DNA of 64,000 nucleotides, from assembly GCF_013389665.1 (NCBI RefSeq), contig NZ_CP058316.1, positions 2,418,001 to 2,482,000 of the forward strand, in the 5' to 3' direction. The notes under the pieces were generated by a model. The model was not told the origin of the DNA. It searched no databases and saw nothing but the letters and a program-made list of their open reading frames with translations. Within the stretch, counting starts at the first letter, position 1. Each line of letters starts with the position of its first letter. Position numbers and translations under genes: made by a program. Positions 1 to 64,000 of the stretch are shown piece by piece. The DNA comes from Microbacterium oleivorans. GTDB taxonomy: Bacteria > Actinomycetota > Actinomycetes > Actinomycetales > Microbacteriaceae.

Positions 1-862
1 TCAGGAACGGCAGCCATCCGATGTTGACGAGCGCGGGCAGCAGGTTCGACAGGAACGCGCGCACCACCCAGAACAGCACCGCGCCCAGCACCGGGCCGAA
101 GATGGTCGCGGCGCCGCCGAGCAGCAGGGCGGTCCAGACGTAGAACGTCTGCGAGGTGACGTACACGTTCGGGTTGACGTTGGTGCCCATCGCCGTGACG
201 ATGCCGCCGGCGGCGATGATGACACCGCCGACGATGAGCGCCTGCATCTTGAACGCGAAGACGTTCTTGCCGAGCGAGCGCACGGCATCCTCGTCCTCAC
301 GGATGCCGCGGATGACGCGGCCCCAGGGGCTGCGCATCAGCAGCCACACCAGCGTCACCACGATCGCGATCGCGATCACGCCGACGATGATGACCCACCA
401 CTGGTCGGACTGATAGGTCCACGGGCCGAAGCCCCAGCGCCCGGGAGGGAGCGGGTTGCTCGCCCGGAATCCGGCCTGGAAGCCGGAGAGGCCGTCGGCC
501 GATCCGGTCTGGTTGCGGAAGGCCGAGGTGAGGAAGAGCAGCCGCAGCACCTCGGCGGCCGCGATCGTGACGATCGCGAGGTAGTCGCCGCGCAGCCGCA
601 GCGTGGGGATGCCCATCACGAGGGCGAACACGACGGCGGCGATGAGCCCGATCAGCGCGGCGACAGGCCACGCCAGTCCGAACGTCAGGATGGAGATCGC
701 GAAGCCGTACGCGCCGATCGCCATGAAGCCGGCGACGCCCATGTTGAGCAGCCCGGCGAAGCCGAAGTGCACCGAGAGGCCGATCGCCGCGAGCACGTAG
801 CCGAGCGTGGCCGGCGCGAGGATCTGCGCCGCGGTGTTGCTGAGGATCTGGAGGAAGTTCAC
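1..862 (-). CDS. livM: Branched-chain amino acid ABC transporter permease, LivM-like (3' end cut by window edge)
   Basis: Inner-membrane permease subunit of a HAAT-family importer (branched-chain amino acids, amides or urea). 287 codons are visible, from GTG at 862 to the window edge, so the C-terminus is missing. Seen: a run of hydrophobic helices, the early LNMGVAGFMAIGAYG stretch typical of LivM, and a cytoplasmic loop with GRVIRGIREDEDAVRSLGKN that matches the EAA loop contacting the ATPase. The start lies 5 bases after the stop of the LivH-like gene, so the two are co-transcribed. The ATPases and binding protein are not in view and are presumably further left. The family call is firm; the substrate is not known. 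Confidence 0.9.
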   Translation of the reverse strand, partial: MNFLQILSNTAAQILAPATLGYVLAAIGLSVHFGFAGLLNMGVAGFMAIGAYGFAISILTFGLAWPVAALIGLIAAVVFALVMGIPTLRLRGDYLAIVTIAAAEVLRLLFLTSAFRNQTGSADGLSGFQAGFRASNPLPPGRWGFGPWTYQSDQWWVIIVGVIAIAIVVTLVWLLMRSPWGRVIRGIREDEDAVRSLGKNVFAFKMQALIVGGVIIAAGGIVTAMGTNVNPNVYVTSQTFYVWTALLLGGAATIFGPVLGAVLFWVVRAFLSNLLPALVNIGWLPFL

Positions 863-867
863 GATGC

Positions 868-2187
868 CTATCCGATTCGCTCTCGGCGCCCGAGGAGACC
901 CTGCGGGCGGAACAGCAGGATGACGATCAGCACGACCAGCGCGCCGACGTACTTGAGGTCGGACGGGATCCACAGCGTCGAGACCTCGACGAGGAGCCCG
1001 ACGATGATGGAGCCGAGCAGGGCGCCGAAGGCCGTGCCCAGTCCGCCGAGGGTGACCGCGGCGAAGATGAGCAACAGGATGCTGGTTCCCATGTCCCACT
1101 TGATGCCGGGTCGGAAGTACGCCCAGAGCACGCCCGACAGGCCGGCCAGTGCAGCGGCGACGACCCAGACGACCCGGACCACCGCGTCGACGTCGATGCC
1201 GCTGGCGGCCGCCAGCGAGGGGTTGTCAGACACGGCGCGCGTGGCCCGGCCGATGCGCGTGCGCATCAGCCACCAGGCGAACACGCCGATCACGGCGAGG
1301 GAGACGCCCATGCTGACCAGGTCGGTCACGGTCAGCCGCACCGGTCCGAGACCGGCGATCACGGTGGTCGAGCCGCCCGGCAGCTGGGCCGTCCCGCCGC
1401 CGACGAACATCTGGAAGACGTAGCGCAGGGCCAGCGAGAGTCCGATCGAGACGATCATCAGCTGGACGGTGCCGAGGCCCCGGCGGCGCAGCGGCCGCCA
1501 CAGTCCGGCATCCATCGTGAGCCCGAACAACGCCGAGACGCCCACCGCCAGGGGAATGGCCACCCAGATCGGCAGGCTGAGGCCGGCGGAGAAGAGCAGT
1601 GCGGCCAGCGCTCCGAAAGTCACCATCTCGCCGTGCGCGAAGTTCGACAGCCCGGTGGTGCCGAACACGAGCGAGAGGCCGATGGCGGCGAGGGCGAGCA
1701 TCAGACCGAAGTTCAATCCGTTGACCGTCCGCGAGATGAGCTGGTCGACGAAGCTCGTGGTCTGGCGCTCGGCGGCCTCGAGGGTGAAGTTGCGGGTGAT
1801 GGTGCTCGTCGCCCCGAACTCGACCTCGATGGTCGATTCGAAGCCATCCGGCACGCTCACACCCGAGGGGAGGCTGTCCTCGACGAGCTCGACCGTGTAG
1901 GCGACGTCCTTCGTGGGGACGCCGATCGCGAAGCTGCCGTTCTCACCCGTCTCGCCCTCGGCCTCGAAGTCGCCGCCGGTGACGGTGATGGTCACCCCCT
2001 CGACCGGTTCGCCGCCGGTGCGGACGTTGCCGGCGATCGTGAAGGGCAACGACTCGGAATCGTCGCCAGCGGCCATTGCGGGAGAGGCGATGCCCAGGAA
2101 CGCCACGGCGGCCAGGAGGCCGGCGATCAACGTCGAGAACATGCGCCTCGGGCGACGAGCAGCGCGCGTCATCGAAGTGATCGCCAC
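868..2187 (-). CDS. livH: LivH-like ABC permease with secreted carboxypeptidase-regulatory-like N-terminal domain
   Basis: Permease partner of the LivM-like protein, 439 aa against about 290 for ordinary LivH. The first ~40 residues are a basic N-terminus plus a hydrophobic stretch ending SPAMAA, like a signal peptide. Residues about 45-135 are a beta-rich domain of the carboxypeptidase-regulatory/prealbumin type (FTIAGNVRTGGEPVEGVTI and GENGSFAIGVP). From about residue 145 the permease starts (TVNGLNFGLMLALAAIGLS, then LSNFAHGEMVTFGA) and ends in LLFRPQGLLG, typical of LivH. GTG at 2187 is chosen because AGGAGG lies 5 bases upstream; GTG 2193 would overlap that site and ATG 2172 is 20 bases away. 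The extra domain should face outward, near the binding protein; its role is unknown. Confidence 0.9.
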   Translation of the reverse strand: MAITSMTRAARRPRRMFSTLIAGLLAAVAFLGIASPAMAAGDDSESLPFTIAGNVRTGGEPVEGVTITVTGGDFEAEGETGENGSFAIGVPTKDVAYTVELVEDSLPSGVSVPDGFESTIEVEFGATSTITRNFTLEAAERQTTSFVDQLISRTVNGLNFGLMLALAAIGLSLVFGTTGLSNFAHGEMVTFGALAALLFSAGLSLPIWVAIPLAVGVSALFGLTMDAGLWRPLRRRGLGTVQLMIVSIGLSLALRYVFQMFVGGGTAQLPGGSTTVIAGLGPVRLTVTDLVSMGVSLAVIGVFAWWLMRTRIGRATRAVSDNPSLAAASGIDVDAVVRVVWVVAAALAGLSGVLWAYFRPGIKWDMGTSILLLIFAAVTLGGLGTAFGALLGSIIVGLLVEVSTLWIPSDLKYVGALVVLIVILLFRPQGLLGRRERIG

Positions 2188-2325
2188 TGGCACCTCCTGA
2201 GATAAGTGGTCGAACGCGCCGAGAGGTACCGGTTCGGTGGCTTCGGCGACACCTGAACGTATGCGCCGATTGTTGCCTGCGTGTTACCGGTGCGCAACTT
2301 CGATCGCGGTGTGTCGGTTTCGTGA

Positions 2326-3897
<1,572 letters not shown>

Positions 3898-3920
3898 CCC
3901 GCGAGCAGCGGAGTTTCTGA

Positions 3921-3959
3921 CGAAGGTCGGACCGATCCCCCCGGATCGTCCGACTTTCG
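3921..3959 (+). terminator. Hairpin after guaB (also one copy of a repeated element)
   Basis: CGAAGGTCGGACCGATCC pairs with GGATCGTCCGACTTTCG around a short C-rich loop, 24 bases after the guaB stop, so it may end guaB transcription. On the minus strand the same bases match, without gaps, an element at 4993-5030 beyond the next gene. It may therefore also be a dispersed repeat. Confidence 0.6.
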
Positions 3960-4073
3960 TCGTATTCCCCGACGTCCGACCCCGGCTCCTCCCCAGAGCG
4001 CCCGGGACGGGTGGCTGTCCCGGGTTCGGGGGTGGGATGCCGCGCGGCGCGGTATCGACGCCAGGATGACGGG

Positions 4074-4937
4074 ATGCCGCGCCGTCCCGCCTCATCCGAT
4101 GTCACCGCTTGGGTGGATGCCGCCGGCGGCATCGCGCATCGCAGCGCGGTGTTGGCTGCGGGATTCCCGGTAGGCGTGCTCCGCGAGTCGGTCGCCGGAG
4201 GAGAGCTGCGGATGGTTCGCCGCGCCTGGTGCGTGTCCGGCGCCGCTCCCGGCGATCTGCTCGCCGCGGCATCCGCCGGCGGAAGGCTGACCTGCGTCTC
4301 GCTCGCGCGGCGGCGCGGGTGGTGGATGCCGGACGGCATCCCGGCGCAGCATCACGTACACCTCGTGCCGCATGCGTCGACGACCGGACTCGACGCCGCG
4401 ACGGCGACGCACTGGACCCGGCCCCTGTGCCCCGTGGCCCGGACCGATCTCGAAGCCGGAATCGAGGACGCGCTCGGCCACATCGCCCAGTGCCTGTCGT
4501 GGAACGACGCACTCGTGGTTTGGGAGTCGGCTGCCCGTGTCGAGGCGCTCGCGCCCGAGACCCTCCAGGCCGTGCCGTGGACATCTGTTGCGGCGCGCGA
4601 GCTCGCCTCCGCCGTGACGGGGCTGGCCGATTCGGGCCTCGAGACGATCCTGTTCGCGCCACTGCGCGAGCGCGGCCTCCCCGTCGTGCAGCAGGCGAAG
4701 ATCGCGGGTCGCTTCGTCGACGCACTCGTCGGTGACCGGCTCGTCCTGCAGGTCGACGGGTTCGCCTTCCACTCCTCGAGCGCGCAGCGCACGGCGGATG
4801 TCGCGCATGACGCCGAACTGCGGCTGCGCGGCTACACGGTGCTGCGGTTCACCTATCGGCAGCTGGTGCATGAGCGGGCCGGCGTGGAGTGGACACTCCA
4901 GCGCGCCCTCGCCCAACGGCTCCACCTCCGGCCCTGA
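4074..4937 (+). CDS. DUF559/Vsr-fold endonuclease-like protein of unknown role
   Basis: A 287-aa protein of a type common in actinobacteria: an N-terminal region resembling AbiEi-type helix-turn-helix proteins (residues about 5-80), a middle region, and a C-terminal very-short-patch-repair-like domain. The last contains LVLQVDGFAFHSS, an arginine, DVAHDAELRLRGYTVLRFTY and a terminal helix, as in DUF559 proteins. The acidic D in LQVDG and the later R/T strand fit that fold. ATG at 4074 is chosen (AGGATG upstream); the frame opens earlier at GTG 4011, but that extension looks non-coding. The gene stands alone, flanked by a matched pair of inverted elements (3921-3959 and 4993-5030), which suggests it may once have moved. 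Substrate and role are unknown. Confidence 0.75.
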   Translation: MPRRPASSDVTAWVDAAGGIAHRSAVLAAGFPVGVLRESVAGGELRMVRRAWCVSGAAPGDLLAAASAGGRLTCVSLARRRGWWMPDGIPAQHHVHLVPHASTTGLDAATATHWTRPLCPVARTDLEAGIEDALGHIAQCLSWNDALVVWESAARVEALAPETLQAVPWTSVAARELASAVTGLADSGLETILFAPLRERGLPVVQQAKIAGRFVDALVGDRLVLQVDGFAFHSSSAQRTADVAHDAELRLRGYTVLRFTYRQLVHERAGVEWTLQRALAQRLHLRP

Positions 4938-4959
4938 GCCCGGCATGCCCGCGCGGACA

Positions 4960-4997
4960 TCGGAGAGGACCCCGAAAGTCGGAGAGGACCCCGAAAG
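4960..4997 (+). repeat. Two perfect 19-bp direct repeats
   Basis: The unit TCGGAGAGGACCCCGAAAG occurs at 4960-4978 and again, identical, at 4979-4997, directly before the second flanking element of the DUF559-like gene. Each copy ends in CGAAAG, the start of that element. Confidence 0.85.
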
Positions 4998-5030
4998 TCG
5001 GAGGGATCGAGCTGATCGGTCCGAATTCCG
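4993..5030 (+). repeat. 38-base element, inverted match to 3921-3958
   Basis: Aligned without gaps to the minus strand of 3921-3958, I count 28 of 38 identical positions. These include the exact blocks GAAAGTCGGA and ATCGGTCCGA at the same spacing. Both copies can fold into a hairpin. Together they bracket the gene at 4074-4937 in inverted orientation. Confidence 0.6.
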
Positions 5031-5090
5031 CGACATCGTCCGAAGCTGGTGTCTCGCACGTGCCCGCGGCCCGATCAGTCCGCGGCCCGA

Positions 5091-6170
5091 TCAGGCGGCC
5101 ATCAGCCGGAACGGCGCAGCCGCACGCGCGGCCGGGTCGAGCGCGAGCGCCCCGAGCGTCGCGCCGACGCCCGGGGCGAACTTGAACCCGTGGCCCGAGA
5201 AGCCGGCGCCCACCACGACCGAGCCGACGCGATCGAGCACGAACGCGCCGTCGTCGGTCGAGGTGTAGGTGCACGACAGGTGCACCGCCGAGTCCGGGTC
5301 GAGCCCCGGCATCCATTCGCGCACGTACTCGGCCAGTGCGTCGTGATGCGTGACGCGGTGCGGGCGCTCGTCCGGATCGACAACGTCGCCGACGCGGTGG
5401 AAGCCGACCTTCACCCCCTCGCCCGGCGTCGGCATGCCGTAGACCGGGGCCGGATAGCGTCCCGGGTCGATCCGATGGTTGAACGAGGGCCACGGACCGA
5501 TCGTCGGCGCGAAGTGCGCCGGAGTCTCCTCGGTCACCGTCAAGCGGGGCATGCGGATGCCGGCGAGCAGACCCTCGGTCCACGCGCCCACCGTCGCGAC
5601 GACGACGTCCGCCTCGATCTCGCCCCCGCTCGCGAGCCGCACGCGCGCGCCGCGCTCGCCGAGGTCGTCGAGCCCCGCCACCGGCGCGCCCCACCGCACC
5701 TCGCCGCCCGCTGCCAGCACCCGTCGCTCCAGCTCGAGCAGCGCTGCCGACGCCCGCACGACGCCGGCGCCCGGCGAGTACAGCACGTCGGCTTCGAAGC
5801 GCATGCCCGGCCACTGCGCTCGCGCCTCGGCTCCCGACAGCATCAGGGTCGGGATGCCGCGGTCGTGCAGTCCTCGCGCGATCGTCTCGAGTCCGGCGCC
5901 GCCGTGGGTGACGAGCCCGTGCCGCCGCAGGAGCGGTTCGCCGCCCACCTCGCCGAGCGCGTCCCAGCCCTCCTGTGCCCGCTGCAGCAGATCGAGGTAG
6001 TGCGCCTCGGCGTAGGCGTCGTTGAAGTTACGCGTCTCGCCGTGCGACGCCCCGTGCGCGTGTCCGCGTCCGAAGCGCTCGAGCACGAGCGGCCGCTCAC
6101 CGCGCCGGGTCAGCGCCCACGCGGTGGCGAGGCCCATCACGCCGGCCCCGACGATCACGATGCGAGTCAT
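5091..6170 (-). CDS. Monomeric sarcosine oxidase / N-methyltryptophan oxidase family flavoprotein
   Basis: A 359-aa FAD-dependent amine oxidase (DAO fold). Seen: the dinucleotide motif VGAGVMG at residues 7-13; the HGASHGETR segment at 39-47 that matches the MSOX/MTOX FAD-binding loop; Cys300 in LSCTYTSTDD, which aligns with the cysteine that binds flavin covalently in this family; and VVVGAGFSGHGFKFAPGVG near the end. It would oxidise a secondary amine or N-methyl amino acid to an imine with release of hydrogen peroxide. The exact substrate cannot be told. ATG 6170 is the only start giving the full Rossmann motif. It is transcribed alone and divergent from the ABC-F remnant. Confidence 0.85.
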   Translation of the reverse strand: MTRIVIVGAGVMGLATAWALTRRGERPLVLERFGRGHAHGASHGETRNFNDAYAEAHYLDLLQRAQEGWDALGEVGGEPLLRRHGLVTHGGAGLETIARGLHDRGIPTLMLSGAEARAQWPGMRFEADVLYSPGAGVVRASAALLELERRVLAAGGEVRWGAPVAGLDDLGERGARVRLASGGEIEADVVVATVGAWTEGLLAGIRMPRLTVTEETPAHFAPTIGPWPSFNHRIDPGRYPAPVYGMPTPGEGVKVGFHRVGDVVDPDERPHRVTHHDALAEYVREWMPGLDPDSAVHLSCTYTSTDDGAFVLDRVGSVVVGAGFSGHGFKFAPGVGATLGALALDPAARAAAPFRLMAA

Positions 6171-6368
6171 GCGGCCAGCCTCCCACCCACCCCGTGCGCC
6201 AGGGTCGTCGTCGGACGAACGCGTCATCTTCGGACTCATCCGCCCGCGGCATCCGACTCCCGCGCGATCCTCCGAGCTTCGTCCGTCCCGCCGAACCCGG
6301 GCGTCATGCCGCACCGCGGTGCGATAGCCTGGTCGGCTCCGCAGCGGAGCGGAAAGGCCCGGTCCACC

Positions 6369-7808
6369 ATGGGATCGCTCGACATCCTGGGTGTCTCGTT
6401 CACCCTCCCCGACGGCAGACCGTTGCTCGACGAGGTCGCGTTCCGCGTCTCCGCGGGCTCGACCACAGCGCTGATCGGCCAGAACGGCGCGGGCAAGACG
6501 ACCCTGCTGCGTATCGTCCGCGGGGATGCCGCGGCGCACGGCGGCGTCGTGCAGATCGACGGCGGTCTCGGGGTGATGGACCAGTTCGTCGGACACGGCG
6601 GTGCCGACGACACCGTGCACGACCTGCTGATCTCGGTCGCGCCCGAGCGGGTCCGCCGAGCCGCGCGCGAGCTCGACGACGCCGAGAACGCCGTGATCGC
6701 CTCCGACGAGCTCGACACGCAGATGCGCTACGCCGCCGCGATCGCCGACTACGCCGATGCCGGCGGCTACGAGTACGAGACCGTCTGGGACACCTGCACG
6801 ACCGCGGCCCTCGGCATCCCGTTCGAGCGGGCGCGCTACCGCGAGCTGACGACGCTGTCGGGGGGAGAGCAGAAGCGGCTGGCGCTCGAAGCGCTGCTGC
6901 GCGGTCCCGACGAGGTGCTGCTGCTCGACGAACCCGACAACTATCTCGATGTCCCGGGCAAGCGGTGGCTCGAGGAGCGTCTGCGCGAGACGGCGAAGAC
7001 GGTCCTCCTCGTCTCGCACGACCGCGAGCTGCTCGCACGCGCCGCCGATCGGATCGTCACCCTCGAGGCGGGGGCGGCGGGCAGCACGGCGTGGGTCCAC
7101 GGTGGGGGCTTCGAGACCTACCACCGCGCCCGCGACGATCGGATGGCCCGCCTCGACGAGCTGCGTCGGCGCTGGGACGAGGAGCACGCGAAGCTGAAGA
7201 GGTTCGTCGCCGACATGAAGGCGAAGGCCGCGGCCAGCGACGAGTTCGCCTCCCGCTACCGGGCGGCTCAGACGCGGCTGCGCCGCTTCGAGGATGCCGG
7301 GCCGCCCGAGGAACGTCCGCCGCAACAGAACCTCGAGCTGCGACTGCGCGGCTCGCGCACGGGCAAACGAGCGGTCGTCGCCGACGGACTGGAGCTCACC
7401 GGGCTCATGCGACCGTTCGACCTCGAGGTGTGGTTCGGCGACCGCGTCGCGGTGCTCGGCTCGAACGGTTCGGGGAAGTCGCACTTCCTCCGCCTCCTCG
7501 CCGCGGGCGGATCGGCCCCGGACTCCCTTCTCGGGCACGTCACCGCGGTCGGCGCCGCCCTCGAGCCCGTCGCGCACGCCGGGAGGGCGACGCTCGGCGC
7601 GCGTGTCGTCCCCGGCTGGTTCGCCCAGACGCACCGGAGGCGCTAGAGCGGGCGCTCGCCGCATTCGAGGGGGACCGTCCTGGCGGTGACGCACGACCGA
7701 TGGTTCGCGCGCTCGTTCGATCGGTTCGTCGTCTTCGGCGGCGACGGGCGGGTCTACGAGTCCGACGAGGCGGTCTGGGACGAGCGACGTGTCGTCCGTG
7801 CGCGGTGA
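6369..7808 (+). pseudogene. ABC-F ATPase, inactivated by internal deletion and a frameshift
   Basis: The first ATPase domain is intact: GQNGAGKTTLL (Walker A), LSGGEQKRLALEALL (signature) and VLLLDEPDNYLD (Walker B), followed by the linker and a second Walker A, LGSNGSGKSHFLRLL. The frame then runs VVPGWFAQTH and hits TAG at 7644. Downstream the family C-terminus is still recognisable: EALERALAAFEG from about 7639 in another frame, then after a run of five G at 7670-7674 VLAVTHDRWFARSFDRFVVF in a third frame, ending in TGA at 7806-7808. The second signature and Walker B, about 80 residues, are missing between these parts. ABC-F proteins act on the ribosome, some giving antibiotic resistance. 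This copy can make at most a truncated protein of 425 aa. Confidence 0.85.
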
Positions 7809-7847
7809 GAGGGCGGCCGTTCCGGATGTCGCGTCCGGGGCGGCCGG

Positions 7848-7853
7848 TAGGCT
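7848..7853 (+). promoter_or_regulatory. -10 element of guaB3
   Basis: TAGGCT ends 6 bases before GTG 7860. This places the likely transcription start at the start codon, so the mRNA may be leaderless. AGGGGG in the same stretch could instead serve ATG 7866 as a ribosome site. Confidence 0.45.
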
Positions 7854-7859
7854 GAGGGG

Positions 7860-8984
7860 GTGACCATGGAGATCGAGCTCGGCCGCGCCAAGCGCGCCCG
7901 TCGGGCCTACGCGTTCGACGACATCGCGGTCGTGCCCTCGCGGCGCACCCGCAACACCGAGGACGTGTCGACCGCCTGGTCGATCGACGCGTTCCAGTTC
8001 TCCATCCCGGTGCTGGGCGCTCCGATGGACTCCGTGATCAGCCCGCGCACGGCCATCATGCTCGGGCAGCTCGGCGGGCTCGGCGTGCTCGACCTCGAAG
8101 GGCTGTGGACCCGGTACGACGACCCCGAGCCGCTGCTGGCCGAGATCTCCGCTCTGCCCGATGCGTCGGCGACGCGCCGGATGCAAGAGCTCTACGCCGA
8201 GCCGATCAAGCCCGAGCTGGTGCGCGACCGCCTCGCCGAGATCCGAGCCGCCGGCGTGACCGTCGCCGGTTCGCTGACGCCGCAGCGCACCCAGGAGCTC
8301 TACGAGACCGTCGTCGCCGCCGGCGTCGACCTCTTCGTCATCCGCGGCACCACCGTCTCGGCGGAGCACGTCTCGAGCGTCGACGAGCCGCTGAACCTCA
8401 AGAAGTTCATCTACGACCTCGATGTCCCCGTGATCGTCGGCGGCGCCTCGACCTACACCGCGGCGCTGCACCTCATGCGCACCGGTGCCGCTGGCGTCCT
8501 CGTCGGCTTCGGCGGTGGCGCGGCGTCCACGACGCGGGTCACCCTCGGCGTCCACGCGCCCATGGCGACGGCGGTGGCCGACGTCGCCGGCGCCCGTCGC
8601 GACTACCTCGACGAGTCCGGCGGCCGCTACGTGCACGTCATCGCCGACGGCGGCGTGGGCACCTCGGGCGACATCGTCAAGGCGCTCGCCATGGGGGCGG
8701 ATGCCGTCATGCTCGGCGTCGCGCTCGCCCGTGCCACCGATGCTCCCGGCCATGGTTTCCACTGGGGTCCTGAAGCGCACCACGCCCAGCTGCCGCGCGG
8801 TCACCGCGTGGCTGTCGAGCAGGTCGCCCCGCTCGAGGAAGTGCTCTACGGTCCGGCACCGGTGGCCGACGGGACCGCCAACCTGATCGGGGCGCTCAAG
8901 AAGTCGATGGCGACCACCGGCTACTCCGATCTCAAGGAGTTCCAGCGCGTGGAGGTCGTGGTCGCGCCCTACAGCGTGCGGTGA
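7860..8984 (+). CDS. guaB3: GuaB3, IMP dehydrogenase-related protein lacking the catalytic cysteine
   Basis: A 374-aa TIM-barrel protein of the actinobacterial GuaB3 type, without CBS domains. Seen: RRAYAFDDIAVVPSRR, APMDSVISP, ADGGVGTSGDIVKALAMGAD and a C-terminal VEQVAPLEEVLYGP. In the loop where GuaB has GPGSICTTR, this protein reads GGGAASTTR, with Ser223 in place of the nucleophilic cysteine. Normal IMPDH chemistry through a thio-imidate is therefore not expected; a regulatory or GMP-reductase-like role has been discussed for the family but is not established here. GTG 7860 is preferred from the -10 spacing; ATG 7866 is possible. The next gene starts one base after its stop. Confidence 0.9.
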   Translation: MTMEIELGRAKRARRAYAFDDIAVVPSRRTRNTEDVSTAWSIDAFQFSIPVLGAPMDSVISPRTAIMLGQLGGLGVLDLEGLWTRYDDPEPLLAEISALPDASATRRMQELYAEPIKPELVRDRLAEIRAAGVTVAGSLTPQRTQELYETVVAAGVDLFVIRGTTVSAEHVSSVDEPLNLKKFIYDLDVPVIVGGASTYTAALHLMRTGAAGVLVGFGGGAASTTRVTLGVHAPMATAVADVAGARRDYLDESGGRYVHVIADGGVGTSGDIVKALAMGADAVMLGVALARATDAPGHGFHWGPEAHHAQLPRGHRVAVEQVAPLEEVLYGPAPVADGTANLIGALKKSMATTGYSDLKEFQRVEVVVAPYSVR

Positions 8985-8985
8985 C

Positions 8986-9882
8986 ATGAGCTCGACCCGC
9001 TCCGCACCCCCGGCCGCGTCGGCCTCGGCCTTCGCGCCGACGCTGCGCGAGGTCATGCTCCGGCCCTGGTGGCTCGGGATGCTCGCCTTCGCGTTGCTCG
9101 TGGCGGCGGTGTTCGCGTGGCTCGGGCAGTGGCAGCTCTCGCGAGCGGTCGACACCTCGCCGCCGGCGCCCGGGCAGACCGAGCAGGTGCGCCCGCTCGC
9201 CGATGTCGCCTCACCGGGGGAGTACCTGCCGGAGCCGCTCGTCGGCCAGCGCATCGAGGTGCGGGGGTCGTTCGTGCCGGGTGACTTCGACATCGTCTCG
9301 TCGCGCTTCGATCAGGGCGTCGAGGGCTACTGGGTGACCGGCCAGCTGCGGGTCGACCCCGCCGATGCCCGCTCTGCGGCTCCGACGTCGCTGGCCGTCG
9401 CGGTCGGCTGGACGGCCGAGCTGACCGAGGCGGAGAGTGCGGCAGCCGCGCTCGACGCCGATGCGCCCCGCGACGTCTCGCTCACGGGACGCATCATCTC
9501 CGACGAGGGGCCGGCCGCGCCCGCCCGGGGCGCCGACCCGCAGGAGATGACGCGGATGTCGCCCGCAGCCCTCCTCGGCCGGTGGAGCGACACCGCCGGA
9601 CTGGATGTGTACCGCGGGTATCTGACCTCGGCCGAGCCGCTGGCGGGTCTGACCGCGATCGATTCGCCGGCGCCCGACGAGCGGTCGAACGTGAACTGGC
9701 TCAACATCTTCTACGCCGTCGAGTGGGCCGTGTTCGCGGGTTTCGCGTTCTACATGTGGTACCGCCTCGCCAAGGACGCGTGGGAGAAGGAGCTCGAGGA
9801 CCTCGAGGACGAGGGCGATGTCGCCGCCGGCCCCAACGATGCGCCCGTCGCGACGGGAAGCCCGTCCGCGCCCCGCGACTAG
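8986..9882 (+). CDS. SURF1 family protein (cytochrome oxidase biogenesis)
   Basis: A 298-aa membrane protein with the SURF1 plan: a cytoplasmic N-terminus, one transmembrane helix at about 27-47 ending in the family motif LGQWQLSRA, a large external beta-rich domain, and a second helix at about 238-258 (FYAVEWAVFAGFAFYMWYR). SURF1 proteins help insert heme or copper during assembly of the aa3-type cytochrome c oxidase. The start is 1 base after the guaB3 stop, so it is translated from the same transcript; this neighbour pair is often seen in actinobacteria. The acidic tail (LEDLEDEGDV) is probably disordered. Confidence 0.9.
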   Translation: MSSTRSAPPAASASAFAPTLREVMLRPWWLGMLAFALLVAAVFAWLGQWQLSRAVDTSPPAPGQTEQVRPLADVASPGEYLPEPLVGQRIEVRGSFVPGDFDIVSSRFDQGVEGYWVTGQLRVDPADARSAAPTSLAVAVGWTAELTEAESAAAALDADAPRDVSLTGRIISDEGPAAPARGADPQEMTRMSPAALLGRWSDTAGLDVYRGYLTSAEPLAGLTAIDSPAPDERSNVNWLNIFYAVEWAVFAGFAFYMWYRLAKDAWEKELEDLEDEGDVAAGPNDAPVATGSPSAPRD

Positions 9883-9892
9883 ACTGGACCGC

Positions 9893-10414
9893 ATGCCTCG
9901 CGCCCCGAAACTCGCCACGTTCCCGGCGATCCGGAACGCCCTGCGCTTCTACCAGATCTGCTCGGTCATCACCGGTGTCGGTCTGCTCCTGCTGCTGGCG
10001 GAGATGATCCTGAAGTACACGCCCATCCACCTCGAGCTCTTCGCCGGCGGGACGGGCGGTCTGCTCTGGTTCGCTCCCGTGATCGCCGGAGCCGACTGCG
10101 AGTGGTGGTCGCTGTTCGTGCCGCAGACGAACTCGTGCGAGATGATCTCGACCGGCGACGGATTCAACATCTCGCTCGCGATCCTCGTCGTGCACGGCTG
10201 GTTCTACGTCGTCTACCTCTTCGCGTGCTTCCGCGTGTGGAGTCTCATGCGCTGGACGTTCCCGCGGTTCATCCTGCTCGCCCTCGGCGGGGTCGTCCCC
10301 GCCCTCTCGTTCTTCATGGAGGCCCGCGTCGGGCGTGAGGTGAGGGCCTACCTCGCCGAGCGCGAAGCCGCGGAGTCCGCCGCATCCATCCCCGCCACGG
10401 AAGGCACCCGGTGA
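9893..10414 (+). CDS. DUF3817 integral membrane protein
   Basis: A 173-aa protein with about four transmembrane helices. The DUF3817 hallmarks are visible: [20 protein letters not shown] near the N-terminus, the charged end of that helix (AEMILKY) and [15 protein letters not shown] in the third helix. The loop [17 protein letters not shown] holds two cysteines and is longer than usual. Function is unknown for the family. ATG 9893 is chosen; TAGACT at 9880-9885 ends 7 bases before it, giving a possible leaderless start inside the SURF1 stop region. Its stop overlaps the guaA start (GTGA), so it may also be read as a guaA leader cistron. Confidence 0.8.
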
Positions 10415-11991
10415 CCACTCAGACCGAAACGTCCCAGCGGCCCGTCCTCGTCGTCGACTTCGGCGCGCAGTATGCGCAGCTGATCGCCCGTCGCGTCCGC
10501 GAGGCCGGCGTCTACAGCGAGCTCGTTCCGCACACCGCCTCGGCGCAGGAGATCGCCGAGAAGGATCCTGTCGGGATCATCCTCTCGGGGGGTCCGTCGT
10601 CGGTGTACGAACCGGGCGCGCCGTCGCTCGACCCCGGGGTGTTCGACCTCGGGGTGCCGACGCTCGGCATCTGCTACGGCTTCCAGGTGATGGCGCAGGC
10701 GCTCGGCGGCGAGGTGGCCAACACGGGATTGCGCGAGTACGGTGCGACCGATGCCACCGTGGTGACCGAGGGCACGCTGCTGGAAGGGCAGCCGCCCGAG
10801 CAGAACGTGTGGATGAGCCATGGCGACCAGGTGTCGCGGGCTCCCGACGGTTTCGACGTCCTCGCGCGGACGGCGGCGACGCCGGTGGCTGCCTTCGCCA
10901 ACGATGCGCGCAAGTTCTACGGGGTCCAGTGGCACCCCGAGGTGAAGCACTCCGATCACGGCCAGCGCGTCATCGAGAACTTCCTGCACAAGGCCGCGGG
11001 GCTCCCCGCCGACTGGAACAGCGGCAACGTCATCGCCGAGCAGGTCGACCGGATCCGGGAGCAGGTCGGCTCGGGACGGGTGATCTCGGCGCTCTCGGGA
11101 GGTGTCGATTCCGCCGTGTCGACGGCCCTCGTCCACAAGGCTGTCGGCGACAAGCTCACCGCGATCTTCGTCGACCACGGTCTGCTGCGGAAGGGCGAGC
11201 GCGAGCAGGTCGAGAACGATTACGTCGCCTCGACCGGCGTGCGACTGATCACGGTGGACGCTCGGGAACGCTTCCTCGAGGCGCTCGCGGGTGTGAGCGA
11301 CCCCGAGCAGAAGCGAAAGATCATCGGGCGGGAGTTCATCCGCGCCTTCGAACAGGCCGAACGCGACCTGATGGCCGAGGCGGCAGCGGACGGTGAGCCG
11401 ATCCGGTTCCTCGTCCAGGGGACGCTCTACCCCGACGTCGTCGAGTCCGGTGGAGGCGCCGGCACCGCGAACATCAAGAGCCACCACAACGTGGGCGGTC
11501 TTCCCGAAGATCTGCAGTTCGAGCTGATCGAGCCTCTGCGGACCCTGTTCAAGGACGAGGTGCGGGCGATCGGTCGCGAGCTCGGGCTGCCCGAGGCGAT
11601 CGTCGGGCGTCAGCCGTTTCCGGGGCCCGGCCTCGGAATCCGCATCGTGGGCGAGGTCACCGCTGACCGTCTCGAGATCCTGCGTGAGGCCGATGCCATC
11701 GCGCGCGCCGAGCTGACGAAGGCGGGGCTGGACTCCGAGATTTGGCAATGCCCGGTGGTGCTGCTCGCCGACGTGCGCTCCGTGGGGGTGCAGGGAGACG
11801 GCCGGACGTACGGGCATCCGATCGTGCTGCGACCCGTGTCGAGCGAGGACGCGATGACGGCGGACTGGACGCGGCTGCCCTACGACGTGCTCTCGAAGAT
11901 CTCGAACCGCATCACCAATGAGGTGCGAGACATCAACCGGGTCGTGTTGGACGTCACGTCCAAGCCCCCGGGGACGATCGAGTGGGAGTGA
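10411..11991 (+). CDS. guaA: GMP synthase (glutamine-hydrolysing) GuaA
   Basis: Converts XMP to GMP with ATP and glutamine. 526 aa, full length. Seen: the class I glutaminase domain with [10 protein letters not shown] (nucleophile Cys88) and QWHPEVKHS; the ATP-pyrophosphatase PP-loop SGGVDS at 229-234; [10 protein letters not shown]; and the dimerisation domain with [18 protein letters not shown] and the C-terminus [14 protein letters not shown] 10411 overlaps the DUF3817 stop by 4 bases, implying translational coupling. A strong terminator follows at 12008. Confidence 0.98.
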
Positions 11992-12007
11992 GCGCTTCGC
12001 GCGACGA

Positions 12008-12049
12008 CGGCGGATGCCGCGGCCGATGGGTCGCGGCATCCGCCGTTTT
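12008..12049 (+). terminator. Rho-independent terminator of guaA
   Basis: A perfect 14-base stem (CGGCGGATGCCGCG / CGCGGCATCCGCCG) with a 10-base loop is followed by TTTT, 16 bases after the guaA stop. It separates guaA from the rrn operon. Confidence 0.9.
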
Positions 12050-12114
12050 CCGCGTCGTGACAGGGATCCCGCGGCGTCGGCGCCCGCGCGACACGCCCGG
12101 GATGTCACTCCGCT

Positions 12115-12143
12115 TTGCCACGTCGGCCCGCGCCGCGTAACTT
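12115..12143 (+). promoter_or_regulatory. rrn promoter P1
   Basis: TTGCCA at 12115-12120 and TAACTT at 12138-12143 are separated by 17 bases, close to the housekeeping sigma consensus. It sits at the start of the 590-base gene-free leader before 16S rRNA. Confidence 0.65.
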
Positions 12144-12230
12144 ATTACTTGTTCGCCCCACAGGGAAGAGCGAGAAGGCCGGAAGGCCTACGCCCCCTCA
12201 AGCGGAGAACGAATCCCATCCCAAACCTCC

Positions 12231-12260
12231 TTGCGAGAACAAGACGCTTGCGTCTAGGAT
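12231..12260 (+). promoter_or_regulatory. rrn promoter P2
   Basis: TTGCGA at 12231-12236 and TAGGAT at 12255-12260 have an 18-base spacer. A second promoter about 115 bases after P1 fits the tandem promoters usual for rRNA operons. Confidence 0.55.
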
Positions 12261-12396
12261 GGAAACTCCACCCCGAACATCAGTCTTCGACTGTCGCGGA
12301 GCTCGATCTCCGAAGCAGTCAGAAGCGCGCGGGGTGGGTATGGTTGTGAAGTTGCCCTCTGGGCTGGCTGTGAGGTCAGTTGGGGGAGCGTCCGAT

Positions 12397-12417
12397 CCTT
12401 GAGAACTCAACAGCGTG
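12397..12417 (+). promoter_or_regulatory. rrn leader antitermination-type box
   Basis: CTTGAGAACTCAACAGCG matches the boxA-like leader sequence conserved before actinobacterial 16S genes. A related box, CTTTGAGAACTACACAG, recurs in the 16S-23S spacer at 14367-14388. The rest of the 12261-12585 leader holds no gene that I can support. Confidence 0.6.
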
Positions 12418-12585
12418 CACTTGTCAAATGCCAAATAACCTCGTCTCCACTTCGGTGGGGTGAGATTCCTTTGGATCAAAGACCTTCCTTCGGGGAGGCA
12501 ATGGATAGTCAGCAATGATTTATCTCTTTGGTCAGCATCAAACTCGCTGCTCCGGTCTTTTTCCGATCGGGGTCAGCAAATTTTC

Positions 12586-17588
<5,003 letters not shown>

Positions 17589-17687
17589 ACACCGTTTTTG
17601 GTGCTTGCGTCCACTGAGTGGTTCTCGATGTACGGTCGAGAACCGCATAACGAATTGATCGTTGTGCAGACTGAAACATCAATAGTG

Positions 17688-17804
17688 TTTCGGCGGCCAT
17701 AGCGTGAGGGAAACGCCCGGTTACATTCCGAACCCGGAAGCTAAGCCTCACAGCGCCGATGGTACTGCAGGGGGGACCCTGTGGGAGAGTAGGACACCGC
17801 CGGA
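17688..17804 (+). rRNA. rrf: 5S ribosomal RNA
   Basis: About 117 bases: TTCGGCGGCCATAGCG at the 5' side pairs with the 3' end around ACACCGCCGG. The conserved CCGAACCCGGAAGCTAAG loop is in the middle. It lies 100 bases after 23S, the normal order. Confidence 0.95.
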
Positions 17805-17814
17805 CTTCTTTCGT

Positions 17815-17846
17815 GAAATGGCCACCCAACGCTGGGTGGCCATTTC
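17815..17846 (+). terminator. rrn operon terminator
   Basis: GAAATGGCCACCCA pairs perfectly with TGGGTGGCCATTTC over a 4-base loop, 10 bases after 5S. The T content after it is low (TCGTTTCC). The next gene starts 25 bases downstream, so some read-through into it is possible. Confidence 0.85.
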
Positions 17847-17871
17847 TCGTTTCCGGGACGAAAGGAACGTC

Positions 17872-19455
17872 GTGACTGAAGAAGACCGCCCGCGATCGGA
17901 GCGCAAGCCCCGATACTCCGCTGCGGACTCCGGTGCACGGCGCCCTCGTCGCGACGGCGATGCGCCGAAGCGCGACGGCCGTCCCGGCCGCGACAACTCC
18001 GATCGCCCGCGCCGCGACAACTCCGATCGCCCGCGGCGCGGCGGCGATGCCCGTCCGCAGCGCGACGGCGACTCGCGGCCGCGTCGCGAGGGGGATCGTC
18101 CCTCGTACCCGCGTCGGGACGGTGACTCGCGTCCGCAGCGTGACGGCGATGCCCGTCCGCGTCGCGATGGCGACTCCCGTCCCCAGCGCGACGGCGACTC
18201 GCGGCCGCGTCGCGACGGTGATCGCCCGTCGTACCCGCGTCGCGATGGCGACTCGCGTCCGCGGCGCGACGGCGACTCGCGGCCGCGTCGTGACGGCGAC
18301 CGTCCCTCGTACCCGCGCCGCGACGGGGATCGTCCGTCCTACCCGCGTCGCGACGGTGACTCGCGTCCGCAGCGCGACGGCGATGCCCGTCCGCGTCGTG
18401 ACGGCGACCGTCCCTCGTATCCGCGCCGCGACGGCGACCGTCCCTCGTATCCGCGCCGCGACGGGGATCGTCCCTCGTACCCGCGCCGCGACGGCGACGC
18501 TCGTCCCCGCCGCGACGGGGATCGCCCGTCGTATCCGCGTCGTGACGGCGATCGCGCATCCCGTCCCCCGCAGGGGTCCGATCGGCGCGAGATTCCGCGC
18601 GGGCCGGAGATCCCCGACGAGGTGACCGCCCGCGACCTTCCCGGCGCCGCCCGCAACGAGCTCAAGACCCTGAGCAAGGAGAACGCCGAACAGGTGGCTC
18701 GCCACCTCGCGATGGTCGCTCAGCTCATCGACGAGGATCCTGCGCTTGCGCACGAGCACGCGCTCGCGGCATCCCGTCGTGCCGGACGCGTCGGCGTCGT
18801 TCGTGAGACCGTCGCCATCACGGCGTACGCCACGGGCGACTACGCGCTCGCGCTGCGCGAGCTGCGCACCTACCGCCGCATCTCCGGCAACGACGACCAG
18901 ATCGCGCTGATGGTCGACAGCGAACGCGGTGTCGGCCGCCCCGACCGGGCCCTCGAAGTGGGACGTGCCGTCGACCGGGCCTCACTGCCGATCGAGGTGC
19001 GCGTCGAACTCGCCATCGCGATGTCGGGAGCACGCCTGGATCTCGGCGAGACCGAGCGCGCCCTGCAGGAGCTCGACATCCCCGAGCTCGACCCCGATCG
19101 GGCGTTCTCGTGGAGTCCGGCGCTCTTCGCCGCCCGCGCTGCGGTGCTCGAGGATCTCGGGCGTGCTGACGAGGCCGCCCTGTGGCAGCGTCGCGCGGTC
19201 GTTGCGGAGGACGCGCTGGGCGCGACCGATGCCGCTCGTGAACTCATCGTCGTCGACGACATCGACGAGACGCTCGACGAGGCTCTCGACACCGACGAGA
19301 CGTCCGACACTGACGAGACGTCCGACACTGACGAGACGTCCGACACCGACGACACGGCCGAGGCCGATGCGACAGGCGACACCGGCGAGACGGCTGACCG
19401 GGCCGACGGCGGGAGCGAGGCGCCGGCGGCATCCGACGAGGAGGCGTCCCGCTGA
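17872..19455 (+). CDS. TPR-like protein with Arg/Asp-rich repeat region and acidic tail
   Basis: 527 aa in three parts. Residues about 20-230 are low-complexity repeats built from RRDGD, SRPQ and RPSYP blocks, strongly basic and surely disordered. Residues about 245-460 form a helical region like tetratricopeptide repeats (ARHLAMVAQLIDEDPALAHE, then ATGDYALALRELRTYRRI). Residues about 460-527 are acidic, with a DTDETS block repeated. GTG 17872 has AAAGGA upstream. By position, before the HAD, small protein, tlyA, nadK and recN genes, it matches the conserved mycobacterial Rv1691 position. The tail is coupled to the next gene by a 1-base overlap. Function is unknown. An RNA- or ribosome-linked role is a guess from the basic tail and the rrn neighbour. 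Confidence 0.8.
   Translation: MTEEDRPRSERKPRYSAADSGARRPRRDGDAPKRDGRPGRDNSDRPRRDNSDRPRRGGDARPQRDGDSRPRREGDRPSYPRRDGDSRPQRDGDARPRRDGDSRPQRDGDSRPRRDGDRPSYPRRDGDSRPRRDGDSRPRRDGDRPSYPRRDGDRPSYPRRDGDSRPQRDGDARPRRDGDRPSYPRRDGDRPSYPRRDGDRPSYPRRDGDARPRRDGDRPSYPRRDGDRASRPPQGSDRREIPRGPEIPDEVTARDLPGAARNELKTLSKENAEQVARHLAMVAQLIDEDPALAHEHALAASRRAGRVGVVRETVAITAYATGDYALALRELRTYRRISGNDDQIALMVDSERGVGRPDRALEVGRAVDRASLPIEVRVELAIAMSGARLDLGETERALQELDIPELDPDRAFSWSPALFAARAAVLEDLGRADEAALWQRRAVVAEDALGATDAARELIVVDDIDETLDEALDTDETSDTDETSDTDETSDTDDTAEADATGDTGETADRADGGSEAPAASDEEASR
17990..18560 (+). repeat. Degenerate in-frame repeat array coding RRDGD blocks
   Basis: About 20 copies of 21-27 base units of the type CGTCGCGACGGCGACTCGCG run through the gene at 17872. 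Silent changes between units are common, but the peptide pattern is kept, so this is coding and selected rather than a CRISPR or REP array. Confidence 0.85.
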
Positions 19456-20492
19456 TGGGCCTGTTCTCCCGCGGCGCCGGGGCGACACCGCTCGACGGCA
19501 CCGACGCGGTGCTGGCCGATCTCGACGGGGTCGTCTACGCCGGTGCACGCGCACTGCCGCATGCCGTCGAGAGCCTGAATCTCGCCGGGGAGACCCGCAG
19601 GCTGGGCTACATCACCAACAACGCCTCACGGCGCGACGCCGTCGTCGCCGAGCACCTGCGCGACCTCGGACTCTCGCGCACCCGCCCGGAGGACGTCATC
19701 ACGAGCCCGCAGGCCGCAATGCGGCTGCTGCGCGATCGCGTGGCCGTCGGCTCGACGATCCTCGTCGTCGGTGGGGACGGTCTCGTCCACGAGCTCGAGA
19801 AAGCCGGGTACGTGCCGACGCGGTCCGCCGACGACGCACCGGCGGCCGTCGTGCAGGGCTTCGCGCCGGACGTGGGGTGGGCGCAGCTCGCGGAGGCGGC
19901 GTACGCCCTCGCCCTGCCCGAGGAGCAGGGCGGCATCCCGTGGATCGCCACGAACACCGACTGGACGATCCCGCAGTCCCGGGGCGTCGCGCCGGGCAAC
20001 GGCACCCTCGTGTCGGCCGTGCACACCGCCGTCGGGCGGCTGGCGACGGTCGCGGGCAAGCCGGAGCGTCCGATCTTCGATGAGGCGGTCGCCCGCTTCG
20101 GTGCGGGCGATGCCCTCTTCATCGGCGACCGGCTCGACACCGACATCGCCGGTGCTCAGGCCGCCGGCATCCGATCCGCTCTCGTGCTCACCGGCATCGA
20201 CCGGCCCAAGCACGTGCTCGCGGCGCCGAGCAACGCCCGCCCGACCTACATCGTCGGTGATCTCCGCGAACTGCACGAGCCCTATCCCGAGACGCGCACG
20301 AAGGGCGACATCACCATGGTGGGCCGCGCGAGCGTGCGCATCGACGGTGCCGACATCGTCATCCTGGATGAGGGCGACCGGCCCATCGACCTCGTGCGAG
20401 CCGGTGCGGCCGCCATCTGGTCCACCGGACGTGCGATCTACGGGTTCCGGGTGCCCGAACGGCTGTACGCGGATCCGTTCCACCGTCCCTGA
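19455..20492 (+). CDS. HAD-IIA family sugar-phosphate phosphatase (NagD-like)
   Basis: A 345-aa haloacid dehalogenase hydrolase. Seen: motif I DLDGVVYAG, motif II in ITNNAS, KPERPIFDEA with the motif III lysine, and motif IV IGDRLDTDI. The large cap inserted between motifs II and III is that of subclass IIA. It would dephosphorylate a small phosphorylated metabolite. About 60 extra C-terminal residues beyond the HAD core (RASVRIDGADIVILDEGDRP onward) are of unknown fold. It overlaps the TPR gene by one base (TGATG). It corresponds by order to mycobacterial Rv1692, described as a glycerol-3-phosphate phosphatase; the same substrate here is only inferred. Confidence 0.9.
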   Translation: MGLFSRGAGATPLDGTDAVLADLDGVVYAGARALPHAVESLNLAGETRRLGYITNNASRRDAVVAEHLRDLGLSRTRPEDVITSPQAAMRLLRDRVAVGSTILVVGGDGLVHELEKAGYVPTRSADDAPAAVVQGFAPDVGWAQLAEAAYALALPEEQGGIPWIATNTDWTIPQSRGVAPGNGTLVSAVHTAVGRLATVAGKPERPIFDEAVARFGAGDALFIGDRLDTDIAGAQAAGIRSALVLTGIDRPKHVLAAPSNARPTYIVGDLRELHEPYPETRTKGDITMVGRASVRIDGADIVILDEGDRPIDLVRAGAAAIWSTGRAIYGFRVPERLYADPFHRP

Positions 20493-20512
20493 GCACGCGT
20501 ATCGTGGGAGTC

Positions 20513-20695
20513 ATGTCGATGGATGCCGCTGACCCCGCCGCCGGCGAGAGCGTCGCCGATCGCTGGCGCGACGACCTCGTCTCGACCCTCGACGTCATCG
20601 AGGACCAGCCGCTGAGTGAGCGTTCCGCCTCGTACGCGGCTCTCCACGACGAGCTGTCGCGACGGCTCGACTCCGGCCCGTCCGACAACGCGTGA
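20513..20695 (+). CDS. Conserved small protein before tlyA
   Basis: 60 aa, acidic and helical (DLVSTLDVIEDQPLSERSAS). ATG 20513 is preceded by GGGAG, and TATCGT ends 7 bases upstream, so it may have its own start of transcription. Its stop overlaps the tlyA start by 4 bases. A small protein in this slot is conserved in actinobacteria (mycobacterial Rv1693 position). Function is unknown. Confidence 0.7.
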   Translation: MSMDAADPAAGESVADRWRDDLVSTLDVIEDQPLSERSASYAALHDELSRRLDSGPSDNA

Positions 20696-21498
20696 GTCCC
20701 CGACTCGATTCGGCGCTCGCCGCGCGAGGTATGGCGCGCTCGCGTACCCACGCCGCCGGGCTCATCTCGTCGGGTCTGGTCAGCGTCGACGGGAAGGCCG
20801 TGGTCAAGGCCGCGCACGTCGTCACCGACGAGGCCGTCATCGTCGTCGCGGGCGCCGATCACTACGTCAGTCGGGCCGCGCACAAACTCATCGCGGGCCT
20901 CGACGCCTTCGGCATCGAGGTCTCCGGTCGGGTGGCGCTCGACATGGGGGCCTCGACGGGCGGGTTCACCCAGGTGCTGCGTGAGCGCGGAGCCGAGCCG
21001 GTGGTCGCCGTCGACGTCGGACACGGGCAACTCGCCGACGAGATCGCCGCCGACCCCGGCGTGATCCCGGTCGAGGGCTTCAACGTCCGCGCCCTCACCC
21101 CCGACACGCTGGCCGAGGCGGCCGGCCGGACGGTGTCGCCCGAGATCGTCACGGGAGACCTGTCGTTCATCTCGCTCACCCACGTGCTGCCCGCGGTCCG
21201 CTCGGTGGCGGGACCCCGCACGGATGTCGTGCTGCTGGTCAAGCCGCAGTTCGAGGTCGGGCGCACAGCCGTCAAGGGCGGCCTGGTCACCTCGCCGGGG
21301 TTGCGCGCCGATGCCGTCGCCGGCGTGCTGTGGTCTGCCTGGGATGCCGGACTCGGGACGCACGGGGTGACCTCGTCGCCGCTGCCGGGTACCCACGGCA
21401 ATCAGGAGTACCTCGTCCACCTGCGAGCCCGCGAAGGCGACGCGGGCAATCCGACAGAATGGATCCGTACCGTGGACCGACTGGCGGGAGCCCGATGA
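20692..21498 (+). CDS. tlyA: TlyA family rRNA 2'-O-methyltransferase
   Basis: A 268-aa protein with an N-terminal S4 RNA-binding domain (residues about 1-60: RLDSALAARGMARSRTHAAG) and a C-terminal RrmJ-type methyltransferase with the SAM loop ALDMGASTGGFTQVL. LLVKPQFEVGR carries the catalytic lysine. In mycobacteria TlyA methylates 16S C1409 and 23S C1920, giving sensitivity to capreomycin. GTG 20692 overlaps the preceding stop and ATGA at its own end couples it to nadK. Confidence 0.93.
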   Translation: MSPRLDSALAARGMARSRTHAAGLISSGLVSVDGKAVVKAAHVVTDEAVIVVAGADHYVSRAAHKLIAGLDAFGIEVSGRVALDMGASTGGFTQVLRERGAEPVVAVDVGHGQLADEIAADPGVIPVEGFNVRALTPDTLAEAAGRTVSPEIVTGDLSFISLTHVLPAVRSVAGPRTDVVLLVKPQFEVGRTAVKGGLVTSPGLRADAVAGVLWSAWDAGLGTHGVTSSPLPGTHGNQEYLVHLRAREGDAGNPTEWIRTVDRLAGAR

Positions 21499-22430
21499 CC
21501 GACGCGCAGCGCAACATCCTCGTCGTCGCTCACGCGCGCCGTCCCGCCACGGTCGCGGCGGCCCAGCGCGTCCTGGGGGCGCTCGCCGGCGCGGGCGCGC
21601 GCCCGGTGCTGGCGGCCGACGACCGGGCCGAGCTGGTGGCCGAACTCGGCGAGCTCGACGGCGTGCTCACCCTCGATCGCGACGTCACGGTCGCCGACCT
21701 CGAACTGGCGATCGTTCTCGGTGGCGACGGCACGATCCTGCGCGCGGTCGACCTCGTCCGGGGCGGCGCCGCCCCCGTGCTGGGGATCAACATGGGTCAC
21801 GTCGGATTCCTCGCCGAGATCGAGGCCGACGACATGGACGACGCCGTGCGCCGGGCCATCGACCGCGACTACGACGTCGAGGAGCGCATGGCGCTCTCGG
21901 TGCGGGTGAAGGACGAGACCGGCGCCGTCGTCTACGAGACCTGGGCGCTCAATGAGGCCACGGTCGAGAAGGCGAGCCGCGAGCGGATGCTCGAGGTGGT
22001 GCTCGAGGTCGACCGCCGCCCGTTGTCGGCCTTCGGCTGCGACGGTGTGGTGATCGCGACCCCCACCGGATCCACCGCCTACAACTTCTCCGCCGGGGGA
22101 CCGGTGATCTGGCCGACGGTCGAGGCCGTCGCCGTCGTCCCGCTCTCGGCGCACGCGCTGTTCGCGCGCCCCCTGGTGATCAGCCCCGAGGCGTCCGTGG
22201 CGATCGAGGTCGGCGCGGGCACCAACGGCACCGGCATCCTCTGGGCGGACGGACGCCGCTCGCACGAGCTTCCCCCGGGGGCGCGCGTCGTCGTGCGGCG
22301 CTCGGCGACGCCGGTGCGCCTCGCGCGGCTGCATCCCGCGGCCTTCACCGACCGTCTGGTGCAGAAGTTCCGGCTGCCCGTGGTGGGCTGGCGCGGGCCC
22401 TCGCCGGGCCGGTTGGGCGGTCTGTCGTGA
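21495..22430 (+). CDS. nadK: NAD kinase
   Basis: Phosphorylates NAD to NADP. 311 aa. Seen: the GGDGT motif at residues 76-80, LGINMGHVGFLAE, NEATVEKASRERML and the second conserved block DGVVIATPTGSTAYNFSAGG. ATG 21495 overlaps the tlyA stop (ATGA) and the gene's own stop overlaps the recN GTG. A long in-frame upstream extension exists but lies within tlyA and is rejected. Confidence 0.96.
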   Translation: MTDAQRNILVVAHARRPATVAAAQRVLGALAGAGARPVLAADDRAELVAELGELDGVLTLDRDVTVADLELAIVLGGDGTILRAVDLVRGGAAPVLGINMGHVGFLAEIEADDMDDAVRRAIDRDYDVEERMALSVRVKDETGAVVYETWALNEATVEKASRERMLEVVLEVDRRPLSAFGCDGVVIATPTGSTAYNFSAGGPVIWPTVEAVAVVPLSAHALFARPLVISPEASVAIEVGAGTNGTGILWADGRRSHELPPGARVVVRRSATPVRLARLHPAAFTDRLVQKFRLPVVGWRGPSPGRLGGLS

Positions 22431-24118
22431 TCGAGGAGATGCGGCTGCGCGGACTCGGTGTGATCGCCGAGGCCACGCTGCCGATGGGGCCGGGGTTCAC
22501 CGCCATCACCGGTGAGACCGGGGCGGGCAAGACCATGGTCGTCACCGGCCTGGGACTGCTGCTCGGGCAGCGGGCGGACTCCGGTGCGGTACGCGCCGGA
22601 ACCGCGCAGGCATCCGTCGACGGCGTCTGGATCGTCGACGAGAACGGCCCCGTCGCCGAACGCGTGCGCGAAGCCGGGGGAGAGGTCGAGCCCATCGGGG
22701 GCGGCCGGGCCGAGCTCTACCTCGGTCGGGTGCTCTCGAGCGAGGGGCGCAGCCGGGCGAGCGTGGGCGGGCGTCCCGCGCCCGCAGCCGTGCTCGCCGA
22801 CCTCGCCGAGCAGCTGATCGTCGTGCACGGTCAGTCCGATCAGCTGCGGCTGAAGTCGGCGGTGGCCCAGCGCGATGCTCTCGACCGCTTCGGCGGCCCC
22901 GACCTCGTGGCCGTCCGCGCACGGTACCGCGAGGCGTACGACTCCTGGCGCGCGGTCGACGCGGAGCTCGCCCAGCTCGACGCCGACCGCGAGTCGCGAC
23001 GCCGCGAAGCCGACGACCTGCGCGCCCGCATCGCCGACATCGAGGCGGTGGATCCGCAGCCGGGCGAGGACGCCGTCCTCGCCGAGCGGGCCGAGCGGCT
23101 CGCGAACGTCGAGGGACTGCGCGAGGCCGCGGCCGTCGCGCACGATGCGCTCTCGAACGACGACGAGCTCCCGGACGCGGTCTCGCTGCTGGCCGAGGCT
23201 CGACGCGCGGTCGAGCGTGCCTCGACGAGCGACCCCGCGCTGGCGGCCTTCGTCGAACCGCTCGCCGACCTCGGCTACCGTGCGACCGACCTCGTGACCG
23301 GCCTCAGCGCCTACCTCGCCGACCTCGACGAGGGAGGACCGCAGGAGCTCGCGGCCGTCGAGGAGCGCCGCGCCGCGCTCGGGTCCCTGCTGCGCGTGCA
23401 CGGCACCCTGGACGATGCCCTCGACCTGCTCCGGAGCGGATCGGCCCGCCTCGTCGAGCTCGACGACGACGGCGACCGCATCGAGAGGCTGCGGGCCGAG
23501 CGCGACGAGCTCACCGCGCGTGTCGATGCCGCCGCGGGCGAGCTGACCGCCGCCCGCGTGGCCGCCGCCGAGCGCCTGGGGTCCGCCGTCACGGCCGAGC
23601 TGCGCGAGCTGGCGCTCCCCGACGCGCGCCTCGTCGTCACCGTCGAACCCGGCGCGGCGTCGGCCGCGGGTCGCGACGACGTGACGATCATGCTCGCGCC
23701 GCATCCCGGTGCCGAGCCGCGGTCGGTGGCCAAGGGCGCGTCGGGCGGAGAGCTCAGTCGCGTCATGCTGGCGATCGAGGTCGTCATCGCCGCGACCGAC
23801 CCGGTGCCGACGTTCGTCTTCGACGAGGTGGACGCCGGTATCGGCGGCGCCGCGGCCATCGAGGTCGGCCGCCGCCTGGCCCGGCTCGCCGAGAACAGTC
23901 AGGTCATCGTCGTGACGCACCTCGCGCAGGTCGCCGCCTTCGCCTCGAACCATCTGACGGTCGTGAAGTCCCACGACGGCTCGGTGACGGCCTCGAGCGT
24001 CCGGCGACTCGACGGCGGTGCACGCGAGGCGGAGATGGCGCGGCTGCTGTCGGGACTGCCCGATTCGGATGCCGCGATCGAGCACGCGCGCGAACTGCTG
24101 AGCCTCGCCCGCAGTTGA
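22427..24118 (+). CDS. recN: DNA repair protein RecN
   Basis: A 563-aa SMC-like ATPase for double-strand break repair. Walker A GETGAGKT at residues 29-36, a long alanine/arginine-rich coiled-coil middle, signature KGASGGELSRVMLA, and Walker B TFVFDEVDAGIGG followed by QVIVVTHLAQVAAFA. GTG 22427 overlaps the nadK stop. The tlyA-nadK-recN order is conserved across actinobacteria. The next gene here is pyrG directly; the two membrane or copper-channel genes found between them in mycobacteria are absent. Confidence 0.96.
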   Translation: MIEEMRLRGLGVIAEATLPMGPGFTAITGETGAGKTMVVTGLGLLLGQRADSGAVRAGTAQASVDGVWIVDENGPVAERVREAGGEVEPIGGGRAELYLGRVLSSEGRSRASVGGRPAPAAVLADLAEQLIVVHGQSDQLRLKSAVAQRDALDRFGGPDLVAVRARYREAYDSWRAVDAELAQLDADRESRRREADDLRARIADIEAVDPQPGEDAVLAERAERLANVEGLREAAAVAHDALSNDDELPDAVSLLAEARRAVERASTSDPALAAFVEPLADLGYRATDLVTGLSAYLADLDEGGPQELAAVEERRAALGSLLRVHGTLDDALDLLRSGSARLVELDDDGDRIERLRAERDELTARVDAAAGELTAARVAAAERLGSAVTAELRELALPDARLVVTVEPGAASAAGRDDVTIMLAPHPGAEPRSVAKGASGGELSRVMLAIEVVIAATDPVPTFVFDEVDAGIGGAAAIEVGRRLARLAENSQVIVVTHLAQVAAFASNHLTVVKSHDGSVTASSVRRLDGGAREAEMARLLSGLPDSDAAIEHARELLSLARS

Positions 24119-24122
24119 CTGA

Positions 24123-24128
24123 TAGATT
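24123..24128 (+). promoter_or_regulatory. -10 element of pyrG, probably leaderless
   Basis: TAGATT ends 8 bases before GTG 24137 in the 18-base gap after recN. There is no ribosome binding site in that gap, which suggests a leaderless pyrG mRNA besides read-through from recN. Confidence 0.5.
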
Positions 24129-24130
24129 AG

Positions 24131-26390
<2,260 letters not shown>

Positions 26391-26391
26391 C

Positions 26392-27315
26392 GTGCGACTC
26401 GACCGAGCCGTCGCGGCGTACCTGCGCCACATCTCGGTCGAGCGGGGCCTGTCGGCGCACACCGTGGCCGCGTACCGGCGTGATCTCGACGCCTACACGT
26501 CGTGGCTGGCGCAGCGCGGAATCGACGATGTCACCGCGGTGACCGCGGAGGTCGTCGCGCGTTTCGCCGAGGATGCCGCGTCGGCCGATCCACCGCCGGC
26601 GGCGACGTCGATCGCGCGGCTGCAGTCGTCGTTGCGCGGGCTGCACCGCTTCCTCGCACGTGAGGGGCTCGTCCCGGACGATCCGACGCAGCGCCTGACA
26701 CCTCCGAAGACGCCGCGCCGGCTGCCGAAGGCGCTGACGATCGACCAGGTGGAGCGCCTCCTGGATGCCGCGGGCCCGGCCCCCGGCGACACGGCCGAGA
26801 CCGACCTGGGCGGCCTCCGCGACCGAGCGCTGCTCGAACTGCTGTACGCGACGGGGGCCCGCGTCTCGGAGATCGTGCAGCTCGATGTCGACGACCTGGC
26901 CCGCGGCGATGTGCTGCGGGTGCGCGGAAAGGGTGCGAAGGAGCGCGTCGTGCCGGTGGGGTCGTACGCGCGGGCCTCGGTCGACGCGTACCTCGCCCGT
27001 GCCCGCCCGGAGCTCTCGCGGCGGGGGAGGGCGACGCCGCGGCTCTTCCTCGGGCTGCGCGGGGCGCCGCTGTCGAGACAGAGCGCATGGCTGGTCATCC
27101 AACAGGCGGCCGAGCGCGCGGGCCTGACCGCACACGTATCGCCCCACACGCTGCGGCACTCCTTCGCCACCCATCTGCTGCAGGGCGGCGCGGACGTCCG
27201 CGTCGTGCAGGAGCTCCTCGGCCACGCCTCGGTCGCGACGACGCAGATCTACACCCACGTCACGGTCGACGCGCTGCGCGAGATCTACGCCACCTCGCAT
27301 CCCCGCGCCCGCTGA
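26392..27315 (+). CDS. xerD: Site-specific tyrosine recombinase XerD
   Basis: Resolves chromosome dimers at dif with XerC and FtsK. 307 aa. N-terminal SAM-like domain ([20 protein letters not shown]), catalytic [16 protein letters not shown] (first Arg), [19 protein letters not shown] (His and Arg), [15 protein letters not shown] (second His and the Tyr nucleophile). GTG 26392 is one base after the Nudix stop; frames opening earlier lie inside that gene. It is the housekeeping recombinase, not a phage integrase, judging from its syntenic position. Confidence 0.95.
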
Positions 27316-27430
27316 GCGGGGCACGAGCCCCCGAGTCGGGCCTGGGCCCGCGGGGTCCGCCGCCGAGCCGGTCGATTTCTCCCGGCCCCGGACCCCGCCG
27401 CCCGCGACCGCGCCGCCGGATGATGGCGGC

Positions 27431-28060
27431 ATGTCCACCGCATCCGTCGCCCCCGGGCGCGCCGTCGCGCCCGGGCACGCCGTCGCGCCCGGAACGGCCG
27501 TCGCGATCGTGTGGGTCGTGGCGGGCGTCGTCGGGTGGGTGGTGTCGTTTCTGCTCTACCACGAGTACATCGGCCAGCTCACCGGGGCCGAGGCGATGAT
27601 CTCGTGCGACATCAGCCCGATCGTCACCTGCGGCCCGAACCTGTTGAGCCCCGGCGGTAATCTCCTCGGCTTCAGCAACTCGATCATCGGCATCGTGCTG
27701 TTCCCGGGAGCTGTGTTCGCGGGGGTCTCGTCGCTCGCGGCGCCGGCGGGCCTGCGGCGGTGGTACTGGCGGGTGTACGCGCTGTTCGTCGCGGCGGCCG
27801 TCGTGCTCGTCCACGTCTTCGCGTACCGCAGCGTGTTCGAGTACGGCTCGCTCTGCCCGTGGTGCATGGTCGTGTGGCTCGTGACGATCCCGCTGTTCTG
27901 GACGACCGCAGGATGGAGTCTGCGGGCCGGTATCTGGGGCCGCCGCGTCGAGAGCCTGGGCGCGGTGATCCTCGCGTGGACGCCGCTGATCGTCGTCCTC
28001 GACTACCTGGTGATCGCCGTCGCCGCGCAGCTGCGCCTCGACGTCCTCGGGAGTCTGTGA
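27431..28060 (+). CDS. Vitamin K epoxide reductase (VKOR) family membrane protein
   Basis: 209 aa with about five transmembrane helices. The redox centre CPWC is at residues 142-145, with the outer loop pair Cys59 and Cys67 (SCDISPIVTCGPN); both pairs are required in bacterial VKOR, which reoxidises DsbA-like thiol oxidases using quinone. No DsbA partner lies beside it. The N-terminus carries APG-AVAPG repeats from an 18-base tandem repeat (from 27460). ATG 27431 has only a poor ribosome site. The gene sits between xerD and parA, breaking the otherwise conserved order. Confidence 0.88.
   Translation: MSTASVAPGRAVAPGHAVAPGTAVAIVWVVAGVVGWVVSFLLYHEYIGQLTGAEAMISCDISPIVTCGPNLLSPGGNLLGFSNSIIGIVLFPGAVFAGVSSLAAPAGLRRWYWRVYALFVAAAVVLVHVFAYRSVFEYGSLCPWCMVVWLVTIPLFWTTAGWSLRAGIWGRRVESLGAVILAWTPLIVVLDYLVIAVAAQLRLDVLGSL
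27460..27507 (+). repeat. 18-bp tandem repeat in the VKOR N-terminus
   Basis: About 2.5 copies of CGCCGTCGCGCCCGGGCA, in frame, code for RAVAPGH-AVAPGT-AVA. The copies differ at a few positions only. Probably replication slippage in a tolerant cytoplasmic tail. Confidence 0.7.
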
Positions 28061-28261
28061 CACGCACCTCCGCAGCGGTGCGTCCGTCGCAGCGGCGGGG
28101 CTCGTGTCGTCGTCGGAGCCGTGCGACGCCTCACCGGCATCGGCGACCGGGCAGACGCAGCTCGGCGGGGTCCGCCGCCGGCGCCCCGCCGCGAGGAGTC
28201 ACGGCACGCGGTGCGTGCCTGTGCGAGAATCGATCGCACGCTACGGAAAGCAGGAGTCTCG

Positions 28262-29146
28262 GTGACGGACAAGTCGCGGAAGGCCGGGAAGGCCCCCACG
28301 GAAGACACCCCGATCGGACCCACCGGTCGGCCCTACCGAGGTTTCCCGACCCCGCCGAAGCTCGACGGTCACGGCCCGGCGCGGATCATCGCGCTGTGCA
28401 ACCAGAAGGGTGGCGTCGGCAAGACCACGACGACCATCAACCTGGCCGCCGCGCTCGCCGACTACGGGCGCAAGGTTCTCGCGGTCGACTTCGACCCGCA
28501 GGGTGCGCTCTCGGCGGGCCTCGGCATCGCGACCCACGACGTGCCCACCATCTACGACCTCCTGCTGGACACCAAGCGCGACCCGCGCGAGGTCATCGTC
28601 TCGACCTCGGTGCCCGGGCTCGACGTGATCCCCGCGAACATCGACCTGTCGGCCGCCGAGGTCCACCTCGTCAACGAGGTGGCGCGCGAGACGATCCTCT
28701 CGCGCGTGCTCCGCAACGTCGCCGCCGACTACGACGTGATCCTCGTCGACTGTCAGCCTTCACTCGGTCTGCTCACGGTCAATGCGCTCACCGCCAGCCA
28801 CGGCGTGCTGATCCCGCTCGAGTGCGAGTTCTTCGCCCTGCGCGGCGTGGCTCTGCTGATCGAGACGATCGACAAGGTGCGCGACCGGCTGAACCCGTCG
28901 ATCATGCTCGACGGCGTGCTCGCCACGATGTACGACCCCCGCACCCTGCACTCCCGCGAGGTGCTCGAGCGAGTGGTCGAGGCGTTCGGCGACGACGTGC
29001 TCGAGACCGTGATCGGCCGCACCGTGAAGTTCCCCGACGCGTCGGTCGCCGGCGTGCCGATCACCACCTTCGCGCCGGAGCACCAGGCCGCGCAGGCCTA
29101 TCTGCGCCTCGCGCGGGAGCTCGTCGCCCGTGGCGCCGTCGCCTGA
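28262..29146 (+). CDS. ParA/Soj family ATPase of the scpAB locus
   Basis: A 294-aa deviant-Walker ATPase: NQKGGVGKTTT at residues 47-57, DFDPQGALSAGLG, and VDCQPSLGLLTVNAL (Walker B). It is the second ParA of actinobacteria (mycobacterial Rv1708 position), found before scpA rather than in the oriC parAB operon. GTG 28262 has AGGAG 8 bases upstream; an earlier in-frame ATG at 28121 adds 47 residues of poor quality and is rejected. It overlaps scpA by 17 bases. Likely helps chromosome organisation, but its cargo is not known. Confidence 0.9.
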   Translation: MTDKSRKAGKAPTEDTPIGPTGRPYRGFPTPPKLDGHGPARIIALCNQKGGVGKTTTTINLAAALADYGRKVLAVDFDPQGALSAGLGIATHDVPTIYDLLLDTKRDPREVIVSTSVPGLDVIPANIDLSAAEVHLVNEVARETILSRVLRNVAADYDVILVDCQPSLGLLTVNALTASHGVLIPLECEFFALRGVALLIETIDKVRDRLNPSIMLDGVLATMYDPRTLHSREVLERVVEAFGDDVLETVIGRTVKFPDASVAGVPITTFAPEHQAAQAYLRLARELVARGAVA

Positions 29147-29981
29147 CGACACCGTCGATCCCGCCGCCGGCCGGCCCGCGGATGCCGCTGAGGCGGTCTC
29201 CGGCGACGGCTTCCGCGTCTCGCTGACCAACTTCGACGGCCCGTTCGACCTGCTGCTGAACCTGATCGGCAAGCACGAGCTCGACATCACCGAGGTGTCG
29301 CTCAGCAAGGTGACGGACGAGTTCATCGGCTATCTCCGCGGGCTCGAGCCCGAAGAGCTCGACGCGGCATCGGAGTTCCTCGTGGTGGCTGCAACCCTGC
29401 TCGACATGAAGGTCGCCGGGCTGCTGCCCCAGGGCGAGCTCATCGATGCCGAGTCGGTGGCGCTGCTCGAGGCTCGCGACCTGCTGTTCGCACGCCTGCT
29501 GCAGTACCGGGCGTTCAAGCAGGTGTCGAGCTGGTTCGCCGAGCGGGTCGTCGCCGAGGACCGCCGGCACACCCGCTCGGTGCGCCTCGACGAGAGGTAC
29601 CGGGCCGCGGCGCCCGAGCTCGTGTGGACTCTCACCCCCGACGACTTCGCGGCACTGGCGATGCTGGCCTTCGCGCCGAAGGAGATCCCCGTCGTGGGGC
29701 TGGATCACCTGCACGCGCCGCTCGTGTCGATCCGCGAGCAGGCGGCGATCGTCGTCACGCTGCTGCGCGGCGCGGGTACCCTGAACTTCCGAGACCTCGT
29801 CGCCGGTGTCGGCCAGCCCGGCATCGTCGTCGCCCGCTTCCTCGCCGTGCTGGAGCTCTACCGGCACGCGGCGCTGTCGTTCGAGCAGCTCGAGCCGCTC
29901 GGTGAGCTGACGCTGCGCTGGACCGCCGAGCGCTGGTCCGAGGAGAACCTCGCCACCCTGGGAGCCGACTATGACCGATGA
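29130..29981 (+). CDS. scpA: Segregation and condensation protein A
   Basis: Kleisin subunit that bridges SMC heads and binds ScpB. 283 aa. N-terminal FDGPFDLLLNLIGKHELDIT is the diagnostic SMC-neck binding helix; then EFLVVAATLLDMKVAGLLP; the C-terminal winged helix contains ELTLRWTAERWSEENL. GTG 29130 lies inside the parA end and the gene's own end overlaps scpB by 11 bases, so the three are tightly coupled. Confidence 0.96.
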   Translation: MAPSPDDTVDPAAGRPADAAEAVSGDGFRVSLTNFDGPFDLLLNLIGKHELDITEVSLSKVTDEFIGYLRGLEPEELDAASEFLVVAATLLDMKVAGLLPQGELIDAESVALLEARDLLFARLLQYRAFKQVSSWFAERVVAEDRRHTRSVRLDERYRAAAPELVWTLTPDDFAALAMLAFAPKEIPVVGLDHLHAPLVSIREQAAIVVTLLRGAGTLNFRDLVAGVGQPGIVVARFLAVLELYRHAALSFEQLEPLGELTLRWTAERWSEENLATLGADYDR

Positions 29982-30564
29982 TCCGACGCCCACCGTCGCC
30001 ACCCCGATCGCCGATGTCGCGCGGCGACTCGAGGCGATCCTGCTGGTGGTCGACGAGCCGCAGAGCCTGGTCGCGCTCGCCGCCGCCGTGGGCTCCCCGG
30101 TCGCCGCCGTGCGTCAGGCCGTCGCCGGCCTCGTCGCCGACTACGACGGCGACACCGGCGGCCCCCGCCGCGGCTTCGAGCTGCGCGAGGTCGGTGGGGG
30201 GTGGCGGCTGTACGTGCGCGGTGAGCACGACGCCCTCGTGAGCGAGTTCGTCAACACGCAGGCGCCGTCGAGGCTGTCGCAGGCCGCGCTCGAGACGCTC
30301 GCGGTCATCGCCTACAAGCAGCCGGTCTCGCGCGGTCAGGTCGCCTCGATCCGCGCGGTCAACGTCGACTCGGTGGTTCGGACGCTGCTCTCGCGCGGGC
30401 TGGTGACCGAGATGGGCAACGACGCCGAGACCGGCGCCATCCTGTACGGCACGACGGACGCGCTGCTGGTGAATCTGGGTATCAACTCGCTCGACGAGTT
30501 GCCGCCGATCTCGCCGTTGCTCGACGACGGCACCGAGGGTTTCGAGGGAGAGGGGATCCGATGA
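29971..30564 (+). CDS. scpB: Segregation and condensation protein B
   Basis: A 197-aa dimeric winged-helix partner of ScpA. Seen: LEAILLVVDEPQSLVALAAA, then SQAALETLAVIAYKQPVSRG, the most conserved block of the family, and LLSRGLVTEMG. It overlaps scpA by 11 bases and the next gene by 4 (ATGA). Confidence 0.95.
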   Translation: MTDDPTPTVATPIADVARRLEAILLVVDEPQSLVALAAAVGSPVAAVRQAVAGLVADYDGDTGGPRRGFELREVGGGWRLYVRGEHDALVSEFVNTQAPSRLSQAALETLAVIAYKQPVSRGQVASIRAVNVDSVVRTLLSRGLVTEMGNDAETGAILYGTTDALLVNLGINSLDELPPISPLLDDGTEGFEGEGIR

Positions 30565-31337
30565 CGGATGCCGAGGGCGTACGCCTGCAGAAGGTTCTGG
30601 CGAATGCGGGCGTGGCGTCGCGCCGCGTGTGCGAGGAGATGATCGTCGCGGGGCGGGTGCGCGTCAACGGCGTCACGGTGACCGAGCTCGGCAGTCGCAT
30701 CGACCCGGAGCGCGACATCGTCGACGTCGACGGCACCGCGGTGCAGCTGGATGCCACCAAGCGCTACGTGATGCTCAACAAGCCGACCGGCGTCGTCAGC
30801 TCGATGAAGGACGAGAAGGGGCGGGCCGACCTGCGGCAGTTCACCCAGGACTGGGACGAGCGCCTCTACAACGTCGGCCGGCTCGACGCCGAGACGAGCG
30901 GGCTGCTCGTGCTCACCAACGACGGCGAGCTCGCCCACGTGCTCGCCCATCCCTCGTTCGGCGTCACCAAGGTCTACATCGCCAAGGTGCGAGGCCGCGT
31001 CACCCCGCAGGTGATCGCGCGGCTGACGAAGGGCGTCGAGCTCGAGGACGGCCCGATCGCGGCCGACAAGGCGCGGCTGCTCGACACCTCCGGAGAGACG
31101 AGTCTGGTCGAGTTGACGCTGCACTCGGGCCGCAATCGCATCGTGCGCCGGATGATGGCGGAGGTCGGGCACCCGGTCATCGAGCTCGTCCGACGCCAGT
31201 TCGGTCCGCTGCACCTGGGAACCCTCCCGGCGGGGCGTGCCCGCGAGTTGACTACAGTGGAACGCGGTGCGCTGCTGACGCTCTCGCGCAGCGCCGACGG
31301 TGCCGCCGAGCACCCGACTTCTCCGGAGAACCCGTGA
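30561..31337 (+). CDS. rluB: rRNA pseudouridine synthase, RluB/RsuA family
   Basis: 258 aa. An S4 domain at the N-terminus (RLQKVLANAGVASRRVCEEM) precedes the catalytic block GRLDAETSGLLVLTNDGEL with its aspartate; HSGRNRIVRRMMAEVGHPV follows. It should convert a 23S uridine near the peptidyl transferase centre. ATG 30561; its stop overlaps the tyrA GTG. Position after scpAB matches mycobacterial Rv1711. Confidence 0.93.
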   Translation: MTDAEGVRLQKVLANAGVASRRVCEEMIVAGRVRVNGVTVTELGSRIDPERDIVDVDGTAVQLDATKRYVMLNKPTGVVSSMKDEKGRADLRQFTQDWDERLYNVGRLDAETSGLLVLTNDGELAHVLAHPSFGVTKVYIAKVRGRVTPQVIARLTKGVELEDGPIAADKARLLDTSGETSLVELTLHSGRNRIVRRMMAEVGHPVIELVRRQFGPLHLGTLPAGRARELTTVERGALLTLSRSADGAAEHPTSPENP

Positions 31338-32461
31338 CCGATTCCTCGCTCGATCCCGTGCGCCCCGGCCGTGCCGCGCGCACGGCCGGCACCGTGCGCA
31401 TCGTCGGTGCCGGTCTGCTCGGATCGAGCATCGGTCATGCTCTGCGCCTGCTCGGGGTCGATGTCGTGCTCGACGACGCTTCGCCCGCCCAGCTGCGCCT
31501 CGCCGTGGACTACGGCGCGGGACGCCTCGCCGCCGCGGACGATCGTCCGGCGCTGGTCGTCGTCGCCGTCCCGCCGGACGTCACCGCCGACGTCGTGGAG
31601 CGCGAGCTGCGGCAGCATCCGGAAGCCGTCGTGACGGATGTCGCGAGCGTCAAGCTGGAGCCCTACCTCGAGCTGCGCTCGCGCGGCGTCGACCTGGCCC
31701 ACTACATCGGGTCCCACCCGCTCGCCGGTCGCGAGCGTGGCGGCGCGATCTCCGCACGGGCGGACATCTTCGTGGGACGGCCGTGGGTCGTCTGCCGCGA
31801 CGACGAGACGCTCGCCGCCGACCTCGCCGTGGTCGAGGGGCTGGCGCTCGACCTCGGTGCGATGCCGTTGGAGATGACCCCTCAGGAGCACGACGAGGCT
31901 GTGGCGCTGACCTCGCACGTGCCGCAGCTGGTCGCGAGCCTGCTGGCCGGCCGATTCGTCGCGGCACCCGAGGGATCGCTGCGGTTGACCGGCCAGGGCG
32001 TGCGCGACACCACCCGTATCGCCGCGTCCGCTCCGGAGCTGTGGGTGCAGATCCTCGGTGCGAACGCCGCGCCCGTCGCCGCCGTGCTCGATGAGCTGGC
32101 CCACGATCTGCGCGCTGTAGCGGGGGCACTGCGCGCACCGGCCGCCCCCGGTGCCCGCCGCACGCTGGCCGACACGATCCGGCGCGGCAACGAGGGGGTC
32201 GAGCGACTCCCGGGCAAGCACGGTCAGAACCGCCGGTTCGAGCAGGTCGTCGTCCGTGTCGACGACACGCCGGGTCAGCTCGGCCGCCTGTTCGGCGACC
32301 TCGGCGAGCTCGAGGTCAATGTCGAGGACTTCCGACTCGAGCACTCCCCGGGCGCCCAGTTCGGTCTGGCCGAGCTGAGCGTGGTGCCGAGCGTCGTCCA
32401 CCATGCCGTCGCCGGGCTCGAGGAGCGCGGCTGGAAGATCGCGAGCGTGCCCCGTGCCTGA
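31334..32461 (+). CDS. tyrA: Prephenate dehydrogenase with C-terminal ACT domain
   Basis: Oxidatively decarboxylates prephenate to 4-hydroxyphenylpyruvate for tyrosine synthesis. 375 aa. N-terminal NAD-binding [32 protein letters not shown], and [18 protein letters not shown] with the family histidines. The last ~75 residues ([20 protein letters not shown] onward) form an ACT domain, suggesting feedback control by tyrosine. GTG 31334 overlaps the rluB stop. The frame stays open far upstream, inside rluB, and that part is rejected. Confidence 0.93.
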
Positions 32462-33155
32462 CACCGTGACCACCCCCGACCCCGTCCAGCCCGCGACCGT
32501 CGCGATCGACGGCCCGGCCGGTAGCGGCAAATCGAGCGTCTCGAAGCAGGTGGCGCGGATGCTGGGATACGGCTTCCTCGACACCGGCGCGGCCTATCGT
32601 GCGCTCGCCTGGCACGTGCTCGCGCGCGGTGACGACACCGCCGACGCGGATGCCGTGACCGGTGCGCTCGACACGTTCGACTACGCCATCTCGCTCGATC
32701 CGGATGATCACTGGGTGCGCGTGGGTGACACGTTCGTGACCGCCGAGATCCGCGAGCCACGCGTCACGGCAGCCGTGAGCGGCGTCGCCCGGGTGTCGCG
32801 TGCGCGCGAGCACGTCACCGCGCTGTTCCGCGCGCTGGTTGCCGCATCGGGGGTTCCCGGTGTCGTGGTCGAGGGACGCGACATCACGACGGTGGTCTTC
32901 CCCGACGCGCCGGTGCGCATCCTGCTCACCGCCGCTCCCGAGGTGCGCGCCGCGCGCCGCAGCGCCGAGCTGACGGGGGAGGATGCCGCCGCTGTCGCGG
33001 AGGCGCTGCACCGCCGGGATGCTTCGGACGCGCAGGTCGTCGACTTCCTCACCGCCGCTCCCGGCGTGGTGGTCGTCGACTCGACCGACTTGGACTTCGA
33101 TCGGACCGTGGACGCCGTCATCGACGTCGTGCGCACCGCGACAGGAGAGAACTGA
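32454..33155 (+). CDS. cmk: Cytidylate kinase
   Basis: Phosphorylates CMP and dCMP. 233 aa from GTG 32454, which overlaps the tyrA end by 8 bases; GTG 32466 is the alternative start. Seen: P-loop GPAGSGKS at 20-27, [33 protein letters not shown] and the lid [10 protein letters not shown]. One base of overlap (TGATG) joins it to der. The cmk-der pair is universal in this phylum. Confidence 0.95.
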
Positions 33156-34681
33156 TGGCTACGACCGACGACGAGTACGAGGGTCGCCCCGACCAGATCG
33201 AGGAGAAGCTCGCGAACCTCGACGAGGAGCTCGCCGAGCAGCGGGCGGCGGCGCTTCGGGCGACGCTGGCCGATTACGAGCTCGACGACGAAGACGCTCA
33301 GCTCCTTGCAGGGCTGACCGCGGGCGGCGAGGCCGTCGAGGTGCTGCCGGCGCTGCCGGTCGTCGCGATCGTCGGACGCCCGAACGTCGGCAAGTCCGCC
33401 CTCGTGAACCGCATCCTGGGTCGGCGCGAAGCCGTCGTCGAGGACACCCCGGGTGTCACGCGCGACCGCGTCAGCTACAAGGCCGAGTGGATGGACCGTC
33501 GCTTCACGCTCGTCGACACCGGCGGGTGGGAGCCGGACGCGCGCGGCATCGATCGCTCCGTCGCGGCGCAGGCCGAGGTCGCGATCGACCTCGCCGACGT
33601 GGTGATGTTCGTCGTCGACGCCATGGTCGGAGCCACGGCGACCGATGAGGCCGTGGTGCGGTTGCTGCGCAAGTCCGACAAGCCGGTCTTCCTCGTCGCG
33701 AACAAGATCGACGATGCTCGCCAGGAGCCCGAGGCCGCTGCTCTCTGGAACCTCGGTCTCGGGGAGCCGCACCCGGTGTCGGCCATCCACGGTCGTGGTG
33801 TGGCCGACCTGCTCGACGAGATCATGAAGGTGCTGCCGGAGGTCTCGGCCGTCGCGAAGAACGAGCTCGGCGGTCCTCGCCGGGTCGCGATCCTGGGTCG
33901 TCCGAACGTCGGAAAGTCGTCGCTGCTGAACAAGGCGGCGGGCGAGGAGCGCGTGGTCGTCAACGACCTCGCGGGCACCACCCGCGATCCCGTCGACGAG
34001 GTCGTGGAGCTCGGCGGCAAGCTCTGGCGCCTCGTCGACACCGCCGGCATCCGCCGCCGGGTGCACCTGCAGCAGGGCGCCGATTTCTACGCATCGCTGC
34101 GTACGTCCGCCGCGCTCGAGAAGGCCGAGGTCGCCGTCGTCGTGCTCGATGTGACCGAGACGATCAGCGTGCAGGACCTCAACATCATCGACCTGGTGCT
34201 CGAATCCGGACGCGCGCTCGTGCTCGCGTTCAACAAGTGGGACCGCCTGAACGACACCGACATGGACAACGCCGATCGCCGGCGATACCTCGAGCGGGAG
34301 ATCGAGCAGGACCTCGCGCACGTGACCTGGGCGCCGCGCGTGAACCTGTCCGCGCGCACCGGGCGCCACCTCGACAAGCTCGTGCCCGCACTCGAGACGG
34401 CGCTGCAGTCGTGGGACCAGCGCATTCCGACCGGAAAGTTCAACGCGTTCCTCGCAGAACTCGTGGCCGAGCACCCGCACCCGCTGCGCGGGGGCAAGCA
34501 GCCGCGCATCCTGTTCGGAACGCAGGCGTCGACGCGCCCGCCCACATTCGTGCTCTTCACCACCGGGTTCCTCGACCCGGGGTACCGTCGCTTCATCCAG
34601 CGGCGCCTGCGCGAGATCTTCGGCTTCGAGGGCACGCCGATCGTCACCAACATGCGGGTACGCGAGAAGCGCCAGCGCTGA
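33155..34681 (+). CDS. der: Ribosome-assembly GTPase Der (EngA)
   Basis: A 508-aa double GTPase for 50S subunit maturation. First P-loop GRPNVGKS at 74-81, second at 248-255, each followed by its own switch and NKxD motifs (VANKIDD and AFNKWDRL). A C-terminal KH-like domain ends in [17 protein letters not shown]. About 60 acidic, glutamate-rich residues precede the first domain, usual in actinobacterial Der. AGGAGAG lies just before ATG 33155. Last gene of the block. Confidence 0.97.
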
Positions 34682-34687
34682 AGCGCG

Positions 34688-34748
34688 GCGGTGGCGAGGA
34701 TTGCCACCGCACCGATGGCCGCGGCTCCGGAGATCGGATGCCGCGGCC
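34688..34748 (+). terminator. Hairpins after der
   Basis: GCGGTGGC (34688) pairs with GCCACCGC (34703), and GGCCGCGGC (34717) pairs with GCCGCGGCC (34740). Neither has a T tract, so termination may depend on Rho or on structure alone. The rest of the 250-base gap to the convergent HNH gene shows no gene. Confidence 0.5.
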
Positions 34749-34931
34749 GTCGGCGTTTCCGGGCCGCTGCTCGGGCTCGGCGCTGGTGTGCGTGTGCGTG
34801 GGCGCGCAAACCACCGTGGCGCGGTGGGTGGGCGCAGCAGTCGCGGGGCGCTCGGAGCCGTGGCGTCGAGATCGAGGCGCGGTAGCGGGCTTCCACAGGC
34901 ACGTGCGGGATCAGGCCGCGCGCGTTCGGGC

Positions 34932-36374
34932 TCAGAACGGGGGTGGTTCGAGCCGGCCGGGCGGTTCGCCCGGTGGTTTCTCCCCGGGTGGTTTCTCCCC
35001 GGGTGATTTCTCCCCGGGTTGTTTCTCCCTTGGTGGGGTGAGCGGTGGTGGCTGCTCTGCCGGGAAGCCCGCGGCGGGTGTGAAGGTGACGAGGGGTGGT
35101 GGTGCGTTGTCGCGGTAGGTGCGTCCGGTGGGTGAGGTCCAGACGAGGGTTCCGCCGGGGAGTTGTCTGACTCGCCATCGGGTGTGGTGTTTGGTGTCGT
35201 GGTGTCGTTTGCAGAGGTTGGCGAGGTTGCAGATGTGGGTGGGTCCGCCTTCGGATGCGGCGATGGTGTGGTCGTTTTCACAGCGGATGGCGGGTTGCCG
35301 GCATCCGGGGAACCGGCAGTGCCGGTCCCGGGCACGGAGGAGCCGTTTCATCGCCGCAGTCGGCGTATAGGTGTCGCATTCCAGGACGGTGCCGGTGACG
35401 GGGTGGGTGAGGAGCCGGTCCCAGGACGTGTTCTCGCCCGCGAGGACCCGTGCGGTGGCGGCGTCGATGGGGGCTCGGCCGACGAGGTCAGCGGGGTGCT
35501 CGTCCTGCCCTGCGAGGGTGAGCGCTGAGACCACGACCTGCACCTTCGCGCGGATCGCGCCGAGGGTCCCGTTGCCGTCTCCGGTGTCGGTGGGGTCCAG
35601 GCTGGGTGTTCCGGCGAGGAGGAGGTCGGAGAACACGTCCGCGCGGACCTGATCGATCGTGCGCGCGTCGCCCACGAACGACGAGCCCGGCGGGTCGATC
35701 GGCTCGGTCGCACCCGCCCGGTCTCTGGCGTGGACGATCTCCCGGGCCTGTTGGGTGAGGCGATCCACGATCCCCTCCGCGATCACGGTCGGTACGGTCG
35801 CGACGAGGTCCGACATCCCGTCCACCCCGGGCTGCACCCGAACGCAACGTCCCGCTGCTGCTTCCCGGTGGCGTTCGGTGAACGTCCGCGGGTGCAACCG
35901 TTCGGCGAGCATCCGCAGACGCTCCCGCACCCGGTTCGGGGTCTCACCCTCACAGGCCACGATGGCCTGCCGTTCGAACTCGCCCCGCACCTCACCCGGC
36001 ACGATCGCCCCGGCATCCTGGATCACCAGCACGTGCCCGCGAACGAGGCGGCCGTCCTCCCACGCGGACATGGTCGCGGGGTAGTTCTCCACCAGGTCCT
36101 GGGCGTCATCGATCCGGCGTTGCAGGGTGCGGTCGGTGGCGACGAATACCCCCGCCAACTCCGCGGCGATCGACCGCAACGCCATCTCGTGGGCTTTCAC
36201 CCGCTCGGACGCGCCGGCGGCCTGCTTCTCGGCGAGTTGCCCGGCTGCGGCGAGGACCCGGACCTCGCGGATCTGCCCGAACCGCACAGCATCCTTCGCG
36301 GCCCCGGCGTCTCCGACGAGCGCGGCCAGCGCGGCGACGTCTCCGTCGCTGCCATACCCCACACTCGAATGCAT
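34932..36374 (-). CDS. DUF222 / HNH endonuclease domain protein (13E12 repeat family)
   Basis: 480 aa. Residues 1 to about 330 form the DUF222 domain. The HNH motif follows: RFPGCRQPAIRCENDHTIAA, then GGPTHICNLANLCKRHHDTK, with the zinc-type cysteines and the HNH residues in place. These proteins occur in many copies in actinobacteria and are called 13E12 repeat family in M. tuberculosis; the biological role is unsettled. The C-terminus is a PGEK-P repeat from four 15-bp DNA repeats. A near-consensus LexA box overlaps the start codon and CATGAT lies 6 bases before ATG 36374, suggesting a leaderless, damage-inducible gene. Confidence 0.9.
   Translation of the reverse strand: MHSSVGYGSDGDVAALAALVGDAGAAKDAVRFGQIREVRVLAAAGQLAEKQAAGASERVKAHEMALRSIAAELAGVFVATDRTLQRRIDDAQDLVENYPATMSAWEDGRLVRGHVLVIQDAGAIVPGEVRGEFERQAIVACEGETPNRVRERLRMLAERLHPRTFTERHREAAAGRCVRVQPGVDGMSDLVATVPTVIAEGIVDRLTQQAREIVHARDRAGATEPIDPPGSSFVGDARTIDQVRADVFSDLLLAGTPSLDPTDTGDGNGTLGAIRAKVQVVVSALTLAGQDEHPADLVGRAPIDAATARVLAGENTSWDRLLTHPVTGTVLECDTYTPTAAMKRLLRARDRHCRFPGCRQPAIRCENDHTIAASEGGPTHICNLANLCKRHHDTKHHTRWRVRQLPGGTLVWTSPTGRTYRDNAPPPLVTFTPAAGFPAEQPPPLTPPREKQPGEKSPGEKPPGEKPPGEPPGRLEPPPF
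34972..35031 (-). repeat. Four 15-bp tandem repeats in the HNH gene 3' end
   Basis: GGTGGTTTCTCCCCG occurs exactly at 34972 and 34987, with one change at 35002 and a few at 35017. In frame it codes for PGEKPP-type units near the C-terminus of the DUF222/HNH protein. Confidence 0.9.
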
Positions 36375-36380
36375 GTTCGA
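36365..36380. promoter_or_regulatory. Putative LexA (SOS) box over the HNH gene start
   Basis: TCGAATGCATGTTCGA matches the actinobacterial SOS box TCGAAC-N4-GTTCGA at 11 of 12 defined positions. It contains the ATG of the HNH gene (36372-36374, minus strand), so LexA bound here would block both transcription start and initiation. Confidence 0.6.
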
Positions 36381-36484
36381 ATCATGTCACGGACCTCCGA
36401 CATCGACCCGGATCGAGGTCGGGCTTCCGACGGGATCGGCGCGAGTCGCTGCGCACCGCAACACGCATCGCGCCAGGACCCGAC

Positions 36485-36655
36485 GACCGCACCGCGCCCA
36501 CCGCGCCGCGCCCACCGCGCCGCGCCCACCGCACCGTCCCACGACCGCCCCGCCCCCACCGCACCGCACCGCCCCACGACCGCACCGCACCACCCCACGA
36601 CCGCACCGCACCGCACCGCACCGCCCCACGACCGCACCGCACGGCACCGCGCGAG
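36485..36655. repeat. Low-complexity CACCGC / CCCACGACCGCACCGC tract
   Basis: About 170 bases of nearly pure C/A/G on the plus strand, first as CGCGCCCACCGCGC units, then as CCCCACGACCGCACCGCAC units. No supported gene covers 36375-36769; the open frames are by-products of the composition. It lies between the HNH gene and a lipoprotein gene. Confidence 0.8.
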
Positions 36656-36769
36656 GCGACACACTACGGCACTCGGGCCGCGTCGGCGATGGGCAGCGCT
36701 CCCCGTCGACGGGCGTCTGGGCCGGCGGATAGCGTCGAGTCACCATCGACCCCAGGAGAACGTGACGTG

Positions 36770-37525
36770 ATGCCGCTCGTGACCAAGACCCCCGCCCCCT
36801 CGAAGCGCGCGATCGCCCGCACCCACGTCGGTGTGATCGTCGCCGCGGTCGGGCTGGTCGCCCTCGCCGGCTGCACCCCGGCGGACTCTCCCGACTCCGG
36901 AGCCCCGACGAGTTCCTCAGTGGCGCCCGAGGCGAGCGCGACGCCGACAGTCGAGGCCGGGACCGGATCGGCGGCGCTGAGCGACGCCGATCTCGAGGCC
37001 CTCTTCACCGGCATCCAGTTCCAGCCGGGGCAGTACGACACCACGGCCGCGATGCTCGAGTCGATCTATCCGGGGCTCACCGTCTCGGACGCGAGCTGCC
37101 TCGCCCCCTTCGGTGCCGGGTGGGAGTCCGCCGCCGCCAGTGCCGTCGAGTTCGGCACCAGCAACGACCGGTCGATGACGGCCGTGGTCGCGGCCACGGC
37201 AGACGACGCCGCCGCCACCGACCTCGTCACGCAGGCGGATGACGCGATCGCCCGGTGCGCCGACGGGCAGGAGCTCTTCGCGATGCAGGGCACGCCGGTC
37301 ACCACGAGCGTCGAGCCGTTCGACCTCTCGCTCTCGGGCGCCGACGAATCGCGCGGCTGGCGGGTGACCGGCGACGTCGGCGGGACGCCGTTCGCGCTGG
37401 TGGGTGCCACCGTCCGGGTGGGGCAGAACGCCATCGCCCTCGTGGGCTGGGATCCCGCCACCAACACCGACTACGTGCCGCAGGCGACCCAGTTGTTCAT
37501 CGACCGGCTGCCCGCCGCAGGCTGA
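36770..37525 (+). CDS. Small secreted lipoprotein of unknown function
   Basis: A 251-aa protein with a lipoprotein signal: basic start, hydrophobic VGVIVAAVGLVALAGC, with the lipid-modified Cys35, then a Ser/Pro/Thr-rich linker to about residue 70. The mature domain of about 180 residues contains two further cysteines (DASCLAPFG and IARCADGQ), possibly a disulfide. No domain is recognised. ATG 36770 is 10 bases after AGGAGA; GTG 36767 directly before it is an equal alternative. Monocistronic, ending at a shared strong terminator. Confidence 0.75.
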   Translation: MPLVTKTPAPSKRAIARTHVGVIVAAVGLVALAGCTPADSPDSGAPTSSSVAPEASATPTVEAGTGSAALSDADLEALFTGIQFQPGQYDTTAAMLESIYPGLTVSDASCLAPFGAGWESAAASAVEFGTSNDRSMTAVVAATADDAAATDLVTQADDAIARCADGQELFAMQGTPVTTSVEPFDLSLSGADESRGWRVTGDVGGTPFALVGATVRVGQNAIALVGWDPATNTDYVPQATQLFIDRLPAAG

Positions 37526-37565
37526 CCGCCTCCGGCACACCCTGCCGGCATGCCCGCGGCGTCAC

Positions 37566-37610
37566 GCACCCGGACCCCTCTACCCCGCAGGGTGGGAGGG
37601 GTCCGGGTGC
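37566..37610. terminator. Bidirectional terminator
   Basis: A perfect 15-base stem, GCACCCGGACCCCTC / GAGGGGTCCGGGTGC, with a 15-base loop, lies between the convergent lipoprotein gene (+) and the sugar-binding protein gene (-). It can serve both. Confidence 0.85.
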
Positions 37611-37617
37611 GTCGGCG

Positions 37618-38922
37618 TCATTCCGAGATGACGACGTCCATCTCGGAGAAGAACTGCGCGACGGCCTCGTCGACGGTGATCGTGCCGAAGTTGAGCTCGA
37701 CGCCCAGTTGGCGGAACTTCTCCTCGAGCGTGCCGTACCCCACGATGGGGGTCGGCGGCGGATCCCCGACGCGGTCGCCCAGCGACTGCTCGTATTCGAC
37801 GATCTCGGCGTCGAGCCCGCTGAGCTCGGCCCCGGAGAGGGCCGTCTCGGATGCCGGCATCCCGCGGTTCAGGCCGAAGACCTCGCCGGTGACCGGAGAG
37901 TTGACGAGGAAGTCGATGAGCGTCGTCGCCGCCGCCGGGTGTTCCGTCCGCGCGGATGCCGCCAGCTGAATGCCCGCGTTGGGGTACATGTCGGCCGCCC
38001 CCGGTGCGCCGGTGGGCGGGGCCTGCAGGTCGAGGGTCGGATAGTCGGGCCCGAGATTGAGGAGGAATCCGGCGCCCAGGCTGTCCCATGAGACGTCCGT
38101 CGCCGTCAGTGCCGAATCGAAGGCGGCTTTCGGCAGTGCCTCCTCGATCCGCTGCTGCGGAGCGACCGCCCCGCTCTCGCGCAGGGAGGCGGTGCTGTTC
38201 CAGAACTCCGCCAGGTCGTCCTCCGTGAACTCGGGCTCACCGTCTGCCGTGAAGAGGTCCTCTCCCGCCGCGCGCCGCTGCAGCTCGAACGACTGGATGC
38301 GGCCTGCATAGTCGGTGCCGCCCCATGCCTCGACACCGGCCGCCACGGCGCGATCGGTGAAGTCGGAGATCCACGTGGCGTACTCGTCCCACGTCCCGCC
38401 GTCCCACGGATCGGCGCCGACGCGCTTGATGAGGGTCGGATTCGACCACATCGACCAGAAGTTCGTCGAGATGGTGACCGCGACCGTGCGCTCGTCGATC
38501 CGACCGGTTGCGAGCACCGGCTCGGCGAGCGGCTCGGTGTCGATGACGTCTCCGAGGTACGGCGTGAGGTCGAGGAGGAGCCCGTTCTGGTCGTACTGGC
38601 GCATGAACGAGGTGCCGAACTGGAAGACGTCCGGCAGCCCGCCGCCCGCCGCCTCCGTCTGACGCTTCTCCCAGAAGGCGGTGTAGTCGAGGAAGGTCGT
38701 CCGCACGGTGATGTTCGGATGCTCGTCCTCGAAAGCCGCCAGCACCTCGTCGTACATCTCCGCTCGGACGTCGTTTCCCCAGAACGCGAAGTCGAGGGTG
38801 ACGGGTTCGTCCGGGTCGAGCGATGCGGCGGGATCGGCCCCGGAAGGGGCGGCGCAGCCCGTGAGGAGGAGCGCGACGGTCCCGAGGGCGGCGCAGGCGG
38901 AGAGCAATGGGCGGTGTCTCAT
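37618..38922 (-). CDS. ABC sugar importer binding lipoprotein A (orphan)
   Basis: A 434-aa extracellular solute-binding protein, family 1 (CUT1 sugar importers). Lipobox LLLTGC with Cys23; the mature part opens VTLDFAFWGNDVRAEMYDE and has FWEKRQTEAAGGGLPDVFQF. It closely resembles the proteins at 50546 and 54578 but has no permease or ATPase beside it, so it probably serves the permeases at 51917-53832. ATG 38922 follows AAGGAA. Its promoter (TTGACA at 39011-39006, minus strand) is overlapped by two operator palindromes and it is divergent from a LacI gene. Confidence 0.93.
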   Translation of the reverse strand: MRHRPLLSACAALGTVALLLTGCAAPSGADPAASLDPDEPVTLDFAFWGNDVRAEMYDEVLAAFEDEHPNITVRTTFLDYTAFWEKRQTEAAGGGLPDVFQFGTSFMRQYDQNGLLLDLTPYLGDVIDTEPLAEPVLATGRIDERTVAVTISTNFWSMWSNPTLIKRVGADPWDGGTWDEYATWISDFTDRAVAAGVEAWGGTDYAGRIQSFELQRRAAGEDLFTADGEPEFTEDDLAEFWNSTASLRESGAVAPQQRIEEALPKAAFDSALTATDVSWDSLGAGFLLNLGPDYPTLDLQAPPTGAPGAADMYPNAGIQLAASARTEHPAAATTLIDFLVNSPVTGEVFGLNRGMPASETALSGAELSGLDAEIVEYEQSLGDRVGDPPPTPIVGYGTLEEKFRQLGVELNFGTITVDEAVAQFFSEMDVVISE

Positions 38923-38969
38923 GATCGGGCCAGTTCCTTTCGTTCGCGGGCGACGTTGCCGACGCGAAA

Positions 38970-39000
38970 GTGATCGATCACACTGTGAGTGATCGATCAC
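38970..39000. promoter_or_regulatory. Tandem LacI-type operators GTGATCGATCAC
   Basis: Two identical 12-base palindromes at 38970-38981 and 38989-39000, centres 19 bases apart, lie between the divergent binding-protein and LacI genes. On the minus strand a perfect -35 TTGACA (39011-39006) stands before them, so the second palindrome fills the promoter spacer and the first lies near the start point. A one-base variant occurs at 40131. Confidence 0.85.
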
Positions 39001-39058
39001 TTTTCTGTCAAGCACTAGATTGATCCCGCGGCCCCGGCGGGCGGCGGGAGGGTGCGGG

Positions 39059-40081
39059 ATGAGCGGTGAGGGCAGACGGCCGGCGACGATCCACGATGTC
39101 GCGACGCGCGCCGCGGTGTCGCACCAGACGGTGTCGCGGTACCTCCGGTTCAACGGTGGGCTGAAGCCTGCCACGAGCGAGCGGATCGCCGCCGCGATCC
39201 AGGAACTCGACTACCGGCCGAACCTCGTCGCCCGATCGATGCGGACGCGTCGATCCGGACGGGTTGCGCTCGTCCTCGCGGGCAGCGGCGTGCACAATCC
39301 GGGACGCCTGCTGGCGGGCGCGTCGCAGGTCGTCCAGGACGCGGGGTACGCCGTCGAGATCCTCACCGTCGACGGCGAGGGCGAGGTGCGCGCCGAGCGG
39401 GTGCGCGAGCTGGTCGGCTCCGGGGCCGTGGAGGGCGTGCTGAGCTTCGCCCCGCTCCCGAGCGATCTGCTCGGCAGCCACCGCGGCGTGACGGTGCTGG
39501 CCTCCTCCGACTACGACGACGCCGGTCGCGTGATCGGTGCGCTGGCCGACAGCTCGCCGGTGGTCGAGCTCGTCGACGGGCTCGTGGACCGCGGCTTCCG
39601 CCGCTTCGCCCACATCACCGGAGACCTCGCGTACGCCTCGGCACGCGCCCGCCGTACGGCGTTCGAGGCGGCGGTCGGCGCTCACGGCATCCGGCCCGAC
39701 TTCGTGCACATCGGAGACTGGTCGGCGGCCTCCGGTGAGGTGGCCGCCGAGCTCGTCGCCGAGGGCGAGCCGATCGCCGTGCTCGCGGCGAACGACGTCG
39801 TCGCGGCCGCGATGGTGCGCGCGCTCGCGCGGCGCGGCATCCCGGTGCCCGAGCGGGTGGCCGTCACCGGCTGGGACGATCTGCCGCTGTCCGGGCTCCT
39901 CTTCCCCTCGCTGACGACCGTCCAGAGCGATTTCGACGTGCTCGGTGCGCACGAGGCCCGTCGCCTCGTGGCGGCGATGTCGGGAACGCCCCTCGACGAC
40001 GGCCCGCCGCAGGGCATGCAGCGCGTGATCTGGCGGGAGTCGACCGGGCCCGACGTCGGTCGCCCGGACCGTCCGGAGTGA
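39059..40081 (+). CDS. LacI family transcriptional regulator A
   Basis: 340 aa. N-terminal helix-turn-helix ATIHDVATRAAVSHQTVSRY and the hinge YRPNLVARSMRTRRSGRV, followed by a periplasmic-binding-like effector domain. HQ in the recognition helix is the LacI-like type. ATG 39059 has GGGAGGG upstream; a -10 TAGATT lies at 39016-39021 right beside the GTGATCGATCAC operators, so it probably represses itself, the divergent binding protein and the next operon. The ligand is likely a sugar taken up by that system. Confidence 0.93.
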   Translation: MSGEGRRPATIHDVATRAAVSHQTVSRYLRFNGGLKPATSERIAAAIQELDYRPNLVARSMRTRRSGRVALVLAGSGVHNPGRLLAGASQVVQDAGYAVEILTVDGEGEVRAERVRELVGSGAVEGVLSFAPLPSDLLGSHRGVTVLASSDYDDAGRVIGALADSSPVVELVDGLVDRGFRRFAHITGDLAYASARARRTAFEAAVGAHGIRPDFVHIGDWSAASGEVAAELVAEGEPIAVLAANDVVAAAMVRALARRGIPVPERVAVTGWDDLPLSGLLFPSLTTVQSDFDVLGAHEARRLVAAMSGTPLDDGPPQGMQRVIWRESTGPDVGRPDRPE

Positions 40082-40088
40082 GCGCCGG

Positions 40089-40142
40089 TTGACGCGGCCT
40101 GCGACCGTTGGCTACCGTCGCCATTGAATAGTGATCGTTCAC
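40089..40142 (+). promoter_or_regulatory. Promoter and operator of the oxidoreductase-DUF6807-cupin operon
   Basis: TTGACG (40089-40094) and TACCGT (40113-40118) with an 18-base spacer. GTGATCGTTCAC at 40131-40142 differs by one base from the palindromes at 38970 and 38989 and lies just after the expected start point, fitting repression by LacI A. Confidence 0.65.
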
Positions 40143-40182
40143 TGTCGATCGAATGCTCATCCACTCCCCGAGAGGGACATCC

Positions 40183-41298
40183 GTGAACACCCTCCTGCGT
40201 GCCGCCATCGTCGGCACCGGTGCCATCGCCCATGCCCACGCCGAGGCCATCCGTGCTCTCGGCTCGCGCGTCGAGCTCGTCGCCGTCGTCGACCTCGACT
40301 CCGAGCGGGCGCGCGCCTTCGCCGAACGCTTCGGCGCCGGTGCGGTGCACGCCGACCTCGACGCGCTGCTGCGCGAGGAGCGCCTCGACCTCGTCCACAT
40401 CTGCACGCCGCCGCAGACCCACGTTCCCCTCGCGGTGCGTGCCCTCCGTGCCGGAACGCCCGCGCTCATCGAGAAGCCGACCGCCCTGAGCCTGGCCGAG
40501 ATGGACGAGCTGGTCGCGGTGTCGCACGAGACCGGCGTGCCCGCGCTCACCGTTTTCCAGCACCGCTTCGGCGCGCCGGCGCAGCGCCTGATGGCCATGC
40601 TCGACGAGGGAGTGCTCGGGCGCCCGCTGGTCGCGGCCTGCGAGACGCTCTGGCACCGAACCCCCGACTACTTCGACCTCCCGTGGCGTGGTCGCTGGGA
40701 CGTCGAGGGAGGCGGCCCGACCATGGGTCACGGCATCCACCAGTTCGACCTGCTGCTCGCGGTGCTCGGTCCCTGGCGGCGGTTGACCGCCTTCGCCGCC
40801 CGCCAGGCGCTCCCCACCGACACCGAGGACGTCTCGCTCGCTGTCGTCGAGTTCGCCAACGGCGCGCTGGCGAACGTCACGAACTCGATCGTCTCTCCGC
40901 GCGAGGTCTCGCGGCTGCGATTCGACTTCGAGTACGCGACCGTCGAGGTCGAGCACCTCTACGGCTACACCGAAGCGGACTGGACCTTCACCGCCGCTCC
41001 CGGGCACGAGGCCCTCGCCGACCGATGGGATGCCGCGTCGGCGGCCGCTCCCGCCGACGAGCGCAGCAGCCACACCTCGCAGCTCGCCGCCGTGCTCGAC
41101 GCGCTCGCCGAGGGACGCACCCCGGGGGTCGCCGCGGAGGAGGCACGGCGCACGCTGGAGTTCGCGGCGGCGACCTACGCGTCCGCCTTCCGTGGCGCGC
41201 CCGTGCTCGCGGGCGAGATCGCCCCCGACGACCCGTTCTACCGGGCCATGGACGGCGGAGCCGTGCCGTGGCCGGCACTGAAGGAGGCCACCGCATGA
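40183..41298 (+). CDS. Gfo/Idh/MocA oxidoreductase A
   Basis: A 371-aa NAD(P)-dependent sugar or cyclitol dehydrogenase. N-terminal Rossmann fold AAIVGTGAIAHAHAEAIRAL, the catalytic-lysine motif IEKPTA, and a C-terminal domain with GGGPTMGHGIHQFDLLLAV including the family histidine. GTG 40183 follows GAGAGGG. The stop overlaps the DUF6807 gene by 4 bases. The same pair of activities is fused into one protein at 46206-48200, so A and the DUF6807 protein very likely act in one step or on one substrate. Confidence 0.93.
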   Translation: MNTLLRAAIVGTGAIAHAHAEAIRALGSRVELVAVVDLDSERARAFAERFGAGAVHADLDALLREERLDLVHICTPPQTHVPLAVRALRAGTPALIEKPTALSLAEMDELVAVSHETGVPALTVFQHRFGAPAQRLMAMLDEGVLGRPLVAACETLWHRTPDYFDLPWRGRWDVEGGGPTMGHGIHQFDLLLAVLGPWRRLTAFAARQALPTDTEDVSLAVVEFANGALANVTNSIVSPREVSRLRFDFEYATVEVEHLYGYTEADWTFTAAPGHEALADRWDAASAAAPADERSSHTSQLAAVLDALAEGRTPGVAAEEARRTLEFAAATYASAFRGAPVLAGEIAPDDPFYRAMDGGAVPWPALKEATA

Positions 41299-42269
41299 CG
41301 CTGTCCATCGTCCACGAGCTCGGCACCGCCCTCGCGGTCCGGGACGACGACGTCGAGCTCTTCCGATACACCTACGAGCCCGACTCGCCGCAGCTGGAGT
41401 CGCCCAAGCCGTTCCTGCATCCGATCCGCACCCGCGCCGGGCGCACGGTGAGCCTGTTCCGCCCGTGGGACCACGTCTGGCACAAGGGGATCGCCTGGTC
41501 GCTGCCGGTTGTGGGGGAGGAGAATTTCTGGGGCGGCCCGACCTACATCCACGGCCGCTTCTACGTGCAGCTCGACAACGACGGCGCCCAGCGCCACGAA
41601 GCGATCACGCGGCTGTCCGTCGACCCCGCAGCCGAGGGCAGCGCCGAGGGGCGGGTCGCCCGGGTCGCGCACGACCTGGAGTGGATCTCGCAGGGCGGAG
41701 TGCGGATGTTCACCGAGCGCCGCACGATCACCGCGCGCATCGTCGACGAAGCGTGCTGGGCGCTGACCTTCGAGACGGAGATGACCAACGTCACCGCCGA
41801 GCCCATCGCGATCGGGTCGCCCACGACCAAGGGACGTGAGAACGCGGGATACGGCGGGCTGTTCTGGCGCGGGCCGCGCTCGTTCACCGGAGGGGTGCTC
41901 GTGACCGCGGACGGCACCGGGTCGGGGGATGACGTGCGGGGGCAGCGCCACGAGTGGATGGGATTCGCCGGGCGCCACGACGACGTCGACGCCTCGTCGC
42001 TCATCGTGATGGTCGACGCCGCCGAGAACCCGCACCACCCGCCGCAGTGGTTCGCGCGCTCCGAGGAGTTCGCGTGCCTCAACCCCGCGCCGTTCTTCAG
42101 CGAGGAGGTCGTCGTGCCCGCAGGCGAGACCGTCGCCTTCCGATACGGGGTCGGGATCGCCGATGCCGACGCCGACGCCGCCGGGGCCGTCGCGACGGCC
42201 GTTCGCTCGGTGCTCGCTGCGCGAGAAGGCGCCGGCACCGCCGCGGCCGGGCGGACGGGTGCGGCGTGA
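41295..42269 (+). CDS. DUF6807 (PmoA-like) protein
   Basis: 324 aa, a beta-sandwich family of unknown activity common beside Gfo/Idh genes. Hallmarks seen: SPKPFLHPIRTRAGRTVS, RPWDHVWHKGIAWSLPVV, ENFWGGPTY, GRENAGYGGLFWRGPRSF and a C-terminal GETVAFRYGVGIAD. The conserved histidines in DHVWHKG suggest metal or sugar binding. No signal peptide, so it is cytoplasmic. Overlaps its neighbours by 4 bases on each side. Possible roles include cleavage of keto-glycosides made by the dehydrogenase; this is inference. Confidence 0.88.
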   Translation: MTLSIVHELGTALAVRDDDVELFRYTYEPDSPQLESPKPFLHPIRTRAGRTVSLFRPWDHVWHKGIAWSLPVVGEENFWGGPTYIHGRFYVQLDNDGAQRHEAITRLSVDPAAEGSAEGRVARVAHDLEWISQGGVRMFTERRTITARIVDEACWALTFETEMTNVTAEPIAIGSPTTKGRENAGYGGLFWRGPRSFTGGVLVTADGTGSGDDVRGQRHEWMGFAGRHDDVDASSLIVMVDAAENPHHPPQWFARSEEFACLNPAPFFSEEVVVPAGETVAFRYGVGIADADADAAGAVATAVRSVLAAREGAGTAAAGRTGAA

Positions 42270-42991
42270 TCGCGCCCTCGAGCTTTCCCGGCGGCACCTC
42301 GGTCACCGACCTCGCCGTCTATGCCGACGCGGCGCCCGACGGCATCTGCGGGGGGACCCCGCACATGCACCTCGCCTCGACCGAGGCCTACATCGTCACC
42401 GCGGGGACCGGCGAGCTGCACACGATCGACGCCCGCGGCTTCCGGCGCACGGCGCTGGCACCGGGAGCCGTGGTCTGGTTCACCCCGGGAACGATCCACC
42501 GCGCCGTGAACACCGGCGACCTTCGGGTCGTCGTCGTCATGAGCAACGCCGGGCTCCCGGAGGCGGGCGACGCCGTGATGACCTTTCCCCCGGAGGTGCT
42601 GGCCGATCCCGCGCGCTACGCGCGGACGGCTCGCATCCCCACCGACGCCGACGAGCGCGACCGCGCCGCCGCCGCGGCCGCCCGCCGCGACGAGGCGGTG
42701 CGTGGATTCGACCGACTCCGGGAACACGTCGAGGCCGGCGACGCCGACGCGCTCGCCGAGTTCCATGCGGCCGCGGTGCGCATCGTCGCGCCGCGGGCCG
42801 CCGGATGGGAGGAGATCGTCCGGCAGCGACCGCTCCGCCTCGCGGAACAGGCGGTCGCGAGCGCCGCGGCCATCGCCCGCGGCGAGGGCGGACACCTCGC
42901 CGCGGCCGCGGTCCACGTGGCCCCGTCGGCGGACGGACCCCGCGGCTTCGGCATGTGCGGGCGGCTGCGCCCCTACGACGTCTCGGACTGA
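42266..42991 (+). CDS. Cupin-domain protein with helical C-terminal extension
   Basis: 241 aa. Residues about 1-105 are a cupin: GTPHMHLASTEAYIVTAGTG gives the H-x-H and E metal ligands and PGAVVWFTPGTIHRAVN the last histidine. The remaining 135 residues are alanine/arginine-rich helices (RDEAVRGFDRLREHVEAG) with no family I can name. A sugar isomerase, epimerase or lyase, or a sensor, is possible. GTG 42266 overlaps the DUF6807 stop; it is the last gene of the LacI A operon. Confidence 0.8.
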   Translation: MIAPSSFPGGTSVTDLAVYADAAPDGICGGTPHMHLASTEAYIVTAGTGELHTIDARGFRRTALAPGAVVWFTPGTIHRAVNTGDLRVVVVMSNAGLPEAGDAVMTFPPEVLADPARYARTARIPTDADERDRAAAAAARRDEAVRGFDRLREHVEAGDADALAEFHAAAVRIVAPRAAGWEEIVRQRPLRLAEQAVASAAAIARGEGGHLAAAAVHVAPSADGPRGFGMCGRLRPYDVSD

Positions 42992-43060
42992 CGCGTCGCG
43001 GCCGGCGGGCACGCGCCGCGGGCCGCGCGGAACGGGCGGCATCCGATTCCGGCCCGGGCC

Positions 43061-43088
43061 TTGTGATGCACCGCGGCGGGCCTAGCAT
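43061..43088 (+). promoter_or_regulatory. Promoter of the ABC exporter, leaderless
   Basis: TTGTGA (43061-43066), a 16-base spacer and TAGCAT (43083-43088). The GTG start at 43095 comes 6 bases later, at the expected transcription start. Confidence 0.55.
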
Positions 43089-43094
43089 GGAGGG

Positions 43095-44873
43095 GTGGCA
43101 AGGAAACCGCTTTCCCGACCCGCGGACCTGATCGACGGCGCTCACCCCGCTCGATCCGTCCTGCGGCTCTTGGCCCGTCGTCCCGGGCGGATGTCGCTGG
43201 CCGTGCTCGCGTTCACGTTCAAAGAGATCCCGCTGTGGTTCCTCCCGGTCATCACGGCGGCGATCATCGACATCGTCGCCGGTGGCGGCGCGGTGAGCTC
43301 GGTGGTCGGGTGGTTCATCCTCGCCGTGGCGCTGTTGCTGCAGAACTACCCGAACCACATCCTGTACACGCGCAACTTCATGACCGTGGTCCGCGACACC
43401 GGCGCCGACCTGCGCAATGCGCTCGCGGCCCGGCTGCAGAGCCTCTCGATCGGCTACCACTCGCGGGTGAGCTCCTCCATCGTGCAGACCAAGGTCGTAC
43501 GCGACGTCGAGAACGTCGAGCTCATGCTCCAGCAGGTCACGCACCCCCTCCTCTCGGCCACCATGGTGATGATCGGGGCGCTGACGATGACGGCCGTCGC
43601 CGTTCCGCAGTTCCTGCCCGTGTACGCCCTCGCCGTGCCGATCGCCATCGGCATCCGGTACGGCATGCGCAACCGGTCGAGGCAGCGCAACGAGGTCTTC
43701 CGCCGCGAGGTCGAGGTCTTCTCCGCCCGTGTGGGCGAGATGGCCTCCCTCATCCCCGTCACCCGAGCCCACGGCCTCGAAGAGACCGCGGTCACCCGGG
43801 TCAGCACGGGCGCCGAGGGCGTGCGGCGGGCGGGGCTGCACCTCGACATGCTCAACGGCCACGTCGCCTCGATCTCGTGGGTCGCGATGCAGCTGCTGGG
43901 GGTCGGATGCCTCGTCCTGGCCGCGATCTTCTCGCTGACCGGCATCCTTCCCATCTCCCCGGGCGAGGTGGTGCTGCTCTCGACCTACTTCACCCTCCTG
44001 ACGCAGGGGCTGACCCAGCTGCTGATGCTCATCCCGGTGGGAGCCCGCGGTCTGGAATCGGTGCGGTCGATCGCCGAGGTGCTGCAGGAGCCCGACCTCG
44101 AGCAGAACGAGGGCAAGCGCCGCGTCGACGCCGTGACCGGCGACATCCGACTCGAGCGAGCGAGTCACCGCTACGCCGGCGCCGATGACGACGCGCTGCA
44201 CGAGATCGACCTGCACATCCCCGCCGGGCGCACGTACGCCTTCGTGGGCTCGTCGGGCTCGGGCAAATCGACCCTGCTCAACCTCGTTCTCGGCTTCGTC
44301 CGCCCCACCTCGGGCCGCCTCACGATCGACGACGCGGATGTACAGGAACTCGACCTGCGCACGGTGCGCCGGTCGGTGTCGGTCGTGCCGCAGGAGTCGG
44401 TGCTGTTCGAGGGGACCATCCGAGAGAACGTCGCCTACGGGCTGCCCGATGTCACCGACGAGCGCATCGAGCGGGCGCTGCGCGACGCCAACGCGTGGCA
44501 GTTCGTGCAGGAGCAGCCCCGCGGATGGGACACCGTGGTCGGCGAGCGGGGCGCGCGGCTCTCGGGTGGGCAGCGGCAGCGGCTCGCGATCGCCCGTGCG
44601 CTCGTGCGCGACCCGCGCATCCTGCTGCTCGACGAAGCCACCTCGGCGCTCGACCCCGAGTCGGAGGAGCTGGTCAAGGACGCCCTCAGCCGCCTCATGC
44701 GCGGCCGGACGACGCTCGTCGTCGCGCACCGGCTGTCGACCGTTCGCCAGGCCGACCGCATCGTCGTGCTCGAGCGGGGCCGCATCGTCGAGCAGGGCAC
44801 GCACGACGAGCTGCTCGACGCCGCCGGGCGCTACGCGCACCTGCACGCCACGCAGGCCGGTCTCGCCGGCTGA
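43095..44873 (+). CDS. ABC exporter, fused membrane and ATPase domains
   Basis: 592 aa: six transmembrane helices (residues about 35-320) then a full ATPase with GSSGSGKST (Walker A), ARLSGGQRQRLAIARAL (signature) and LLLDEATSALDPESEEL (Walker B). The type I exporter family covers lipids, drugs, peptides and siderophores. It is not related to the importers around it, has its own promoter, and its stop lies 3 bases before the convergent GH43 stop. A single half-transporter gene, so it probably works as a homodimer. Substrate unknown. Confidence 0.92.
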   Translation: MARKPLSRPADLIDGAHPARSVLRLLARRPGRMSLAVLAFTFKEIPLWFLPVITAAIIDIVAGGGAVSSVVGWFILAVALLLQNYPNHILYTRNFMTVVRDTGADLRNALAARLQSLSIGYHSRVSSSIVQTKVVRDVENVELMLQQVTHPLLSATMVMIGALTMTAVAVPQFLPVYALAVPIAIGIRYGMRNRSRQRNEVFRREVEVFSARVGEMASLIPVTRAHGLEETAVTRVSTGAEGVRRAGLHLDMLNGHVASISWVAMQLLGVGCLVLAAIFSLTGILPISPGEVVLLSTYFTLLTQGLTQLLMLIPVGARGLESVRSIAEVLQEPDLEQNEGKRRVDAVTGDIRLERASHRYAGADDDALHEIDLHIPAGRTYAFVGSSGSGKSTLLNLVLGFVRPTSGRLTIDDADVQELDLRTVRRSVSVVPQESVLFEGTIRENVAYGLPDVTDERIERALRDANAWQFVQEQPRGWDTVVGERGARLSGGQRQRLAIARALVRDPRILLLDEATSALDPESEELVKDALSRLMRGRTTLVVAHRLSTVRQADRIVVLERGRIVEQGTHDELLDAAGRYAHLHATQAGLAG

Positions 44874-44876
44874 GCG

Positions 44877-46178
44877 TCAGGTCGCCGGGAGCACCCGCAC
44901 AGCGCTCGTGCGCACGCGGCAGTCCGTTGCGCCGTAGGGCGTGCCGTCCTTCGTGCTCCACGTCGGCCTCTCTCCGGTCGCCTCGACCCGCAGCCGATAC
45001 CGCCCCGCCGCGAGCGGCCCGGTGAGGAACCGGATGCCGTCGGCGGCGACACCGCTGTAGAAGTCGACGATCGCGGTGAGACGGTCGCCGTCGCCGTCCG
45101 CAGCCGACGACTCGAGCGTGACGCGGGCGTAGCCGCTGTCGGGGCCGACCGTGCCCATGAGGGCGACGCGGTCTCCCGCGTCGATGGCGAACGGTGCGGT
45201 GACGTGCGACCGCCCGGCGGTGAGGTCGGCTGCCGCGGGCAGCACGGCCGCGTCGGCGAGCAGGTCGACGGCCTCGCCCGAGGTCGGGAGCCAAGCCGGA
45301 AGGAAGGGGCCGAGACGGGGCACGCCCGCATCGTCGAGATGCAGCGGCTGCCAGACGGACGTGGCCGCCGAGGCCTGGCGGGGGAACGACCAGCGATCGC
45401 CGAGGTACATCGGCGGCGCCTCGGGTCCGGCGTCGACGAAGACGAACCCGCACTGCGAGTCGTGGGTGCGCGTACCCGCGGGCGCCAGCAGACCCGAGGG
45501 CTCCCACGGTCCGGCGGGCGACGGCGCACTGAGGACGTAGTTGTCGTTGCGCTCCCAGCTCGTCTTGTTCGAGAACAGCAGGTGGTACCGGCCGCCCGCC
45601 CGGATCATCCCGGGCGACTCCCCGCCCGGCGCCACCCCGGCGGCGACCTTCTCCGCGGCGCTCGTGTAGTCCTCGGCGAGCCGGTAGACATCGCCCTCGT
45701 GGACGAGGAGGTACCCGGTGCCGTCGTCGTCCTGGAAGGACCCCACGTCCCACCGGCGCAGCGGCTCACCCGCGAACGTCACGGGTCCGCCGAGCACGTA
45801 GGGCCCCCGGAGGTCGTCGGCGACGGCGAAGGCGATGTGCGGGTCGGTGTATCCGAGGTCGTCGGCGTGCAGGAACATCACGTATCGCCCTGTGCTCGGG
45901 CACCGCATCACGGCCGGGCGCTCGCCGATGCGATCCGGGCCGAGCAGGCCGTCGGGCTGCGGCGGGAGCGCGAGTCCCTCGAACGTCCAGGTCGCCAGGT
46001 CGGGGGACGAATAGCACGAGAACCCCGCGAAGGCGTTGCGGTCATCGGTCTTGTACTCGCCGAAGAGGAAGAACCGGTCGCCCTCTCGGACGATGCAGCC
46101 GGCGTGCGCGTTGACGGGCGAGCCGGAGTCGTCGAACCAGGCGACGCCGCTGACGACGGGGATCGGATGCTGCGGCAC
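44877..46178 (-). CDS. GH43 family glycosidase, subfamily 24-like (exo-beta-1,3-galactanase type)
   Basis: 433 aa. The five-bladed propeller of the galactan 1,3-beta-galactosidase group is readable: VNAHAGCIVREGDRFFLFGE, FSCYSSPDLATWTFEG, RPAVMRCPSTGRYVMFLHAD, WDVGSFQDDDGTGYLLVHEG, ESPGMIRAGGRYHLLFSNKT and THDSQCGFVFVD, all in the order of that subfamily. About 100 C-terminal residues (AFAIDAGDRVALMG-like) are beta-rich and may form a sugar-binding module. No signal peptide, so it acts on imported oligosaccharides. GTG 46178 has AAGGAG; it is 27 bases after the fused oxidoreductase gene in one operon. Confidence 0.82.
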   Translation of the reverse strand: MPQHPIPVVSGVAWFDDSGSPVNAHAGCIVREGDRFFLFGEYKTDDRNAFAGFSCYSSPDLATWTFEGLALPPQPDGLLGPDRIGERPAVMRCPSTGRYVMFLHADDLGYTDPHIAFAVADDLRGPYVLGGPVTFAGEPLRRWDVGSFQDDDGTGYLLVHEGDVYRLAEDYTSAAEKVAAGVAPGGESPGMIRAGGRYHLLFSNKTSWERNDNYVLSAPSPAGPWEPSGLLAPAGTRTHDSQCGFVFVDAGPEAPPMYLGDRWSFPRQASAATSVWQPLHLDDAGVPRLGPFLPAWLPTSGEAVDLLADAAVLPAAADLTAGRSHVTAPFAIDAGDRVALMGTVGPDSGYARVTLESSAADGDGDRLTAIVDFYSGVAADGIRFLTGPLAAGRYRLRVEATGERPTWSTKDGTPYGATDCRVRTSAVRVLPAT

Positions 46179-46205
46179 GGGCGCTCCTTCGAGTCGGGGA
46201 TCGGG

Positions 46206-48200
46206 TCAGGGCGCCACGAGCTCGGCGACGGCATCGTCGCCGAGACGCCCGTCCGCGACGAGCACGCGGTACGAACGCCGCACCGGTGCCGAGCGGGATG
46301 CCGCCACGGCACGATCCCAGGCCAGCGACGCGCCCACGCCGGGGTAGTCCGAGACGCGCACGAACCACGGGTCCCGGGCCGAGGCCTCATCGGCAGGGGC
46401 GAGGGCGATCGTCGCCGCCCGGTCGCCGAGGTCGTCGCGGCCGTGGCGCGTGCCTTCGTCGCCGGGCGCCACGGCGAAGCTCGCCGACCAGGCGAGCCAC
46501 GGCGAGAGGGAGCCGTGCACGGCTCCCTCCCCCCGCGCGTGCGGGGTCCGCACATCGACGTCGGTGCACGCGGGCAGACGCCAGGAGAGGCCGCCGTATC
46601 CGCCGCCCGCGCGGCCGTTGCTGCCGGGGCTTCCGAGCAGCACGGTCCGATCGGATGCCGGTGTCAGCGCGAAGTCGATCTCCCAGACCACGCTCGTGTC
46701 GGCGCGACGGAGCAGGCGGATGCTGCGGTGCTCGCGCAGCAGGAGGCTGCCGTCGGGGCCGACCCATCGCAGATCGAGCGTCGCGCCGTCGGAACCGGGC
46801 TCGACGCGCTCGATGTCGACCCGGCCATGGTCGCCCCGCCAGACGTATCCCGCGGCCGGCGTGAAGGTGCGTCCGCCCCAGAAGTTCGCGCCGTCGACGT
46901 CCTGCAGCGCGACGCCGACGCCGAGATGCCAGTCGTGGTCGGCCGGGTGGTGATCGGTGACGACGACGCCGCCGGGCGTGCGGAGCGGGTGCAGGTAGGG
47001 CCGCGGACTCGACGACCGGGCCGTGCCCGTGCCGTCGACCAGGACCGCGAGCGGGTCGTCCGGACCCGGCAGAACGAGCGCAGGCTCGGGAGCGGTCGCC
47101 GGGCGGGCCCAGGGCACGTGGAGCTCGGCGAAGGTGGCCTCGGCATCGACGGCGCGCGTGATGGCGTCCTCGATCCCGGGCACGACGACACGGCGTGCGA
47201 GCCCGTCGCCGTGCGCCGTCAGATACGCCGGGTCGATGGGCAGGGGGCGGGTGCGGCCGATGACGTCGACGACCGCGACGAAGGCGCCGGCGGCCGACAG
47301 GGGGGAGAGCAGGGGAGTGCCCGCGTCGCGATGGTCGAGCAGGTTCTCCAGCAGGTCGTCGCGGTCGAAGCGCTCGCGGCGCCCGTCGACCTCGACGACG
47401 TCCTCCGTGTAGAAGAAGCGTGCCGACCGGCGCCGCCCGTGCACCTCGACGTAGGGCTCGTGAGGGTCGTCGGCGCAGAGCGTGAGCCCGGCGGTGACCC
47501 GGATGCCGCCGGTGGTCGTCACCCGCACCAGGCTCGTGTCGTCGCCTTCGATGGGGTTGGCGCGATACAGGTCCGCGGTCACCTGGGCGATCTCCGACGC
47601 CGCGGTCGTCCCGGCCAGGGCGAGCGCCGTGGCCGTCGCGTGGGCGAGCGGATTGGTCGTGACACCGTCGACGACCGCGACGCCGTCGAGCTCCCGCCGC
47701 CCGGCCCATCGGCTGCGCTGCCAGTAGGCCCGGTCGCGAGACCACAGTCCGACGGCGCCGATCGCGCGGACCGGGCCGAGGTCGAACCGGTCCGCGGCGA
47801 AGGCCGCGAGCGCGCGGGACCCGAGGCTCTGGAAACCCACCTGAACCTGCGTGCCGGAGCGGTCGGCGGCCTCCTCGAGCACCTGCAGGTCGTGCAGGGT
47901 CAGCACGGGGGGTTTCTCGAGGTACAGATCGATCCCGCGCGAGACGACCAGTCGGGCGAGTTCGAGATGGGTGTGCAGCGGCGTGGCGACGATGACCACG
48001 TCGATCCCGTCGGTTGCGGTCAGCAGCGAGGCGAGGTCCGGGAACACGCGGGTGTGGCTCGGCAGTGTGCCCGTGTCGGGCTCCCGCGGATCGGCGGCGG
48101 CCACCAGTCGGACGCGATCGCCGAGGCGGCGGAGGTTGTCGAGGTGAACGGCTCCGTAGCCGTGCACGCCTACGAGGGCGATGGTGGTGGGGCGTGGCAT
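46206..48200 (-). CDS. Fused Gfo/Idh/MocA oxidoreductase + DUF6807
   Basis: 664 aa. Residues about 5-330 are a Gfo/Idh oxidoreductase: ALVGVHGYGAVHLDNLRRLG, ATPLHTHLELARLVVSRG and LEKPPVLTLHDLQ. Residues about 365-660 are DUF6807: SPRPYLHPLRTPGGVVVTDH, ADHDWHLGVGVALQDV, NFWGGRTFTP, AGGGYGGLSWRLP. The last matches, block by block, the separate protein at 41295. ATG 48200 is chosen because AGGAG lies 6 bases before it; the frame opens earlier at 48227. Divergent from the gene at 48301, with an AAGCGCTT operator between them. Followed by the GH43 gene. Confidence 0.92.
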   Translation of the reverse strand: MPRPTTIALVGVHGYGAVHLDNLRRLGDRVRLVAAADPREPDTGTLPSHTRVFPDLASLLTATDGIDVVIVATPLHTHLELARLVVSRGIDLYLEKPPVLTLHDLQVLEEAADRSGTQVQVGFQSLGSRALAAFAADRFDLGPVRAIGAVGLWSRDRAYWQRSRWAGRRELDGVAVVDGVTTNPLAHATATALALAGTTAASEIAQVTADLYRANPIEGDDTSLVRVTTTGGIRVTAGLTLCADDPHEPYVEVHGRRRSARFFYTEDVVEVDGRRERFDRDDLLENLLDHRDAGTPLLSPLSAAGAFVAVVDVIGRTRPLPIDPAYLTAHGDGLARRVVVPGIEDAITRAVDAEATFAELHVPWARPATAPEPALVLPGPDDPLAVLVDGTGTARSSSPRPYLHPLRTPGGVVVTDHHPADHDWHLGVGVALQDVDGANFWGGRTFTPAAGYVWRGDHGRVDIERVEPGSDGATLDLRWVGPDGSLLLREHRSIRLLRRADTSVVWEIDFALTPASDRTVLLGSPGSNGRAGGGYGGLSWRLPACTDVDVRTPHARGEGAVHGSLSPWLAWSASFAVAPGDEGTRHGRDDLGDRAATIALAPADEASARDPWFVRVSDYPGVGASLAWDRAVAASRSAPVRRSYRVLVADGRLGDDAVAELVAP

Positions 48201-48230
48201 CCGGGCTCCTGACGACTCGTCCATCATGTC

Positions 48231-48245
48231 AGCAAGCGCTTTCCC
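48231..48245. promoter_or_regulatory. CcpA/LacI-type operator, site 1
   Basis: AGCAAGCGCTTTCCC, 14 of 15 bases identical to the site at 50448, stands between the divergent genes at 48200 (-) and 48301 (+) and can control both. Confidence 0.7.
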
Positions 48246-48300
48246 ATCGGCGGCCGGCGCCGTCTACCATGTTCCCGACCGCCGAAAGAGATGAGAATCG

Positions 48301-49392
48301 ATGAGCCCTGTGTTGCGCTGTGCTCTGGTGGGCACCGGTTCGGTGGCCAACCTGCACGCCCGAGCCGTCGCCGCCCACCCGCGGGCCGAGCTCGTCGCCG
48401 TCACCGATGTGAATCGGGGCGCGGCCGAGGCCTTCGCCGGCCGCTACGGCGATCCGCGCGTGCACGACGACCTCGACGCCCTCCTGAGCGCCGAGCGCCC
48501 CGATGTCGTGCTGATCTGCACACCGCCGGCGGTGCATCGCGACCAGGCGCTCGCCGCGCTCGCCGCCGGGGCGCACGTCGTGGTCGAGAAGCCGCCGGCG
48601 CCCTCGCTCGACGAGCTCGACGAGATGCGTGCGGCGGCTTCGGCCGCCGTCCGCCACCTCGCGGTGGTCTTCCAGCAGCGCACCGGGACGGCCGCCGCCC
48701 ACGTGCGGTCGCTGCTGAGCTCCGGAGCGCTCGGGCGGCCGCTCATCGCCACCTGCCAGACCCTCTGGTACCGCGGGGCGGACTACTTCGCCGTGCCGTG
48801 GCGGGGCACCTGGCAGACCGAGGGGGGTGGGACGACTCTGGGCCACGGCATCCATCAGCTCGATCTGCTCGCGTACCTGCTCGGTGACTGGCGGACGGTC
48901 CAGGCGCGGCTGTGGCGCCTCGACCGCGACACCGAGACCGAGGACGCCTCGACGGCGACCGTGCTCTTCGACAGCGGCGTCGTGGCACAGGTCGTCACGA
49001 GCGCGGTGTCGCCGCGCGAGACGAGCTCGATCCGCATCGACACACAGAAGGCCACGGTCACCGTCGACCACCTCTACGGGCACGGCCACGAGAACTGGGC
49101 CATCACGCCTGCGCCGGGATTCGAGGACGAGGCGCGGGCGTGGGCGCTCCCCGAGGCCGAGGAGCGCAGCGACCACGCGCCCCTGCTGCGCGACGTCTTC
49201 GATGCGATCATCGGCGGCACGCCGTTGCCCGACACCGCATCCGACCCGGCGCGCTCGCTCGAGCTCGTCGCCGCCGTCTACGCGTCGGCGGCCGCCGACG
49301 GGGCCGTGGTGACGCCCACCGACCTGGCGGGGCATCCGACCCATCGGCGGGGGTTCGCGAGCCCGGTCGTCGATCTGCGGCCGAACCCGTGA
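48301..49392 (+). CDS. Gfo/Idh/MocA oxidoreductase C
   Basis: 363 aa, close to oxidoreductase A in build: CALVGTGSVANLHARAVAAH, VVEKPPAPSLDELDEM and EGGGTTLGHGIHQLDLLAYL with the same histidine, then the shared TVDHLYGHGHENW. The likeness to A (40183) suggests paralogs acting on related sugars. ATG 48301. The stop overlaps the glycosidase gene by 4 bases, so product and dehydrogenase are made together. Confidence 0.92.
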   Translation: MSPVLRCALVGTGSVANLHARAVAAHPRAELVAVTDVNRGAAEAFAGRYGDPRVHDDLDALLSAERPDVVLICTPPAVHRDQALAALAAGAHVVVEKPPAPSLDELDEMRAAASAAVRHLAVVFQQRTGTAAAHVRSLLSSGALGRPLIATCQTLWYRGADYFAVPWRGTWQTEGGGTTLGHGIHQLDLLAYLLGDWRTVQARLWRLDRDTETEDASTATVLFDSGVVAQVVTSAVSPRETSSIRIDTQKATVTVDHLYGHGHENWAITPAPGFEDEARAWALPEAEERSDHAPLLRDVFDAIIGGTPLPDTASDPARSLELVAAVYASAAADGAVVTPTDLAGHPTHRRGFASPVVDLRPNP

Positions 49393-50363
49393 CCGCCGAC
49401 GGCGCGGCGCGGGGCGGGCCCGCGGAGCTGTACCGCGACCCGGTCTACGACGGGGCGACCGACCCGGTAGTGGTCGTGGCGCCCGACGGCTGGTGGATGT
49501 TCTACACGCAGCGCCGCGCGACGCACCCGGACCCCGGCCCGGGGGTCGCGTGGGTGCACGGGTCGCGCATCGGTGTCGCCCGCTCCGCCGACGGCGTCGC
49601 GTGGCGCTACGCGGGGACGCTCGAGCCGGATGCTGCGGGCCTGAGCCTCGAACCGGGTGCACCGCCGAGCGAGACCGACCGCACCCACTGGGCCCCCGAG
49701 GTCGTCTTCGACGGCGACTCGTGGCGCATGTACCTCACCGAGATCGACGGCGTTCCCGACCGCTGGCCCGGTCACGCACGGGCGATCGTCGAGTACGTCT
49801 CGGCCGACCTCTCCGTGTGGCGGCGCGTCGGCCCGCTCGCGCTCTCGAGCGATCGCGTGATCGATGCCGCCGTCGCGCGCACCCCCGACGGCCGGTGGCG
49901 CCTGTGGTACAAGGACGAGGCGGCCGACTCGGTGACCATGGCGGCGGTGTCGGAGGACCTGGACTCGTGGCGCGACGAGGGCGTCGCGATCGGCGGGCGT
50001 CCGCACGAGGGCCCGAGCGTCTTCGAGCTCGCCGGGCGCTGGTGGATGATCGTCGACGAGTGGCGGGGGATGGGCGTGCACGTCTCGGACGACGCCGTCA
50101 GCTGGCGCCGGCAGGGCGGCGCCGACGACGTCGTGCTCGGGCCGGGAACCGTGCCCGGAACGGGGTGCGGGCATCACGGCGCCCCGGCGCGCGACGGGGA
50201 GGACCTCTGGTACTACTTCTTCGCCCAGCCTGCCGCGACACCGGATGCGGGCGACGACGGCGCGTCGGCCGACGGGATCGATGCGCGCCGTTGCGCGGTC
50301 TACCGCGTGCGCCTGCGGGTCGACGGGGGCCGTCTCGTGTGCGAGGCTGAGGCGGCGGACTGA
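49389..50363 (+). CDS. GH43/GH117-like five-bladed propeller glycosidase
   Basis: 324 aa. Propeller blades show TDPVVVVAPDGWWMFYTQRR, HWAPEVVFDGDSWRMYLTE, SSDRVIDAAVARTPDGRWRL, WYKDEA, HEGPSVFELAGRWWMIVDEW and GCGHHGAP. The pattern resembles proteins grouped near GH43 and GH117 (alpha-neoagarooligosaccharide hydrolases). The assignment between them, and the substrate, are open. No signal peptide. GTG 49389 overlaps the oxidoreductase stop. The frame is open far upstream, but that part lies in the oxidoreductase gene. Confidence 0.75.
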   Translation: MTADGAARGGPAELYRDPVYDGATDPVVVVAPDGWWMFYTQRRATHPDPGPGVAWVHGSRIGVARSADGVAWRYAGTLEPDAAGLSLEPGAPPSETDRTHWAPEVVFDGDSWRMYLTEIDGVPDRWPGHARAIVEYVSADLSVWRRVGPLALSSDRVIDAAVARTPDGRWRLWYKDEAADSVTMAAVSEDLDSWRDEGVAIGGRPHEGPSVFELAGRWWMIVDEWRGMGVHVSDDAVSWRRQGGADDVVLGPGTVPGTGCGHHGAPARDGEDLWYYFFAQPAATPDAGDDGASADGIDARRCAVYRVRLRVDGGRLVCEAEAAD

Positions 50364-50414
50364 GACCGGTAACAGCCCCGAGATCACGGGATGGAATCGG
50401 ATGCGCCGTCATCC

Positions 50415-50443
50415 TTGCGAAACGTTTCACGGCGTAGTACGGT
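50415..50443 (+). promoter_or_regulatory. Promoter of the importer operon with internal operator
   Basis: TTGCGA (50415-50420) and TACGGT (50438-50443) with a 17-base spacer. GAAACGTTTC (50419-50428), a second LacI-type palindrome, overlaps the -35 edge and enters the spacer. Confidence 0.6.
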
Positions 50444-50447
50444 TGCC

Positions 50448-50462
50448 GGCAAGCGCTTTCCC
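50448..50462. promoter_or_regulatory. CcpA/LacI-type operator, site 2
   Basis: GGCAAGCGCTTTCCC covers the expected transcription start of the importer operon. Its reverse complement matches site 3 at 57550 in 14 of 15 bases. Confidence 0.75.
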
Positions 50463-50545
50463 GGATGGGGACGCGCGCACCTGCACACACGGACAATGGA
50501 CGTTCGCGCGCACCGAGACGACGACGTTCGGCAGAGAGGACAACG

Positions 50546-51844
50546 ATGTTCACCAGAAAGCGAGCACTGACCGGAGTCGCGATCGCGACCGGCGCCGCTC
50601 TGGCCCTGGCGGGATGCGCCGGCGGCGACACCCCGGCCGGCGAGGCCACGTTCGACCCGAACGAAGAGGTCACCCTCAACCTGGCGTTCTGGGGCAACGA
50701 CGTTCGCGCCGAGCTCTACAACGAGGCGATCGCGGCGTTCAACGAGGAGTACCCGAACATCACGGTCAACTCGACGTTCCTCGGGTTCCCCGAGTTCTGG
50801 GAGAAGCGTCAGACCGAAGCTGCCGGCGGCGGCCTCCCCGACGTCATGCAGTTCGACTACTCGTACCTGCGCCAGTACTCCGAGAACAACCTCCTGCTCG
50901 ATCTCGAGCCCTACCTCGGCGGCATCATCGAGACCGATGGCCTGGCCGACAACATCCTCGGCATCGGCGTCGTGAACGACACCACCTACGGCATCGCCAC
51001 CTCCACCAACGCGTGGGGCCTGTTCACCAACCCCGTCCTGCTCGAGCAGGCCGGAGTCGAGGAGTTCGCCGGCGGAAGCTGGGAGGACTACGACGACTGG
51101 ATGCGTTCGGTGACCGAGGGTGCCGGCGGCGCGTTCTGGGGCGGCGGCGACTGGACCGGTCGCATCCAGAACTTCGAGCTCCAGCTGCGCTCCGAGGGCG
51201 GCAACCTCTTCAACGAGGACGGCACGCCCGGCTTCGACGAGGAGCGCCTGGCGGAGTTCTGGGAAGAGGGCGCCGACATCCGCGAGGACGGCACCATCAT
51301 CCCGCAGGCCCGCGTCGAGGAGCTCGCCCCGAAGGGCGGCTTCGACTCCGCCCTGACGGCGAGCGAACTCACGTGGGACAACTTCGGCGCCGGCTACCTC
51401 GGCGGACTCGGCGAGGGGTACACCGAGCTCGGCCTCGTCGCCCCGCCCGTCACCGAGGAAGGCACCAAGGACCTCTACCTCAAGCCCTCGATGCTGCACA
51501 CGATCTCGGCCAAGACCGCGCACCCGGAGGCCGCCGCCACGCTGGTGAACTTCCTCGTGAACTCGCCCGAGTCGGGTGAGATCTTCGGTACCAACCGTGG
51601 TCTGCCCGCCTCGCAGACCGCGCTGGACGCGGCCGACCTCGACCCGCTGAGCCAGCAGGTGAAGGACTACGAAGAGGCCATCGCCGACCGCCTCGGCGAC
51701 GCCCCGCCCGTGCCGATCGTCGGCTACGGCACGCTCGAGGAGGAGTTCCGCCAGATCGGCCTCGAGCTCGCCTTCGGCACCATCACGGTCGATGACGCGG
51801 TGAGCCGCTTCTTCTCGCAGATGGACATCGTCCTCAACGGATGA
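50546..51844 (+). CDS. ABC sugar importer binding lipoprotein B
   Basis: A 432-aa family 1 solute-binding protein. Lipobox LALAGC with Cys24, then VTLNLAFWGNDVRAELYNEA and FWEKRQTEAAGGGLPDVMQF, nearly the same as proteins A and C. First gene of the operon with its permeases directly downstream. ATG 50546 follows GAGAGGA. The 83-base untranslated leader carries operator site 2. A strong hairpin follows the stop. Confidence 0.94.
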   Translation: MFTRKRALTGVAIATGAALALAGCAGGDTPAGEATFDPNEEVTLNLAFWGNDVRAELYNEAIAAFNEEYPNITVNSTFLGFPEFWEKRQTEAAGGGLPDVMQFDYSYLRQYSENNLLLDLEPYLGGIIETDGLADNILGIGVVNDTTYGIATSTNAWGLFTNPVLLEQAGVEEFAGGSWEDYDDWMRSVTEGAGGAFWGGGDWTGRIQNFELQLRSEGGNLFNEDGTPGFDEERLAEFWEEGADIREDGTIIPQARVEELAPKGGFDSALTASELTWDNFGAGYLGGLGEGYTELGLVAPPVTEEGTKDLYLKPSMLHTISAKTAHPEAAATLVNFLVNSPESGEIFGTNRGLPASQTALDAADLDPLSQQVKDYEEAIADRLGDAPPVPIVGYGTLEEEFRQIGLELAFGTITVDDAVSRFFSQMDIVLNG

Positions 51845-51851
51845 CCCGATC

Positions 51852-51884
51852 CCCGTGGGCCGGCGCGCAGCGCCGGCCCACGGG
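51852..51884 (+). other. Hairpin between binding-protein and permease genes
   Basis: CCCGTGGGCCGGCGC pairs perfectly over 15 bases with GCGCCGGCCCACGGG around a 3-base GCA loop, with no T tract. It most likely protects the upstream mRNA end and lowers permease output, as seen after malE-type genes. Confidence 0.75.
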
Positions 51885-51916
51885 CTCCCCTTCCTCCCCG
51901 CATCCTCAGGAGCATC

Positions 51917-52909
51917 GTGACCACTACCGCCACCCGGGTGATCGTCACCAAGGACTCGTCGCGTCGCGGCCTCGTCCGCAAGCAGCGTCCCGAACGCCTC
52001 GACCGGCCCGGCGCCCGCAAGCGCGCGGTGCGCGAGAACGTCGCGGGGTACGCCTTCCTGCTGCCGTGGCTCGTCGGCTTCTTCGGCCTCACCCTCGTGC
52101 CGATGGCGTACTCGCTGTACCTGTCGTTCACGAGCTACAACATCTTCTCGCCGCCCAAGTGGATCGGCCTGAACAACTACATCCGGCTGTTCACCGACGA
52201 CCCGAGCTTCATGCAGTCGGCGCAGATCACCCTGGTGTACGTCCTGGTGGGCACCCCGATCTCGCTGATCGCGGCGCTGCTCATCGCCCTGCTGCTGAAC
52301 TACCGCGACAAGGGCGCCGCGTTCTTCCGGTCCGCCTTCTACGCTCCCTCGCTCATCGGCGCCTCGGTGTCGGTCGCGATCGTGTGGCGTGCGATGTTCG
52401 CCACCGACGGCCCGGTCGACAGCGGCCTCAACGTCCTCGGCATCGAACTCGGCGGCTGGATCGGCAACCCCTCGCTCATCCTGCCGATGATGATCCTCCT
52501 CGCCGTCTGGCAGTTCGGCGCGACGATGGTGATCTTCCTCGCCGGCCTCAAGCAGGTACCGAAGGAGCTCTACGAGGCGGCCGAGATGGACGGCGCGAAC
52601 GCCTGGCGCCGGTTCCGTGCGGTCACCGTGCCGATGCTCTCTCCGGTCATCTTCTTCAACCTGCTCCTCGGCCTCATCGGCGCGTTCCAGGTGTTCGGGT
52701 CGGCCTACATCATCTCGAACGGCACCGGCGGCCCCGCCGGCATGACGAACTTCATCACGGTCTACCTCTACAAGACCGGCTTCGCCGACGGACGCATGGG
52801 CTACGCCGCCGCCATCGCGTGGGTGCTCCTCGTCGCCGTCGCCATCATCGCCCTCATCCTCTTCCGCACCCAGAAGTCGTGGGTGCACTACTCGGGAGAC
52901 AACCGATGA
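51917..52909 (+). CDS. Sugar ABC importer permease (MalF type)
   Basis: 330 aa. A basic N-terminal tail of about 45 residues, then six helices starting YAFLLPWLVGFFGLTLVPMA. The EAA loop ELYEAAEMDGANAWRRFRAV contacts the ATPase. The CUT1 class fits the binding proteins. GTG 51917 has AGGAG upstream, and its stop overlaps the second permease by 4 bases. No ATPase gene is in the window, so a shared MsiK-like ATPase elsewhere is expected. Confidence 0.95.
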   Translation: MTTTATRVIVTKDSSRRGLVRKQRPERLDRPGARKRAVRENVAGYAFLLPWLVGFFGLTLVPMAYSLYLSFTSYNIFSPPKWIGLNNYIRLFTDDPSFMQSAQITLVYVLVGTPISLIAALLIALLLNYRDKGAAFFRSAFYAPSLIGASVSVAIVWRAMFATDGPVDSGLNVLGIELGGWIGNPSLILPMMILLAVWQFGATMVIFLAGLKQVPKELYEAAEMDGANAWRRFRAVTVPMLSPVIFFNLLLGLIGAFQVFGSAYIISNGTGGPAGMTNFITVYLYKTGFADGRMGYAAAIAWVLLVAVAIIALILFRTQKSWVHYSGDNR

Positions 52910-53832
52910 CCACCTCACCGACCTCCCCGCTGGCGACCGACATCGTCTTCGCCGCTCAGCAGACGACCCCGACGCCGCCGCGGCGGCGCCGGGTCAAGCG
53001 CAAGACCTGGCAGACGGTCCTCTGGTTCGCCGTCCTCATCGTCATCACCGTCGTGGTGCTCTACCCGCTGGTCTGGCTGCTCTTCTCGACGTTCAAGCCG
53101 AACAGCGAGTTCGGGCAGAACATGGGGCTGCTGCCCGAGGCCCCCACCATCGACAACTACGTCAAGGTCGCCGAGGGCATCGCGGGCGTGCCGATGTGGC
53201 GCTTCTTCGCGAACTCGCTGCTCATCGCCGGCGTCTCGGTCATCGGCACCGTCATCTCGTCGGCCCTCGCGGCGTACGCCTTCGCCCGCCTGCAGTTCAA
53301 GGGTCTCGGGATCCTGTTCGCGGCGATGATCGGCACGCTGCTGCTGCCGTTCCACGTCGTGATCATCCCGCAGTACATCCTGTTCAACAACCTCGGCATG
53401 GTCGACACCTACTGGCCGCTCCTGCTGCCGAAGTTCCTCGCGACCGAGGCGTTCTTCGTCTTCCTCATGGTGCAGTTCATCCGTCAGATGCCCCGTGACA
53501 TGGACGAGGCCGCGAAGATCGACGGCGCCGGTCACCTGCGGATCTTCTGGTCGATCATCCTGCCGCTGATCAAGCCCGCGCTGATCACCTGCGCGATCTT
53601 CAGCTTCATCTGGTCGTGGAACGACTTCCTCGGGCCGCTGCTGTACCTCACGAGCCCCGAGAACTACCCGCTGCCCATCGCGCTGCGCCTCTACAACGAC
53701 CAGACGTCGTCGAGCGATTACGGTGCCACCGTCACCGCCTCGTTCATCGCGCTGGTGCCGATCCTGCTGTTCTTCATCGTCTTCCAGAAGTTCCTGGTCG
53801 ACGGCGTCGCGACCCAGGGTCTGAAGGGCTAG
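52906..53832 (+). CDS. Sugar ABC importer permease (MalG type)
   Basis: 308 aa with six helices; first helix TVLWFAVLIVITVVVLYPLV, then FSTFKPNSEF, SALAAYAFARLQFKG, and the EAA loop MDEAAKIDGAGHLRIFW. It pairs with the permease at 51917. ATG 52906 overlaps that gene (ATGA). Ends TQGLKG, the usual MalG-type C-terminus. Confidence 0.95.
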   Translation: MTTSPTSPLATDIVFAAQQTTPTPPRRRRVKRKTWQTVLWFAVLIVITVVVLYPLVWLLFSTFKPNSEFGQNMGLLPEAPTIDNYVKVAEGIAGVPMWRFFANSLLIAGVSVIGTVISSALAAYAFARLQFKGLGILFAAMIGTLLLPFHVVIIPQYILFNNLGMVDTYWPLLLPKFLATEAFFVFLMVQFIRQMPRDMDEAAKIDGAGHLRIFWSIILPLIKPALITCAIFSFIWSWNDFLGPLLYLTSPENYPLPIALRLYNDQTSSSDYGATVTASFIALVPILLFFIVFQKFLVDGVATQGLKG

Positions 53833-53834
53833 CG

Positions 53835-54503
53835 ATGTCGACCGACGAGCGGCCGCGCACGCGGCGCGACGAGCGGGCGGCCATCCGCGCCGACCGTACC
53901 GGCAGCGGGCCCACCCGCGACGCCCGTCCGCAGCTGCGCCACCCGGGCGCTGCGGGTGCCTTCGCGCTGCTGGGCGAGGTGCTGATCGTGGGGCTGCTCG
54001 TGACCGTGGTGTCGCTCGCGGTCGTCACCCTGCCCGCGGCGCTCGCCGCCGGCATCCGCCACCTGCGACGTTACGTCGCCGCCGAGGACTCGCGGTTCGC
54101 GCTGTTCTGGGTCGACGTCCGCTCCGGCCTCCTCGGCGGCTCGGCCGTGGGCGCGGCCGCGCTGGTCGCCACGCTCGTCCTGCTCATCGACATCGACCTC
54201 GCCCGCTCGGGGTTCCTCCCCGGCGGCGCCCTCGTCGAGTCGGTCGGCTGGGCCGGGCTCGCCGTCGTGTCGGTCGCGCTGCTCCTGGCCGCGGGGGCCT
54301 GGAGCCCCGAGCTCGGCTGGCGCGGCGCGGTCCGTGCCATCCCCGATGCCGCCCGAGGCGACGTCGTCGGCGTGCTCTACCTCGTCGCGACCGCCGGCTT
54401 CGTCGTCGTGGTCACCTGGGCGCTCCCGCCGTTGTTCCTCGCCGGCATCGGCTGCGCCGCCCTCGCGGTCGTCGCCATCCCCGCCCGCCCGCGCCGGGGC
54501 TGA
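53835..54503 (+). CDS. DUF624 (YesL-like) membrane protein
   Basis: 222 aa; about 45 charged N-terminal residues then four or five helices. FALLGEVLIVGLLVTVVSLA and RYVAAEDSRFALFWVDVRSG fit the DUF624 family, which usually accompanies CUT1 sugar importers. Function unknown, perhaps a transporter accessory. ATG 53835 is 2 bases after the permease stop. The family call is likely but rests on pattern and context. Confidence 0.65.
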   Translation: MSTDERPRTRRDERAAIRADRTGSGPTRDARPQLRHPGAAGAFALLGEVLIVGLLVTVVSLAVVTLPAALAAGIRHLRRYVAAEDSRFALFWVDVRSGLLGGSAVGAAALVATLVLLIDIDLARSGFLPGGALVESVGWAGLAVVSVALLLAAGAWSPELGWRGAVRAIPDAARGDVVGVLYLVATAGFVVVVTWALPPLFLAGIGCAALAVVAIPARPRRG

Positions 54504-54577
54504 CCGCCACCGCACGCCGCCCCGGCGGCCTCCCTCCGACCCGTCCCCCCGGGCTCATTCCCGATGAAAGGACACCC

Positions 54578-55861
54578 ATGAAGACCACCCGGCTGCTCGC
54601 ATCGATCGGCATCGCCGCCGCCGGTGCGCTGGCCCTCAGCGGATGCGGCGGCGCAGCGACACCGACCGCAGCTGCGTTCGACCCCGACGAGAAGGTCACG
54701 CTGACGTACGCGTTCTGGGGCAACGACGACCGCGCCCAGCGTTACGATCAGCTGATCGCGGCGTTCAACGAGGAATACCCGAACATCACCGTCAACGTCA
54801 GCTTCACCGACTTCCCCAGCTACTGGGAGAAGCGTCAGACCGAGGCTGCCGGCGGCGGTCTGCCCGACGTCTTCCAGTTCTCCGACAGCTACCTGCGCCA
54901 GTACGGCGAATCGGGCAACCTCCTCGACCTCGCTCAGGTCTCCGACCAGATCGACATGTCGACCTTCGACGAAGGGCTCCTCGGGACGGGAGCGCTCGAC
55001 GGCACGCAGTACTCGCTCCCGACGGGCTACAGCCTCTGGGCGAACTTCGTCAACGACGACCTCGTCGCCCAGGCCGGCGTCGCCGCGCCCGAGTCCGGCA
55101 CCGACGTCGCCGAGTTCGACGACTGGATGGCGGAGGTCACCGAGAAGACGGGCGGCGCCGTGTACGGCGGCACCGACTACACGCAGCGCATCCAGGGCTT
55201 CGAGCTCGCGCTGCGTGCGGACGGCGGCAACCTGTACACCGAGGAGGGCGAGCTCGGATTCACCGAGGACGACCTGCGCGCCTACTGGGAGAGCGGTGCC
55301 GAACTGCGCGAGGGCATCACCGTGCCGCAGCAGCGCCTCGAGGAGCTCTCGCCCAAGTCCGGCTTCGGCGCTGCTCTGACGGCGAGCGAGATGAGCTGGA
55401 GCAACTTCCTCGGCGGCTACCTCGCCGACTCGGGCGCATCGTCGATCTCGATCGTCGCCCCGCCCACCGCCAAGGCCGGCTCGAAGGACCTGTACCGTCA
55501 GGCCGGGCTGCAGGTGGCGATCTCGTCGAAGACGGAGCACCCCGAGGCCGCCGCGCTCTTCCTCGACTTCGTCGTCAACTCCGCCGCCGCAGGCGAGATC
55601 TTCGGCACGACGCTGGGCTTCCCGGCCTCGACCTCGAAGCTCGAGGGTGCGACCCTCGAGGGGCCCGACAAGCAGGTCGCCGACTACATCGAGTCCGCGG
55701 CCGACCGCATCGGCGACGCCCCGCCGGTTCCGATCGCCGGCTACGGCACGCTGGAGCAGACGTTCTGGGAGCTCGGCAAGTCGCTGGGCCTCGGCACGAC
55801 GACCGTCGACCAGGCGGTGGAGCAGTTCTTCTCCGAAGCCGACGTCGTCATCAACGGATGA
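54578..55861 (+). CDS. ABC sugar importer binding lipoprotein C
   Basis: A 427-aa family 1 solute-binding protein, lipobox LALSGC with Cys23. Shares VTLTYAFWGNDDRAQRYDQL and YWEKRQTEAAGGGLPDVFQF with A and B, but its middle differs more (sugar contacts). ATG 54578 follows AAAGGA. It has no permeases of its own and most likely shares those just upstream. Followed by a hairpin and the GH51 gene. Confidence 0.93.
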   Translation: MKTTRLLASIGIAAAGALALSGCGGAATPTAAAFDPDEKVTLTYAFWGNDDRAQRYDQLIAAFNEEYPNITVNVSFTDFPSYWEKRQTEAAGGGLPDVFQFSDSYLRQYGESGNLLDLAQVSDQIDMSTFDEGLLGTGALDGTQYSLPTGYSLWANFVNDDLVAQAGVAAPESGTDVAEFDDWMAEVTEKTGGAVYGGTDYTQRIQGFELALRADGGNLYTEEGELGFTEDDLRAYWESGAELREGITVPQQRLEELSPKSGFGAALTASEMSWSNFLGGYLADSGASSISIVAPPTAKAGSKDLYRQAGLQVAISSKTEHPEAAALFLDFVVNSAAAGEIFGTTLGFPASTSKLEGATLEGPDKQVADYIESAADRIGDAPPVPIAGYGTLEQTFWELGKSLGLGTTTVDQAVEQFFSEADVVING

Positions 55862-55866
55862 TCATC

Positions 55867-55898
55867 CGGGGCTGCCGTGCACCGTCGCGGCAGCCCCG
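55867..55898 (+). other. Hairpin between binding protein C and GH51
   Basis: CGGGGCTGCCG pairs with CGGCAGCCCCG over 11 bases with a 10-base loop and no T tract. Same place relative to a binding-protein gene as the hairpin at 51852. Confidence 0.7.
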
Positions 55899-55919
55899 CC
55901 CATTCCAGGAGCAGACCCC

Positions 55920-57443
55920 ATGACCACCCCGAACGCCGTCATCGATCCCCGGTTCGAGATCGCTCGCATCGACCGCCGGGTGTTCGGCGGATTCGTCGAA
56001 CACCTCGGCCGTCACATCTACGACGGCATCCACGAGCCCGGGCATCCGGCAGCGGACGCCGACGGATTCCGAGCCGACGTCATCGAGCTCGTACGCGAGC
56101 TCGGGGTCTCGACCATCCGCTACCCCGGCGGCAACTTCGTGTCGGGGTACCGGTGGGAGGACGGCGTGGGCCCCCGGGAGGATCGACCGCGCCGGCTCGA
56201 CCTCGCGTGGCATTCGACGGAGACCAACGAGGTGGGTCTCCACGAGTTCGCCCGGTGGCTCGAGCTGGTCGGCAGCGATCTGATGCTCGCGGTCAACCTC
56301 GGCACGCGCGGCACGCAGGAGGCCATCGACCTGCTCGAATACGTCAACGCCGACGCCGACACGGCGTGGACGCGCCGACGGGCGGCGAACGGCCGGCCGT
56401 CGCCGTTCGGGGTGGGCATGTGGTGTCTGGGCAACGAGATGGACGGCCCGTGGCAGCTCGGCCACCGCAACGCCGACGACTACGGCAAGCTCGCCTCGCG
56501 CACCGCCAAGGCGATGCGGATGCTCGACCCCGACGTCGAGCTGGTCGTCTGCGGGTCGTCCGGCAGCGGCATGCCGACGTTCGGCTCGTGGGAGCGCACG
56601 GTGCTGGAGCACACCTTCGACGACGTCGACTTCATCTCGTGCCACTCCTACTACCAGGAGCGCTTCGGGAATGCGCAGGAGTTCCTCGCCTCGGGCGTGG
56701 ACATGTCGCGGTTCATCTCCTCGGTCGTCTCGATCGCCGACGCGGTGGCGGCGACGAAGAAGAGCGACAAGCGCATCATGATCTCCTTCGACGAGTGGAA
56801 CGTCTGGTACCTCCACAACGACGAGGGCGGTCAGGACGACAAGCCGCTCGAGGCGGGCTGGCCGGTGGCGCCCCGCCTGCTGGAGGACCGCTATCACGCG
56901 CTGGACGCCGTCGTCTTCGGCGACCTGCTCATCACGCTGCTCCAGCACAGCGATCGCGTGCGATCGGCGTCGCTGGCGCAGCTGGTCAACGTCATCGCGC
57001 CGATCATGACCGAGCCCGGCGGCCCGGCGTGGCGGCAGACCACCTTCTTCCCGTTCGCCCTCACCTCCCGCCTGGCGGGGGAGCGGGCCGTCTCGGTGCC
57101 CGTCTCGTCGGGGTCGTTCGACAGCGAGCGGTTCGGCACGGTCGCCAACGTCAACGCCGTCGCGACCATCGACGGCGAGGGGGTGTCGCTGTTCGTCGTG
57201 AACCGGTCGACGACGGACACCGAGGCCCTGAGCATCGACATCGCCGCGGTCGCGGCATCCTTCGGTCGGGACCTGCGCGTCGCCGAGTCGCACCTGCTCC
57301 ACGAGGACGATCGGTACGCGGCCAACACCCTCGCCGAGCCGGAACGCGTCGGCGTGCGGGCCCTGCCCGACGTCCGCACGCACGAGGGCGAACTGAGCTT
57401 GTCGCTGCCCCCGATCTCCTGGGCGGCCGTCCGGCTGTCCTGA
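55920..57443 (+). CDS. abfA: Alpha-L-arabinofuranosidase, GH51
   Basis: Removes terminal alpha-L-arabinofuranose from arabinan, arabinoxylan or arabinogalactan fragments. 507 aa, the normal length. Acid/base Glu173 in WCLGNEMDG and nucleophile Glu292 in SFDEWNVWY match the spacing of known GH51 enzymes; RRVFGGFVEHLGRHIYDGI and STIRYPGGNFVSGY are typical of the N-terminal part. No signal peptide, so it works in the cytoplasm. ATG 55920 has AGGAGCAG upstream. Co-transcribed with binding protein C. Confidence 0.95.
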   Translation: MTTPNAVIDPRFEIARIDRRVFGGFVEHLGRHIYDGIHEPGHPAADADGFRADVIELVRELGVSTIRYPGGNFVSGYRWEDGVGPREDRPRRLDLAWHSTETNEVGLHEFARWLELVGSDLMLAVNLGTRGTQEAIDLLEYVNADADTAWTRRRAANGRPSPFGVGMWCLGNEMDGPWQLGHRNADDYGKLASRTAKAMRMLDPDVELVVCGSSGSGMPTFGSWERTVLEHTFDDVDFISCHSYYQERFGNAQEFLASGVDMSRFISSVVSIADAVAATKKSDKRIMISFDEWNVWYLHNDEGGQDDKPLEAGWPVAPRLLEDRYHALDAVVFGDLLITLLQHSDRVRSASLAQLVNVIAPIMTEPGGPAWRQTTFFPFALTSRLAGERAVSVPVSSGSFDSERFGTVANVNAVATIDGEGVSLFVVNRSTTDTEALSIDIAAVAASFGRDLRVAESHLLHEDDRYAANTLAEPERVGVRALPDVRTHEGELSLSLPPISWAAVRLS

Positions 57444-57517
57444 CGGCGGAGGTGGCGCTTCCGCCGGGTGTCCCGTCGAGGTTCCGGCGCGTGCGCCACC
57501 TTCTCGCCGGAGATCGG

Positions 57518-57547
57518 TTGCGCGGGGCAACCACCTCGATCTACAGT
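57518..57547 (+). promoter_or_regulatory. Promoter of the oxidoreductase-DUF993-isomerase operon
   Basis: TTGCGC (57518-57523) and TACAGT (57542-57547), spacer 18, directly before operator site 3. Confidence 0.55.
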
Positions 57548-57549
57548 AT

Positions 57550-57564
57550 GGGAAAGCGCTTACC
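57550..57564. promoter_or_regulatory. CcpA/LacI-type operator, site 3
   Basis: GGGAAAGCGCTTACC lies over the expected start of transcription. Its complement GGTAAGCGCTTTCCC differs from site 2 by one base. Confidence 0.75.
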
Positions 57565-57601
57565 ACTCTGGGTGGACAGCGAACGATTCGAAGGACGATC
57601 C

Positions 57602-58804
57602 GTGTCAGAGACGACAACCCTCAGCCCCGCGCCGGCCTCGGCGACCGCCCCGCAGGTCCGCGAGATCGGCATCATCATGAACGGCGTCTCCGGGCGCATG
57701 GGCTATCGCCAGCACCTCGTGCGCTCGATCCTCGCGATCCGCGACCAGGGCGGCATCGAGCTGCCCGACGGCACGAAGGTCACCGTCAAGCCGCTCCTCG
57801 TCGGACGCAGCGAGGCCAAGCTCGCCGAGCTCGCCGCGCGCCACGGCATCGACGACTACACGACCGACCTCGACGCCGCGCTGGCCGATCCCCGCTGGGA
57901 GATCTACGCCGACTTCCTCGTCACGAAGGCGCGCGCCACGGCTCTGCGCAAGGCGATCGCCGCGGGCAAGACCATCTACACCGAGAAGCCCACCGCCGAG
58001 TCGGTGGAAGAGGCGATCGAGCTGGCGAAGCTCGCCGCCGAGGCCGGCGTCAAGACGGGCGTCGTGCACGACAAGCTCTACCTGCCCGGGCTGCAGAAGC
58101 TCAAGCGCCTCATCGACTCGGGCTTCTTCGGCCGCATCCTCTCGGTGCGCGGCGAGTTCGGCTACTGGGTCTTCGAGGGAGACTGGCAGCCCGCGCAGCG
58201 TCCGTCGTGGAACTACCGCGCCGAAGACGGCGGCGGCATCATCGTCGACATGTTCCCGCACTGGAACTACGTGCTCGAGAACCTCTTCGGCGGCGTCAAG
58301 ACCGTCTACGCCCAGGCAGCGGTGCACATCGCCGACCGCTGGGACGAGCAGGGCGAGCACTACACCGCCACGGCAGAGGATGCCGCCTACGGCGTCTTCG
58401 AGCTCGAGGGCGGGGTCGTCGCGCAGATCAACTCGTCGTGGACCGTGCGGGTGAACCGTGACGAGCTCGTGGAGTTCCACGTCGACGGCACCCACGGCTC
58501 GGCGGTCGTGGGCCTGTTCGGCGCGAAGATCCAGCCGCGCAACGCCACCCCGAAGCCGGTGTGGAACCCCGACCTCGAAGACGGGCACGACTACGACGCC
58601 GACTGGCAGAACGTCCCCACCAACGACGTCTTCCTCAACGGCTTCCGCCAGCAGTGGGAGGAGTTCCTCACCTCCTACGTCACCGAGACGCCCTACGAGT
58701 TCGACCTGCTCGCCGGTGCGCGCGGTGTGCAGCTCGCCGAGGCGGGCCTGCGCTCGAGCCGCGAAGGCCGCAAGGTCGAGCTGCCGGTCCTCGCGCTGGA
58801 CTGA
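57602..58804 (+). CDS. Gfo/Idh/MocA oxidoreductase D, atypical nucleotide-binding motif
   Basis: 400 aa. The fingerprint reads GIIMNGVSGRMGYRQHL, nearer to the GRMG motif of dihydrodipicolinate reductase than to the usual G-x-G-x-x-A of Gfo/Idh proteins, and is followed by a 20-residue insert. The rest is standard: TEKPTAESVEEAIELAKLA, VVHDKLYLPGLQKLKRLIDS and a C-terminal barrel wall. GTG 57602 follows GAAGGA. It leads an operon with the DUF993 and isomerase genes under operator site 3. Substrate unknown, likely a sugar or sugar acid. Confidence 0.88.
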   Translation: MSETTTLSPAPASATAPQVREIGIIMNGVSGRMGYRQHLVRSILAIRDQGGIELPDGTKVTVKPLLVGRSEAKLAELAARHGIDDYTTDLDAALADPRWEIYADFLVTKARATALRKAIAAGKTIYTEKPTAESVEEAIELAKLAAEAGVKTGVVHDKLYLPGLQKLKRLIDSGFFGRILSVRGEFGYWVFEGDWQPAQRPSWNYRAEDGGGIIVDMFPHWNYVLENLFGGVKTVYAQAAVHIADRWDEQGEHYTATAEDAAYGVFELEGGVVAQINSSWTVRVNRDELVEFHVDGTHGSAVVGLFGAKIQPRNATPKPVWNPDLEDGHDYDADWQNVPTNDVFLNGFRQQWEEFLTSYVTETPYEFDLLAGARGVQLAEAGLRSSREGRKVELPVLALD

Positions 58805-58818
58805 ACGGGACCATCACG

Positions 58819-60021
58819 ATGACCGAGCTCACCCTCCTGGGCGCCGACGGCGCGCTGTCGTCCGTCGCCCTCGCAGACGCCCCCGCGTTCACCCGCCCCA
58901 CCGCCCCGCTGCGGAGCCGCGTGGCGTACGCCGCGGCACACGTCGTGCCGCTGACCCACGGCGACAACACCCCGGGCCAGCCGGCGCGGATCGACTGGGA
59001 CGCGACCCTCGGCTTCCGTCGGGCGGTGTACTCCTGGGGCTTGGGCGTCGCTGATGCGATGGACACGGCCCAGCGCAACATGGGCCTCGACGCCGCGGCC
59101 ACGCGCGAGCTCATCGCCCGCTCGGCCGAGGTCGCGCGCGAGGAGGGCGGCTCGGTCGTCGTGGGCGTCAACACCGACCACGTCGAGGCCGAGCACATCT
59201 CGCTCGACGAGGTGATCGACGCGTACAAGAGCCAGCTCGCCTTCACCGAGGAGCAGGGTGCCGGTCCCGTGCTCATGGCCTCGCGCCACCTGGCGCGCGC
59301 CGCGCAGTCGGCCGAGGACTACCGCCACGTGTACCGCGAGGTGCTCGCGTCGGCGTCGGGGCCCGTCGTTCTCCACTGGCTCGGCACCGCGTTCGACCCC
59401 ACCCTGGCGGGATACTTCGGCGCCGCCGACTGGCGGATCGCGGCCGATGTGCTCGTGGAGATCATCGGCGAGAACGTCGAGAAGGTCGCGGGCGTGAAGA
59501 TGAGCCTGCTGGATGCCGCCTCCGAGGTCTCGGTGCGGGAGCGGCTCCCCGAGGGCGTACGCATGTTCACCGGCGACGACTTCAACTACGTCGGCCTCAT
59601 CGGTGGCGCCGATGTACCGCAGGCGCGTCAGCCCGACCGGGATGCCGCCTCGTCGCGGCAGCACTCCGACGCGCTCCTCGGCGCGTTCGCGGCGATCACC
59701 CCGGTCGCCTCGGCGGCCATCCAGGCCCTCGACGCCGGCGACGCGGAACGCTATCTGTCGATCCTCGAGCCGACGGAGGAGCTCAGCCGCCAGGTGTTCG
59801 CCGCCCCGACCTTCTACTACAAGACGGGCGTCGCCTTCCTGTCGTGGCTCAACGGCCATCAGGCCGCCTTCCAGATGGTGGGCGGACTACACTCCGCGCG
59901 CAGCCTGCCCCACCTCTCGCGCATCGTCGAGCTCGCCAACGCGGCGTCGGCTCTCGAGGACCCCGAGCTCGCCGCCGACCGCTGGCACGGCATGCTCCGT
60001 CTGAACGGGCTCGGCGCATGA
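58819..60021 (+). CDS. DUF993 protein, DHDPS-like aldolase fold
   Basis: 400 aa. Barrel segments: VVVGVNTDHVEAEHISLDEV, GPVVLHWLGTAFDP, then VAGVKMSLLDA with Lys227 where dihydrodipicolinate synthase relatives have the Schiff-base lysine, and FTGDDFNYVGLIGGAD like their glycine-rich loop. A class I aldolase or lyase cleaving a keto-sugar acid is a reasonable guess, but the family has no established activity that I know. ATG 58819, 14 bases after oxidoreductase D. It overlaps the isomerase gene by 4 bases. Confidence 0.85.
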   Translation: MTELTLLGADGALSSVALADAPAFTRPTAPLRSRVAYAAAHVVPLTHGDNTPGQPARIDWDATLGFRRAVYSWGLGVADAMDTAQRNMGLDAAATRELIARSAEVAREEGGSVVVGVNTDHVEAEHISLDEVIDAYKSQLAFTEEQGAGPVLMASRHLARAAQSAEDYRHVYREVLASASGPVVLHWLGTAFDPTLAGYFGAADWRIAADVLVEIIGENVEKVAGVKMSLLDAASEVSVRERLPEGVRMFTGDDFNYVGLIGGADVPQARQPDRDAASSRQHSDALLGAFAAITPVASAAIQALDAGDAERYLSILEPTEELSRQVFAAPTFYYKTGVAFLSWLNGHQAAFQMVGGLHSARSLPHLSRIVELANAASALEDPELAADRWHGMLRLNGLGA

Positions 60022-60902
60022 GCGCGGACCCGCGGCTGTCGATCAACCAGGCCACGATCAAGTACGCCGATCTCGCCACGGCCCTCCGCGTGACCGCGGC
60101 AGCGGGCGTCGAGGCGATCGGGCTCTGGCGCGAACCGGTGCAGGAGGTCGGGCTCGCCACGGCGTCCGCCATGCTCTCGGACTCGGGCCTGCGCTTCACG
60201 ACGCACTGCCGCGCGGGCTTCTTCACGATGCCCGAGGGCCCGGCCCGCCGCGCCTCCCTCGACGACAACCGCGTCGCCATCGACGAGGCGGCCACCCTCG
60301 CGGCGGCCGGCGCCGCGGGATCCACCGCGATCCTGGTGCTCGTCGCCGGGGGCCTCCCCGAGGGGTCGCGTGACATCGTCGGCGCCCGCGAGCTGGTCCG
60401 CGACGCGATCGGCGAGCTCGCGCCGCACGCGAAGGCCGCGGGCGTGACGCTGGCGATCGAGCCGCTGCATCCGATGTTCGCCTCCGACCGGTGTGTCGTC
60501 TCGACGCTCGGGCAGGCCCTCGACATCGCGGCGGACTTCGAGCCGGAGGTCGTCGGCGCCACCGTCGACACGTTCCACATCTTCTGGGATCCCGACGTCC
60601 TGCCCGCCATCGAGCGCGCGGGCCGCGAGCGTCGCATCGCCACCTATCAGGTGTGCGACTGGAAGACGCCGCTGCCGGCGGACGTGCTGCTGAGCCGGCA
60701 CTACCCGGGCGACGGGGTCATCGACTTCGCGACCCTGACCCGTGCGGTCGAGGCGACGGGGTACGACCGCGACATCGAGGTCGAGATCTTCAACGCCGAC
60801 ATCTGGGCGACGGATGCCGCCGCCGTGGTGGAGCGCACCGCCGCGGCCTTCGGCGCCGTCGTGTCGCCGCACCTCGCGGCTGCGCGAGCGGCCACCGCCT
60901 AG
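60018..60902 (+). CDS. Sugar phosphate isomerase/epimerase family (AP endonuclease 2 fold)
   Basis: A 294-aa TIM-barrel metalloprotein: LAIEPLHPMFASDRCVVS supplies a metal-binding Glu, GATVDTFHIFWDP the Asp and His ligands, and DIEVEIFN the last Glu. Relatives isomerise or dehydrate keto-sugars and inosose, or cleave 3-keto-glycosides. ATG 60018 overlaps the DUF993 stop. Together with oxidoreductase D and DUF993 it forms a recurring three-gene set. Confidence 0.87.
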   Translation: MSADPRLSINQATIKYADLATALRVTAAAGVEAIGLWREPVQEVGLATASAMLSDSGLRFTTHCRAGFFTMPEGPARRASLDDNRVAIDEAATLAAAGAAGSTAILVLVAGGLPEGSRDIVGARELVRDAIGELAPHAKAAGVTLAIEPLHPMFASDRCVVSTLGQALDIAADFEPEVVGATVDTFHIFWDPDVLPAIERAGRERRIATYQVCDWKTPLPADVLLSRHYPGDGVIDFATLTRAVEATGYDRDIEVEIFNADIWATDAAAVVERTAAAFGAVVSPHLAAARAATA

Positions 60903-60911
60903 ACTCTGCTC

Positions 60912-61946
60912 GTGGGACAGACGGGGATGTCGCCGCGTGGGTCGGCCACGCTGCACGACGTGGCACGCGAGGCCGGGGTGTCGCTGGCGACGGCATCGCG
61001 CGCCCTCAACGGATCGACACGCAAGGTGGCCGACGCCTATCGGGAGCGCGTCGAACAGGCAGCCGCCCGCCTCGGCTACACCGCGAACCTGTCGGCCCAG
61101 GCCACCGCCCGCGGCACCTCGGCCATCGTCGCGCTGCTGGTCGCCGACATCGCCGACCCGTATTTCGGCCAGCTCGCCGCCGGTGTCGCGCGCGGCGCGG
61201 ACGAGGCCGGCCTCGTCGTCACCGTCGCGATCACCGAGCGCGATCCCGCCCGTGAGCTGCGCCTCGTGCGGGCGCTGCGCGGGCAGCGTCCCCGCGGCAT
61301 CATCCTGGCCGCCTCGCGCACCTCGCGCGAGATGACCCCCGAGCTGGCGGCCGAGCTCGACCTCATCTCCGCCGGCGGCGGCACCGTCGTGGCCCTCGGC
61401 CCGGGTGCCCCCGGGGTGCGCAGCATCGCGATCGACAACCGGGGCGGGGCGCACGCGCTCGGGGCTGCGCTGGCCGAGCGGGGCTACCGCGACGCCGTCG
61501 TGCTCGCCGCCGCCGAGGGCGTCGTCACCAGCGACGACCGACTCGCCGGCTTCGCCGCGGGGTTCACCGCCGGTGGCGGCGCCGAGCCGCGCGTGTACCG
61601 CGGCGGGTTCAGTCGTGAGTCGGGCGCGGAATCCATGACGGCCGCGCTCGCCGACGGCGTCGCCCCGGGAACGGTGGTGTTCGGCATCAGCGACGTCGTC
61701 GCGATCGGCGCGCTGACGGCGGTGCGGGCAGCCGGCCGCGAGCCGGGTGCCGACATCGCCCTCGCCGGCTTCGACGACATCCCCACCGGGCGCGACGTCA
61801 CCCCGCCGCTCACGACCGTGCGCGTCCCCCTGCCCGACGTCGGTTACCGCGCGCTCCGCGCGGCGGTCGACGGCGATGCCGGTGCCGACGCGTCGTCGCT
61901 GCCGCTCGACGTGCTGGTGCGCGAGAGCACCCCTGCGCGCCCGTGA
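60912..61946 (+). CDS. LacI family transcriptional regulator B
   Basis: 344 aa. Helix-turn-helix ATLHDVAREAGVSLATASRA, hinge YTANLSAQATARGTSAIVA, then the effector-binding domain. The LA pair before the TxSR part of the recognition helix is the type seen in CcpA-like proteins, which read AAGCGCTT palindromes, so it is the best candidate for sites 48231, 50448 and 57550. TAGACT (60900-60905) lies 6 bases before GTG 60912, suggesting a leaderless transcript. Its stop overlaps glycerate kinase. Confidence 0.92.
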   Translation: MGQTGMSPRGSATLHDVAREAGVSLATASRALNGSTRKVADAYRERVEQAAARLGYTANLSAQATARGTSAIVALLVADIADPYFGQLAAGVARGADEAGLVVTVAITERDPARELRLVRALRGQRPRGIILAASRTSREMTPELAAELDLISAGGGTVVALGPGAPGVRSIAIDNRGGAHALGAALAERGYRDAVVLAAAEGVVTSDDRLAGFAAGFTAGGGAEPRVYRGGFSRESGAESMTAALADGVAPGTVVFGISDVVAIGALTAVRAAGREPGADIALAGFDDIPTGRDVTPPLTTVRVPLPDVGYRALRAAVDGDAGADASSLPLDVLVRESTPARP

Positions 61947-63106
61947 CCGGCACGTCCCGCGTCGTCGTCGCGATCGACAGCTTCAAGGGCTCGATCGGGG
62001 CCGCCGACGCTGCGCGCTCGATCGCCGCGGGCTGGCATGCGGTCGACCCCGAGGCGGCCGTCGAGCTGCGCCCGATGGCGGACGGCGGCGAGGGCACCCT
62101 CGAGGCGTTCGCCGCCGCGGTGCCCGGCGCGCGCCGGATGCCCGTCGAGGTCATCGGTCCCGCCGGCACCGCGGTGGCGGCATCCTGGCTGCTCCTGCCC
62201 GCCGGTCACGGCGGCGCGGCGGGAACGGTCGGCGTCGTGGAGCTCGCCTCGACCTCGGGCATCGAGCTGCTCGGCGCCCGGCGTCGCGGCCTCGACGCCG
62301 ACACGAGCGGGTTCGGCCAGGCCATCGCCGCCGCGCTCGACGCCGGCGTGGACCGCCTCGTCCTGGGCATCGGGTCGAGCTCGTCGACGGACGGCGGGAT
62401 CGGGATGCTGCGCGCCCTCGGCGCCCGCGTCACCGACGCCACCGGTCATGAGGTCGCACCCGGGGTCCGCGGGCTGTCCGCCATCGCCGACGTGGACCTG
62501 TCGGCGCTGCGACCGCTCCCGGCGGGGGGAGCGGTCGTGCTCAGCGACGTCTCGAACCCGCTCCTGGGAGAGCGCGGCGCCGCCGCCGTGTTCGGCCCGC
62601 AGAAGGGCCTCGAGCCGGCCGGCGTCGCCGATGCCGAGGCGGGATTGGCGCGGTGGAGCGCGAGCGTGCCGGACGGCGCGTCGCTGGCGGCGACACCGGG
62701 CGCCGGCGCGGCCGGCGGCACCGGGTTCGGACTGCTCGCCTGGGGCGCGCGATTGACGCCCGGGGCGCGTGAGGTCGCCGAGCTCATCGGCCTGGCCGAG
62801 GCCGTCGCCGAGGCGGAGCTGGTGATCACCGGCGAGGGATCGTTCGACGGCCAGTCCGCCGCCGGCAAGGTGCCGGCCTTCGTCGCCGAGCTCGCCGCAC
62901 GCGCGGGCGCGCCGGCGGCTCTGGTCGCCGGCCGCATCGCCGCCGACGCGGACACCGCCGCGTTCGCGGCATCCGTCTCGCTCACCGAGCGGGCCGGGAG
63001 CGCCGCGGCGTCGCTGGCCGAACCCGCCCGGTGGTTGCATGAGGCCGGAGCGATGCTGGCGCAGCGACAACGGCGCGACGGCGCGGCGTCGTCGAACGCG
63101 CCGTGA
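61943..63106 (+). CDS. Glycerate kinase, GarK/GlxK family
   Basis: 387 aa. N-terminal VVAIDSFKGSIGAADAARSI, then MADGGEGTLEAFAAA and LGIGSSSSTDGGIGMLRALG, all marks of the glycerate kinase I family, which makes 2-phosphoglycerate (or 3-) from D-glycerate. GTG 61943 overlaps the LacI B stop. Its place in this operon suggests that glycerate is an end product of the pathway encoded around it. Confidence 0.93.
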   Translation: MTGTSRVVVAIDSFKGSIGAADAARSIAAGWHAVDPEAAVELRPMADGGEGTLEAFAAAVPGARRMPVEVIGPAGTAVAASWLLLPAGHGGAAGTVGVVELASTSGIELLGARRRGLDADTSGFGQAIAAALDAGVDRLVLGIGSSSSTDGGIGMLRALGARVTDATGHEVAPGVRGLSAIADVDLSALRPLPAGGAVVLSDVSNPLLGERGAAAVFGPQKGLEPAGVADAEAGLARWSASVPDGASLAATPGAGAAGGTGFGLLAWGARLTPGAREVAELIGLAEAVAEAELVITGEGSFDGQSAAGKVPAFVAELAARAGAPAALVAGRIAADADTAAFAASVSLTERAGSAAASLAEPARWLHEAGAMLAQRQRRDGAASSNAP

Positions 63107-64000
63107 CGGGCGAGGCGGGCCCGGTGCGCTGGGCGGTGCTCGGGCCGGGCCGGATCGCCGAGAGCTTCGTCGCCGGCCTGCGCGAGACCCGGACCGGGGT
63201 GCTCGCGGGCATCGGCAGCTCCGATCCCAACCGCGCGCGCGCCGTCGCCGATCGTCTCGGTGCCCAGCACGCCGGACGCTACGACGACATGATCGGCCGG
63301 GACGACGTCGACGCCGTGTACGTCTCGAGCATCCACCCGGCGCATCTCGAGCTGGCCGAGGCCGCCCTCCGTGCCGGCCGAGCCGTGCTGTGCGAGAAGC
63401 CGCTGACCCTGACGGCTGCGGACACGGCCCATCTGATCGCGACCGCGACCGCGGTCGGCGTTCCCCTCGTGGAGGCGTACAAGAACCGCTTCTCGCCGTT
63501 CGCGCGGGCATTGGAGTCCGCCGTGGCGCTCGGCGGCATCGGCGGCGGCCTGCGCCTGCGCGCCTCGTTCGGGTTCCGGGCCGAGCCCCGGGAGGGACGT
63601 CTGTTCGATCCGGCACTCGGCGGCGGTGCTCTGCTGGATGTGGGCGGATACCCGCTCGCTCTCGCCGTGCAGGTGGCCGAGGCCGCCGGTGTGGCGCTCG
63701 GCGCTCTCCGGATCGGCGACGTCGCGGGGCGGATCGGGCCCACCGGCGTCGACGAGCACGCCCGGGCCGTCGTCATCGCTCCCGGGTTCACCGCGCACGT
63801 CGAGACCTCGATCCGTTCCGAGCTGCCGCGCTCGGCCGAGGTCGTCGGCGACCGGGGCCGTGTCGTCCTGCCCGACGCGTGGGGCTCGCGGCTCGCCTCG
63901 GCCGGCGAGCTGCGGATCGTCGACGACGCGGGGGAGCGGGTCGAGCGGCCCGCCGTGGTGAATCCGTTCGCCGCCGAGGCCGACGCCGTGGCGGAGCTGC
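63103..64000 (+). CDS. Gfo/Idh/MocA oxidoreductase E (3' end cut by window edge)
   Basis: 299 codons visible from GTG 63103, which overlaps the glycerate kinase stop. WAVLGPGRIAESFVAGLRET, SSIHPAHLELAEAALRAG and LCEKPLTLTAADTAHLIAT with the catalytic lysine, then VEAYKNRFSPF. It resembles the dimeric dihydrodiol / D-xylose dehydrogenase type in ending its visible part with VVNPFAAEADAVAEL. Fifth oxidoreductase of the island. Confidence 0.88.
   Translation, partial: MTGEAGPVRWAVLGPGRIAESFVAGLRETRTGVLAGIGSSDPNRARAVADRLGAQHAGRYDDMIGRDDVDAVYVSSIHPAHLELAEAALRAGRAVLCEKPLTLTAADTAHLIATATAVGVPLVEAYKNRFSPFARALESAVALGGIGGGLRLRASFGFRAEPREGRLFDPALGGGALLDVGGYPLALAVQVAEAAGVALGALRIGDVAGRIGPTGVDEHARAVVIAPGFTAHVETSIRSELPRSAEVVGDRGRVVLPDAWGSRLASAGELRIVDDAGERVERPAVVNPFAAEADAVAEL

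Follow-up and report, generated by a model that had tools for sequence, protein, structure and literature searches.

Described systems closest to the locus

The dehydrogenase of the levoglucosan (Lgd) system is presumably a Gfo/Idh enzyme. According to PMC7676230, LgdA, LgdB1, LgdB2 and LgdC convert levoglucosan to glucose by successive oxidation, elimination, hydration and reduction, and the locus described below, located in a stretch of 64,000 nucleotides of Microbacterium oleivorans (the window), is like that system in its oxidative mode of action and in having a dehydrogenase gene next to those of its partners. It differs in encoding one isomerase-like protein, a protein of the DHDPS fold and a glycerate kinase. 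The AtOGE and PuCGE operons, which act on O- and C-glycosides by beta-elimination, are similar in associating a Gfo gene with sugar-isomerase-like TIM barrels; DUF993, DUF6807 and glycerate kinase go unmentioned in the passages concerned (PMC10628242).

The pAO1 cluster of Paenarthrobacter nicotinovorans (NZ_CP089294.1) encodes a Gfo protein 62% identical to GfoQ of the window, a DUF993 protein (50% identical) and a glycerate kinase (38%), and adjoins a sugar ABC importer and an aldehyde dehydrogenase gene. It differs from the locus in that neither an isomerase match nor DUF6807 was found in the stretch, whereas a GMC oxidoreductase and the aldehyde dehydrogenase were present. We take its Gfo protein to be a D-xylose-preferring NAD(P) dehydrogenase, and the title of a 2013 study by Mihasan names an oxidative xylose pathway. 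The non-phosphorylating Entner-Doudoroff route uses a sugar dehydrogenase, a DHDPS-type aldolase and a glycerate kinase, and the Iol route uses a Gfo enzyme, an AP_endonuc_2 dehydratase and an aldolase. The locus differs from these in that no sugar-acid dehydratase or sugar kinase was detected among the ORFs scanned, and its Gfo proteins reached at most 102 bits with the IolG equivalog TIGR04380, versus a cut-off of 355. In Sinorhizobium meliloti, the adjacently numbered genes SMc04130 to SMc04133 resemble the locus in comprising DUF993, AP_endonuc_2 and an oxidoreductase; PDB entries 4dnh and 3ju2 correspond to SMc04132 and SMc04130, respectively, the former being entered as "uncharacterized" in the portion of PMC12542648 concerned.

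In the literature searched, we found no paper naming a function for DUF993 or DUF6807. DUF6807 appeared there solely as the newest DUF number, no paper named most of its neighbours together with PF06187 or the label "dihydrodipicolinate synthase family protein", and the phrase "PmoA family protein" did not occur among the matches listed. The elimination-pathway literature searched gave no step for either family, in agreement with an earlier interpretation of the same DNA (the sequence-only reading), which held that the DUF6807/cupin and DUF993 branches lack an assigned step.

Gene content of the locus

Genes were inventoried by Pfam scans of chosen ORFs, and operator-like sites were called with a position weight matrix (PWM) (Table 1). 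The sequence-only reading had listed five Gfo/Idh genes, two DUF6807 domains, a DUF993 protein, an AP_endonuc_2 protein, a cupin and two LacI regulators, and all were recovered. The two DUF6807 domains, one of them in frame 40131-42269 and the other in a Gfo/Idh fusion, exceeded the cut-off of 27 with 238.1 and 194.8 bits, respectively, and DUF993 reached 537.3 bits versus a cut-off of 24. The three glycosidases it had proposed correspond to a GH51 and two GH43 proteins, the second GH43 being marginal, since its score barely exceeds the cut-off of 32.2. The single importer stood as regards its one permease pair, but two of the three solute-binding proteins had gone unnamed, as had an exporter-type ABC protein and the glycerate kinase. 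The kinase, which scored 295.6 bits with TIGR00045 (cut-off 168.45), is common in the family (207/249 genomes). As had been stated, the operons consist of genes that overlap or abut; in relatives, the median gaps were 3 bases for Gfo-DUF993, -3 for DUF993-isomerase and -3 for DUF6807-cupin.

Table 1. Features of the locus, with positions in the window.
Feature	Position	Strand	Evidence
SBPa solute-binding protein	37618..38922	-	SBP_bac_1 70.9 bits; divergent from LacI1
LacI1 regulator	39059..40081	+	LacI 57.2 bits, Peripla_BP_3 106.9 bits
GfoC, Gfo/Idh/MocA dehydrogenase	40153..41298	+	Pfam 95.5 bits
DUF6807 protein, predicted mutarotase fold	41295..42269	+	PF14100
Cupin	42266..42991	+	Cupin_2 36.9 bits; full metal motif
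Exporter-type ABC protein	43095..44873	+	ABC_tran 123.7 bits; membership tentative
GH43a glycosidase	44877..46178	-	57.6 bits
Gfo/Idh-DUF6807 fusion	46206..48227	-	GFO_IDH_MocA 59.6, DUF6807 194.8 bits; true start may be 48200
LacI2-type operator-like site	48230..48245	.	Between fusion and GfoI; PWM 14.1
GfoI dehydrogenase	48301..49392	+	91.7 bits
GH43b glycosidase	49389..50363	+	32.7 bits in longer frame; start inferred from translation
LacI2-type operator-like site	50447..50462	.	Before importer operon; PWM 19.1
SBPk solute-binding protein	50465..51844	+	78.8 bits; true start may be 50546
Permease 1	51917..52909	+	60.5 bits
Permease 2	52906..53832	+	61.8 bits, longer frame
Small membrane protein, weakly MusI-like	53835..54503	+	19.7 bits vs cut-off 160
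SBPo solute-binding protein	54578..55861	+	85.2 bits
GH51 alpha-L-arabinofuranosidase	55920..57443	+	Alpha-L-AF_C 131.9 bits
LacI2-type operator-like site	57550..57565	.	Before Gfo-DUF993; PWM 26.2
GfoQ, Gfo/Idh of DUF993 trio	57611..58804	+	C3 domain 84.1 bits; start inferred
DUF993, DHDPS-fold aldolase-like protein	58819..60021	+	PF06187
AP_endonuc_2 isomerase/dehydratase-like protein	60018..60902	+	122.6 bits
LacI2 regulator	60927..61946	+	LacI 59.4 bits
Glycerate kinase	61943..63106	+	Pfam 343 bits; single genome copy
GfoV dehydrogenase	63103..64000	+	76.1 bits; extends 101 bases beyond window (complete gene, L002:3103-4101)

Conserved residues and predicted folds

Among the dehydrogenases, GfoC showed conserved E107, K108, H196 and D199 in an alignment of 88 sequences, and K105 and H196, as well as D430, H431, W433 and H434, were invariant in ten aligned fusions. 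GfoQ matched PDB 3oqb with 491 bits, and the AP_endonuc_2 protein matched 3ju2 with 229.6 bits. The structure model of DUF6807 showed a super-sandwich fold of the galactose mutarotase type; a comparison of its profile with PDB matched no chain up to E 10, and a sequence search was likewise empty. The metal motif of the cupin (H33, H35, E40 and H78) was invariant in 72 sequences.

The structure model of DUF993 was a TIM barrel of the DHDPS class-I-aldolase type. K227, invariant in 76 sequences, lies in strand 223-229, counted as the sixth barrel strand, and we consider it a candidate for the Schiff-base lysine that DHDPS/NAL class I aldolases presumably carry on strand 6; the strand-5 tyrosine of DHDPS appears to be replaced by a histidine, at a position we assume to be equivalent. 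PF00701 was not matched in the Pfam scan, nor did DUF993 match a five-row alignment of KdgD-type DHDPS proteins in a profile comparison, so that the proposed aldolase chemistry rests on the fold and one lysine. The fold by itself shows no function, as a common fold does not mean a common activity.

The sequence-only reading had invoked the breakdown of C-glycosides or 3-keto-glycosides. In such a pathway, of the levoglucosan/O-/C-glycoside type, a Gfo enzyme would oxidise C3, the AP_endonuc_2 protein or DUF6807 would beta-eliminate, the cupin would hydrate, and a second Gfo enzyme would reduce, releasing a free sugar. In this plain form it was not supported: one AP_endonuc_2 gene was detected among the ORFs scanned, whereas the published operon of A. 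tumefaciens has two TIM-barrel enzymes (eliminase and hydratase), and models for glycoside/disaccharide 3-dehydrogenases and levoglucosan dehydrogenase gave 19 to 76 bits, where they matched, versus cut-offs of 650 to 750. All five Gfo proteins were far below the cut-offs of NF058561, NF058563 and NF052479 or unmatched, GfoV being scanned as a sequence ending at the window edge; an untyped 3-dehydrogenase may still be among them. Moreover, the aldolase-fold protein and glycerate kinase of the DUF993 branch, for which the published pathway has no need, weaken this explanation, which we regard as rather unlikely.

Operator-like sites

Two types of operator-like sites were observed. The first, AGTGATCGNTCACT, lies at LacI1 and the Gfo-DUF6807-cupin genes, and sites of the LacI1 type lie at 38969-39001, in the divergent SBPa/LacI1 gap, and at 40130-40143. 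The second, a palindrome like GGTAARCGCTTTCC, lies at the importer, at the Gfo-DUF6807 fusion and at Gfo-DUF993, and resembles LacI-family operators in general. These two types fit the earlier claim of two linked branches, one per LacI regulator, with LacI1 and LacI2 each probably binding the type named after it.

Of 64 relatives, 50 carried a palindrome of this second type ahead of GfoQ, versus 1.9 in shuffles that preserve base composition only; the matrix count of 55/63 for GfoQ in the first set is circular, as 50 of these regions had served to build the matrix. The matrix was used because AAGCGCTTNCC alone was not specific, with 14 matches genome-wide versus 12 for the reversed control. 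Beyond the four window sites, it yielded two sites in 79 kb of other stretches of this genome (L002, L162, L163 and L164), both in L162. In the named set, matrix sites preceded only 10 of 81 DUF6807 genes and one of eight GfoI genes. A site at 43101, in the exporter-type ABC gene, could be coding; since it overlaps the opening codons, and the gene of M. thalli that has it too is 95% identical, membership of this gene in the regulon is tentative.

Co-occurrence and linkage in relatives

Each gene of a relative was typed by the window protein that it matched best, by which close LacI, Gfo and permease paralogues may be misnamed. Both families are widespread: of the candidates scored, 7842 of 8000 matched for DUF993 and 2247 of 7996 for DUF6807. 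DUF993 exceeded the cut-off in 72 and DUF6807 in 52 of 249 same-family genomes; 47 had both, within 25 kb in 23. These counts take related genomes to be independent of one another, so that counting by genus is safer: 24 of the 26 genera with DUF6807 also had DUF993, versus 37 of 85 genera, and linkage within 25 kb occurred in 14 genera. The proposed search for co-occurrence with Gfo/Idh genes in other actinobacteria thus revealed both co-occurrence and clustering beyond chance. Outside the family, linkage was found in Demequina (L224) and Nocardiopsis (L243), while Actinotalea (L236) had GfoQ and the isomerase with no DUF993 match.

The locus might instead be an ordinary one for arabino-oligosaccharides, in which arabinofuranosidases and the importer feed araBAD, with Gfo, DUF6807 and DUF993 as unrelated neighbours. 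An araA gene of classical L-arabinose breakdown is indeed located elsewhere in the genome (C1:2577631) and araA is present in all 52 DUF6807 genomes. However, the pairing held among araA-positive genomes alone (47/52 and 67/159 with DUF993, p ~1e-18), and this, together with the 25-kb linkage inside and outside the family and the shared operator-like sites, makes mere neighbourhood very improbable.

The DUF993 and DUF6807 branches are separable. DUF993 occurred without DUF6807 in 25 of its 72 genomes, which counts against a fixed two-branch pathway, and of 80 named DUF6807 loci only 4 had it within ~10 kb; GH51 was near DUF993 in one of 65 same-family stretches. Plasmid records numbered 147 for DUF993 versus 5 for DUF6807, and included rhizobial and other plasmids. 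On two of the DUF993 plasmids, CoA-transferase and enoyl-CoA hydratase genes were near and no glycerate kinase was listed nearby, so the product may not be glycerate in every case.

Another explanation is the oxidation of a side chain bearing uronic acid, in which the DUF6807 modules would prepare fragments with (methyl)glucuronosyl groups, derived from arabinogalactan or glucuronoxylan, for the KdgD-type uronate route. Of the 80 named DUF6807 loci, four had an epimerase-DHDPS-MR_MLE cassette, with its Gfo gene in L165 and L173 and without it in L219 and L220, as well as at unnamed DUF6807 loci. The one DHDPS protein tested (L147) was nearest to 5-dehydro-4-deoxyglucarate dehydratase (189.6 bits, the next being 79), and a GH42 cluster was present in 13 of 80 DUF6807 loci, with GH10 at L142. 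Of 11 named loci with a Gfo gene of the cassette type, 8 had a LacI2-type site at that gene, though only L165 and L173 among the 11 showed the rest of the cassette. Against this, the cassette was absent within the stretch examined in 76 of 80 named loci, and lies 1.2 Mb from the locus in this genome, and the epimerase tested showed only slight similarity to uronate dehydrogenase (38 bits, with 49.9 for its best match). Overall, we consider the uronate route unlikely.

Proposed pathway

The gene set of this soil-type bacterium is apparently under two repressors and seems to serve the import of plant-wall sugar chains and their partial breakdown by oxidation and C-C cleavage. From the observed genes, predicted folds, operator-like sites and conserved linkage, we infer the reactions, step order and substrates that follow. 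Our main reading, to which we give a probability of about 0.45, is one locus with two regulons for the import and partial oxidation of arabinose-decorated plant oligosaccharides; the sequence-only reading as a whole is partly supported.

In our main reading, the ABC permeases and dedicated binding proteins would import the oligosaccharides, and GH51 and the two GH43 proteins would trim arabinofuranosyl groups, the free L-arabinose entering the araA route; as that route is encoded in the genome, the sugar that undergoes oxidation does not have to be L-arabinose. In the LacI1 branch, GfoC would oxidise a sugar, the mutarotase-fold DUF6807 protein would act on the anomeric or keto form, and the metal cupin might isomerise or otherwise process the product. 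In the LacI2 branch, GfoI and the Gfo-DUF6807 fusion may do likewise for a second sugar, while GfoQ would oxidise, the AP_endonuc_2 protein would dehydrate or isomerise, and DUF993 would perform an aldol cleavage whose three-carbon product could be returned to glycolysis by glycerate kinase. That these steps, from Gfo keto-sugar to glycerate kinase, form an undescribed non-phosphorylating sugar pathway, under shared LacI control and coupled to a second new enzyme type, a mutarotase-fold DUF6807 domain fused or adjacent to a sugar dehydrogenase and working on the substrate or product of that enzyme, is a tentative proposal that we put somewhat below even odds.

With a predicted fold for each, and a locus linked by operator-like sites, DUF993 and DUF6807 become directly testable, arabinose- and uronate-bearing plant glycans being the substrate class for such experiments. 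These data suggest that the classical breakdown of arabinose is accompanied, in some actinobacteria, by an oxidative branch.

Co-occurrence of DUF993 and DUF6807

DUF993 was present in 72 of the 249 genomes of the comparison group (probably Microbacteriaceae), and DUF6807 was matched in 53, of which one weak match was dropped. Both families occurred together in 47 of the 52 remaining DUF6807 genomes (p ~ 1e-26), and at the genus level, with labels copied from the match listings of the two families, DUF993 was found in 24 of the 26 DUF6807 genera versus 37 of 85 genera (p ~ 8e-10); the co-occurrence expected by the sequence-only reading was thus above chance. As a control for a sugar-eating lifestyle we used araA, detected in 159 of the 249 genomes, including all 52 with DUF6807. 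The pairing persisted in araA-positive genomes (DUF993 in 67/159 overall versus 47/52 with DUF6807). The two genes shared a contig in 35 of the 47 genomes with both, and lay at most 25 kb apart in 23, across 14 genera.

The partnership does not seem to be fixed, since DUF6807 over the cut-off was absent from 25 of the 72 DUF993 genomes, plasmid records with DUF993 numbered 147 versus five with DUF6807, and DUF993 was found in the surrounding stretch at only 4 of the 80 DUF6807 loci surveyed in named actinobacteria (hereafter the best-80 set, being the best 80 among 509 confirmed).

Gene content of the locus and its surroundings

The window covers bases 2418001-2482000 of the genome, which is one contig of 3.35 Mb; the best protein matches in named organisms came from Microbacterium. 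Pfam scans of chosen ORFs gave the following gene order: solute-binding protein SBPa (minus strand), regulator LacI1, dehydrogenase GfoC, DUF6807, cupin, exporter-type ABC protein; GH43a and a Gfo-DUF6807 fusion (both minus strand), dehydrogenase GfoI, GH43b, binding protein SBPk, two permeases; small membrane protein, binding protein SBPo, GH51, dehydrogenase GfoQ, DUF993, AP_endonuc_2; regulator LacI2, glycerate kinase (single copy in the genome) and dehydrogenase GfoV. The GH43b assignment was marginal (32.7 bits, cut-off 32.2). These scans bore out the genes previously listed from sequence, an observation that was sound; missing from that list were the glycerate kinase, two binding proteins and the exporter-type ABC protein.

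The latter sits between both branches, with an operator-like site overlapping its first codons and homologues at DUF993 loci in 5 of 65 stretches. The small membrane protein, within the importer operon, is weakly MusI-like (19.7 bits versus 160), with a homologue in 15/80 loci of the best-80 set. An rRNA operon lies upstream of the locus, a DUF222 gene immediately precedes it, and ARAGORN found no tRNA genes in the window. DUF2264, encoded past the window end, also adjoins the DUF993 operon on a Glaciihabitans plasmid.

Coordinates of features in the window and in other stretches of the genome
Feature	Stretch	Position	Contig C1	Strand
rRNA operon	window	12586 to at least 17800		
16S rRNA	window	12586-14107		
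23S rRNA	window	14483-17588		
5S rRNA	window	17689 to at least 17800		
DUF222 protein	window	34932-36374		minus
Exporter-type ABC protein	window	43095-44873		
Small membrane protein	window	53835-54503		
Matrix sites	window	43101, 48230, 50447, 57550		
DUF2264 protein, binding protein and two permeases, FAA_hydrolase domain	L002	9006-17007	2487006-2495007	
Uronate-type cassette (Gfo, epimerase, then DHDPS, MR_MLE)	L162	6469-8810 and following genes	1274468-1276809 and following genes	

Modules in relatives

In the best-80 set, a GfoC-like gene was found at 61/80 loci and a cupin at 60/80, directly 3' of DUF6807 in 53. Around DUF993, 65 stretches of the same family were surveyed, drawn from 64 of the 72 DUF993 genomes; we observed GfoQ in 59, the isomerase in 63, a LacI2-like gene in 52, and glycerate kinase and a DUF6807 gene in 18 each. 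Among the matches listed, glycerate kinase and DUF993 shared a contig in 37 pairs; the distance was at most 5 kb in 15 of these and at most 25 kb in 23. Annotated plasmid stretches were also examined, six centred on DUF993 and two on DUF6807, eight in all. On plasmids of S. meliloti and R. daejeonense, DUF993 lay near CoA-transferase, enoyl-CoA hydratase and aldehyde dehydrogenase genes, and no glycerate kinase was among the genes annotated near it in these two rhizobial stretches, which perhaps reflect a different downstream route.

Operator-like sequences

Allowing at most one mismatch, AGTGATCGNTCACT occurred at five places genome-wide (two in the SBPa-LacI1 gap, one before GfoC, two elsewhere), and its reversed control at none. 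A palindrome like GGTAARCGCTTTCC preceded GfoQ in 50 of 64 loci versus 1.9 in shuffles. A matrix built from these sites (score ≥9) gave four sites in the window, each at a gene start, none in its first 37 kb, and two in other parts of the genome totalling 79 kb. In the best-80 set, sites lay upstream of SBPk (10/19), GH51 (5/8), cassette-type Gfo (8/11), permease 1 (13/45), GfoC (17/61), DUF6807 (10/81) and GfoI (1/8); in the other set, upstream of the fusion (4/9), SBPk (4/7), GfoI (3/8) and DUF6807 (6/26). The two distributions therefore fit the proposal of one branch per LacI regulator, with the DUF6807 fusion and GfoI placed in the DUF993 regulon. From position, LacI2 is predicted to bind GGTAARCGCTTTCC-like sites and LacI1 AGTGATCGNTCACT; other LacI proteins may use similar sites.

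Putative substrate and pathway

The glycosidases of the locus, together with a GH42 cluster at 13/80 loci and a KdgD-like uronate cassette at four loci of the best-80 set (one DHDPS tested), point to arabinogalactan- or arabinan-type material bearing uronate side groups as the putative substrate. A separate araA route is encoded for L-arabinose. The genome's own uronate-type cassette lies 1.2 Mb from the locus; in M. thalli and others such a cassette adjoins the DUF6807 module.

Fold, gene order and partners suggest a route in which GfoQ would oxidize a sugar to a keto-sugar, the AP_endonuc_2 protein would dehydrate or isomerize it, DUF993 would cleave the product, and glycerate kinase would salvage the cleavage product. 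Most likely, DUF6807 assists the sugar dehydrogenase fused or coupled to it, and would supply an anomer or process the keto product. The linkage and the branches proposed by the sequence-only reading were supported, and its 3-keto-glycoside chemistry appears doubtful. The predicted chemistry is of known classes; the enzymes carrying it are without an assigned role.
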